Shown: positions 1-42,424 of the stretch, in pieces | Position numbering within the stretch: the first letter of the stretch is position 1 | Layout of the letters: every line of letters begins with the position of its first letter | Assembly: GCA_945905295.1 (NCBI GenBank) | Contig: CAMDPX010000038.1 | Location: 1 to 42,424 of the forward strand | DNA from: Planctomyces sp. SH-PL62 | Lineage (GTDB): Bacteria; Planctomycetota; Planctomycetia; Planctomycetales; Planctomycetaceae | Reading direction: 5' to 3' | Length of the DNA stretch: 42,424 nucleotides | Notes under the pieces: generated by a model | What the model was told of the DNA's origin: nothing | Databases searched by the model: none | The model's input: the letters and a program-made list of their open reading frames with translations, nothing else | Program-made: the position numbers and the translations under genes

Positions 1-1293
1 AACATTGATCGGCTGGCGGCGCGGGGCGTGCGGTTCGAGCGGGCGTATTGTCAGTTTCCGCTGTGCAATCCGTCGCGAGCGTCGTTCCTCACCGGGCTGC
101 GGCCGGACTCGACCGGCGTGTTTGAGAACTCGACGCAGTTCCGCAAGAACGTGTCCGACCACATCACGCTGGGGCAGACGTTTCAGAAGGGGGGCTACTT
201 CGTGGCTCGCGTCGGCAAGCTGTATCACTACGGTGTGCCGGCTCAGATCGGGACCGACGGGCTGGACGATCCGCCGTCGTGGCAAGAGCGGATTAACCCG
301 CGCGGCCGCGACAAAGACGACGAAGAGAAAATCTTCACGCTCAACCCCAAGGCCGAGGGGCCGGCGCGGTTCGGCGGGACGCTCAGTTGGCTGGCGGCCG
401 ACGGCGAAGACGCCGAACAAACCGACGGTCTTTCGGCGGCCGCCGCCATCAAGCTGATGGAGCAGCATCGCGAGAAACCGTTCTTCATCGCGTGTGGTTT
501 CTTCCGGCCGCACACGCCGTATGTCTCGCCGAAGAAATGGTTCGACCTGTACCCGCTCGACAAGATCAAGCTGCCGGTGCTGGCCCCCAACTACAAAGAG
601 GGGGTGCCGGAGCCAGCGTTCCTGTCGTCGAAGAAGGAGCAGGAAAACATCTCCGACGATCTCCGCAAGCAGGCGATCCAAGCGTATCACGCCTCGACCA
701 GCTTCATGGACGCGCAAGTCGGCCAGTTGCTCGACGGGCTGGATCGGCTGAAGCTGGCGGACAAGACGATCGTCGTGTTCTTCAGCGATCACGGCTATCA
801 CCTCTACGAGCACGGCCTCTGGCAGAAGATGTCGCTGTTCGAGAACTCCGCACGCGTGCCGCTGCTGATCTCCGTCCCCGGCAGCAAGAACGCCGGACAG
901 ACCTGCCGACGTCCCGTGGAGTTGGTTGATCTGCATCCGACACTCGCCGAGCTGTGCGGTCTGACCGCGCCGAGCAATCTCGATGGGAAGAGTCTCAAGC
1001 CATTGCTCGACAATCCGAAAGCGGAATGGGACAAGCCGGCGCTGACGCAGGTGACTCGCGGGACACCGACGCAGACGAATGCTCCGACTGTCAAGCCGAC
1101 GATTGTTGGTCGCTCAATGCGTACCGAACGCTATCGCTTCACCGAATGGAACAACGGCGAGAAGGGGACAGAGCTGTACGATCACGACTCTGATCCGGGC
1201 GAGTTGAAGAACCTCGCGAACGATGCGGCTCATTCGGCCACGGTGTCTGCACTGCGGAAGGAATTGCGGTTGCGGTACAAGCTCAACGAATGA
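1..1293 (+). CDS. Sulfatase (iduronate-2-sulfatase-like), 5' end outside window
   Basis: The reading frame is open from base 1 and ends at TGA 1291-1293; the N-terminus, with the first metal-binding aspartates, is missing. The sulfatase signature CNPSR at nt 64-78 carries the cysteine that is converted to formylglycine in this family. Further on, FFSDHGYHLYEHG (about nt 780-815) supplies the Asp/His metal and substrate residues, and the C-terminal part has the usual short sheet domain ending in a TELYDHDSDPGE motif. Family knowledge: these enzymes hydrolyse sulfate esters, often of sulfated polysaccharides, and planctomycetes carry many of them. The closest type by motif layout is iduronate-2-sulfatase-like (choline-sulfatase/IdsA group); the true substrate cannot be read from sequence. 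The gene is followed by a palindromic repeat and then faces a convergent cytochrome gene. Confidence 0.9.
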   Translation, partial: NIDRLAARGVRFERAYCQFPLCNPSRASFLTGLRPDSTGVFENSTQFRKNVSDHITLGQTFQKGGYFVARVGKLYHYGVPAQIGTDGLDDPPSWQERINPRGRDKDDEEKIFTLNPKAEGPARFGGTLSWLAADGEDAEQTDGLSAAAAIKLMEQHREKPFFIACGFFRPHTPYVSPKKWFDLYPLDKIKLPVLAPNYKEGVPEPAFLSSKKEQENISDDLRKQAIQAYHASTSFMDAQVGQLLDGLDRLKLADKTIVVFFSDHGYHLYEHGLWQKMSLFENSARVPLLISVPGSKNAGQTCRRPVELVDLHPTLAELCGLTAPSNLDGKSLKPLLDNPKAEWDKPALTQVTRGTPTQTNAPTVKPTIVGRSMRTERYRFTEWNNGEKGTELYDHDSDPGELKNLANDAAHSATVSALRKELRLRYKLNE

Positions 1294-1346
1294 TTGCGAA
1301 GCTCCATGTCTGATTGGTTGGGACTTCGATTGATGTTTGCGGTCTT

Positions 1347-1531
1347 GGCCTGAAAGGCCGCAACTCGAAAGCCCAGGGCAACGCCCTGGGTGTGAGGTGC
1401 TCAGACGCCGAAAGCCCTGAAAGGGCGAAACATAACGACCACGATTGTGTCGCCCTTTCAGGGCTAAAATCTTGTCTCTTCGGCCAACCCAGGGCGTTGC
1501 CCTGGGCTATCGAGTTGTGACCCTTCGGGCC
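1347..1531. repeat. Nested inverted repeat between convergent genes
   Basis: A large inverted repeat of about 85 bases per arm (1347-1435 against 1446-1531). Within each arm are smaller palindromes: CCCAGGGCAACGCCCTGGGT at 1372-1391 (mirror near 1488-1506), and AAGCCCTGAAAGGGCG near 1412-1427 (mirror near 1450-1465). It fills nearly the whole gap between the sulfatase and the convergent cytochrome gene. It could act as a bidirectional terminator, but there is no clear U-tract; a mobile palindromic element is equally possible. Short reading frames across it are translations of the repeat, not genes. Confidence 0.85.
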
Positions 1532-1543
1532 AAAACGCGACAC

Positions 1544-4500
1544 TCAATTCTTCGTCACGGCCTCATCCAAATTCAGTAACGCGCGAGCAACCAGCGACCA
1601 AGCGGCGCGTTCGCTGGCGTCGCCCTCACCCGGCCCCGCGAGCGTTGCGGCATCGAGTTCTTTGGCGGCGAGTCGTTCACGTTGTGACTTGATGAACCGA
1701 CTGAGCATCACGACCTCTTCATCGGCCGGCGGTCGCGTGAGGCAGCGGCGGAAGAGTTCCACAAGTCTGACTTCATCGTTGCCGCTGATCGTCGCGAACT
1801 GGCGACCGAGCGCTTGCGAGGCTTCGGTGAAGACGACGTCGTTGAGCAACGTCAGCGCTTGCAGCGGCGTGTTTGAGACTTCTCGCCGCACGACGCACGC
1901 TTCGCCGCTGGGGGCGTCGAACGTCGTGAACATCGCAAACGGCGCGGTTCGCTTCGTGAACGTGTAGAGGCTGCGGCGATGCCGATCGAGTCCCTCGCTG
2001 ACCTTCCAGGCGAGTTGCCCGTAGGTGCCTTCGGTCGTGACGTTCGCCGGTTGCGGCGGAAAGACGCTCGGCCCACCGAGCTTGCGGCCGAGCAGTCCGC
2101 TGACGCTGAGCAATGAGTCTCGCACCGATTCGGCTTCCACGCGGAATCGTGGGCCGCGCGCGAGCAGTTCGTTTTGCGCGTCCCGTTTCAGCAACTCTGG
2201 AGTGACGCGGCTCGACTGTTGATAGGTTGCGCTGGTGACGATCAAGCGGTGCAGGCGTTTGAGCGAGTAGGTCAGGCTTTCCAGCCTGACCCGATCGGCG
2301 TTCGACGTCGATGGAGCATTCGGGTCAGGCTGGAAAGCCTGACCTACGAAACCCACCGCCAGCCAATCGAGCAACTCTGGGTGCGACGGCAGCGCGCCTT
2401 GGAAGCCGAAGTCTTCTTGCGTGCGGACGATTCCCCGTCCGAAGAACGTCGCCCAATGGCGGTTGACGGTGACTCGCGCGGTCAGGGGGTTGTTCGGACT
2501 AATCAACCATTGCGCGAGTGCGGCTCGGCTTGTCGGGCTGTTGTTCGGCAACGCGGGCAGGAATGACGGGACGCTCGGTTCGACTTGTTCTTTGGGTTGC
2601 AGAAATTCGCCGCGATGATGGCGATGCGTCGGACGCGGGTTGTTGTCGGGACGTTCTTGCATGACGAGAGACGTCGGCAACGTCGGTCGTTGAGATCGCA
2701 AGTTCTCGATCGCTTGCCGCTCGGCCGCGAGTTCGGGCGCGATCGTGACAAAGTATTGCTTGAGCCGCTTCAAGTACGGCACGTCAGCGGATTGCTTCTC
2801 TGGCTCATTCAGAGGTGACTCATTCGCGGAAGGAACGGTGACATTCCCGCCGTTCGTCGATGCACGGGCTCGCAAGCTACGCAAACTCAACAATGCGGAT
2901 TCGACTTCGTTCGGCAGGAACGGGGCCTCCGCGGCGGATGGATGAGTGGTCACGGAAATGCGGAAGCGGCCGATCGCGGGGGCGTAGTAACGCTCGAAGA
3001 GCATCAGCAGTGTGAAGCTCTTCGACGTCAGCGGTTCGGACAGTGCGAAGACTGCGGCGTGCGGTTTGCCTTGCCCGCCGTTGATGGACCAGCCGGTCTG
3101 TTTGTTATCGTCGAGCGCGGCCATCGCGTTGCTGTTGCCACTGGCGAAGGATTGGGACGCGCGAATAAATCGAGCCCCGCCACCGGGAGCCGCGATCGCG
3201 ATGTTGCTCAAGAAGAAATCACCGAACGGACCTTCGTAATAGACTCGGCCAGGACCGTGCTTCGGCAGGCGATCATCCGGCAAGGCTTCGAGTCGGACAG
3301 CGGTGATGCCATCAGGGACATTTTCAAAGGCGACGACATATTGATCGCTCTTGGAAATATCGCCGCTCGAAAAGACCGAACCGTCCGCCTCAATCGTCAG
3401 CAGCGGCAGGTTGCTTTTCGCGGAGACCGGCCGGAGTGGCATCCAGCTCACGGCGGACTTCTCGGCGGAGGCGAGCCAGGCGTTGAACTTTTGATCGAAG
3501 TGCCGCTGTCGCTGTTCAGCGGCCGAACCGTTGACCGAGTTCCGTCGGCCGAAGCTGATGCGAAACTTGCCGAGCGTGTGCGTCATGCCGTGTTGTTGTT
3601 CGAGTCGGATCGTCCAGCGCGCCGTCTTGTCCGCGAAGCCAGCCGGCTGCGCGAGCACGAAAGTCGCCGTGCGGTTCACGTTCCAATGACCGGGTCCATG
3701 AATCGCCCAGCCGCCGGTCTTCGTGTTGCCGTCGATCGCTTGAGCCGCATCGAATTTCTCCTGCGAGAAGTCGGCAGAGGCGTTGGCGAATTTGAGTTGC
3801 TGAATTTCGCCTGGCACATCACGAGTCACAATCGACGCGGTGATTTCGCTGAGCACGAAGTTGCCGTGCGGCGTGCGACCGGGGCCTTTGCTCGGCAGCT
3901 TGTCGTCGATCAACGCTTCTAGTCGGATCGCCGCGACATCCTTGAGGTCACTGTCGAGTTGAACCTCATACGAGTCGGTTTCGGGGTTCGGTCCACTGAG
4001 CAGCACGCTGGCGTCGGATTGAATCTCCGCAGCCGCACCGTTGGCAGAAATCACGGCGACTGGCTTGAGCGGCGTCCATGTGAACTCATCTAGCAGCGGG
4101 AACCGATTCGGCAGGTCGGCTTCGAGTTCGGCGATACGCCGGTCAATCTCGGCTTGCTTGGCGACGAGGTCGGGGACCGGGATGTCGAACTCCGGTTCGT
4201 CGGCGTTGTTGAGCAATCCGAAGAAGCGGTAGTAATCGGTGTGCGTGATTGGGTCGAACTTGTGCGTGTGACATTGAGCGCACCCAATCGTCAGTCCCAG
4301 CCAGACCGAGCCGGTCGTGGCGACTCGGTCGGTCATCGCGTGGAAGCGGAACTCCAGCGGGTCGATGCCTCCCTCTTCGTTGAGCATCGTGTTGCGATGA
4401 AAGCCGGTCGCGATCCGCTGCTCGACCGTCGCGTTCGGCTGCATGTCGCCGGCAAGTTGAGCCATCGTGAATTGATCAAACGGCAGGTCGGCGTTGATCG

Positions 4501-5269
4501 CGTTGATGACCCAATCGCGATACGGCCAGACGTTGCGAGTACGGTCCTTCTCGTAGCCGTTTGTGTCAGCGTACCGAGCGAGATCGAGCCAGCGCCGAGC
4601 CCAACGCTCGCCGTAGGTCGGCGACGCGAGCAATCGGTCCACGAGCCGCTCGTAAGCATCCGGCGACGCGTCGTTGACGAAATCATCCGCCTCGGTTGGC
4701 GTTGGCGGGACTCCAATCAAGTCGAGAAACACACGCCGCGCGAGCGTGTGCCGATCGGCCTGCGGAGACGGATTGAGCCCTTCCATTTCCAATCGAGCGA
4801 GCACGAAATGGTCAATGCCGTTGCGCGGCCAATTGGCATCGCGCACCTTCGGCAACACGGGCCGCTGCGGTGCGATGAACGCCCAATGCGGCCGATACTC
4901 CGCGCCGCTGGCGATCCAGCGTTTGAGGATGTCACGCTGCTCGGCCGTCAGTTCAAACTTGGTGGAAGCGGGGGGCATCTTGTCTTCCGAGCCGTCTGGC
5001 AGGTTGATGCGGCGGATCAATTCGCTCGCGTCGGGTTTGCTCGGAGCAATCGCCACCTTACCGCTGTCAGCGGATTTGATCGCGGCCTCGCGGACATCGA
5101 GCCGCAGTCCGCTTTGACGTTGTCCCTCGTCCGGTCCATGACACTTGAAGCAGTATCGCGACAAGATTGGCCGCACGTCCCGTTCAAACGATGGGGCGTC
5201 GGCGGCAAGGATGGTTGAAGCCCAGAGACCGAGAACGATCACTGCAAGTTGGCTGACACGAGTTATCAC
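1544..5269 (-). CDS. Planctomycete cytochrome DUF1549/DUF1553 protein
   Basis: 1241 residues with a GTG start at 5267-5269 preceded by GGGAGAG. Residues 1-22 form a signal peptide. The N-terminal PSCyt1 domain has the haem-binding CFKCH motif (C40, C43, H44). DUF1549 follows (about 150-360) with the typical second motif CAQCHTHKFDP. A central stretch (about 400-800) carries two concanavalin-like beta-sandwich repeats, each with a DxLPxxGPGR signature. DUF1553 (about 920-1220) includes NRHWATFFGRGIV and TPLQALTLLND. Family knowledge: these proteins are planctomycete-specific, exported, and often occur beside sulfatases and glycan-degrading genes, so a role in periplasmic oxidation of polysaccharide fragments is plausible but unproven. 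Oddity: a palindromic element is translated in frame inside DUF1553 (VGQAFQPD...RLESLTY, about residues 974-1001), replacing what is normally a short loop. Confidence 0.92.
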   Translation of the reverse strand: MITRVSQLAVIVLGLWASTILAADAPSFERDVRPILSRYCFKCHGPDEGQRQSGLRLDVREAAIKSADSGKVAIAPSKPDASELIRRINLPDGSEDKMPPASTKFELTAEQRDILKRWIASGAEYRPHWAFIAPQRPVLPKVRDANWPRNGIDHFVLARLEMEGLNPSPQADRHTLARRVFLDLIGVPPTPTEADDFVNDASPDAYERLVDRLLASPTYGERWARRWLDLARYADTNGYEKDRTRNVWPYRDWVINAINADLPFDQFTMAQLAGDMQPNATVEQRIATGFHRNTMLNEEGGIDPLEFRFHAMTDRVATTGSVWLGLTIGCAQCHTHKFDPITHTDYYRFFGLLNNADEPEFDIPVPDLVAKQAEIDRRIAELEADLPNRFPLLDEFTWTPLKPVAVISANGAAAEIQSDASVLLSGPNPETDSYEVQLDSDLKDVAAIRLEALIDDKLPSKGPGRTPHGNFVLSEITASIVTRDVPGEIQQLKFANASADFSQEKFDAAQAIDGNTKTGGWAIHGPGHWNVNRTATFVLAQPAGFADKTARWTIRLEQQHGMTHTLGKFRISFGRRNSVNGSAAEQRQRHFDQKFNAWLASAEKSAVSWMPLRPVSAKSNLPLLTIEADGSVFSSGDISKSDQYVVAFENVPDGITAVRLEALPDDRLPKHGPGRVYYEGPFGDFFLSNIAIAAPGGGARFIRASQSFASGNSNAMAALDDNKQTGWSINGGQGKPHAAVFALSEPLTSKSFTLLMLFERYYAPAIGRFRISVTTHPSAAEAPFLPNEVESALLSLRSLRARASTNGGNVTVPSANESPLNEPEKQSADVPYLKRLKQYFVTIAPELAAERQAIENLRSQRPTLPTSLVMQERPDNNPRPTHRHHRGEFLQPKEQVEPSVPSFLPALPNNSPTSRAALAQWLISPNNPLTARVTVNRHWATFFGRGIVRTQEDFGFQGALPSHPELLDWLAVGFVGQAFQPDPNAPSTSNADRVRLESLTYSLKRLHRLIVTSATYQQSSRVTPELLKRDAQNELLARGPRFRVEAESVRDSLLSVSGLLGRKLGGPSVFPPQPANVTTEGTYGQLAWKVSEGLDRHRRSLYTFTKRTAPFAMFTTFDAPSGEACVVRREVSNTPLQALTLLNDVVFTEASQALGRQFATISGNDEVRLVELFRRCLTRPPADEEVVMLSRFIKSQRERLAAKELDAATLAGPGEGDASERAAWSLVARALLNLDEAVTKN
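2267..2347. repeat. GTAG-footed REP pair (family A) inside a coding region
   Basis: Perfect 28-base inverted repeat (2267-2294 against 2320-2347). Each arm is itself a hairpin, AGGCT-TTCC-AGCCT, with GTAG at the outer end, so the unit is two head-to-head REP-like hairpins. It lies in frame in the DUF1553 gene and encodes VGQAFQPD at one end and RLESLTY at the other. Copies of the same family occur at 22048, 23745 and 31363. Confidence 0.9.
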
Positions 5270-5308
5270 GGTAGCGCTCTCCCATTCAATTCGTTCATCG
5301 CACCAAAT

Positions 5309-5366
5309 GTAGGTTGGGACTCCGTCCCGACCCCAATCGTCTGGTCGGGACGGAGTCCCAACCTAC
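5309..5366. repeat. GTAG-footed palindrome (family B, GGTTGGGACTCCGTCCCGACC)
   Basis: Two facing hairpins, 5309-5333 and 5343-5366, with GTAG at both outer ends. It sits one base beyond the stop codon of the acyl-CoA synthetase and upstream of the cytochrome gene start, both on the minus strand. Copies at 30348-30395 (intergenic) and 40932-41004 (in frame in a gene). It may terminate synthetase transcription. Confidence 0.88.
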
Positions 5367-5367
5367 G

Positions 5368-7047
5368 TCACGCGGTCTCGATTGAGGCCACGTCTTGCAG
5401 TCCGAGTTCCTGAATCGCTTGCTCACGAATTTTGAACTTTTGAATCTTGCCGGTGACTGTGGTCGGAAAGCTCTCGACGAACTTCACGTACTTCGGGCAC
5501 TTGAAGTGCGCCAGATTGGCGCGGCAGAAGTCGCGGACTTCGGCGTCCGTCGAAGTCATTCCGGGACGTAGCCGAATCCAGGCGAGAATCTCTTCGCCGA
5601 ACTTGCGATCCGGGACGCCGACGACTTGCACGTCTTGCACTTTTGGATGCTGATAGAGCAACTCTTCAATCTCGCGCGGCGCGATGTTCTCGCCGCCGCG
5701 AATGATGAGGTCTTTGAAGCGGCCGGTGATCCGGAAGTAGCCGTCGGGTTGGCGTAAGGCCATGTCGCCGGAGTGCAGCCAGCCGTCGGTATCAATCGCT
5801 TGCGCCGTGCGGTCCGGCAGGTTGTAGTAGCCGAGCATGACGTTGTGCCCGCGGCAGCAGAGTTCGCCCGATTGGTCATCTGGCAGCGGTTGGCCAGTTT
5901 GCGGATCGACGATTCGCGCCTCGATGCCGGGCAGGACGCGGCCGACGGTACCGACGCGCTTCTCAATCGGATCGTCGGTGCGGGTCATCGTGATCAGCGG
6001 CGAGGCTTCGGTCAGACCGTAAGCAATGGTGATTTCTTTCGCGCCCATGTCTTGCGTGACACGCTTCATCAGTTCGATCGGACACGGACTGCCCGCCATG
6101 ATTCCCGTTCGCAACGACGAGAGATTCCGGTGCGTGAAGTTGGGATGTTCGAGTTGTGCGATGAACATCGTGGGGACACCGTAGATCGTCGTGCAGCGTT
6201 CGGCGTCCAGTGCGTCGAGCGTCGCTTCGGCCTGGAAGGTCTCGTGTGGAAACACCATCGTCGCGCCGAAGACCGCCCCGCACGTCGTCCCCAGCACGCA
6301 GCCGAAGCAGTGATACAACGGAACCGGAACGCAGATACGGTCGGTCTCGTGCAGCCGCAGACACTCGCCGCAATAAAAAGCGTTGAGCAGCAGATTGCGG
6401 TGCGTCAGCAAGGCTCCTTTCGGAAAGCCGGTTGTGCCGGAGGTGTATTGCAAGTTGATCGGATCGTCTGGTTTCAATCCCGCCTCAACTTCCTCCAATC
6501 GTGCGGCCGACACTTGTTCGCCGCGTGCGAGCAACTCATCCCAGCCGAGCATTCCGGGGTGATCGTTTCCACGCATTCGGACGACCCATTGCAGCCGCGG
6601 AAACTTCGGTGAGTGCAGCGTGCCGGGCGTGGAAGTCTTCAATTCGGGGCAGACCTCATCGAGCATCGCGAAGAACTGCGACGCTTTGAACTGTTCGATC
6701 AGCGCGATGCCTCGCAAGTCAGCTTGCCCAAGCACGTATTCCAGTTCGGCCGGACGGTACGCCGGATTGATCGTGACCAGCACAACGCCGATCCGCGCCG
6801 TCGCGAATTGCAGAATCACCCACTCCGGCCAGTTGGTCGACCAGACGCCGAAGTGATCGCCCGGTTGCAGACCGATCGCCAGCAGTCCCCGCGCGGCGCG
6901 GTCCACCGCTTGATCGAATTCGGACCAGGTCAACCGCACTCCCGCCTGCGGGAAGACCAACGCTTCGCGCGATCCAAACCGCTGAGCGGTACGGCGCAGC
7001 ACCGGCCCAAACGTCAGCTCATCGACCCACGGAGCGTTGGTGGTCAT
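5368..7047 (-). CDS. Acyl-CoA synthetase, AMP-binding (FadD-like)
   Basis: 559 residues from ATG 7045-7047, chosen over an upstream in-frame ATG at 7128 because TGGAG lies at the right distance and the protein then begins at the usual family N-terminus. Adenylate-forming motifs are all visible: YTSGTTGFPKG (phosphate-binding A3), YGLTEASP (A5), HSGDMALRQPDGYFRITGR with KDLIIRGGENI (A7-A8 hinge), and TGKIQKFK with the catalytic lysine near the C-terminus. Family knowledge: such enzymes activate fatty acids to acyl-CoA through acyl-AMP. The sequence resembles the medium/long-chain group. It is divergent from a thiolase gene across a 245-base gap containing a strong inverted repeat, so the two may serve fatty-acid breakdown together. 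Confidence 0.93.
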   Translation of the reverse strand: MTTNAPWVDELTFGPVLRRTAQRFGSREALVFPQAGVRLTWSEFDQAVDRAARGLLAIGLQPGDHFGVWSTNWPEWVILQFATARIGVVLVTINPAYRPAELEYVLGQADLRGIALIEQFKASQFFAMLDEVCPELKTSTPGTLHSPKFPRLQWVVRMRGNDHPGMLGWDELLARGEQVSAARLEEVEAGLKPDDPINLQYTSGTTGFPKGALLTHRNLLLNAFYCGECLRLHETDRICVPVPLYHCFGCVLGTTCGAVFGATMVFPHETFQAEATLDALDAERCTTIYGVPTMFIAQLEHPNFTHRNLSSLRTGIMAGSPCPIELMKRVTQDMGAKEITIAYGLTEASPLITMTRTDDPIEKRVGTVGRVLPGIEARIVDPQTGQPLPDDQSGELCCRGHNVMLGYYNLPDRTAQAIDTDGWLHSGDMALRQPDGYFRITGRFKDLIIRGGENIAPREIEELLYQHPKVQDVQVVGVPDRKFGEEILAWIRLRPGMTSTDAEVRDFCRANLAHFKCPKYVKFVESFPTTVTGKIQKFKIREQAIQELGLQDVASIETA

Positions 7048-7143
7048 GTTCCGATCTCCACGGAATGAAGAATTTGTCGCAGCAGGATAAAGCGGCCGAC
7101 AGAAATTTGTAGTGCGGTGATTCTGCAAAACTGATAGCGGAAA

Positions 7144-7221
7144 GAGCCCGACGAATTTAAGGAGACGACGAATGATCTCGCTGGTTCAACATTCGTCGTC
7201 TCCTTTCATTCGTCGGGCTCC
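7144..7221. repeat. Inverted repeat in the divergent promoter region
   Basis: Arms of about 31 bases (7144-7174 and 7190-7221) with two small mismatches, and a loop of about 15 bases. The core words are GAGCCCGACGAAT and GGAGACGACGAATG. It lies between the divergent acyl-CoA synthetase and thiolase starts, so it could form a cruciform or a transcript hairpin upstream of either gene. No other copy is seen in the window and no GTAG foot is present. Confidence 0.85.
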
Positions 7222-7292
7222 TTGTGCGATTCTTTCGCCACGCGAAGATTACTGGCCACCATTTCAATCGAGGTCATTGCTGGAGAACTGCC

Positions 7293-8465
7293 ATGAACGA
7301 TGTCGTCATTCTTTCCGCCTGTCGCACACCGATCGGTAAGTTTCAGGGAACGTTGTCGTCGCTCTCGGCGACCGATCTGGGCGCACCTGTCGTGCGCGCG
7401 GCGATTGAACAAGCTCGCGTCACACCGGAGCGCATCGACGAGGTCATCCTGGGCAATGTGCTGGCCGCGGGAGTCGGACAAGCACCCGCTCGGCAAGCGG
7501 CGTTGCGAGCGGGGCTGCCGCCGACGGTCGCGGCGTTGACGATCAATAAGGTCTGCGGCTCCGGCTTGAAGGCGATCATGCTGGCGGCTCAAGCGATTCG
7601 CGCTGGAGACGCGGACGTCATTGTGGCCGGGGGCATGGAGTCGATGAGCCGTGCTCCGTATTTGTTGGAACGCACAGGGCCTCCGTTGGGTGATCGAAAG
7701 CTGCTCGACGTGCTGCTGCAAGATGGCCTGACGTGTCCATTCAGCGGACGCTCGATGGGACAAGTTGCGGAAGCACTCGCCAAGTCCGATGGGCTGACTC
7801 GTGAAGATCAAGACGGGTACGCCGCAGAGAGCCACCGTCGAGCCGTCATCGCGATCGCACAAGATCTGTTCGATCTCGAAGTCGTCCCTCTGACGGTCAT
7901 GCAGCGCAAAACGGAAATCGTGATGACGCGCGACGAAGGGCCACGCGCCGAAACGACCTGCGAACAACTCGCGCGACTGGCTCCTGTCTTCGATGCGGCT
8001 GGCACGGTCACGGCCGGAAACGCCTCGACGATCAGTGACGGAGCGGCCGCCGTCGTGGTTGCATCGCGAGCGTTTCAGGAGGCTCACGGACTGACGCCCC
8101 TGGCTCGCATCGTGGCTTACGCGACCGCGGGGACGGAACCGGGCGATCTGTTTGTGGCCCCGGTCGCCGCCATCACGAAGGCGCTGCACCGCGCCGGTGT
8201 CGCGATCAACGACGTGGATCTGTTCGAGATTAATGAAGCCTTCGCCGCTCAAATGCTGGCGTGCGTGCGGCGGTTACAACTGCCGCTGGAAAAGGTGAAC
8301 GTCCACGGGGGAGCAATTGCGCTCGGGCACCCGCTGGGAGCTAGCGGCGCGCGAGTCGCCACGACGTTGTTGCATGCACTGCGACAGCGTCACCAGCGAT
8401 GGGGTGTCGCGGCGCTGTGTCTCGGCGGCGGGAACGCGGTCGCGTGCGTGTTGGAATGCTTGTAG
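7293..8465 (+). CDS. Thiolase (acetyl-CoA C-acetyltransferase type)
   Basis: 390 residues, a typical thiolase length. The ATG at 7293 is favoured over an in-frame ATG at 7224 because GGAG precedes it and the protein then starts [17 protein letters not shown], the normal family beginning. Active-site motifs: [10 protein letters not shown] with the nucleophilic cysteine near residue 88, [30 protein letters not shown] with the catalytic histidine, and the C-terminal CLGGGNA with the second cysteine. Family knowledge: thiolase II condenses two acetyl-CoA or cleaves acetoacetyl-CoA; thiolase I works in beta-oxidation, and sequence alone does not separate them. The neighbouring acyl-CoA synthetase suggests fatty-acid degradation. 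The TAG stop is supplied by the GTAG foot of a palindromic element. Confidence 0.95.
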
Positions 8466-8514
8466 TGACCCGATTCATCGGGTCGGGGTTCGACCCCATG
8501 AATGGGGTCACTAC
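8462..8514. repeat. GTAG-footed palindrome (family C, TGACCC-type)
   Basis: Hairpin TGACCCGATTCATCGGGTC after GTAG 8462-8465, and a second facing hairpin ending in CTAC 8511-8514. It overlaps the thiolase stop codon and lies between convergent genes, so it may work as a shared terminator. The two hairpins differ in the stem (CGATTCATCG against CCATTCATGG), yet both still pair. Confidence 0.87.
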
Positions 8515-8535
8515 TAGCGCTGATGCGAAGTCGGG

Positions 8536-9309
8536 TTACTTCTTCGACGCTCTTAAGCAAGCCCGAAATGCGCTGACCGCTTCCTTCACGACCACACCAT
8601 TGCGAAGTCCATCTTTGCAGGCGGCCGAGCGGATGCCGACGATGTCTGGGTCGAGCGAATGGAGATCGTTGAGTTTGTCGCAAGCTAAACCTCCCGCCAG
8701 CGCGACCAGTCGGCCTCCTTGATGCAGCGCGTCGGCATGGCGTTTGAGGTCCGCGCGGCTGATCCATTCCCACAGGCTGCGGCCTTGCTTGGCCCACGTA
8801 TCGAACAGCACGCCGACACAACCGCCGGACTTCGTGAGGGACTCTTCGAGCACCGCATCGACGATCGCCGTCGGGGAGGGAGCACCCGCCGCGCGCCAGT
8901 CGGCATACGCGACCGCGACCCAGTGGAATTTCGTTTTCGAGTTCGATTCAAACTGCTTGCGAATCACCTTCCAGCGATCGGGCCAATTCGCATCCTTGCC
9001 GACCTTGGCGGTGCCGACCTTCAAATAGGTGACTCCCGCCGGCACCTTGGGGATCTTCTTGAGGTCATCCCACTCGGAGAGCTCGCCCAAGGCGACGCTG
9101 ATGGGGATGGTCTTCGATTTCTTGCGAACGGCATCCACGATTTTGCTGATTTGAGCCGCCGGAACCATGCCGAGCGGACCGTTCTTGGGCTCTTTGAGAT
9201 CGAGGATGTCGCAACCACCAGCCAGCGCGGCTTCGGCTTCTTTCACGTCGCGAACACTCACCAGCAGCCAGGGAGTGTCGCCCGCCGCAACCGGGGCTTC
9301 CTTTGTCAT
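8536..9309 (-). CDS. mfnB: (5-formylfuran-3-yl)methyl phosphate synthase-like (MfnB, DUF556)
   Basis: 257 residues, slightly longer than the archaeal enzyme. The N-terminus LLVSVRDVKEAEAALAGGCD and the DLKEPKNGPLG motif (K39) match the TIM-barrel MfnB family, where this lysine is thought to form the Schiff base; VALGELSEW and VALAGGL complete the barrel signature. Family knowledge: MfnB makes the furan precursor of methanofuran from two glyceraldehyde-3-phosphate molecules. Planctomycetes and methylotrophs carry tetrahydromethanopterin-linked C1 genes and use methanofuran-like cofactors. Inference: this gene belongs to that formaldehyde-oxidation cofactor pathway. No other C1 gene lies in the window, so the gene is detached from any cluster. 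The start at 9309 has only a weak ribosome-binding site. Confidence 0.85.
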   Translation of the reverse strand: MTKEAPVAAGDTPWLLVSVRDVKEAEAALAGGCDILDLKEPKNGPLGMVPAAQISKIVDAVRKKSKTIPISVALGELSEWDDLKKIPKVPAGVTYLKVGTAKVGKDANWPDRWKVIRKQFESNSKTKFHWVAVAYADWRAAGAPSPTAIVDAVLEESLTKSGGCVGVLFDTWAKQGRSLWEWISRADLKRHADALHQGGRLVALAGGLACDKLNDLHSLDPDIVGIRSAACKDGLRNGVVVKEAVSAFRACLRASKK

Positions 9310-9525
9310 TGATTTTCGCTTTCAAGAGTTGATTGACCGAGTAAATCGTAGGACTCGGACACATCATCCGCAATTCCGCTAACATATGAGCAGTCAGATG
9401 GGTGCTTCCGAATTCCGACTCAGCCGCATAGAGTGGTGTCGGCGACTCGTACCAAAGGGGCACGCTGTCCGACCGCGATTCGCCCAGTCCTTGACCAACA
9501 CTCTCTTTCCATCCGACGACATCAC

Positions 9526-10917
9526 ATGGCCGAAGATCTCAAGAAAAAATATGCCGCCGATTCCTTCAAAAAAGGGACCGAGGCGATGGCGAAGCAGAAC
9601 TGGGACTACGCCATCCAAATGACCGGACAAGCGGTCAAACTGGACCCCGGCAACTTATTGTTTCGCCAGGCGCTCCGTGGCTGCGAGCGGCGCAAATACC
9701 CCAAAGGGACCGGCGCGAAGATGGCCGGCATGAGACTGATGGGGGTCAAAGGCTCGATCAAAAAGTCACGCATGACCCGGAATTGGACGCAGCTCGACCA
9801 ATCCGCCGAAGAGGGGCTGGAGCTGGTGCCGTGGGATGCCGAACTCAATGCCGATTGCGGTGAAGCGACCGCGAATCTCGGCTTTGTCGATGTCGCCGTG
9901 CAATGCTATCGCTGGGCGGTCGAGTCCGACCCCAACAACAAGATCTTGCTCAAAGCCCTGGGCATGCTCCTCGAACAGAAGGGGGAGTTCATCGAGGCCA
10001 TCAAGTATTGGGATCGCGCCTTCAAGCTCGACCCGCTCGACATGGAAGCGCGCTCGAAGATCACGCAACTCAACGCCAGTTCGGTGATCCGTGATGGCGA
10101 CTTCACGGAAGAGGATGGCACGAAGAAAGAACGCTCGCTGGAGGACATCCGCAAGGCCATCGGCAAGCAGACAGCGGCAGGCGGCGGTGCGGCCGACGGG
10201 CCGGGTCAGTCGGAGGAAGCGGATCTGCAACGAATCGTCCGCAAAGACCCGGACAATAAGAATGGGTTTCTCAAACTCGCTGACTATTACAAGCGTGCTG
10301 GCAGGCTGGAAGAAGCGGGCGCGATGTATCAAAAGGCGCTGGAACTCTCCGGCGGTGATCCGAACATCCGCGAACAGGTCGAGGACGTTGAACTCGATTT
10401 GATGCGGAAGAGCGTCGATCTGGCCAAGGCCAATGCCCAGAAGAAACCCGGCGACGAAGAGGCAGAGGCGATGGCCAAGGCGCAGGCGTCCGAGTTGATC
10501 AAACGGGAGGTCGAAACCTATCGCACTCGTGTCGAGCGAAATCCCAACGACCTCAAATTGAAGTTCACGCTGGGCGAACGGTTCTATCGGCTCAAGATGT
10601 ACTCGCAGGCGATTCCACTCTTCCAAGCGGCGGTGCAGGACAACCGGCAGGAAGGGGCGGCTCTGTTACTGCTGGCGAAGTGCTTCATCAACGACAAGAA
10701 GGGGATCCTGGCTCGCAAGCAGTTGGAGAAGGCGGTGCCGAAGCTCAACGCCATTGAGCACCGCGATTCGTTTCTGGAGGCGCACTACTACCTCGGCCGC
10801 CTGTGCGAAGAGGCCAAGGATTACGGCAAAGCCGAAGAGCACTACGGCGAAGTGCTGGCGGTCGATTACGAATACAAAGACGCGCTTAAACGGATGGAAT
10901 CACTGCCGAAGACGTAA
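9526..10917 (+). CDS. Tetratricopeptide repeat (TPR) protein
   Basis: 463 residues from ATG 9526; an upstream in-frame ATG at 9433 adds low-quality sequence and is less likely. No clear Shine-Dalgarno is visible at either. At least five TPR-like helical pairs can be picked out, for example AMAKQNWDYAIQMTGQAVKL (N-terminal), GEFIEAIKYWDRAFKLDP, GRLEEAGAMYQKALEL, KMYSQAIPLFQAAV and KDYGKAEEHYGEVLAVDYEY (C-terminal). There is no signal peptide or membrane segment, so it is probably cytoplasmic. Family knowledge: TPR arrays bind partner proteins; no enzymatic domain is visible and the partner is unknown. It is divergent from mfnB and convergent with the Pro/Ala-rich protein gene. Confidence 0.88.
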   Translation: MAEDLKKKYAADSFKKGTEAMAKQNWDYAIQMTGQAVKLDPGNLLFRQALRGCERRKYPKGTGAKMAGMRLMGVKGSIKKSRMTRNWTQLDQSAEEGLELVPWDAELNADCGEATANLGFVDVAVQCYRWAVESDPNNKILLKALGMLLEQKGEFIEAIKYWDRAFKLDPLDMEARSKITQLNASSVIRDGDFTEEDGTKKERSLEDIRKAIGKQTAAGGGAADGPGQSEEADLQRIVRKDPDNKNGFLKLADYYKRAGRLEEAGAMYQKALELSGGDPNIREQVEDVELDLMRKSVDLAKANAQKKPGDEEAEAMAKAQASELIKREVETYRTRVERNPNDLKLKFTLGERFYRLKMYSQAIPLFQAAVQDNRQEGAALLLLAKCFINDKKGILARKQLEKAVPKLNAIEHRDSFLEAHYYLGRLCEEAKDYGKAEEHYGEVLAVDYEYKDALKRMESLPKT

Positions 10918-10925
10918 CGCGGCAA

Positions 10926-11012
10926 GGGGTCGGGAGTCTTTTTCATGCCGCACAACGTTGCCACCGACGCTTGAGTTCAAGCAATTGCGGCATGAAAAAG
11001 ACTCCCGACCCC
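10926..11012. repeat. Perfect 27-base inverted repeat at gene end
   Basis: Arms 10926-10952 and 10986-11012 are exact reverse complements, beginning GGGGTCGGGAGTC. The first arm has a T5 run and the second an A5 run. It lies just after the TPR gene stop and before the end of the convergent gene, so it is a good candidate for a two-way terminator. The GGGGTC foot is shared with elements at 20375 and 20939. Confidence 0.88.
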
Positions 11013-11026
11013 GTCGCTACGCCGCT

Positions 11027-12874
11027 CTAGGGTTGCTCGATTTCCTTCGGTTCCGGCAGCTTGAGTTCCGGCAAATCTGGTGCGGGTGCGGGTGCGGGTA
11101 CGTTCGCCTCAATCACGAGTCGCAGTTCTCGCACGAAGACTTGCAGCGCGGCGTGCGTGGTGCCGAAGGTTGGCTCTTGCGAGACGACTTGAAATTGTTC
11201 GTCGGTCTTCACGCGATCGAACTTCGCGAGCAGCTTTTCAAAGCGGACCAATCGTTCGGGCATTTCGAGCTTCTCTTCTTCTTCGGTCCCCACCAACCAT
11301 GCGACTTGCAAGTAGTCTTTCCAACGCTCACCGGTCGGCCATGTCTTGAGCTGTTGAGTCAGCAGGTCCGCCGATCGCGAGAGCCGGCCGCGGGCTTGGC
11401 CAATCGGCTCGCTGGCGAATTCGCGGAGGCCGGCTTGCAGCGAGCGGAAGCTCAACAGTTCGGAGACGGGGCGATAGTCCGGGTTCTCCGCGACTTCGTC
11501 GAACAACTCGACCACACTTCGCAGACGAGCGCGAGTGATCTGTTCCGTCGGCTCGTCTCCCTCGCCGATGAGCTTCGCGGTGGTCGCCAGTTGCAGTTGC
11601 CGCGACCAATCGTCGCCGTTGGGCGAGCGTGCGAAATCGTCTTCCAGGGCATTCAGCGCTTGCAGCAGCAACTCGCGTTGGCGAGCGATCGGTAACATCG
11701 AAAAATCTTCGTTCGTCGTTCGAACGGGCTGCGGCAGCGGTGCAGGGGCGACATTCACCGGGGCAGGAGCATTGATCACAGGTCCGTAGGTTTGAGCGGG
11801 CACGTAATAAGTATTGTTGTTCCAGCCGCCATACGTTCGGCCGTAACCCGGCCCGTACCAGCCACGGCCCACCGGTGCCGCACCGCCGAGGATGATCAAC
11901 GACCAGTTTGTCCGATTGGAGTTGCCGTAATGATTGTGATTGTGATCGTCACGATCGTGACGGTCATGATCGCGGTTGGGGGCCGGCTTGCTCGCAGGCT
12001 TGTTAGCGGGCCTGGAAGTCACCGGGTGTTGATGCCCGGCATCGGGTTTCAAACCACCAAGAATGGGGTTCGTCGTTGGCTGTCCGTTGACCAGAGCTCC
12101 GATCGGCGGAATCCTTCTGTTCGTCTCAAATTTTGGAGCCGTCGGCAGCGGCTTGCTCGCCGTGTGTTTGTGGTCGGCGGCCTTCTGCGGTGCAGGACGC
12201 GCGGGTTGGCCGGCGTTCGGTGCCGGAGTATTCGGCGCGGGAAGCGGGCTCAGAGCTGTCCCTGTTTTGTTCTCCGGAAGTGCCGGAGGAACGTTCGGCG
12301 CTGGGTTCGGCGCGGCTTTAGGAACATCCGGTTGCCGGTTCGGCCGCGAGCGATCATTCCTTGGCGCATCGGCTGGCTTGGGAGAGTCCGCTGGTTTCTG
12401 CGGTACGAGGTTGGTCGCCGGCGCGGGAGCTGGCTTTAGCAACGGCGCGGGTGTTGGCGCGGATGTCGGTGCAGGCGCAGGGCCGAGTGCAGGTTTTTGA
12501 ACCGGTGCAGGTGCAGGTGCAGGTGCAGGTGCAGGTGCAGGTGCAGGTGCAGGTGCAGGTGCAGGTGCAGGTTTTTGAGCAGGCGTTGGAGTCGGTGCCG
12601 GTATCGGTTTTTGAACCGGTGCCGGAGTCAGTGCCGGTGCCGGTTTTTGAACCGGTGCGGGTGCCGGTGCCGGTTTCGGGACTGGCGCAGGTGTTGGCTT
12701 CTGAACTGGCGCGGGAGCCGGCCTCGGGGCCGGTGCTGGCGCTGGTCGTGGTGCTGGCGCTGCGGGAGTGGCTTTGGGAGGATTGTCCTTTGGTTTCCCT
12801 TTGTCTTTGTCCTTCGCGATGGCAACGGTGCAAGTCAGCCCGAGCACGACGGCAGTGAACCAAGCTTTGGACAT
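11027..12874 (-). CDS. Secreted Pro/Ala-rich protein with helical C-terminal domain
   Basis: 615 residues from ATG 12872-12874. A signal peptide occupies about residues 1-20 (MSKAWFTAVVLGLTCTVAIA). Next comes a long low-complexity region rich in PAPAP and VQKP repeats (about 35-200), a Pro/Asn/Lys-rich segment, a His/Asp-rich patch (DRHDRDDHNHNHYGNSNR), a Gly/Tyr-rich stretch, and finally a charged helical domain of about 220 residues. I do not recognise a named family for the C-terminal domain. The proline region looks like an extended spacer through the cell envelope, an inference from composition only. Part of the Pro/Ala region is encoded by a pure hexanucleotide array, so allele length is expected to vary. 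The His/Asp patch could bind metal. Confidence 0.82.
   Translation of the reverse strand: MSKAWFTAVVLGLTCTVAIAKDKDKGKPKDNPPKATPAAPAPRPAPAPAPRPAPAPVQKPTPAPVPKPAPAPAPVQKPAPALTPAPVQKPIPAPTPTPAQKPAPAPAPAPAPAPAPAPAPAPAPVQKPALGPAPAPTSAPTPAPLLKPAPAPATNLVPQKPADSPKPADAPRNDRSRPNRQPDVPKAAPNPAPNVPPALPENKTGTALSPLPAPNTPAPNAGQPARPAPQKAADHKHTASKPLPTAPKFETNRRIPPIGALVNGQPTTNPILGGLKPDAGHQHPVTSRPANKPASKPAPNRDHDRHDRDDHNHNHYGNSNRTNWSLIILGGAAPVGRGWYGPGYGRTYGGWNNNTYYVPAQTYGPVINAPAPVNVAPAPLPQPVRTTNEDFSMLPIARQRELLLQALNALEDDFARSPNGDDWSRQLQLATTAKLIGEGDEPTEQITRARLRSVVELFDEVAENPDYRPVSELLSFRSLQAGLREFASEPIGQARGRLSRSADLLTQQLKTWPTGERWKDYLQVAWLVGTEEEEKLEMPERLVRFEKLLAKFDRVKTDEQFQVVSQEPTFGTTHAALQVFVRELRLVIEANVPAPAPAPDLPELKLPEPKEIEQP
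12504..12571. repeat. Hexanucleotide microsatellite (GGTGCA)x11
   Basis: About eleven uninterrupted copies of GGTGCA on the plus strand, read on the minus strand as alternating Pro-Ala codons inside the secreted protein. A six-base unit keeps the frame whatever the copy number, so slippage would change spacer length only. Confidence 0.92.
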
Positions 12875-12880
12875 GATCAT

Positions 12881-12887
12881 CTCTCCC
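12881..12887 (-). promoter_or_regulatory. Ribosome-binding site deciding the start of the Pro/Ala-rich protein
   Basis: GGGAGAG on the minus strand lies immediately before an ATG at 12880 but eight to nine bases before the ATG at 12874. The second spacing is normal, so translation most likely begins at 12874, which also puts the signal peptide at the N-terminus. Confidence 0.65.
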
Positions 12888-13092
12888 AATCTCACCAACC
12901 GATTCGCAGCGTCCCTTTGACACCGCCGATTCCGACTCCGCAATGGCGAACCCCATGCCAGACGTTCGCAGCCTTTCAAGATGGCCAACTCGCGGAAACC
13001 TTGCGAGAACTGTAACCAGCGCTGCCGCGCCTGTTGACATCATTCCGACAAATCTGCCGTCCGATCGAACGCATCCGATTTGGAATCGTCGC

Positions 13093-16000
13093 TCAGGACC
13101 GAGCACTTGAACGAGACGCCTTGCGCCGTCGCCCTGCCTTCAATAGGTACGCTCGCTTCGCCTGTTCGAGGAACTCCCAGAATGCCGGAGTATCAATCTC
13201 GCGCAGCCAATGCACACTGAGCGTGACCTCTTGCCACGCACCGCCATCCTCTTTGACTCGAACTCGGTCGGCACGTCCATAGGCTTCGATCTCACGAATG
13301 TCATCCACCGGCTTGAGCTTCAAAGCCGCCGCCAACGACTTCTGCTGGAACGTGTTCTCCGGGACGCGGAACTTCAGCGTCAGCAGCCATTCGTCACCGG
13401 TCAGCGCGTGCAGGAACCAACCGCGCGAGGCGTCCGGGCCGATGACTTCCACCACGCTCCGCTCCGACCAATTCGTCGTCAGCCGAGCCGCCGGATCAAT
13501 CGCCATGCGGCCGCCCCTGGCTTGCTGCTCTTCTTCGAGCTTCGCTCCGGTGGTCACGAGCCCGCTCAGCTTGCCGGCCAACTTGCCGATGAGCTTCGCC
13601 GACAACTTGTTCTTCTTTGAACTTTCTACCGGTTGAATGGCCGGTACTTCTTCGGCTTTCAATTCGGCTTCCAAAGCATCGATCACCCGCTCCAGCGCGG
13701 AGCCTTCCCAGCGGCAGGGCTTGCCGTTGATGGCGACTCGTTCCACGAGATGCCATTTGCGGCCATCAATCTGCCACGGCATCTTCGCGTCGCGGCCTAA
13801 CTCTCCGAGCGTGACATCTCCGGCTTTCTTCTTGCGCACGGCGTCCGCATCGAAGAAGGCTCGCTCGCTGCGCGTACCCGTCTTGAGAATTGTTGCGAGC
13901 GCCGCTGCTGTGTGGGAAAAACGGTATGACGGCTGTCGGCTGCCGGCTGCCGGCTTTCGGCCGGAGTGGCGAGCGACGACATCCTCTGGCGTTCCTTCGG
14001 CGACGATCCAGCCGCCGCCGTCGCCTGCTTCGGGGCCGAGATCAATCAGCCAGTCGGCCGTCTTGATGACGTCGAGATTGTGTTCGATCACGACGACCGT
14101 GTTCCCCTTCTCGACAAGGCTGTTGAGCACCTTCAACAGCTTGTCGATGTCATCAAAGTGCAGTCCGGTGGTCGGCTCATCCAGAATGTAGAGCGTGCGT
14201 CCCGTCTGCGGCCGCGCGAGTTCCGCCGCCAACTTCACTCGCTGCGATTCGCCTCCCGACAACGTCGGCGCGGATTGGCCGAGCGTCAGATAATCGAGCC
14301 CCACCGCGCACAGCGTCGCCAGCGTCCCGCGAATGCGCGGGATGTTGTCGAACAACTCCAATGACTTGCCGATCGGCAGGTCGAGCACGTCGGAGACCGA
14401 CTGCCCGCGATACTTCGCGGCGAGCGTCTCGGCGTTGTAGCGCTTCCCTCGGCATTGATCGCACTCGATCCACACGTCGGGCAGGAAGTGCATTTCAATC
14501 AGCTTCTGTCCGTTCCCTTCACACGCCTCGCAGCGCCCCCCCGGACGATTGAAGCTGAAGCGGCCGGCTCGCCAACCGCGCACTCTTGATTCGGGAAGCT
14601 GCGCGAACAGCTCGCGAATCTCATCAAACACGCCGGTGAATGTGCCGGGGTTCGACTTCGGTGTGTTCCCGATCGGCTGCTGATCGACCACGATCAACTT
14701 GTCGATGCGTTCCAACCCACGCAACTCATCATGCGGACCGGGCGTCTCATTCAGCCGATGCAATTTCCGAGCGACCGCTTTCGCCAGCGTCTCTTGAATC
14801 AGCGAACTCTTTCCGGACCCGCTGACGCCCGTCACGACCGTCAGCGTGCCGAGAGGGATTTTCAGATGCACGTTGCGCAGGTTGTGATGCCGTGCGCCGA
14901 GGAGTTCGAGCCAGCCGCCGCCCGGAGGGGAGGAGGTGTGGAGGGGAGGAGGAGAGGAGGAGGACGCGGAACGCTTGCGCTTCGGCGTTTTCTTTTCTTC
15001 GCTTGCCAACCGCATTCGCCTCTCGACCGGAATCGCAATCTCCCTCCGACCAGACAAGAACTGTCCGGTCAGTGAAGCACCATCGCGGCCGATCTGCTTC
15101 GGCGAGCCTTCCGCTGTCACGGTTCCGCCGAGCCGTCCCGCTCCCGGCCCGAAGTCGTACAGCCGATCGGCTGCACCGAGCACTTCGCGATCGTGTTCAA
15201 CGAGGATGAGTGTGTTGCCGAGGTCACGCAGCTTCTTCAGTGCCGACAGCAATCGGCCGTTGTCGCGCGGGTGCAGTCCGATGGTCGGTTCGTCGAGCAC
15301 ATACAACACGCCGGTCAAAGCGCGGCCGATCTGTCCCGCCAGACGAATGCGCTGGCACTCGCCCCCCGACAACGTCGGCAGCGTTCGCGCGAGACTCAGA
15401 TAACTCAAGCCGACATCGACCAGAAAACTCAGGCGATGCGTCGCTTCTTCAAGCAAGTCGCCGGCGATCTTCTTGTCACTGCCGGTCAGCTTCAGTCCCT
15501 TCAAAAACTTCAACGCGTCATCGAGCGGCAATTCACAAAGCTGCTGCAACGTAAATCCACACATCCGCACGTTCGCGGCATCATCACGCAACCGGCTGCC
15601 ATCGCACACCGAACAAGCAACCTCGCCGGTCAGCCCGAAGAGTCTTTGTCGGTAGGCATACGACACACGCCCGGCTTCCTCGATCGCCGGATAAAGCCCC
15701 TTGTACTGAAATCGCAGCGACCAATTTGAGATTTGAGATTTGAGATTTGAGATTTGCCCCTCTTCCATCTCCATCCACCGCTCACCCGTTCCATGCAGCA
15801 CCAGTCGCTTATGCCGCGGATCAAGCCGCTCGAACGGCACATCCAGCGGAATTCCGAATTGCTGAGCCAGCACCGTCAGCATCGCACGAAACAGCGGGCT
15901 CTCGGCGACATTCGGCCAGGCGGTGACCGCACCGTCGGCCAGCGATTTTTTCGGCTCGTTGATGAGCGCCGCGAGATCGGTCCCTTGTTGAACACCCAAT

Positions 16001-18069
16001 CCTTCACAAGCCGGGCACCAGCCGAGCGGGCTGTTGAATGAGAAATTGTGCGGCGTGAGTTCCGCGAACCCGCGACTGCATTGCCGGCAGGCGTAATGCA
16101 GCGAGTAGCTGTCGATTCGCCAATGTTCTTCCGGCACGCTCTCATCGACATGCGCAACGCGAATCAGTCCGCGGCCGAGATCAAACGCTTGTTCGACCGA
16201 ACTCGCCAGTCGGCTACGCGACTGACCGGCCGCGATGCGATCCACCACGACCTCGATCGCGTGCTTGCTCTTGCGATCCACATTCGGGACGTCCTCCAGC
16301 CGATACGTCTGGCCGTTGATGCGCACTCGGCGAAAGCCGCGAGTCTTCAGCGAGTCCCACAGTCGCTCGTGTTTGTCGCCAACTTTGACATCCTGCGGTG
16401 CGAGTATGAGAAGAGGAGCGAGGGGTGAGGGGCGAGGGGCGAGTTGGGCTGCATCCGTCTTACCTCGCCCCACGCCCCTCGCCCCGCGCCCCTCACCCAA
16501 GATCGAATCAATCACTTCATCCGTCGATTGCGTCGTGACCGCGATCCCGCACTCCGGACAGTGCAGCGTGCCGAGTCGGCACCACAGCAGTCGGAGGTAA
16601 TCGTAAATCTCGGTGACCGTTCCGACGGTTGAGCGCGGTGTGTTGCCCGTCGTCTTTTGTTCAATCGCGATCGACGGCGAGAGCCCATGAATGTGCTCGA
16701 CCTTCGGCTTGGGCATCTGGCCGAGAAACTGCCGAGCGTAACTCGACAGAGATTCGACATACCGCCGCTGTCCCTCGGCATAGAGCGTGTCCATCGCCAG
16801 CGAACTCTTGCCGCTGCCGCTCGGCCCGCAGAAGACACTCATCTGATCGCGCGGGATCGTCAGGTCGATGTGCTGCAGGTTGTGCTGAGCCGCTCCGCGG
16901 ATCGTGATGACACGGTTGTCGTGAAGAGCGGGAGACAATGCGGCTGCAATGCGTTTGCTTTTCTCCCCCTCTCCCATTCTCCCACTCTCCCACTCTTTCG
17001 AGAGAGGCAAAACCGCTCGCAACGCGCGCCCCGTGTGCGACTCGGCGCACGCCGCGATCTCCTCCGGCGTGCCGCAGCAGACGATGCGTCCGCCTCCCGA
17101 TCCCCCTTCTGGGCCGAGGTCGATGACCCAGTCGGCCGTCTTGATGACGTCGAGATTGTGCTCGACGACGATCACCGTGTTGCCGCCGTTGACGAAGCCG
17201 TGCAGCACGTCGAGCAATCGGTGGATGTCGGCGAAGTGCAGCCCAGTCGTCGGCTCGTCGAGCAGATAAACCGTGCGCCCCGTCGAACGCTTGCCGAGTT
17301 CGCGAGCCAGTTTGATTCGCTGAGCCTCGCCCCCCGACAGCGTCGGCGACGGTTGGCCCAGCTTGAGGTAATCCAAGCCGACATCGTGCAGCGTTTGCAG
17401 CAGCTTCTTGATCGGAGCAATGTTCTCGAAATGTTCGAGAGCTTGCTGCACGTCGAGTTCGAGGACATCGGCAATGCTCTTGTCTTTGAACTTCACCTCC
17501 AGCGTTTCGTGATTGAACCGATGCCCGCCGCAGACCGGACAGGTCACCCACAGGTCGGCCAGGAAATCCATTTCGAGTTTGTTGCTGCCGTTTCCTTCGC
17601 ATGCTTCGCAGCGTCCGCCGCTGACGTTGAAGCTGAACCGTCCTGGCTTGTACCCGCGGCGCTTCGAGTCAGACAGTTGCGTGAACAGATCGCGGATCAA
17701 GTCGAAGACTTTGACATACGTCGCCGGGTTCGAGCGCGGAGTGCGACCGATTGGCGACTGGTCGATGTCGATCGCTTTATCGAGATGCTCAAGCCCTGTG
17801 ATTTTGCGATGCGGTCCCGGCGTGCCGTTCCCTTTGTTGAGATCGCGATTGAGCACCTGCCACAAGATGTCGTTGACCAGCGAACTCTTCCCCGACCCAC
17901 TGACGCCGGTCACGCAGACGAACGCTTCGAGCGGGATCGTGGCATTGACCTCGCGAAGGTTGTGATGCGTCGCGCCGAGGATGCGGATTTCTTTTGAGAG
18001 AGGGGAGGAGGGGAGGAGGGGAGGAGGGGGACACAGACCGCTTCGCGCGGCCCAATTTCTTCTTGGCAA
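13093..18069 (-). CDS. uvrA: UvrA, second part: NBD-II of unit 1, complete unit 2 and C-terminal extension
   Basis: 1658 codons open from a nominal TTG at 18069; the frame is open upstream to a stop at 18118-18120. It opens with UvrA nucleotide-binding domain II: Walker [10 protein letters not shown] (K61), zinc-finger [20 protein letters not shown] and [10 protein letters not shown]. From about residue 390 a second UvrA begins: Walker [10 protein letters not shown] near 410, the [20 protein letters not shown] signature, a UvrB-binding/insertion region, and [12 protein letters not shown] with DEPTIGLHP; its own NBD-II starts near 1065 (Walker A near 1079). Residues after about 1365 are an extension of roughly 290 residues that I do not recognise. 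Role: damage recognition in nucleotide excision repair. This frame most likely continues the upstream UvrA frame by a +1 shift. Several in-frame repeat insertions are visible. Confidence 0.9.
14926..14966. repeat. Purine-rich GAGGGGAGGAGG tract inside uvrA
   Basis: Repeats of GGAGGGGAGGAGG on the plus strand, read on the minus strand as a Ser/Pro-rich linker ([16 protein letters not shown]) between the two ATPase halves of UvrA unit 2. Related tracts at 17999-18030 and 18087-18117 flank the frameshift point of the same gene. Confidence 0.75.
15725..15759. repeat. 7-base tandem repeat (TTTGAGA)x4 inside uvrA
   Basis: Four exact copies of TTTGAGA followed by TTTGCCC. On the minus strand the array encodes [11 protein letters not shown] within UvrA unit 2. 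The unit is not a multiple of three, so loss or gain of a single copy would break the gene. Confidence 0.85.
16423..16500. repeat. GGGGCGAGG-type inverted repeat inside uvrA
   Basis: GGGGTGAGGGGCGAGGGGCG on the left faces a similar CGCCCC-rich arm ending near 16498. In frame on the minus strand it encodes a Gly/Arg-rich then Pro/Leu-rich peptide (GEGRGARG...[10 protein letters not shown]) in the UvrB-binding region of UvrA unit 2. Confidence 0.78.
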
Positions 18070-20242
18070 CTTTTGCCTCCGCTCCTCCGCTCCTCTCCTC
18101 CTCCCCTCCTCCCCTCCCTACCTCCTCCCCTCCAGCCCTGATCAACTCCGCGCGACGCTCATCAATCCGCCGCGCACTCGGCACGTCGATCACCAACTCA
18201 CCCGTCAGGTACTTCGCGGTCAAACTCTCTTTCGCATTGCGAATGTTCTCGAACGAGCCTTCCGCGACGACACGTCCGCCGCGCACGCCTGGGCCGGGGC
18301 CGAAATCGACGATGTGATCGGCGGCGCGCATGGTCTCTTCGTCGTGTTCGACGACGATGACGGTGTTGCCTTGGTCGCGCAGGTCGCACAGGCTTTCGAG
18401 CAACATTTCGTTGTCGCGCGGATGCAGTCCGATCGAAGGTTCGTCGAGGATGTAGACGACGCCGACCAATCCGCAGCCGATCTGTCCCGCCAATCGGATG
18501 CGCTGCGTCTCGCCTCCCGACAACGTCGGAGCCGCTCGGTCGAGCGTGAGGTAATCCAAGCCGCAGCGCAGCAAGAAGCCGAGCCGTCCGCGAATTTCTT
18601 TCAAGACTTCAGTGGCGATGAGTTGCTCGGTCGGATTGAGTTCGAGTTCCTCAAAGAACTTGGACGCCTCTTGAATGCTGAGGGCACAGACTTCGTGGAT
18701 GGCGAGCGTCCCGGACAAATCCAGGCGAGCGGGGGGCGTCAGTCCCCCGGTGAGTTCGCCTGACAACGACCGTTTCGTGTTGCCTGACAAACCGGGGGAC
18801 TGACGCCCCCCGCTCGCCTGGGAGTGGGACTTCGATCGCACCGTCACGCAACGCGCCTGCGCATTCAACCGCGTGCCGCCGCATGTCGAGCAGCCCGCAA
18901 ACTCCATGAACTTCTCTAGCTGCTTCCGCCGCGCGGGATTGCGAGTCTTGCTGTAGTTCGACAGCAGTTCCGGGATCGTGCCGTTGAAAGTGCCGCCATG
19001 TTTCCAGATGCCGCCGCTGTGTCTCCACCGAAAGACGATGTGCCGTGAACCGGTGCCATACAGCATCGCGCGTTGCACTTCGTCGGTGAGTTCGTTCCAC
19101 GGCGTCTTCAGCAACGATCCTTTTGGCAACTGGAGATCAAGTTCCAGCGTCTCGGCGACGCCGTCATAGATGTGCCGTCGCCACTTGCCGATCTCTTTGA
19201 CCGGTCCCAGCAACTCGATCGCGCCATCCCACAGCGAGAGCGATTCATCCGGGATCAGCCGATCCATCGGAAACTCAAACCGTTCGCCGAGCCCGTTGCA
19301 GTCGAGACACATCCCTTGCGGACTGTTGAAGCTGAAGAGCTGCGGCGAGGGGGGCTCATAGCTGAGTCCGCAGTGCGTGCAGGCGTAGTGCGCGGAGTAA
19401 AGGCGGTCGCTCCCCTGTTCTTGGCGAGCGGGGGGCGTCAGCCCCCCGGTAGATTCGTCATCGTGATCGACGTCATTTGTCTCGAACTCACCGGGGGGCT
19501 GACGCCCCCCGCTCGCCTGGGTGTCTTCTTCAGCAATCACCACTCGCCCATCTGCCAGCTTCAGAGCTGACTCAACCGCTTCGGCCAAGCGTGACCGTGA
19601 CGACTTCCCTGCTTCCAGCCGATCGACGACGACGTCGATCGTGTGCTTCATCTGTTTGTCGAGTCGCAGATCGTCGCTCAGCGCCACAATGCGGCCATCG
19701 ACGCGAGCACGCACGAAGCCGCGCTTCAGCAGATCGTCGAAGAGGTCGCGGTACTCACCCTTCTGACGTTGAATGACTGGGGCCAGGACCAGGAACCGAG
19801 TTCCCTCGGACAGCCGCGCGATGCTGTCGATGATTTGTTCCGGCGATTGAGCAGTGATCGGGCGGCGGCATTGCGTGCAATGGCCCTGACCGATGCGTGC
19901 GAAGAGCACGCGGAGGTAATCGAAGATCTCCGTGATCGTGCCGACGGTCGAGCGCGGATTGCGGCCGCTCGTCTTTTGCTGAATCGAGATCGACGGCGCG
20001 AGGCCGGTGATGGAATCGACGTCGGGCTTCTGCATCTGGCCGAGAAACTGCCGAGCGTAGCTCGACAACGATTCAACGTAGCGGCGCTGTCCCTCGGCAT
20101 AGAGCGTGTCGAACGCCAACGAGCTTTTGCCCGAACCGCTGACGCCGGTCATCACGATCAGCTTGTTCTTGGGGAGCCGCAGATCGACGCCGCGCAGGTT
20201 GTGCTCGCGTGCGCCTCGAATGACGATTTCCGTGTCGGCCAT
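17789..20242 (-). CDS. uvrA: UvrA, first part: N-terminal half of unit 1 (frame lost near 18.0 kb)
   Basis: 817 codons from ATG 20240-20242. Residues 1-90 are NBD-I with Walker [10 protein letters not shown] (K39) and the UvrA signature [19 protein letters not shown] UvrB-binding region follows (about 115-240), then zinc-finger cysteines ACTHCG...CLDCNG, the insertion domain, and [12 protein letters not shown] with [12 protein letters not shown]. After about residue 737 the protein ceases to look like UvrA, while the frame one base over carries the expected NBD-II. The true product is therefore probably one polypeptide of about 2380 residues containing two full UvrA units, broken here by a one-base difference in a G-rich tract. 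Two perfect inverted repeats are translated in frame (about residues 242-273 and 474-506), each reading SGGRQ-PG at one end and GGLTPPAR at the other. The zinc-ribbon gene lies 39 bases upstream. Confidence 0.92.
17999..18117. repeat. Facing purine and pyrimidine tracts at the uvrA frameshift
   Basis: AGGGGAGGAGGGG repeats at 17999-18030 face CTCCTCCCCTCCTCCCC at 18087-18117, forming an imperfect inverted repeat. The UvrA reading frame changes by +1 somewhere between 18117 and about 17990; the G5 run at 18026-18030 is the likeliest site of an indel. Confidence 0.75.
18723..18819. repeat. Perfect 29-base inverted repeat (family D) inside uvrA
   Basis: Arms 18723-18751 and 18791-18819 are exact reverse complements with the core GGGGGGCGTCAGTCCCCC. 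Translated in frame on the minus strand in UvrA unit 1 just after the [11 protein letters not shown] motif. No GTAG foot. Same family as 19423-19517. Confidence 0.93.
19423..19517. repeat. Perfect 28-base inverted repeat (family D) inside uvrA
   Basis: Arms 19423-19450 and 19490-19517 are exact reverse complements with core GGGGGGCGTCAGCCCCCC. Read in frame between the UvrB-binding region and the first zinc finger of UvrA unit 1. The spacer encodes an acidic peptide ([13 protein letters not shown]). Confidence 0.93.
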
Positions 20243-20281
20243 ATTGCAGTCGTTATCGCAGCGGCGTTGGAGATGCGGGGG

Positions 20282-20869
20282 CTATTGTGGTGCGGGGGTC
20301 TCGTCGGCACCGAGTCCCGCGCCGAATTCATCCTCGTCCGCTGGGGAGGGGGGTTGCGGCGACATCGCTGGCCTGGGGACAGGCACCGCAGAATTCAGAA
20401 TTGGCGGAATTGAACTGGGAGCTGAACTCAGGCTCTGATCCGCCAATTCTGAATTCTGCGGTGCCTGACCCCTGTCTGCGGGAGCAACGGGATCCTTCAT
20501 CACCGCGAGTTGCGTCTCTGGCGGTCGCAGTTCACGCGGCGGTTCGTCCTGACGTCGTTCGTCACGGTCGGGGCGCGGTGGCCGATTCCGCGATCGCGAT
20601 CCACCGTCGGAATCCGAAGAGACTAACGGCGAACTCAGGCGTGGAATCTCCTCGCCCCCCTGAATACGGTCGACCACGGAGCGCAGCTCCGGCCGCAGAT
20701 GAAGTCGACCTGGCCGCTGCCCTTCATTGAGCTTCATCGGCACGCCGTCACGCACGCAAAAGCAGCGCGGCGCGGTGATGTCCGTCGGCCAGCGTTGATT
20801 ATGCCCGCAAGTCGGGCAGCGCCACGCGCGACGCACATCAATTTCGATTCGTAATCCCGGACCTTTCAT
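20282..20869 (-). CDS. Small zinc-ribbon protein with disordered tail
   Basis: 195 residues, ATG 20867-20869 with GAGGAAA upstream. The N-terminal 50 residues contain CPTCG (C18, C21) and a CFC pair further on, consistent with a zinc ribbon. The rest is rich in Arg, Pro, Asp and Ser and looks disordered. I do not recognise the family and do not assign a function. It ends 39 bases before uvrA on the same strand, so the two may be co-transcribed. Its tail contains an inverted repeat translated in frame, reading GQAPQNSELA on one side and PPILNSAVP on the other. Confidence 0.7.
   Translation of the reverse strand: MKGPGLRIEIDVRRAWRCPTCGHNQRWPTDITAPRCFCVRDGVPMKLNEGQRPGRLHLRPELRSVVDRIQGGEEIPRLSSPLVSSDSDGGSRSRNRPPRPDRDERRQDEPPRELRPPETQLAVMKDPVAPADRGQAPQNSELADQSLSSAPSSIPPILNSAVPVPRPAMSPQPPSPADEDEFGAGLGADETPAPQ
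20375..20472. repeat. 34-base inverted repeat (GGGGTCAGG type) inside the zinc-ribbon gene
   Basis: Arms 20375-20408 and 20439-20472 pair with one mismatch. Both outer ends read GGGG(A/T)CAGG, the same foot as the element at 20939-21064. It is in frame and encodes part of the disordered tail. Confidence 0.9.
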
Positions 20870-20938
20870 CGTGTTTCCTCGCGGGGCGTACTCTCGCGGG
20901 CAACCCAGTGATTCTCAAGCGACCGTTTGAGCCGATCA

Positions 20939-21064
20939 GGGGTCAGGTCTTCAAATTTCATTTTTGGCATCGCGAATTACGCACGATGTGAATTGAAATG
21001 GCGAAGTGACAAGAAGGTCGATGGCAGATCGCTGGGCCAAAATGAAATTTGAAGACCTGACCCC
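20939..21064. repeat. 26-base inverted repeat (GGGGTCAGGTCTTC type), intergenic
   Basis: Arms 20939-20964 and 21039-21064 are exact reverse complements starting GGGGTCAGGTCTTCAAATTT, with a 74-base spacer. It fills most of the 294-base divergent gap between the zinc-ribbon gene and the response-regulator gene. No promoter can be named with confidence within it. Confidence 0.9.
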
Positions 21065-21163
21065 GGCTCCACCGACCCCGTCGCGCTTTCCGCTCAACGG
21101 ACTCGCCACTACCTTCCCGCCCTTCCAAAGGCATCACGGTTTTTCGGGCCAGGGACGTTCCGC

Positions 21164-22051
21164 ATGAGTCGCATCTTGGTGGTCGAGGACAGTTGGACTC
21201 AAAGCACGGCCTTAAAAGGGACGTTGGAGTCTCATGGCTTTGAAGTGACGGTCGCCGAAAACGGCATGGCGGCGCTCGAAGCGATCAGCCGCCAAGCGCC
21301 ACACGCGGTGCTCACGGACTTGCTGATGCCGGTCATGAATGGCTTGGAATTGGTCGAACAGATTCGCAAACGCTTCCCGCGCGTGCCGACAATCCTGATC
21401 ACGGAATACGGCAGCGAAGAGGTCGCGGCCGAAGCCTTGCAACGTGGAGCGGCCGGGTACATCCCCAAACGCCGCATCGGAACAGACCTGGTTCCTTCGT
21501 TGGAGCGCGTCTTAGGAATCGCCAAGGCCAACCCGCGGCATCAAAAACTGATCGATGGACTCGTGACGAATGAGCTGCGATTTGTCCTCGACAATGACCT
21601 ATCGGTGGTGCCGCATCTGGTGTCGCACCTGCAAGACTGCGTCGGCTTGATGCGATTGTGCGATGAGACGGCTCAACTGCGTTTGGGCATCGCGCTCTCG
21701 GAAGCGATGACCAACGCGATCTATCACGGCAACCTGGAACTGAGCTCCGAACTCCGCAACAGCGACGGTCGCAACTGGTTCGACTTTGCGTTGAGCACGG
21801 CCCAAGACCCGGCCTTTCGCGACCGCAAAGTGCATGTGCTGGCGAGCCTCTCACGCGATTCCGCCAAGTTCGTCATCCGCGACGAAGGCCCCGGCTTCGA
21901 TCCCAGCACGCTCCCCGATCCGCGTGACCCCGCCAACCTCGCCAAATCCAGCGGACGCGGACTGCTCCTGATTCATTGCTTCCTCGATGAGGTTCATCAC
22001 AACCAAACCGGCAATGAAATCACGCTGATTAAGCGACGCGACCCCTCGTAG
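21164..22051 (+). CDS. Response regulator with RsbW-type ATPase output domain
   Basis: 295 residues, ATG 21164 with AGGGA eight bases upstream. Residues 1-120 are a receiver domain: acidic pocket E8/D9, phospho-acceptor D52 in LTDLLMP, the ILITEYGS switch region, and lysine in GYIPK. Residues about 150-290 are a GHKL-type ATPase of the anti-sigma/serine-kinase group: N-box EAMTNAIYHGNLEL, G1 box DEGPGFDPSTLP, and G2-like SSGRGLLLI. Family knowledge: RsbW-type domains phosphorylate anti-sigma-factor antagonists or bind sigma factors. Inference: a phosphorelay controls a partner-switching sigma-factor pathway. No cognate kinase, STAS protein or sigma factor is in the window. The TAG stop comes from the foot of a palindromic repeat. 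Confidence 0.9.
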   Translation: MSRILVVEDSWTQSTALKGTLESHGFEVTVAENGMAALEAISRQAPHAVLTDLLMPVMNGLELVEQIRKRFPRVPTILITEYGSEEVAAEALQRGAAGYIPKRRIGTDLVPSLERVLGIAKANPRHQKLIDGLVTNELRFVLDNDLSVVPHLVSHLQDCVGLMRLCDETAQLRLGIALSEAMTNAIYHGNLELSSELRNSDGRNWFDFALSTAQDPAFRDRKVHVLASLSRDSAKFVIRDEGPGFDPSTLPDPRDPANLAKSSGRGLLLIHCFLDEVHHNQTGNEITLIKRRDPS

Positions 22052-22129
22052 GTCAGGCTTTCCAGCCTGACCCCAATACGCCAAACCGCGTCGCTAGGCG
22101 ATCAGGTCAGCCTGGAAAGGCTGACCTAC
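22048..22129. repeat. GTAG-footed REP pair (family A) supplying both stop codons
   Basis: Left hairpin 22048-22072 has stem AGGCT-TTCC-AGCCT; right hairpin 22105-22129, read on the minus strand, has the swapped stem AGCCT-TTCC-AGGCT. GTAG stands at each outer end. The left GTAG gives the TAG of the response regulator, and the right one gives the TAG of the convergent ceramidase-like gene. Confidence 0.92.
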
Positions 22130-23661
22130 GAACTCCACTCCGCCAACTGTTGACCGATCGCGTCGGTCAGCGATTCCAAACTGCCCGGAGCCGTCAGCGC
22201 GACTTCCGGCTGATAGAGCTGCGTCTTCGAGTACGCCTCGCGCGTCGGCAGGTAACTGCAATTCGTCCCATTGCCCAACGTAATCGCGATCAGCGGCCGA
22301 CGCGGGAAGCGTCGCATCAACTCAGACTGCAAGAAGTGATACGGCTCCCCCTCGACGGCGATCCAAAACGCATCTCCCCATTGCCATGCCCAAGCGGGAC
22401 AAGGATACGTCTCGCCCTGAGGCAACGGTCGAATGCGGTCCAGCAACCGCCGTTGCCGTTCGACTTTCGCCCGCAAGATCGCGACTTCATCGAGCCGCCC
22501 GGCCGCGTGAGCCGCTTGTTCGGCCGCAATCAATTCGCGATGCAGCGGTTCGGCTTCGGCGAGTTTCGGCAGCGAAGCGAGATACGGCAACTGCACCGTC
22601 AGCGCGGCCCGTTTCGCGAGCGATGTACTCGCGCGTCGCGTGGCATCCCAAGATTGATGCCGCCAATTGCCGAGCGTCGCTCCGGAATACACCGGCCCGA
22701 CATAAACGTGATCGGTCTCGGCTGGATTCATCCCCGCCAGAACACTCAGCGCCGCGAATCCGACTTGCCGGCCATTCCGATCCGCGACCAATGTGTCGCC
22801 GACATAGCCGTCCCGCGGCCCGATATCCCCACACGGTGCGAGCAAGAAGAGACACGGCGCATTCGTTTCCCGCTCGACAACCTCACGCAACGCGCCGACG
22901 TAATCGGGACTGATCAGCGTGTTCTCCCAAGCCAGCGTCGTCGTGTGACACGGATAATTCACAATCGTCGCTCGTAGCACAGGCGGCTCGCCTGTGAATG
23001 GCAGGCGAGCCGCCTGCCCTACATCTGTCGTCACACGCACAACATTCAGCGGCAACGGTTCCGCCTCATCGGGATTGAAGCCACAGACATAATGCCCGCG
23101 TTCCTCGTCGAGGTAATCGCGCTGGCAACCCATCTCGCAGGTTGTCGAACCATACGTCAGCGTCGCCGGTTGCGAGTTGGCTTGCGCCGCTCGGAACGCT
23201 TCCGCAATCTTGGCCGGCAGACTGTCGAGATACGGGCCGATCAATTCGCCTCCTGGAAAATCGGCGCGGTCCCGCGACAGATATCCCGCCGAGTGCGTGT
23301 GTGAGAACGTGACCAACAACTCAGACCGACTCAATCCGGTGAGCCGGCAGGTTTCGCTAAGCAACGCTTCCATTTCCGGCGCACGCAGCAAGCAGTGATC
23401 GAGCGACACGAGCACCGTTTGCGTGGGGCACGTTTCCAACGTGCCCGTCGCAGGCTGGCCGGGCACGTTGGCAACCCGCCCCACGATCGGCCGCATCACC
23501 ACGACGGTGGTTCGCAGCGGCCGATGAATACCGGTCGAGCGATCATGCGACGCCGCGCCCCACATGCGGTGATACATCCCGACCGGCGGCGTGATGTCAG
23601 TCCAAGCGATGCCAAACTCGCACCGCGACGACGGACTTTGAACAATCGCTGTGCTGGGCAT
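22126..23661 (-). CDS. Neutral/alkaline ceramidase-like secreted-family protein
   Basis: 511 residues from ATG 23659-23661, chosen over an ATG at 23703 because GGGGAGG stands at good distance. The N-terminal GIAWTDITPPVGMYHRMWG and the later VTFSHTHSAGY motif (zinc-binding histidines in this family) fit the neutral/alkaline ceramidase N-terminal domain, as do NYPCHTTTL and APCGDIGPRDGYVGD. Family knowledge: neutral ceramidases cut the amide bond of ceramide; many bacterial relatives in planctomycetes have unknown substrates, so the specific reaction is uncertain. No clear signal peptide is visible in the chosen start. Two palindromic elements are translated in frame (VGQAARLPFTGEPPVLRAT and GRVANVPGQPATGTLETCPT). 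Confidence 0.82.
   Translation of the reverse strand: MPSTAIVQSPSSRCEFGIAWTDITPPVGMYHRMWGAASHDRSTGIHRPLRTTVVVMRPIVGRVANVPGQPATGTLETCPTQTVLVSLDHCLLRAPEMEALLSETCRLTGLSRSELLVTFSHTHSAGYLSRDRADFPGGELIGPYLDSLPAKIAEAFRAAQANSQPATLTYGSTTCEMGCQRDYLDEERGHYVCGFNPDEAEPLPLNVVRVTTDVGQAARLPFTGEPPVLRATIVNYPCHTTTLAWENTLISPDYVGALREVVERETNAPCLFLLAPCGDIGPRDGYVGDTLVADRNGRQVGFAALSVLAGMNPAETDHVYVGPVYSGATLGNWRHQSWDATRRASTSLAKRAALTVQLPYLASLPKLAEAEPLHRELIAAEQAAHAAGRLDEVAILRAKVERQRRLLDRIRPLPQGETYPCPAWAWQWGDAFWIAVEGEPYHFLQSELMRRFPRRPLIAITLGNGTNCSYLPTREAYSKTQLYQPEVALTAPGSLESLTDAIGQQLAEWSS
22974..23022. repeat. GTAG-footed palindrome (family E) inside the ceramidase-like gene
   Basis: GTAGCACAGGCGGCTCGCCTGTG at 22974-22996 faces a sibling hairpin 23000-23022 ending CTAC. 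Both hairpins share the GGCGGCTCGCC core. Read in frame on the minus strand as VGQAARLP...VLRAT. Confidence 0.9.
23423..23484. repeat. GTGG-footed palindrome (family F) inside the ceramidase-like gene
   Basis: GTGGGGCACGTTTCCAACGTGCCC starts at 23423, with a degenerate facing copy ending CCAC at 23481-23484. In frame it encodes GRVANVPGQPATGTLETCP near the N-terminus of the ceramidase-like protein. Confidence 0.82.
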
Positions 23662-23744
23662 CAGAACCTCCCCGCTAAGAATTGAGAAAACTTGTGATGC
23701 CAAAGTAAATCCACCAGTCCCCCGACCAGCAAGTCATGGAATTC

Positions 23745-23771
23745 GTAGGTCAGGCTTTCCAGCCTGACCCG
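23745..23771. repeat. Single GTAG-footed REP hairpin (family A) before a transposase remnant
   Basis: GTAGGTCAGGC with stem AGGCT-TTCC-AGCCT, identical to the left arm at 2267. Only one hairpin is present here. It stands about 40 bases upstream of the RAYT remnant, the arrangement expected of a RAYT gene flanked by its own REP sequences. Confidence 0.88.
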
Positions 23772-23809
23772 AACAACCACCGACCACCATTCCTCCTCCA
23801 ATCAATTCC

Positions 23810-24185
23810 ATGCGACCCACCAACCCCACCAGCGAAATCGATGAGCGACACCTGCCGCATCAAATTCCCGAAGGACTCCCAATCTTCATCACCTGCAGCA
23901 GCAACGAGACCGCGTCTTCTGGCAGGACGAATCGTACGACTAGTTCGCGATTTCTTGTCGGATCGCGCGCATTTTGTAGAACGGACAATCCTGTCCGTTG
24001 TGCAGTCTGTAGAACGGACAGGATTGACCGTTCTACTTTTGGGTTGCGGCGGAACCGCGTCGGACGACCATTGGCCGCGCGACGAAGCCGAGTTCGTTCG
24101 GATCAACGCCTACATCGAGAACAATCCAGTCACCGCCGGCGTAATCGTTCACGGAGTTCGTCAAGTCGCCGAGACCAAGACGTGA
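23810..24185 (+). pseudogene. REP-associated tyrosine transposase (RAYT) remnant
   Basis: Three pieces of one RAYT-like protein lie in three frames. The start MRPTNPTSEIDERHLPHQIP... continues as EGLPIFIT from ATG 23810 (frame 2). QQQRDRVFWQDESYD follows at 23896-23940 (frame 1) and then meets TAG. DDHWPRDEAEFVRINAYIENNPVTAGVI runs in frame 3 to the stop TGA 24183-24185. RHLPHQIPEG, VFWQDESYD and YIENNP are typical of Y1/RAYT proteins, but the middle with the HUH metal motif and catalytic tyrosine is absent, so an internal deletion is evident. About 120 bases, including a second GTAG-type palindrome (23976-24036), separate pieces two and three. It cannot be active. Recognition is from remembered family motifs, not a search. 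Confidence 0.78.
23976..24036. repeat. GTAG-footed palindrome (family G) inside the RAYT remnant
   Basis: GTAGAACGGACAATCCTGTCCGTT at 23976-23999, then GTAGAACGGACAGGATTGACC from 24009 to CTAC at 24033-24036. It interrupts the transposase remnant between its SYD and DHW motifs. Confidence 0.87.
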
Positions 24186-24586
24186 CGTTAATCTCGTTTG
24201 TCTGTGTCGCAGGAAGATCTATCACGCCTTTTCGGAACAACCGGTGCAACCGGAATCTATCGAGTTCTGGACCGCGATTTTTTCGGCAAGTGGCCTGGTT
24301 TTCGTCGTTTTTGATTGAAGAGCTGACTTTGCGGACTATACGGATCGTTTTTCAGGTGACGGGTTCACAATTACGCACGGCTTTCTGGCTGTGAACCTGC
24401 GAAACCCCTCCGCGAAGACATCCTTGATTCACCACTTTTGAAATCGTCCGAACGGCCGTTCTCGCCACCACACCAGAGCTTGGCTGCGAGCGGCGATCCC
24501 AGTGTTCTTAGCGCACGATCCCGGCACGAGGCCAGCATCTCAATCATCCCATGGCCTCGCCTTTCATCCTGTGAGGAGACACCACG
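24186..24586. other. Leader region of the giant surface-protein gene
   Basis: About 400 bases without a gene. A short inverted repeat GTTCACA/TGTGAAC (24363-24369 and 24390-24396) could form a hairpin. The ribosome-binding site GAGGAG is at about 24573-24578. I cannot name a promoter with confidence. Confidence 0.4.
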
Positions 24587-27500
24587 ATGTTGATTCCCCA
24601 ATGGCTCCAAGGTTTCGCTGGTCGCATTCTGAGAACTCGTCAACGAACGAATTCGTTCGCTCGGCACGGATCGACGGGAGGAACCTCTTTGGCCGCGCGC
24701 GGCGGTTCCTGGATGGTCACATCGCATGGTGCGACTGGCTCGCCGGACTTCAGTCAGATCGTGGAGCAACTGGAAGATCGCTCATTGCTCTCGGCATGGA
24801 TTGCGGAAGGACCAGGCCCCTCGCAGAACGGTCAAGTGGAAGGCATCCTCAACCAAGAGGTTGTCGGCGCGGTGCATGCCGTCGCAGCTCATCCGTCGGA
24901 CGCTGACACGCTCTACATCGGAACGGCCAATGGCGGCATCTGGAAGACAACGAATGCGACATCGGCGAGTCCGACGTGGAGTCCGTTGACCGACAATAAT
25001 GAGTCGTTGTCGATTGGGGCGCTGGAGTTCGACCCAACGGATGGAACCAATCAGACGTTGGTGGCAGGCGTCGGAAACTACAGCAGCTTTGCTGGCATCG
25101 GTGGCCCCAAAGCGGGGCTCTTGCGAACCACCGACGGTGGTGCCACTTGGACGCCGCTTGACGGTGGCGGAACGCTCGACGGGAAGAACATCAACGGCGT
25201 GGCCGCGCGCGGCAGTACGATTACCGTGTCCGTGAACTTTGCCGATTCCTTTTCTCCCAATGATGCGGGAATCTTTCGAAGCATCGACACGGGTGCCACT
25301 TTCACGCAGATTTCCAATGGAAATGGAGCGGTGACGGGCCTGCCGGGAGGAGCCACATTTGACGTGGCTGGCGATCCGTCGAATGCGAATACGCTTTACA
25401 CGGCGGTAGTCTCGGCGGACTTCTTTGGCGGATTGAACGGGATCTACAAATCGGTCAACGGCGGAGCCAATTGGTCGAAGATCAGCAACGCCGCGATGGA
25501 TGCTCTGATCATCAGCGACACCACCAACAACATCGAGATCGACGTCGGAAACAGTAACAATGTCTACGTCGGAATCATCAACTTCGGCCAACTCGCCGGG
25601 CTGTTCCGGTCGGGTGATGGCGGTGGCAGCTTTACTCAACTTGATACGCCGGTGACGAACGAAGATGGCACGGACGTTGGCATCAATCCCAGACCGAGAC
25701 GGAACGGCACGCCCGGCGGCCAGGGAGCGACGCACTTCTCGATCGTGGCCGATCCGACAAATGCCAACGTCGTTTATGTGGGTGGAGATCGTCAGCCGCG
25801 AACATTCGGCGACGCCGGCAGCTTCCCGAACTCCCTTGGTGCGAACGATTTTTCGGGCCGCTTGTTCCGCGTCGACGCCAGCTTGGCGATGGGCAGCCAG
25901 GCGGTCGCTTTGACACACGTCAACACGACCAGCAACAGCGCGCCACATGCGGACTCGCGCGATATGGTCTTCGACGCAATCGGCAACCTCATTGAAGTCG
26001 ATGACGGCGGTATCTATCGTCGAACCACGCCGTCGATGAACACCGGCGATTGGTTCTCGGTCATCGGAAATCTGCAAAACGCCGAACAACACGACCTGGC
26101 TTACGACACCCTGTCGAACATTCTCATCAGCGGCAATCAAGACACCGGCACCACCTTTCAACTTGCTGAGGATGGCACGACTTGGTTCAGCCTGCATACC
26201 GGGGACGGCGGCGACGTCGCGGTCGATAATTTCACTTTGGCCGGTTCGAACCAGTCGATTCGTTACACCAGCTTCCAGAATCTGGGAGCGTTTCGTCGGA
26301 CGGTCTGGGACGCCGCCGGGGCTCTTGTCAGCACGGATTTTCCGAATCTCACCGTGATCGGTGGTGGGGCAGCGTTCGAGCCGCAATTCGTGACGCCGAT
26401 CGCTCTGAACGTCGTCGATTCGCAGCGGTTGGTCTTTGTCGGTAGCAACTCGGTTTACGAATCTCTGAATCAAGGCGAGACGATCACCGAGATCAACGAC
26501 GGCGGTATTTTCACCGGAGGCTTCCTGGAAGAATCGGTGGCCTACGGTCATGCGACCAACGCCGATGTGATTTACGTTGGGGTGGAAAGCGATGTGCTGC
26601 TCCGCACGACGGCGGGCGGCACGTTGACCGAAACGGCGACACAGTTTCCGGGCTCCACCGTGTCGGACTTGGTTCTCGACAGCGTCGCCGCGGACGACCA
26701 ATCGGTGTTTGTCGCCGATGACAACTCGGTCTTCATCACGACGGATGCCGGCGGCGGCTGGACGGACATCACAGGCAATCTCGCCGCTCTCGGAGCACTC
26801 GCGTTTGAGACACTCGTGTTTGTGCCAGGAACGGTTGGGAACGCCATCGTGCTCGGCACTCAAACCGGCGTCTACTTTGCGACCAGCGCGAACTTCATGA
26901 GTTGGTCCGAATTGGGGACCGGTCTGCCGAACGCCATCGTTCACGACTTGGTTTACGACGCGGCCGACAATGTTCTCGCCGCGGGCACGCTGGGCCGAGG
27001 TGCGTGGACGCTCAGCAACGCGACAGGCGAGTTGGGGATCGGATCACCGAACCCGCCTGTCTTGAACTTGGACTTTGGCGACGCGCCCGATCCTACCTAT
27101 CCGACGTTGCTGGTGAATGACGGCGCACGCCATGTGGCGATTGGCCCGCGACTCGGAAGCGCGCGCGATTTCGAACTCGACGGTCAACCCAACGCGACCG
27201 CGACGGGCGATGACATCGCCACCGCGCTGAGCACGTACGCCGCCTCGGCGGCCACGTTTAGTTTTGAGGACATCTCGTCGACCGGCACCATTGTCTCACT
27301 CGATGACGACGTTTTCAGTTCGTTGATCGCTCTCCCGTTCAACTTCGACTTCTTCGGAAGCCTGAAGACCGACCTCTTCATCTGCTCCAACGGCTTTCTG
27401 TCATTCTCTGGGGATAGTCCGAGTCTATCCCCGACTTCGATTCCGAACGCCAACACTCCGAACGATTTCATCGCGGGTTGGTGGAATGATCTGAATCCGG

Positions 27501-30328
27501 CTGCCGGCGGTTCGATCACTTTCCAAACGTTGGGGGATCCCGGCAGCCGGCGATTCATTGTGCAGTTCACCGCCATTCCACACTTCCGGGAAGGCAATCC
27601 GGTGACGTTCCAATTCAAGTTGTTCGAAGGCTCGAACAACATCGAGGTGCATTATCTGTCCGTCCCCTCGGACGGTGACCTGCACGTCGCCGGCGTTGAG
27701 AACGCCGCCGGAAATGTGGGGGTGCAGTTCTTCCAAGGGAACAGCTCCTTGCCGTCGAATTCCGCCGTCCTTTACACACCGGCGCCGTTGAGTGACGAAG
27801 GTGGTGTCACGTTTTTGTCGTCATTGCTGGCGAGTCCTTCGGCCGCCACCACGGCCTCCGTCGCGATTGATTTACAGAACGCGAACCCGACCTCCAACCT
27901 CCTGGATGCCTGGCTCGACCTCAACCACGACGGCGATTGGGACGACCTCAATGAACAGATTCTGGTCTCTTTCAACTTGGGGACAACCAACGGCCGGCAA
28001 GTCGTCCAGTTCACGATTCCGCGAGACACCGGAACGAACGTCGAAGCGGGGACGACGTTCGCACGCTTCCGTTTGAGCACGGGAGGAGAACTGCTCCCCA
28101 CCGGGTTCGCCGGCAATGGCGAGGTCGAGGATTATCAGGTCACGATCACGCAGACGGGCGGCACCAACACCGTCGATTTGCTGCCCGGCAACACGATTCT
28201 TGATCTCTTCAACGGCAACGTTCGCGTGCGCGATGCGGTCACCGGTGCGGTCATTTCAAGTGTCCCGATCACCGAGACCACCAATTTGGTCTTCAACGGC
28301 GCGGCGAACGACGACGACACGTTGACGCTCGATTTTTCGACCGGGAATCCCCTTCCGGCGGGCGGACTGACCTTCAATGGCGGAGCCGACGGTAACGACA
28401 AGCTGACCGTGATTGGCGACAACCGTGATGACTCGGTGAATTACACACCCGGCTCGGTCAACGGATCAGGCACATTGTCTTTCAACGACGGTACGAACAG
28501 TCGCACGATCACGTTTACGGGATTGGAACCGGTCGACATCACGGCCATGGCGTCCGTGACGGTCAGCGGCTCGTCCGGTGCGGACCTCTACACGTTGACG
28601 AATGGCGTCGATGCGACGATGGGCGGAGCCAATGCGGCGTTCGTCGTGTCGGGCACGCGAAACGGCGTGACGATCGAGTCCGCTCACATTTTTAACGTTG
28701 ACTCATTGACGATCGACACCGGCGCGGGCAACGACAAGTTGACGGTCGATTTTTCGAACGGGAATCCGCCTCCGCCAGGCATTGTGAATTTCAATGGCGG
28801 AGCCGGCGGCAACGACAAGCTGGCCGTGATTGGCGACGCCATCGATGACTCGGTGAATTACACACCCGGCTTGGTCACCGGCTCAGGCACGTTGACCAAC
28901 AACGACGGCACGAACAATCGAACGCTCACGTTTACGGGATTGGAACCGGTCGACATCACAGGCATGGCGTCCGTGACGGTCAGTGGCTCGTCCGGCGCGG
29001 ACAACTACACGTTGTCGAACGGCGTCGACACGACGATGACCGGACTCATTCCGGCCATTGTGGTGTCGGGCACTCGGAGCGGTGTGACGATCGAGTCTGC
29101 TCACGTTTTTAATGTGGGTTCATTGACGATCGACACGGGAGCCGGCAATGACACCATCAGCGCGTCCGCCATCAATCGGGCTGTTGTGCTCAACGGCGGA
29201 GCTGGTAACGACACGCTCACCGGAGGGACCGGTAACGACACGCTCAGTGGCGGTGCCGGCAAGGATTCTCTGAACGGTGGCGCGGGCATCGACACGGTTG
29301 CCGAAACAACGGCCAATGACGTGATGATGCTCACGAACACACAACTGACCGGAAACGGGACCGACAGACTGACCAACATCGAACGTGCCCTGCTCAGCGG
29401 TACGGCGGGGAACGAAACGCTGGATGCGTCGGCCTTCACGCTCGGCAACGTCACGCTGTTGGGTGGCGCGGGCAACGACACACTGATCGGCGGCGCGTTT
29501 ACTGGAGCCGCCGACGGCGATGAACTCAACGATTCTCTGGATGGCGGCGCGGGAGTCGATGTGGCGCGGCAATTCTCTTCGGCCATGCTGCAGGATTTCA
29601 CTGCCGACACCAATGTCGTCCGCGGCGCGGGCAATGACCGATGGACGTTGATCGAGGGCCTGCATTTCATTGGCATCGGCAACGCAAAAATGAAGCTCGA
29701 TGCCTTGGAGTTCATCGGGAGCGTGACGCTGTCCGGCGGCACCGGCGACGACGAGTTGATCGGTGGCAGTCGTAACAACGTCCTCAACGGCAACGCGGGC
29801 AACGATACTCTGACGGGGGGGAACACTGCGGACATGCTCAGCGGAGGAGCCGGCAACGACAGCCTCGTGGGCAATGGCGGCAGCGATCTGCTCAATGGCC
29901 AAGCCGGCAGCGACACGCTGCGCGGCAACGCGGGTGATGACCACCTGATTGGCGAAGCGGGGAACGACAAACTCTTCGGTGGCAGCGGCAACGATCTCAT
30001 GGATGGGGGCGCGGGCAGCGACGTCCTCACGGGCGAATCCGGCGATGACTCGATCAATGGCGGCGAGGGCAGCGACGCGATCAGCGGCGGAGACGGCAAC
30101 GATTTCCTCAACGGCGGACTCGGCAACGATACGATCCTCGGCGGCAGCGGTGCCGATGTCTTACGAAGCGGTGGCGGGTCTGACCGGCTCGCGGGGGGCA
30201 GCGGCGACGACCGCTTCGTGGCCTCCGGTTCGCGCATCAGCCTGGGCGGAGGGAACGACACTGTCAGCGGCTCAGGTAACACGATCGACGCGCTCTTCAC
30301 CTTTGATTTCGAGAGGCTGCTCGTGTGA
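24587..30328 (+). CDS. Giant exported protein: beta-propeller, GEVED and RTX calcium-binding repeats
   Basis: 1913 residues, ATG 24587 with GAGGAG upstream. There is no classical signal peptide; the N-terminus has an Arg-rich stretch and then EQLEDRSLLS, a motif I associate with large exported planctomycete proteins. Residues about 70-810 contain repeated units such as GGIWKTTNATSASPTWSPL and LLRTTDGGATWTPLDGG, typical of BNR/sortilin-like beta-propellers. Residues about 825-1190 hold an FSFEDISSTGT...SNGFLSF domain and a GEVED domain (GNGEVEDYQV). Two nearly identical 139-residue modules follow, then from about 1520 many GGxGND nonapeptides of RTX type, expected to bind calcium and fold outside the cell. 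Likely a cell-surface or secreted adhesion/structural protein; no enzymatic site was recognised. Confidence 0.93.
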   Translation: MLIPQWLQGFAGRILRTRQRTNSFARHGSTGGTSLAARGGSWMVTSHGATGSPDFSQIVEQLEDRSLLSAWIAEGPGPSQNGQVEGILNQEVVGAVHAVAAHPSDADTLYIGTANGGIWKTTNATSASPTWSPLTDNNESLSIGALEFDPTDGTNQTLVAGVGNYSSFAGIGGPKAGLLRTTDGGATWTPLDGGGTLDGKNINGVAARGSTITVSVNFADSFSPNDAGIFRSIDTGATFTQISNGNGAVTGLPGGATFDVAGDPSNANTLYTAVVSADFFGGLNGIYKSVNGGANWSKISNAAMDALIISDTTNNIEIDVGNSNNVYVGIINFGQLAGLFRSGDGGGSFTQLDTPVTNEDGTDVGINPRPRRNGTPGGQGATHFSIVADPTNANVVYVGGDRQPRTFGDAGSFPNSLGANDFSGRLFRVDASLAMGSQAVALTHVNTTSNSAPHADSRDMVFDAIGNLIEVDDGGIYRRTTPSMNTGDWFSVIGNLQNAEQHDLAYDTLSNILISGNQDTGTTFQLAEDGTTWFSLHTGDGGDVAVDNFTLAGSNQSIRYTSFQNLGAFRRTVWDAAGALVSTDFPNLTVIGGGAAFEPQFVTPIALNVVDSQRLVFVGSNSVYESLNQGETITEINDGGIFTGGFLEESVAYGHATNADVIYVGVESDVLLRTTAGGTLTETATQFPGSTVSDLVLDSVAADDQSVFVADDNSVFITTDAGGGWTDITGNLAALGALAFETLVFVPGTVGNAIVLGTQTGVYFATSANFMSWSELGTGLPNAIVHDLVYDAADNVLAAGTLGRGAWTLSNATGELGIGSPNPPVLNLDFGDAPDPTYPTLLVNDGARHVAIGPRLGSARDFELDGQPNATATGDDIATALSTYAASAATFSFEDISSTGTIVSLDDDVFSSLIALPFNFDFFGSLKTDLFICSNGFLSFSGDSPSLSPTSIPNANTPNDFIAGWWNDLNPAAGGSITFQTLGDPGSRRFIVQFTAIPHFREGNPVTFQFKLFEGSNNIEVHYLSVPSDGDLHVAGVENAAGNVGVQFFQGNSSLPSNSAVLYTPAPLSDEGGVTFLSSLLASPSAATTASVAIDLQNANPTSNLLDAWLDLNHDGDWDDLNEQILVSFNLGTTNGRQVVQFTIPRDTGTNVEAGTTFARFRLSTGGELLPTGFAGNGEVEDYQVTITQTGGTNTVDLLPGNTILDLFNGNVRVRDAVTGAVISSVPITETTNLVFNGAANDDDTLTLDFSTGNPLPAGGLTFNGGADGNDKLTVIGDNRDDSVNYTPGSVNGSGTLSFNDGTNSRTITFTGLEPVDITAMASVTVSGSSGADLYTLTNGVDATMGGANAAFVVSGTRNGVTIESAHIFNVDSLTIDTGAGNDKLTVDFSNGNPPPPGIVNFNGGAGGNDKLAVIGDAIDDSVNYTPGLVTGSGTLTNNDGTNNRTLTFTGLEPVDITGMASVTVSGSSGADNYTLSNGVDTTMTGLIPAIVVSGTRSGVTIESAHVFNVGSLTIDTGAGNDTISASAINRAVVLNGGAGNDTLTGGTGNDTLSGGAGKDSLNGGAGIDTVAETTANDVMMLTNTQLTGNGTDRLTNIERALLSGTAGNETLDASAFTLGNVTLLGGAGNDTLIGGAFTGAADGDELNDSLDGGAGVDVARQFSSAMLQDFTADTNVVRGAGNDRWTLIEGLHFIGIGNAKMKLDALEFIGSVTLSGGTGDDELIGGSRNNVLNGNAGNDTLTGGNTADMLSGGAGNDSLVGNGGSDLLNGQAGSDTLRGNAGDDHLIGEAGNDKLFGGSGNDLMDGGAGSDVLTGESGDDSINGGEGSDAISGGDGNDFLNGGLGNDTILGGSGADVLRSGGGSDRLAGGSGDDRFVASGSRISLGGGNDTVSGSGNTIDALFTFDFERLLV
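28313..29146 (+). repeat. Tandem duplication of a 417-base module inside the RTX gene
   Basis: Two copies offset by exactly 417 bases (139 codons), for example GATTTTTCGA at 28331 and 28748, and GACTCGGTGAA at 28430 and 28847. Both encode the LTFNGGA / NYTPG / TFTGLEPVDIT / SGTRNGVTIESAH pattern. High DNA similarity indicates recent duplication. Confidence 0.88.
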
Positions 30329-30347
30329 TGCGGGCTCGACGCGATCC

Positions 30348-30395
30348 GTAGGTTGGGACTCCGTCCCGACTGGTCGGGACGGAGTCCCAACCTAC
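30348..30395. repeat. GTAG-footed palindrome (family B), intergenic
   Basis: GTAGGTTGGGACTCCGTCCCGAC followed almost immediately by its reverse complement, ending CTAC 30392-30395. It lies 20 bases after the RTX gene stop and may terminate its transcription. Confidence 0.9.
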
Positions 30396-30603
30396 GGGTC
30401 GCGGCTTCCACGTTGCTGGACTTCATCCAACGCGACCTGTAATTTCCTCCGTACTCGCGGCGGCAGGCTGGTTGAGCGGTATGTCTCACAGCCGGTCGAA
30501 TGAGATTCGCAGCGGCGGAGCTACGGAGTTTCGGCCGCTGTTGGTGTTTGGGTCGCGGTTTCTCTGCCGGCCTCAATGTTGAGCGAACGAAGGGATTGGG
30601 CTG

Positions 30604-31359
30604 ATGAACAACCACTCGGAAGGCAAAGGCCAGAACGGCGCGATGATTGAAGCGCGCGGGCTGAGCAAGTTTTACGGGCCGTTCGCGGCGGCACGGGACG
30701 TGAGTTTTTCTGTCCCGAAGGGTGAGGTGACGGCCTTCTTGGGACCGAACGGGGCGGGCAAGTCCACGACCATGAAGCTGCTGACCGGATTCCTGACGCC
30801 GACCGAAGGGACCGCTCGCATCGGTGGCTTTGATGTCGCCGAACATCGCATGGATGCCGTCAAACTGATCGGCTATCTGCCGGAAAATGGGCCGCTGTAT
30901 CACGAGATGACCCCCAAGTCGCTCCTGGAACATCTGGGCCAAGCTCGCGGCATGTCGGGGGAGCACCTCAAGGCTCGGATGGACTTTGTCGCCGACAGGT
31001 GCGCCCTCCGCGCCGTCTGGAGCAAGACCATCGGCAAGCTGTCGCGCGGTTACAAACAACGGGTCGGAATGGCGCAGGCTCTGTTGCACGACCCGGAAGT
31101 GCTGATCCTCGACGAACCGACCAGCGGGCTGGACCCGAATCAAGTTCACGAAGTTCGCGCGCTGATTCACAGTCTCGCGAAGAACAAGACCATCCTGCTT
31201 TCGACGCACATCCTGCGCGAGGTGGAAGCCTGCTGTGACCGAGTCGTGCTGATCAACGCCGGGCGGATCGTCTTCGACGGGACGGTGGCGGAGATGCAAG
31301 GCCCGAAACACGACATGGAAGCTCGCTTCCGTGAATTGACCAATGCACGAATGACGTAA
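30604..31359 (+). CDS. ABC transporter ATP-binding protein, GldA/NatA type
   Basis: 251 residues, ATG 30604 with AGGG nine bases upstream; an in-frame ATG at 30643 is possible. Walker A GPNGAGKST, Q-loop region YLPENGPLY, signature LSRGYKQRV and Walker B VLILDEPTSGLD are complete, followed by STHIL with the switch histidine. The closest group by overall pattern is the ABC-2 exporter ATPase family that includes GldA. It is followed by the permease/GldG fusion and the DUF4340 protein, a conserved trio. Family knowledge: in Bacteroidetes GldAFG supports gliding; elsewhere the substrate is unknown. Read past the TAA stop, the frame continues for about 31 further codons (see findings). Confidence 0.93.
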   Translation: MNNHSEGKGQNGAMIEARGLSKFYGPFAAARDVSFSVPKGEVTAFLGPNGAGKSTTMKLLTGFLTPTEGTARIGGFDVAEHRMDAVKLIGYLPENGPLYHEMTPKSLLEHLGQARGMSGEHLKARMDFVADRCALRAVWSKTIGKLSRGYKQRVGMAQALLHDPEVLILDEPTSGLDPNQVHEVRALIHSLAKNKTILLSTHILREVEACCDRVVLINAGRIVFDGTVAEMQGPKHDMEARFRELTNARMT

Positions 31360-31362
31360 AAC

Positions 31363-31479
31363 GTAGGTCAGCCTTTCCAGGCTGACGGTGCGATATCGAC
31401 TGCCAAAGATAAGAAGAAACTTCTCGACAAGTTCAATGCGTTGTGGAGCAATTGAGTCAGGCTGGAAAGCCTGGCCTAC
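31363..31479. repeat. GTAG-footed REP pair (family A) with a 69-base spacer
   Basis: Left hairpin 31363-31386 (stem AGCCT-TTCC-AGGCT) and right hairpin 31456-31479 (stem AGGCT-TTCC-AGCCT read on the minus strand). GTAG is at both outer ends. The spacer reads in the GldA frame. The right end stops directly before the GAGGAA ribosome-binding site of the next gene. Confidence 0.88.
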
Positions 31480-31491
31480 TGAGGAACGACC

Positions 31492-34362
31492 ATGCTGCGA
31501 AGTCACGTGATCAAAGCCGTCTTCTGGCGGAATCTGGCGAGCTACTTTTCGGGCATCCTGGGCTATCTGTTTATTCTCGTCTTCGTCGTGGCTTGCGCGG
31601 CGACGGCGTTCAGCCCGCGGTTCTTCACCAACAATCTGGCGACGCTCGACCAGCTCAGCGATTTCTTTCCGATGCTGCTGCTGTTCATCGTCCCCGCAGT
31701 GACGATGACCTCGTGGGCGGAAGAGCGGCGGCAAGGGACCGACGAATTGCTGTTCACGCTCCCGGCCACTGACTTCGAGATCTTGCTTGGCAAGTATCTG
31801 GCAATGCTGGCGGTCTACACGATCGCGCTGGCGTTCTCCGGCTTCAACTTGTTCGTGCTGGAAAAATACGCGGACCCGGATTGGGGTCTGCTGTTCACGA
31901 CCTATGTGGGTTACTGGCTGGCGGGAGGCACGCTGTTGGCCGCCGGCATGTTTGCCTCCGTGCTGACAAACAGCATGACCGTCGCGTTCGTGCTGGGAGT
32001 CGTGGTCTGCATTGTTCCGGTCTTCGGTGACAAGCTGGCCTTCTTCTCCGTCGAAGCGGTTCCCTTCGCCTGGGTGTTGGGAATCGCGATGATTGGCATC
32101 GCGGTGGTCATCCAATTCTTATTGACCACCCCCAACCGCGCGACCGTTTACACGTTGGCGGGAGTGGGCGGTTTTCTCAGTGTCAGCTCATTGGCTTGGT
32201 TCGCCGTGAAGGCGTCCGGCGGCAAGATCGAATTCGCGCCGGCCGACTTTGCTTCCTTCGGTCTGGGCGAGCAGTTGCGGGACTTTGGCTTGGGACTTAT
32301 CACGCTGACGAGCCTGGTCTACTTCGTGTCGTTGACGTCGTTTTTGCTGTACCTCAACTCGATCCTGATCGGCAAGCGGCATTGGAGCGGCGGCCGAGAA
32401 GGGGCAACGATGGGAATGCAGTTCGTAGTCCGCTCGGTGTCGCTGGCGGTCGCCTTGGTCAGCGTCAACGTGCTGGTCGTCAAAGTCAGCGAAGCGCTCC
32501 CGCTCAACATTGACGTGACCACCGAGAAGCTCTTCACGCTGTCGAAAAGCACGAACGACTTGATTGCTCAGATCACCAAAGACCGGCCGGTGAAAATTCA
32601 AGCCTTCATCTCGTCCGACGTGCCGCGCGAGCAGGTCACGATTCAGAAGCGATTGAAGGGCCTGCTGCGGCAATACGACCGCGCGGGAGGTTCGCGTCTG
32701 GACGTGCGGTTCGTGGATGTCGCACCGTTTACGCCGGAAGCGGAAGAGGCTCGGTTGCTGGGCGTGCAGCCGCTGATGGTCTTCACGGACGAGGACGGCC
32801 GCCGAGGCACGCAAGAAATCTTCATGGGCGTGGTGATCAGCAGCCCCGTGGACGAAGTCGTGGTCCCCGTGTTCGAGGCGGGCACGCCGATCGAATACGA
32901 ATTGACCCGGTCGATTCGCACGGTCGCCAATGAAAAACGTCTGACCGTGGGCATGCTCACGACCGATTCCAAGGTCGCCGGCGGGCTCGATATGGCGACC
33001 TTCCGCCAATCTCCCGAATGGCGCATCCAGACCGAATTGAAGAAACAGTACAAGGTCGAGCAAGTCCCGGCGGACATGCCCATCGACAACAAAAAATACG
33101 ACGTGTTGATGGCGGTCTGCCCCTCGTCGTTGAACGCGCAGCAAATGCAAAACCTTGTGGCGTACGTCAAGCAGGGGAAACCGACGCTGATCTTCGATGA
33201 TCCGCTCCCCTACTTCGACGGTGGCGGACAAAACGCTCCGCGCCTGCCCAAGCCCCGGCCGGGCGGAATGTTTGGCGGCATGAATCAACCGCCGGAACAA
33301 AAGGCGGAAGACGGCAAACTCACCTCGCTGATGCGAGTGCTGGAGATCGTCTGGGACAACGGCCAAGTCGTCTTCGACTTTGCCGGCATCAGCCTGCATC
33401 CCGAATTCGCCAACCAGATCAGTCCCGAACTGGTCTTCATCAGCTCGAAGACCGGTAACCCGAGCGCGATTCATCAGACCAGCCCGGTGACGTCCGGATT
33501 GCAAGAGATTCTGACTTTCTTCCCCGGCGAAATCCGCCAACGCAAAGAGAGCGAATTGAAGTTCGAGGCACTCTTGCGGACCAGCGGAAAATCCGGACTG
33601 CTCCAGTGGGAAGAGATCACCAAGCAAAGCGGCAATCCATTTGGCGGCGGCGGCATCGAGATCGAGCAGAATCCGCCCCGTGCGATTACCAATGAAGCCT
33701 ACACCGTCGCCGCGCACATCACCGGTAAGGACGCCAAGGAACGCAAGGGGGTCAACGCCATCTTCGTCGCGGACTCCGACATCATCAGCAACCAACTGTT
33801 CGGACTGGAAACCAGCCAGCAGCTTCAGAACTTGCGCATCGACAACATCAAGTTCGTGCTCAACTGCGTGGACGTGCTGGCGGGCGAGACCTCGTACATC
33901 GACCTGCGAAAACGACGGCCGCAGCTTCGCACCTTGACCGCCATTCAAGAGGTCTCCACCAAGCTCCGCGAAGATCAAAACAAGGAGCGGGGCCTGGCCG
34001 AGGGTGAAGCCAAAGAGCAATTCGAGAAGGCGCAAAAGCGGCTCGACGACGCCGTGGCCGAAATCGAAAAAGATCCCAGCCTGACTCCCATTCAACGGGC
34101 CCAGAAGATTCAAATCATTCGCGAGACCGAGCAACGCAAAGCGGACGTCGCACGCGCCACCATCGAACGGGAAAAACGCCAGAAGATGGAACGCATCGAA
34201 GCCAAAACCAAGCGGCAGATTCGCGCCTATGAAGATCAGATTCGCTGGTGGTGCATCTTCCTGCCGCCGATCCCGGCGGTGATCCTGGGCATCATCGTGC
34301 TGTCCTCTCGAATCAACGCCGAGCACCGCAACGTCGAAGCCGACCGCCTCGTGAAACGCTAG
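31492..34362 (+). CDS. Fused ABC-2 permease (GldF) and GldG-type auxiliary protein
   Basis: 956 residues, ATG 31492 with GAGGAA upstream. The N-terminal 290 residues hold about eight membrane helices (for example near 17-41, 57-77, 102-124, 131-158, 162-182, 190-211, 219-239, 262-287) and the ABC-2 motif EERRQGTDELLFTLP. A further helix near 307-329 begins the GldG part, whose large extracytoplasmic domain starts with NIDVTTEKLFTLS and continues to about 780. A charged coiled coil (about 800-915) and a final membrane helix (WWCIFLPPIPAVILGIIVL) end the protein. GldF and GldG are separate in Bacteroidetes, so this is a fusion. It probably works with the upstream ATPase. Confidence 0.92.
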   Translation: MLRSHVIKAVFWRNLASYFSGILGYLFILVFVVACAATAFSPRFFTNNLATLDQLSDFFPMLLLFIVPAVTMTSWAEERRQGTDELLFTLPATDFEILLGKYLAMLAVYTIALAFSGFNLFVLEKYADPDWGLLFTTYVGYWLAGGTLLAAGMFASVLTNSMTVAFVLGVVVCIVPVFGDKLAFFSVEAVPFAWVLGIAMIGIAVVIQFLLTTPNRATVYTLAGVGGFLSVSSLAWFAVKASGGKIEFAPADFASFGLGEQLRDFGLGLITLTSLVYFVSLTSFLLYLNSILIGKRHWSGGREGATMGMQFVVRSVSLAVALVSVNVLVVKVSEALPLNIDVTTEKLFTLSKSTNDLIAQITKDRPVKIQAFISSDVPREQVTIQKRLKGLLRQYDRAGGSRLDVRFVDVAPFTPEAEEARLLGVQPLMVFTDEDGRRGTQEIFMGVVISSPVDEVVVPVFEAGTPIEYELTRSIRTVANEKRLTVGMLTTDSKVAGGLDMATFRQSPEWRIQTELKKQYKVEQVPADMPIDNKKYDVLMAVCPSSLNAQQMQNLVAYVKQGKPTLIFDDPLPYFDGGGQNAPRLPKPRPGGMFGGMNQPPEQKAEDGKLTSLMRVLEIVWDNGQVVFDFAGISLHPEFANQISPELVFISSKTGNPSAIHQTSPVTSGLQEILTFFPGEIRQRKESELKFEALLRTSGKSGLLQWEEITKQSGNPFGGGGIEIEQNPPRAITNEAYTVAAHITGKDAKERKGVNAIFVADSDIISNQLFGLETSQQLQNLRIDNIKFVLNCVDVLAGETSYIDLRKRRPQLRTLTAIQEVSTKLREDQNKERGLAEGEAKEQFEKAQKRLDDAVAEIEKDPSLTPIQRAQKIQIIRETEQRKADVARATIEREKRQKMERIEAKTKRQIRAYEDQIRWWCIFLPPIPAVILGIIVLSSRINAEHRNVEADRLVKR

Positions 34363-34371
34363 TGCCGTCAC

Positions 34372-34423
34372 GTAGCGGCCTCGCTCCGCGATGCCGATCC
34401 GAGTCGCGAAACGACTCGGCTAC
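34372..34423. repeat. GTAG-footed palindrome (family H), intergenic
   Basis: GTAGCGGCCTCGCTCCGCGATGCCG (34372-34396) followed by CGAGTCGCGAAACGACTCGGCTAC (34400-34423). The second hairpin pairs well and the first is weaker. GTAG stands at both outer ends. It lies inside the GldFG/DUF4340 operon gap. Confidence 0.8.
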
Positions 34424-34448
34424 ATAAAACCCAAACCGGGCTTGAACC

Positions 34449-36557
34449 ATGAACACGAAATCCATGATCCGCACGTTCGCTTTCGCAGGCGTCGCCATCC
34501 TCTCCACGATCTTGGCGATTGCCTCGAACTACTTTACCAAGCCAGCCCGAACCGATGGCGAAGGGGACTACGGCCGGGACTTCAATCCCGACTTCACCGA
34601 TGCCGGCAAGACCACCTCGATGCGCGTGGTAGCCTGGGACGAAGCGACCGCGACTCCGCGCCATTTCGCCGTCGAATACAAAGACGGCTGGAAGATCCCG
34701 TCGTTCCACGATTATCCGGCCGACGGAAAAGACCAGTTGTCGAAGTCCGCATCCTCGGTGATTGGCCTGAAACGTGGTTCGCTGGCCACGCGCTACAAGA
34801 CTGACCACGAACGCCTCGGCGTCATCGACCCGCTCGACGAAGAGAACCCCTCCACCAAGGGCCGAGGCACGCGCATTACCCTGTCGGAAAGAGACATCGC
34901 CCTGGCGGACTTCATCGTCGGGAACAAAGTCGAAGGGAGCGAAGACAAGCGCTACCTCCGCAAGTTCGGCGAAGACAAAGTCTATAAGGTCGCCGCACGA
35001 TTCGATGTCTCCACAAAATTCGCAGACTGGGCTGAAACCGATTTGCTCAAGGCGAGTGGTTCGGACATCACCCGCCTCCGTGCCAGCCGCCCGAAAATCA
35101 ATGCGAACGACGAGTACGAAGGGGACGACGCCGTCGAACTGACGCGTGACAAATTTGGCGACCCCTGGAAACTGGCGGCTCTCGACGAAGAGGCCGAAGA
35201 ATTGAAGTCCACCGACATCGACGCGATGGTGACGACGCTCGATGACCTGCGTCTCGTCGGCGTTCGCCCACGCCCGGCCTTCCAGGGCAAACCGATTTTG
35301 AATGCCGATCTGAAGGTCAACCTGCCCAAAGAGCTGCGGTCCAACCCGCAAGTGCTCAACGAGGTCAAGAAAGTTTTGCTGCGTGACCTGGGTGAAAAAG
35401 GTTTCAAAATCGGTCAGGACGCCGAGGGCGAGACGCAGATTGTCTCGCGCGAAGGAGAATTGTCCGCCGGCACGAAAGACGGCGTGCTGTATCGCCTGAC
35501 GTTTGGCAGTGTCTTTTCTGGCACTGAACAGGAAATCGAGATCGGCAGCAATGCGGACGAGAAGTCCGACGACAAAGGCAAAAAGAAATCTGCCTCGAAA
35601 GAGAAGCCCGAGGATCAAAAGAAGAGCCGCTACCTCATCGTCCGCGTCAGCTTCGATGAAAAGTTGCTGCCGCCGCCGCCGACCGAACCCACGAAACCGA
35701 CTCCGCCTCCCGGCGTCGAACCGTTAGCCGATCCGAAGGATGACGCCGACCCGAAGAAAGAGGCCGCCGACAAATCGGACGACGCTCCGAAGAAGAGTGA
35801 CAAGAAGCCGGAGCCCAAGTCCGATGAGACGAAAGATTCCGACAAGCCGGCCGAGGACAAGAAGAACACCGACGAAGCCTCCGGCGCCAAGGGCGAGGAC
35901 ACCGTCTCCGCCAATCAAGAGGTTCAGAAAGACGAAGCCGCCAAGTCCGAAAAAGACGATCCGAAGAAGCCCGCCGACGAGAAGAAAACAGGAGAGAAGA
36001 AAGACGACGCTCCGGCAGACAAACCGAAAGCGGACGCAAACGACGCCAAGAAAGATGACGCCAAGCCGGCCGAACCGAAGAAAGATCTGAAAGCCGAATA
36101 CGTCGAGGCCGTCAAACGCTACGACGCCGAAAAGGGCCGCTTCGTCGGCGAGACCCATGCCTACGAAGCCAAAGTCGCCGCCGGTAAGCAGAAGGTCAAA
36201 GAACTCAATGACCGTTTCGCTGACTGGTACTACGTGATCTCCAACGAGAGCTTCGACAAGCTGCGACTCTCACGCACCGACCTCGTCAAAGCGAAAGAGA
36301 AGAAGCCCGAAGAGAAGAGCGACGGTGGCAAGAAGGACGGCGACGATCCAGAAAAGCCATCGACCAAGGAAGAGAAGAAGCCAGCCGAAAAGAAAGAGGC
36401 CGACAAGCCGGACGGTGAGAAAAAGGATGGCGATGACGCGGCCAAGCCTGCCACCAAAGAGGAGAAGCCGACCGAAAAGAAGGAACCGGAAAAGAAAGAG
36501 GCCGACAAGAAGGAGCCTGAGAAAAAAGAGACTGACAAGCCGGCCGAAGACAAGTAA
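34449..36557 (+). CDS. DUF4340 protein with long Lys/Glu/Asp-rich tail
   Basis: 702 residues. One N-terminal membrane helix (about 8-29) anchors an exported domain; the region to about 400 matches the DUF4340 pattern (ADFIVGNKVEGSEDKRYLRK, TRDKFGDPWKL, LDDLRLVGVRPRP). Family knowledge: DUF4340 proteins commonly follow GldG-like genes and are thought to be part of the same export system, with unknown role. After a Pro-rich hinge near 400, about 300 residues are almost only Lys, Glu, Asp, Pro and Ala, with a short structured insert (KAEYVEAVKRYDAEKGRFVG, about 545-615). The tail is likely disordered or coiled. The gene is third in the operon and no clear ribosome-binding site is seen at the start. 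Confidence 0.87.
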   Translation: MNTKSMIRTFAFAGVAILSTILAIASNYFTKPARTDGEGDYGRDFNPDFTDAGKTTSMRVVAWDEATATPRHFAVEYKDGWKIPSFHDYPADGKDQLSKSASSVIGLKRGSLATRYKTDHERLGVIDPLDEENPSTKGRGTRITLSERDIALADFIVGNKVEGSEDKRYLRKFGEDKVYKVAARFDVSTKFADWAETDLLKASGSDITRLRASRPKINANDEYEGDDAVELTRDKFGDPWKLAALDEEAEELKSTDIDAMVTTLDDLRLVGVRPRPAFQGKPILNADLKVNLPKELRSNPQVLNEVKKVLLRDLGEKGFKIGQDAEGETQIVSREGELSAGTKDGVLYRLTFGSVFSGTEQEIEIGSNADEKSDDKGKKKSASKEKPEDQKKSRYLIVRVSFDEKLLPPPPTEPTKPTPPPGVEPLADPKDDADPKKEAADKSDDAPKKSDKKPEPKSDETKDSDKPAEDKKNTDEASGAKGEDTVSANQEVQKDEAAKSEKDDPKKPADEKKTGEKKDDAPADKPKADANDAKKDDAKPAEPKKDLKAEYVEAVKRYDAEKGRFVGETHAYEAKVAAGKQKVKELNDRFADWYYVISNESFDKLRLSRTDLVKAKEKKPEEKSDGGKKDGDDPEKPSTKEEKKPAEKKEADKPDGEKKDGDDAAKPATKEEKPTEKKEPEKKEADKKEPEKKETDKPAEDK

Positions 36558-36571
36558 TCGCCAATTCCATT

Positions 36572-36661
36572 TGGCCACGACAAACATAAGAAGCCACAAA
36601 GAGAATCATGACAGCGTATGGCCTGTCTCCTCTTTGTGGCTGCTTGTGTTTCTTGTGGCCA
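36572..36661. repeat. 32-base inverted repeat between convergent genes
   Basis: Arms 36572-36603 and 36630-36661 pair with about four mismatches; the core words are TGGCCAC and AGCCACAAAGAG. It fills the gap between the DUF4340 gene and the convergent glcE gene and could terminate both. Confidence 0.85.
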
Positions 36662-36674
36662 TCTCCGTCCGAGT

Positions 36675-37886
36675 TCAGCGTCGGAACAATCCCAGCGGAT
36701 CGAGTTGCTGTTGGATTCGCTCTGACCACTCACGACCGGCCGTGACCCCTCCGACCTGCGGCGCGATCGGCCAGTCGAGCGGACTCCGCAACACCGTCAG
36801 GCTGCCATTGCACGAGTTCACCAATTCACTCAGCGGCTTGAGGACTGCGTCGGCTTGAACGGCTGCCGTCACGTTGCCCGGCAAATGACCAAGCACGATG
36901 CCGTTGCCGGCGTGAGCTTTCGCGGAGATCCCCGCTGCGGTCGCAAGCTGCAAGAACTCCATCGTCCGCGATGGCGGCAAACTGGCCTTGAACGTCAACG
37001 GCGAGCGGGCGGAGGGCAATGCTCCACTCAACACGAAATCAGTCAACTCCGCCCAAGCCGGCTCGGCATCGGAGCCGAACAACGACTTCGCGCTGCGCGG
37101 TTCAAACGGTTGAGCTTCGGCGATCAGCGATTCGACCTGCCATTGGACTTCGTGCGTGGCTCCTTCGTAGCCGACACACACTAGAAATCGTTTGCTCTGA
37201 ACCTCGGCCAACGAATTCAGGGTCGCGTGCGGATTCACGACCTCGATCGCCATCGGCCGCGTCGCCGAGTTCAGCAACCGAGCCAGTACGGCTTCAACCT
37301 GTCGCGTCGAATCGAAAGTCAGTCCCACCAGCGCCGACGTCTCCGGCCGCGGACGCAACTTGAGCGTCACTTGCGAGATGATCGCTAACTCGCCTTTCGA
37401 GCCGACCAGCAGCTTGCAGATGTCGTAGCCGGCGACGTTCTTGACGACTCGGCCACCCGCGCTGAAACGCCGGCCGGTCGCGTCAATCGCCGAGATGCCG
37501 ATGACGTAATCGCGCATCGTGCCGCAACCCAAGCGTCGCGGCCCGGACCAGTTCGTGGCGATGACTCCCCCCAGCGTCGCTTGCTCCGCCTGCGGCACGT
37601 CGATCGGCAGTCGCTGGTTCTCGGCGTTGAGGATTCGAGTCAATTCGGCCATGCGAATGCCGGCCTCGACGGTGATCGTCATATCCCGCGCGGGGTAGTC
37701 GATCACGCGATTGAGCTTGTCGAGACGCACTTCGATCACATCCTCAATGGCCGTGTCACGACACGCTGTTCCGCCGCCCACGCACAGCAGCCTTCGACGA
37801 GCGTTCGTCGAATTCGCCATGACGAACTCGGCCAGCTCGGCCTGCGTCATCGGTTGAAACGTCGAGCCAGGTTCAATCTTTGTCAA
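36675..37886 (-). CDS. glcE: Glycolate oxidase FAD-binding subunit GlcE
   Basis: 403 residues from a TTG start at 37884-37886, supported by AGAGGG eight bases upstream; an ATG at 37850 is the alternative. The N-terminal PCMH-type FAD-binding fold is visible: VGGGTACRD, TVEAGIRMAELTRIL, QATLGGVIATNWSGPRRLGCGTMRD and GGRVVKNVAGYDICKLLVGS, all typical of GlcE. The C-terminal third is the expected second domain and ends with IQQQLDPLGLF. Family knowledge: GlcDEF oxidises glycolate to glyoxylate at the membrane. glcD lies 118 bases upstream on the same strand; the iron-sulfur subunit GlcF is not between them and does not follow within the window, so it must be elsewhere if present. Confidence 0.9.
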   Translation of the reverse strand: MTKIEPGSTFQPMTQAELAEFVMANSTNARRRLLCVGGGTACRDTAIEDVIEVRLDKLNRVIDYPARDMTITVEAGIRMAELTRILNAENQRLPIDVPQAEQATLGGVIATNWSGPRRLGCGTMRDYVIGISAIDATGRRFSAGGRVVKNVAGYDICKLLVGSKGELAIISQVTLKLRPRPETSALVGLTFDSTRQVEAVLARLLNSATRPMAIEVVNPHATLNSLAEVQSKRFLVCVGYEGATHEVQWQVESLIAEAQPFEPRSAKSLFGSDAEPAWAELTDFVLSGALPSARSPLTFKASLPPSRTMEFLQLATAAGISAKAHAGNGIVLGHLPGNVTAAVQADAVLKPLSELVNSCNGSLTVLRSPLDWPIAPQVGGVTAGREWSERIQQQLDPLGLFRR

Positions 37887-37894
37887 AACTCATT

Positions 37895-37900
37895 CCCTCT
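37895..37900 (-). promoter_or_regulatory. Ribosome-binding site supporting the TTG start of glcE
   Basis: AGAGGG on the minus strand, eight bases before TTG 37884-37886. The in-frame ATG 36 bases further in has no comparable site, so the TTG is preferred. Confidence 0.55.
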
Positions 37901-37911
37901 TCATTGCATGA

Positions 37912-37986
37912 TTTGTCTGCCCTTCATTTTTCTGCCAACTTGTTCTTCTATTTTTGTGAGTGGCAAAAAATGGAGGGCAAAAAAAA
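37912..37986. repeat. Imperfect inverted repeat between glcD and glcE
   Basis: TTTGTCTGCCCTTCATTTTT at 37912 faces TGGCAAAAAATGGAGGGCA (37961-37979) followed by an A-run. It is AT-richer than its surroundings and could attenuate transcription from glcD into glcE. Confidence 0.65.
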
Positions 37987-38004
37987 TGAACGCCAAATCG
38001 AAAT

Positions 38005-39453
38005 CTACATCGCCGCGCGGCGACCGGGGTGCTTTTGGTGCGGGTGCGATTCGGTGCCGCAGCCGCCGGCGGTCGGGAGCATCTTGCCCGGACTGCAACG
38101 GTTGTCGGGATTGAAGACTTCGCGGATCGACTTCATCACGGCGAGATCTTCCGGTGCGAAGAGCTTGTCCATGAAGCTGATCTTCTCGACGCCAATCCCG
38201 TGCTCGCCGGTGACGCTGCCGCCGAGGTCCAGACATTTCGACAAGATCTCGTCGCTTGCGAGCAGCACGCGGCGAACTTGGTCTTCGTTCCGCTCATCGA
38301 ACAACAAGATCGGATGAATGTTGCCGTCGCCGGCGTGGAAGACGTTGACGATCTTCAGATCGTGACGCCGGCCGCAGTCGGTGATGAATTCCAGAATCTG
38401 TGGCAGCTTGGTACGCGGCACAACGCCGTCTTGAGTACAGTAACTCGGACTCAACCGGCCGATCGCGCCGAACGCTTGCTTGCGGCACTTCCAGAGCAGC
38501 AGCCGTTCTTTCTGCGTGCGTGCTCGGCGAACTTCGCGTGCGCCATTCTCCAGGCAGATCGCTTCGATCCGCACGGCTTCTTCCTCAACGGCGACTTCGA
38601 GCCCATCGACTTCGATGAGCAACACGGCTCCGGCATCGAGCGGGAATCCAAAATGAAACGCGGCTTCGAGCGCGCCGATGATTCCTTGATCCATCATCTC
38701 CAGCGCGGCGGGGACGATGCCGGCTCCGATGATCGCGCTGATCGCTTGCGTGGCGGCCGTGACGGTCTCGAAGACGCCGAGCAGCGTGCGATACGACTCC
38801 GGATTGCGAGTCAGCCGCACCCAGACCTTCGTACAAATGCCGAACGTCCCTTCGCTGCCGACGAATAACCCGGTCAGATCGAAGCCCGGCCCGTCCTCGC
38901 ACGGCCCGCCGAATTGCACGACGGAGCCGTCCGGCATCACCGCCTCAACGCCGAGCACATGATTGACGGTGACGCCGTACTTCAGCGTGTGCGGCCCGCC
39001 GCTGTTGGTCGCGACGTTGCCGCCGATCGTACAAGCCCCTTGGCTCGATGGGTCGGGGGCGTAGTGGTAGCCGGTCTCTTTGAGATGATTCGTCAGATGC
39101 ACGTTGACGAGTCCCGGTTCGACGACAGCGTACCGATCGCGCACGTTGACTTCGAGAATGCGTTTCATCTTCGTCAACGTGATCATCACCCCGCCGCCGA
39201 TCGGCAGCGTCCCGCCGGCCAAGCTGGTGCCGGCTCCGCGCGGAATGAATGGCACATTGAGTTCATTGCACAGCTTCACGACCGCAACGACTTGCTCGGT
39301 CGAGGTTGGGAAGACGACGACGTCAGGAACCTTCTTCTCGACCGTATAACCGTCGCACTCGTAGACGAGTAGTTCTTCCGGGTTGAAGAGCAATCCGTCG
39401 CCGCCAACGATGTCGCGGAGTCGGGAAATCAATGTCTCTGAAAACTGGGGCAT
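38005..39453 (-). CDS. glcD: Glycolate oxidase subunit GlcD (FAD-linked)
   Basis: 482 residues from ATG 39451-39453; a TTG directly before it is less likely. FAD-binding PCMH motifs: PRGAGTSLAGGTLPIGGGVMI, DPSSQGACTIGGNVATNSGG and the following LKYGVTVNHVLGVEAVMPDG and GSEGTFGI. The C-terminal domain has NVFHAGDGNIHP (histidines near the flavin, typical of GlcD and D-lactate dehydrogenase relatives) and GGSVTGEHGIGVEK. Length is normal for GlcD. The neighbouring GlcE supports glycolate rather than lactate as substrate, but 2-hydroxy-acid specificity is not provable from sequence. Role: photorespiratory or algal glycolate use, feeding electrons to the respiratory chain. Confidence 0.93.
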   Translation of the reverse strand: MPQFSETLISRLRDIVGGDGLLFNPEELLVYECDGYTVEKKVPDVVVFPTSTEQVVAVVKLCNELNVPFIPRGAGTSLAGGTLPIGGGVMITLTKMKRILEVNVRDRYAVVEPGLVNVHLTNHLKETGYHYAPDPSSQGACTIGGNVATNSGGPHTLKYGVTVNHVLGVEAVMPDGSVVQFGGPCEDGPGFDLTGLFVGSEGTFGICTKVWVRLTRNPESYRTLLGVFETVTAATQAISAIIGAGIVPAALEMMDQGIIGALEAAFHFGFPLDAGAVLLIEVDGLEVAVEEEAVRIEAICLENGAREVRRARTQKERLLLWKCRKQAFGAIGRLSPSYCTQDGVVPRTKLPQILEFITDCGRRHDLKIVNVFHAGDGNIHPILLFDERNEDQVRRVLLASDEILSKCLDLGGSVTGEHGIGVEKISFMDKLFAPEDLAVMKSIREVFNPDNRCSPGKMLPTAGGCGTESHPHQKHPGRRAAM

Positions 39454-39481
39454 CAAATGGTCTCACGAGCAGGGCGGCAAT

Positions 39482-39778
39482 CTAGTTTCTTCGCATCCAT
39501 TCCTGTGGATCGCGTCGACCGTGTAGGACAGCGATGACGACGATTCGACTTTCTTCGCGGCGATAGTAAACGACGTACGGAAAGTCGCGAGCCATGCCGG
39601 CTCGAACCTCGCCGCGAATTCGTCCGAAATGTCCCGGGTGGGCTTGGATTTTGGAAACCACATCCGCGATCGCCTGTAAGAAACGGTCGCCCAACCCAGG
39701 TTGTTGGTCTTCGTACCAAACGTAAGCGGAGTCGATGTCGTCGCGGACTTCTTCAACGTACTCGATGGGCAATGTCAT
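39482..39778 (-). CDS. ParE/RelE-superfamily toxin
   Basis: 98 residues. The layout EYVEEVRDDIDSAYVWYEDQQPGLGDRFLQAI, then HPGHFGRI, then ARDFPYVVYYRREE and IVVIAVLHGRRDPQEW matches the ParE/RelE fold, including the C-terminal HGRRDPQEW typical of plasmid-stabilisation toxins. Family knowledge: ParE-type proteins poison gyrase and RelE-type proteins cut mRNA; the sequence does not separate them. Its start overlaps the antitoxin stop by four bases (ATGA), showing translational coupling with the antitoxin first. Confidence 0.9.
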   Translation of the reverse strand: MTLPIEYVEEVRDDIDSAYVWYEDQQPGLGDRFLQAIADVVSKIQAHPGHFGRIRGEVRAGMARDFPYVVYYRREESRIVVIAVLHGRRDPQEWMRRN

Positions 39779-39999
39779 CGCTCGCGTCTCACATAAGCGA
39801 CGATTTCGTCCCAGGTGAGGACTGCTCGTGGATTCGCGTCCAAGGCTTGAAGCCGGCGATCAATGACAGCGGCGTGTGACTCCGACAATGGCGGCTGCCA
39901 TTTCGAGTCCACGAGCTGGTTCCAAACTTGGTAAACCAAGTCCGCCTTTTCGTCCGGCTGAAGTTCTTCGATCTGTTCGATGATGGTTGCAACACTCAT
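39775..39999 (-). CDS. Antitoxin, putative addiction-module component family
   Basis: 74 residues from ATG 39997-39999 with GAGGA upstream; a longer ATG at 40044 is less likely. The pattern TIIEQIEELQPDEKADLVYQ ... DRRLQALDANPRAVLTWDEI is characteristic of the short addiction-module antitoxin family paired with ParE/RelE toxins. It probably neutralises the downstream toxin and may repress the pair, although no operator is visible. It sits 62 bases from the end of the PVC cytochrome gene. Confidence 0.87.
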   Translation of the reverse strand: MSVATIIEQIEELQPDEKADLVYQVWNQLVDSKWQPPLSESHAAVIDRRLQALDANPRAVLTWDEIVAYVRRER

Positions 40000-40060
40000 T
40001 GGAAAGTCCTCGGTTGACCGTCGTGGCCAGAACGACTTTATCACTGCAATCGGTTCGCGA

Positions 40061-42424
40061 CTACTTGCAGTTCTTTAGGAACGCGATCAGGTCGGCGAGT
40101 TGTTCTTTCGTGAGTTGCTTGTCCAAACCGGCGGGCATGATGGAGATGCTGCTGGGTTTCATCTCTTCGATGTCGGCGCGAGCGACTCGTTCTTCTTTGT
40201 TGGGGCCGGTGGCGATGACGAGTTCGTCGGGGGTCTCGCTGCGGATCAGGCCGTTCACGGTTTTGCCATTGGTGGTGACGATCAGAACCGGCTCGAAGCT
40301 GCGGACGAAGCTGGCGGAGGGGAACAGGATCGATTCGAGCAAGTCCCGTTCGTTGCGGATGCCGCCGATGCGCGTCAGGTCGGGGCCGGTCTTGCCTCCG
40401 AGATAGCCGAGCGCGTGACAGGCTTTGCAGGCGGCCTTCTCGTTGTGGAAGACTTGCTGGCCGCGCACGATGTCGCCGGGTGGCAGCGAGGTAAGCATCT
40501 CTTCCAACTGCTGGCGTTGCTTGCCGAGATCCACGTTGAGCGCGGCGTACAATGGCTGCGCGGCTTCTTGGACAGACGGGCTGTATTTCGCCAGCCGCGT
40601 CTTGATCGCATCGACTCGCAGAGCCGTCAGCGCGGGAGCGGTTTTCAGCGCGGCGATGAGTTTTTGGCCGACTTGCTCGTCGGTCGATTGCTCGTACGCG
40701 CCGAGCAGCCGATCGACTTCGAGCGGGCCAGCGGTGGCGAATTGCTCGGTCAGTCGCGTGAGTTGGGCTTTCGAGAGCTTCGCTTTCGAGAACACTTCCG
40801 CCGCGGTGCCTCGTTGAACCACGGAAAGCTCGGAGGCGAGTTGGCTGAGCAAGAAGTCGAAGAGTTTGTCGTCGGCTTCGTTCGCGGCGAGTCCGCCGGG
40901 CAAAGCGGCGAGGGCGGCAAGGCGGATCGTCGTAGGTTGGGACTCCGTCCCGACCGCTTTGTTTGGTTGAGCGTCGATCGGGTCGGGACGGAGTCCCAAC
41001 CTACTTTGCACGGCCAACAGCGGCTTGCGCCATGCGGCTGCGTCCTCTTTCGCGGGGACGGTCACGCGGGCCGTGTTCACCGCGAGTGAGATCAGCGACA
41101 GGTCGTCTTCCCCGAGCACATTCAGCAGCGCGGCCGACCAGCTTCGCGGCAGTTCTTTGAGCTTCGAGTCCCGCATCGCGCCCAGCGCGGTGAGGCGTGC
41201 GGAGGTGGGCAGCTTCGTGTCGCGAACGGTCGCCGCCAACAACTCTTGGACCGAGGCGGCTTTCGCGAACTGAGCCAGTTGTTGGCCGAGCGTTTTTTGC
41301 TCGGCGTCGGTCAGTTCGCCGGCGGCCAATCGCTCGCGGAGGTAGCCGGCCAGCGCTTCGCCCCAATCGGCGTGCCGGCTGATGATCCACGCCGCCGTCT
41401 CCCGCAACAGCGGCTCCGGCGAGGTCAAATGCTTCGCCACCTCCTCCGGCTTCAACCCGCCGTTCGGCATCTGGTCGAGGGCTTTGAGTGCGAGTGGCTT
41501 GGCATACATGAATTGTCCTCTTGACCGAATGATCCCCGTAGCCGGGTCAGGCTTCGGCCAAATGAAATTGCGAAGTGGTTTTGCTTGGCCAAGCTCGATC
41601 AGTGCAAAGCATGTCGAATGTTCAACAAAGCGGTCGTGTTCTTTGCTTGCATGCCAGAGTAGGTCGGGAGCAACGGAGGGGTCGCCAATGCGGCCTAACG
41701 CCTCAGCAACAACACGTTGTTTCGCCGGCGTGCCGCTGAGGTTCTCTTTGAGTTCGCGGACGGCCAACGGATCGCGCCACAGGCTGATGCTTTGAGCGGC
41801 AACTTGGCAGAGTTCCTCGTCTCCAGAACCCAGCTCGTACCGAGCTATCTCTCGCGCGGAAGGATGGTCAATTCGGGCAAGCACCCACAATCGCCGGCAG
41901 AGGTCGCCGTTCTTACCCCAGATGCGATCGTTTCGCTTGAACGCTGCAAGAAGTGCGGGAAGCGAATTCTCGCCTCGCTTCGCAAGCTCGTTTGATGCAC
42001 GTTGCCGAACGTGGGTTCGAGTGTCGTCGAGCAGATCAACCAACTGGTCCGTTGTCATTTGCGGCCAATTCATGCTCCGTCCGAACGGATCATTCACTCG
42101 TTGGGCGGAAGTCTTCCGCACCCGATAGATTGCCCCCAGCACGTCGGGCTTCGCCAACTGCGAGGTCGGGCAGCAGAGCTTGTACCAGCCGCCGGTGTCC
42201 ACGATCAGCAGGCTGCCGTCGGCGTCTTCCAGCACGTCGGTCGGGTGGAAGTCGAGGTTGTTCGAGACCACGAAGTCTTCCGCCTCGGTTTGGAACGTCG
42301 CTCCGTGAGGTTGCAGGACGTGGCGAGTCACCTTCCGCATGTTGAAGCAGCAGGCGAAGAGATTGTCTTGGTACTCGCGGCCCCAGGCGGAGGACTGCAA
42401 GCGTTCCAGGCCGCAGGGGGCGGC
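40061..42424 (-). CDS. PVC-type HEAT-repeat cytochrome protein, 5' end outside window
   Basis: The frame is open to the right window edge (AAPCGLERLQSSAWGREYQDNLF at the visible N-terminus). This part resembles the end of the PVC membrane-bound dehydrogenase propeller (FHPTDVLEDADGSLLIVDTGGWY). A HEAT-like helical region follows for about 480 residues. The C-terminus is a PVC-type haem domain: GQQVFHNEKAACKACHALG with CKACH, and SFEPVLIVTTNGKTVNGLI ending in LTKEQLADLIAFLKN. Family knowledge: such exported proteins are frequent in planctomycetes and are thought to oxidise sugars or alcohols with electron transfer through haem; the substrate is unknown. A family B palindromic element is translated in frame as RLGLRPDP...VGTESQPT within the HEAT region. 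Confidence 0.9.
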   Translation of the reverse strand, partial: AAPCGLERLQSSAWGREYQDNLFACCFNMRKVTRHVLQPHGATFQTEAEDFVVSNNLDFHPTDVLEDADGSLLIVDTGGWYKLCCPTSQLAKPDVLGAIYRVRKTSAQRVNDPFGRSMNWPQMTTDQLVDLLDDTRTHVRQRASNELAKRGENSLPALLAAFKRNDRIWGKNGDLCRRLWVLARIDHPSAREIARYELGSGDEELCQVAAQSISLWRDPLAVRELKENLSGTPAKQRVVAEALGRIGDPSVAPDLLWHASKEHDRFVEHSTCFALIELGQAKPLRNFIWPKPDPATGIIRSRGQFMYAKPLALKALDQMPNGGLKPEEVAKHLTSPEPLLRETAAWIISRHADWGEALAGYLRERLAAGELTDAEQKTLGQQLAQFAKAASVQELLAATVRDTKLPTSARLTALGAMRDSKLKELPRSWSAALLNVLGEDDLSLISLAVNTARVTVPAKEDAAAWRKPLLAVQSRLGLRPDPIDAQPNKAVGTESQPTTIRLAALAALPGGLAANEADDKLFDFLLSQLASELSVVQRGTAAEVFSKAKLSKAQLTRLTEQFATAGPLEVDRLLGAYEQSTDEQVGQKLIAALKTAPALTALRVDAIKTRLAKYSPSVQEAAQPLYAALNVDLGKQRQQLEEMLTSLPPGDIVRGQQVFHNEKAACKACHALGYLGGKTGPDLTRIGGIRNERDLLESILFPSASFVRSFEPVLIVTTNGKTVNGLIRSETPDELVIATGPNKEERVARADIEEMKPSSISIMPAGLDKQLTKEQLADLIAFLKNCK
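40932..41004. repeat. GTAG-footed palindrome (family B) inside the PVC cytochrome gene
   Basis: GTAGGTTGGGACTCCGTCCC at 40932 and its reverse complement ending CTAC 41001-41004. In frame on the minus strand it reads SRLGLRPDP and VGTESQPTT. Intergenic copies of the same family are at 5309 and 30348. Confidence 0.9.

Follow-up and report, generated by a model that had tools for sequence, protein, structure and literature searches.

GTAG-footed paired hairpins of a planctomycete genome resemble REP sequences of several stem families, some of them in frame within conserved genes

The window, that is, the whole stretch of 42,424 nucleotides that was analysed, is contig C38 of an 8.6-Mb draft assembly of 476 contigs (97.2% complete, 1.4% contamination). 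Planctomycete families such as PSCyt1 and PSD1 are represented among its genes, and a tRNA scan of the window detected none. The original prediction had placed hairpins with GTAG at the outer foot, mostly two facing each other, at 11 loci of this stretch, with stems of at least six unrelated families and a constant foot. A GTAG and a hairpin were present at all 11 coordinates, ten of which held a facing pair (GTAG...CTAC outside) and one, 23745, a single hairpin; three of the ten pairs were imperfect, in the second hairpin at 31363 and 23976 and in the first at 34372, and a strict scan recovered an element at 11/11 loci, with both arms at only seven. The stems formed six families on a constant foot, as predicted: the GTCAGGCT stem, named F1 (loci 2267, 22048, 23745 and 31363), the GTTGGGAC stem, named F2 (5309, 30348 and 40932), and four stems seen at one listed locus each, TGACCC (8462), CACAGGCG (22974), AACGGACA (23976) and the GGCxTCGC/CCGAGTCG pair (34372).

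Three of the pairs lie in frame within conserved genes: a facing F1 pair of 81 bp (2267..2347) within the PSD1 domain of a PSCyt1/PSCyt2/PSD1 gene (1544-5269, minus strand), a facing CACAGGCG pair (22974..23022) in the gene 22126-23703 (minus), and a facing F2 pair (40932..41004) in a HEAT/heme-binding gene (40061-42400, minus), where it separates the HEAT part from the C-terminal heme domain. Two others are placed at gene ends. The left foot of the facing TGACCC pair (8462..8514) is the TAG stop of a thiolase gene (7224-8465, plus), and the feet of the facing F1 pair at 22048..22129 are both TAG stops of the convergent genes 21164-22051 (plus) and 22126-23703 (minus). Intergenic positions are occupied by two facing F2 pairs (5309..5366 and 30348..30395), an F1 pair imperfect in its right arm (31363..31479) and a pair whose left stem, GGCCTCGC/GCGATGCC, is imperfect and whose right stem is CCGAGTCG/CGACTCGG (34372..34423). 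The single F1 hairpin (23745..23769, plus) marks the upstream end of the dead locus of a RAYT, a transposase associated with REPs, whose relic (23810..24146, plus) matches an intact protein of the relative G010, and the AACGGACA pair (23976..24036), with one imperfect side and an extra internal GTAG, sits in the missing middle of this relic. A single GTGG-footed hairpin (GGCACGTTTCCAACGTGCC; 23423..23446, plus) was absent from the predicted list; the matching place in G010 and G006 holds a full GTGG pair.

A sample composed of the window and 60 stretches from contigs 1-19 of the same genome (1,202,215 bases) was used to measure the frequency of these elements and of their feet. It contained 147 GTAG elements, one per 8 kb with chance singles counted in, of which 81 were strict facing pairs (inverted; one per 15 kb) and 64 were single. 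The density of about one per 4 kb noted for the window is therefore local, the window being denser in strict pairs (seven in 42 kb versus 81 in 1.2 Mb). Among 460 perfect hairpins, with two feet each, the commonest unpaired four-base foot was GTAG (n = 89); under a definition in which the foot comprises three unpaired bases and the base that opens the stem, GTAG ranked third (n = 25), after TAGC (n = 81) and GTGG (n = 47). Shuffles of the first 20 stretches yielded 61 hairpins and no GTAG foot by either definition. When hairpins were defined more loosely, one began at 236 of the 2900 GTAGs (8.1%), compared with 0.7-2.0% for 12 other tags; the 7.6% obtained for TAGG probably corresponds to GTAG sites offset by one base. 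Facing pairs within 200 bp numbered 86 for GTAG, 31 for GTGG and 0-4 for each of 12 other tags (8 in total), the CGTC tag giving none in the sample, and the arms were related in 112 of the 117 GTAG/GTGG pairs. Within this 1.2-Mb sample, GTAG at hairpin feet was thus far above chance, as the prediction required of REP-like elements.

The families were also copied elsewhere. The F1 hairpin, the one stem counted genome-wide, occurred in 270 copies (136 + 134) at no more than two mismatches, with none for a reversed control. In the sample, where the other families were counted, the facing pairs comprised 16 GTAG/GTGG stem groups, the most abundant being one GTGG group (25 pairs) and the CTGAAGTCGCC group (23 pairs), followed by F1 and F2 (14 pairs each), so that F1 was not the largest group by pairs. 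Both marks of GTAG REPs, a high copy number and short hairpins bordered by an unpaired GTAG (or GTRG) foot more often than by chance, were accordingly found.

REPs are usually described as intergenic. When the 81 facing pairs were classified with a codon-usage model, 37 had a flank not scoring as coding, eight lay between convergent genes and none between divergent genes, and two were at stretch edges; those with coding flanks on the same strand changed to another frame (n = 14), kept the frame with a stop (n = 7) or kept it open (n = 13). Since 7:14 is the ratio expected by chance for tandem genes, the 13 open in-frame pairs stand out, within a set that was mostly extragenic (13 of 81 reading through in frame, 66 otherwise, two at edges). 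The hosts of the 13 pairs include, besides the PSD1 and HEAT/heme genes of the window, SecA, HypF, protein kinases, and DUF1501 and DUF7133 proteins. Nine proteins with ten in-frame elements were checked for domains outside the window, and the three window hosts separately; in seven of the 13 hosts the element lay within a Pfam domain or where one is interrupted, and no domain was found at the element in the other six (22974, 40932, L046:15042, L049, L054 and L072). In the DUF1501 and DUF7133 proteins the break appears to fall at the REP, as judged from the better of two matching stretches. In HypF aligned to PDB 3vth the insert coincided with the gap between two conserved segments, and in SecA aligned to 6t4h it lay between two aligned stretches. 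The translated elements comprised 17-40 codons, F1 reading VGQAFQPD...ESLTY and F2 mostly RLGLRPD...VGTESQPT, and annotators should bear in mind that similar tracts in proteins of planctomycetes may represent translated REPs and not domains. The in-frame call at L046:15042 was doubtful, being near the N-terminus (residues 28-49 of the open frame); three relatives lacked 81 bases there, and five aligned only at shifted anchors.

Frame was preserved in every coding comparison made with the relatives. At five coding sites, L046:15042 being excluded because of its position near the N-terminus and its poor anchoring, all the non-zero length differences (31/31) were multiples of three, as were 16 of the 46 intergenic ones; with differences of zero included, the counts were 36/36 for coding and 21/51 for intergenic comparisons. 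The coding sites had been picked for read-through in the window's genome, a choice that has no bearing on the frame found in other genomes. This rule indicates that the genes are real and under selection, from which translation of the inserted peptides follows as the natural, sequence-based expectation.

Four of the coding sites (2267, 22974, 40932 and L046:17607) were compared across the genus, anchored in 7-10 relatives each. At the PSD1 site 2267 (10 relatives), F1 was shared with G006, a ACCGGTCACT/ACGAGTCACT pair was present in G010 and G002, F2 in G001, a non-GTAG palindrome in G005 and AT-rich repeats in G007 and G009, and nothing similar was seen in G003, G008 and G011. At 22974 (10 relatives), the CACAGGCG pair was found in the window, a GATGGGCACT-type pair in G010 and G002 and non-GTAG palindromes in G009 and G001, the remaining six relatives being empty. 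At 40932 (seven relatives, G011 not being anchorable), F2 was again shared with G006, G009 carried ACCGGTCACT/ACGAGTCACT, non-GTAG palindromes occurred in G007 and G005, and no intact pair was detected in G001, G003 and G004. The second PSD1 gene (L046:17607; eight relatives) carried an element or an inverted repeat in each of the nine genomes, of low complexity in G003 and G011. For a kinase gene (L070:5399) the comparison was limited to one relative, G010, whose site was empty.

Each of the four genes compared in at least seven relatives has one site at which a palindrome was found in 5-8 of 9-11 genomes, with three or four unrelated types per site, non-GTAG types included. A foot-blind search of the four genes for inverted repeats placed 33 (arms of at least 17 bases and both flanks placed, leaving out single-flank cases, shorter arms and cases with fewer than 40 bases), of which 23 were at the four sites, two at a further shared site around 23420-23487 and eight elsewhere in the genes. 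This concentration would be expected if the coding sites were true insertion targets, chosen by a preferred sequence or an existing hairpin and not merely tolerant loops. We regard such targeting as unlikely, given that no motif common to the empty orthologous sites was apparent by eye, that unrelated element classes share the same sites, that eight of the 33 palindromes lay elsewhere, and that selection against insertion in the rest of the protein would give the same picture; tolerance is the probable cause of the sharing. Empty and occupied sites were also set against each other in 44 comparisons, which come from a small number of independent sites and had been restricted beforehand to cases with -30 to 20 bases remaining at the empty site and both flanks aligned within 8 bases. 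Between 1 and 18 target bases were replaced, with no clean boundary, and no target duplication was seen in them; because the number of replaced bases at coding sites is forced by the frame, no insertion mechanism was drawn from them, and the reading of an insertion boundary from empty sites was dropped.

A bolder reading of the shared sites is that they are exchange points, at which unrelated palindromes replace one another in place, always in frame, and feed new peptide segments into the protein. It is a speculative proposal, to which we give a low probability. If true, REPs would be a standing source of peptides for conserved enzymes (SecA, HypF, kinases and PSD1 proteins), and some REP-derived segments may have gained a role.

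The search for transposases proposed with the original prediction, namely for intact RAYT genes with matching flanking hairpins, was successful. The window's genome had 13 Y1-transposase matches, two of which, on contigs C225 and C147, were flanked by a GTTGGGAC hairpin on both sides. Their proteins are 85% identical and have an HVH motif, and their stop codons are the TAG of a GTAG foot. In the C225 protein, MPNHVH and YIARNP were read by eye, which we take to be the HUH motif and the catalytic tyrosine, respectively. The Pfam model Y1_Tnp matched the C225 and C147 proteins above its cut-off of 23 bits (26.4 and 25.9 bits), and the assignment of both to the RAYTs rests on flanks and motifs, as their scores with NCBIfam REP_Tyr_transpos (58 and 51.6 bits; E = 9.8e-16 and 9.1e-14) were below the 80-bit cut-off. 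The remaining Y1 matches were IS200-like, or RAYT-like with no GTAG hairpins found within 500 bp, or weak; the IS200-like C390 had hairpins of other stems, upstream only, and L026, a strong REP_Tyr_transpos match (176 bits), had no GTAG hairpin within 500 bp.

Relatives of the C225 protein were found in 34 of the 59 genomes searched, the window's own included, and the hairpins next to their genes varied by lineage on a constant GTAG or GTGG. Out of 118 loci considered, 112 had a match; 66 of them, with a match that was not partial and at least 250/200 bases of flank, were kept, and 62 were distinct. The same GTAG/GTGG hairpin family was present on both sides at 44 of the 62 distinct full-length loci (46 of 66 before removal of duplicates), with 32 stem families in all, and 18 of the 62 had no shared flanking hairpins under the criterion used. 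Only one of 1500 random 690-bp spans, all drawn from the window's genome, had matching hairpins on both sides. RAYTs 85-96% identical to that of C225 had its stem, and among the 44 loci a stem was shared by 10 of 16 RAYT pairs of at least 60% identity, by 12 of 90 pairs of 45-60% and by 11 of 840 pairs below 45%. Together with the flanking pattern, this points to several RAYT lineages, each with its own stem. Against this stand two abundant stems of the sample, the GTAG group with most pairs (CTGAAGTCGCCAGACTTCAG and kin, 23 pairs) and TGACCC (11 pairs), which resembled no stem beside the RAYTs collected (best similarity 0.5). With the enrichment of the foot and the copies elsewhere, these matching flanked RAYTs support the REP identity of the hairpins, which are related to the enterobacterial REPs by kind only.

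The RAYT of the F1 stem persists in the window as a relic, a feature that, like the in-frame coding insertions, the original prediction lacked. Positions 23810-23905 correspond to residues 1-32 (75% identical) and 24060-24146 to residues 164-192 (79% identical) of the G010 RAYT; the tyrosine region is kept, the middle is missing, including the HIH motif (residue 122), and the gap holds the pair of another stem mentioned above (23976-24036). In G010 the intact RAYT has F1 pairs on both sides and directly follows the ortholog of the gene 22126-23703; collinearity of the window with G010 extends from 20513 as far as 23897, within the first part of the RAYT. G007 has an intact F1 RAYT with F1 hairpins downstream only. 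When the G010 protein was compared with 12 genus genomes, close unbroken relatives were restricted to G010 itself and G007 (90%), and in the window's genome its only close match was the relic, the others belonging to distant lineages. In nine stretches from other relatives, one of them from G007, homology to the left gene ended between 23628 and 23671, so no RAYT was seen there. With its RAYT found solely as a dead relic, the GTCAGGCT stem is probably an orphan at present, and the F1 family appears to have outlived its enzyme in the window's genome within the limits of the assembly, this status being provisional because a draft of 476 contigs may miss repeat-flanked RAYTs.

The original prediction had left two options for a constant foot with varying stems, one enzyme class acting on several substrates or several RAYT lineages, and the second fits the data better. 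A single generalist RAYT serving all the stems, with the GTAG foot alone mattering, would account for the constancy of the foot and for the finding that GTTGGGAC is the only stem with intact flanked RAYTs found in the window's genome, in spite of the 16 stem groups of the sample. The generalist is nevertheless quite improbable in view of the one stem family on both sides at each of the 44 loci, 32 families being represented, and of the separate RAYTs that stems orphaned here have in other planctomycetes: G010 has one for F1 and one for GCGCACGCGGC, G007 one for F1 and G001 one for the GTGG GCACGTT stem, and CCTGACTCTCC has one at L243.

At gene ends, an open coding frame is closed by the in-frame TAG of 24 of the 160 feet examined, including those of both convergent genes at 22048-22129. 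A function as transcription terminators or RNA-processing elements, for which the hairpins would be conserved without being mobile repeats, would agree with these stop codons, with the many elements at gene ends and with the excess of convergent over divergent placements (8 versus 0 of the 81 facing pairs, 37 having a non-coding-scoring flank), but is very unlikely, as 19 of the 21 GTAG hairpins at the listed loci have 0-2 T in the next eight bases (the other two have five), no Rfam family reached its gathering score in the window, some hairpins are in frame inside genes, and orthologous places have unrelated stems or none; the missing T-rich tail led us to reject it. The hairpins may have a role after insertion.

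The reading that we favour is that the hairpins are REPs, very probably, often in REPIN/BIME-like pairs, each family spread by its own RAYT lineage and kept where it does least harm. According to this model, each stem family with outer feet GTAG...CTAC would be, or would have been, spread by its own lineage of HUH tyrosine transposase (RAYT/TnpA-REP), of which two genes remain for the GTTGGGAC lineage in the window's genome. By analogy with characterised enzymes (PMC8266576), the RAYT would bind the GTAG foot and its cognate single-stranded hairpin, and would cut and rejoin the adjoining DNA, carrying the pair to new places. Copies would then persist where harm is least, either at the ends of genes, with the TAG of the foot often serving as stop codon, or in frame at a few tolerant spots of proteins, adding 17-40 codons; in sister species the same spots are taken by unrelated palindromes. 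With its many stem families, its RAYTs intact in some genomes but dead or not detected in others, and its coding sites that are either empty or occupied by unrelated palindromes, the genus makes two questions testable by comparison, the fate of a REP family once its transposase dies and the way in which mobile palindromes turn into protein parts.

Much of this picture is already published. GTAG REPs have been named from planctomycetes (R. baltica) and Verrucomicrobia (O. terrae), with several families per genome, head-to-head dimers, a position at 3' gene ends, feet serving as stop codons, and in-frame intragenic dimers of 20-30 codons (PMC3733652; Di Nocera, De Gregorio, Rocco 2013); in the portion of that paper considered, the remark on intragenic copies at the same site is limited to recB in two Xanthomonas. 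What is unusually clear here is the sharing of coding sites. In the openly licensed literature consulted, no genus-wide report of coding sites shared by unrelated palindromes with the frame kept was found, nor a dead RAYT beside an orphan REP family for the planctomycete group. For the RAYTs, a gene for an HUH tyrosine transposase with cognate REPs on both sides and RAYT-REP co-evolution have been described (PMC2817692), as have the GT(A/G)G head of REPs (PMC2817692, PMC8266576) and recognition of foot plus hairpin, with GTAG guiding the choice of cleavage site in one enzyme (PMC8266576).

Compared with the GTAG REPs of PMC3733652, as far as described there, the elements studied here share the foot, the dimers, the several families, the location at 3' gene ends, the stop codons and the in-frame copies, and differ in that one genus was compared site by site, with unrelated palindromes per coding site and the frame always kept. 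Rickettsia palindromic elements (RPE) are likewise palindromic repeats in frame in protein genes; the RPE sequences of R. conorii end in CGTC, and CGTC repeats are without a dedicated transposase (PMC3733652), whereas a GTAG foot and RAYTs are present here. The resemblance to RAYTs and REPtrons (PMC2817692) lies in the transposase gene flanked by cognate REPs and in the paired lineages. Unlike the RAYT systems covered in the consulted parts of PMC2817692 and PMC8266576, the loci gathered here are mostly from planctomycetes and other non-gammaproteobacteria (32 families at 44 loci), and of the 16 stem groups of the sample only one has intact flanked RAYTs found in the window's genome, the stem with 270 copies being accompanied by a relic only.

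The coding sites orthologous to window positions 40932, 22974 and 2267 (the last in a PSD1 gene), and to L046:17607 in a second PSD1 gene, were found to carry long palindromes that lack the GTAG foot and lie in frame, as seen in the compared stretches L174, L176, L165, L169, L187 and L225. These palindromes were of the types GGCGAGCCGGGG...CCCCGGCTCGCC, ACACTAGCCCGACGCG... and GCGCTCGGCGCGGGTC.... Low-complexity repeats, several of them inverted and composed of the short words GATTTGAGATTTGAGATT, TCGATTTTCGATTTTCGATT and GGTCATTGATCTTTGGTCATTGATC, were also present at both intergenic and coding sites used by REPs (L186, L100, L179, L231, L234, L237, L240, L223 and L228). At the intergenic site orthologous to window 34372, five relatives (L172, L173, L175, L176 and L180) had, where the window has its REP pair, a larger nested inverted repeat, in which a CCCCACCGGGCTTGCC...GGCAAGCCCGGTGGGG type encloses CTCGCGGGCTTTTGCACTAC...GTAGTGCAAAAGCC. 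Two tandem arrays were detected in the window itself, one of GGTGCAGGTGCA-type 12-mers (12444-12671) and one of 27-bp GGCGGxGCxGGCAACGAC-type repeats (29189-30156), the latter inside an ORF of 1913 aa.

Other Y1 transposase loci were recovered from the window's own genome. In L024:2657-3979 (contig C222) and L025:3129-4112 (C288), a single frame joins a Y1 transposase domain to a DnaA-like C-terminal stretch, which matched NCBIfam DnaA under the family cut-off (E = 3.4e-10 and 1.2e-7, respectively); no GTAG hairpins were detected within 500 bp of either locus. L026:3426-3980 (C166) yielded a strong REP_Tyr_transpos match (176 bits), and GTAG hairpins were likewise absent within 500 bp.

A GTGG-footed hairpin group, GGCACGTTTTCAACGTGCC and its kin, with a member locus at window 23423-23446, accounted for 25 facing pairs in the 1.2-Mb sample (the window plus 60 stretches of its own genome), matching or exceeding every GTAG group there. 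In the same-genus relatives G001 and G006, RAYTs were located beside hairpins resembling this group.
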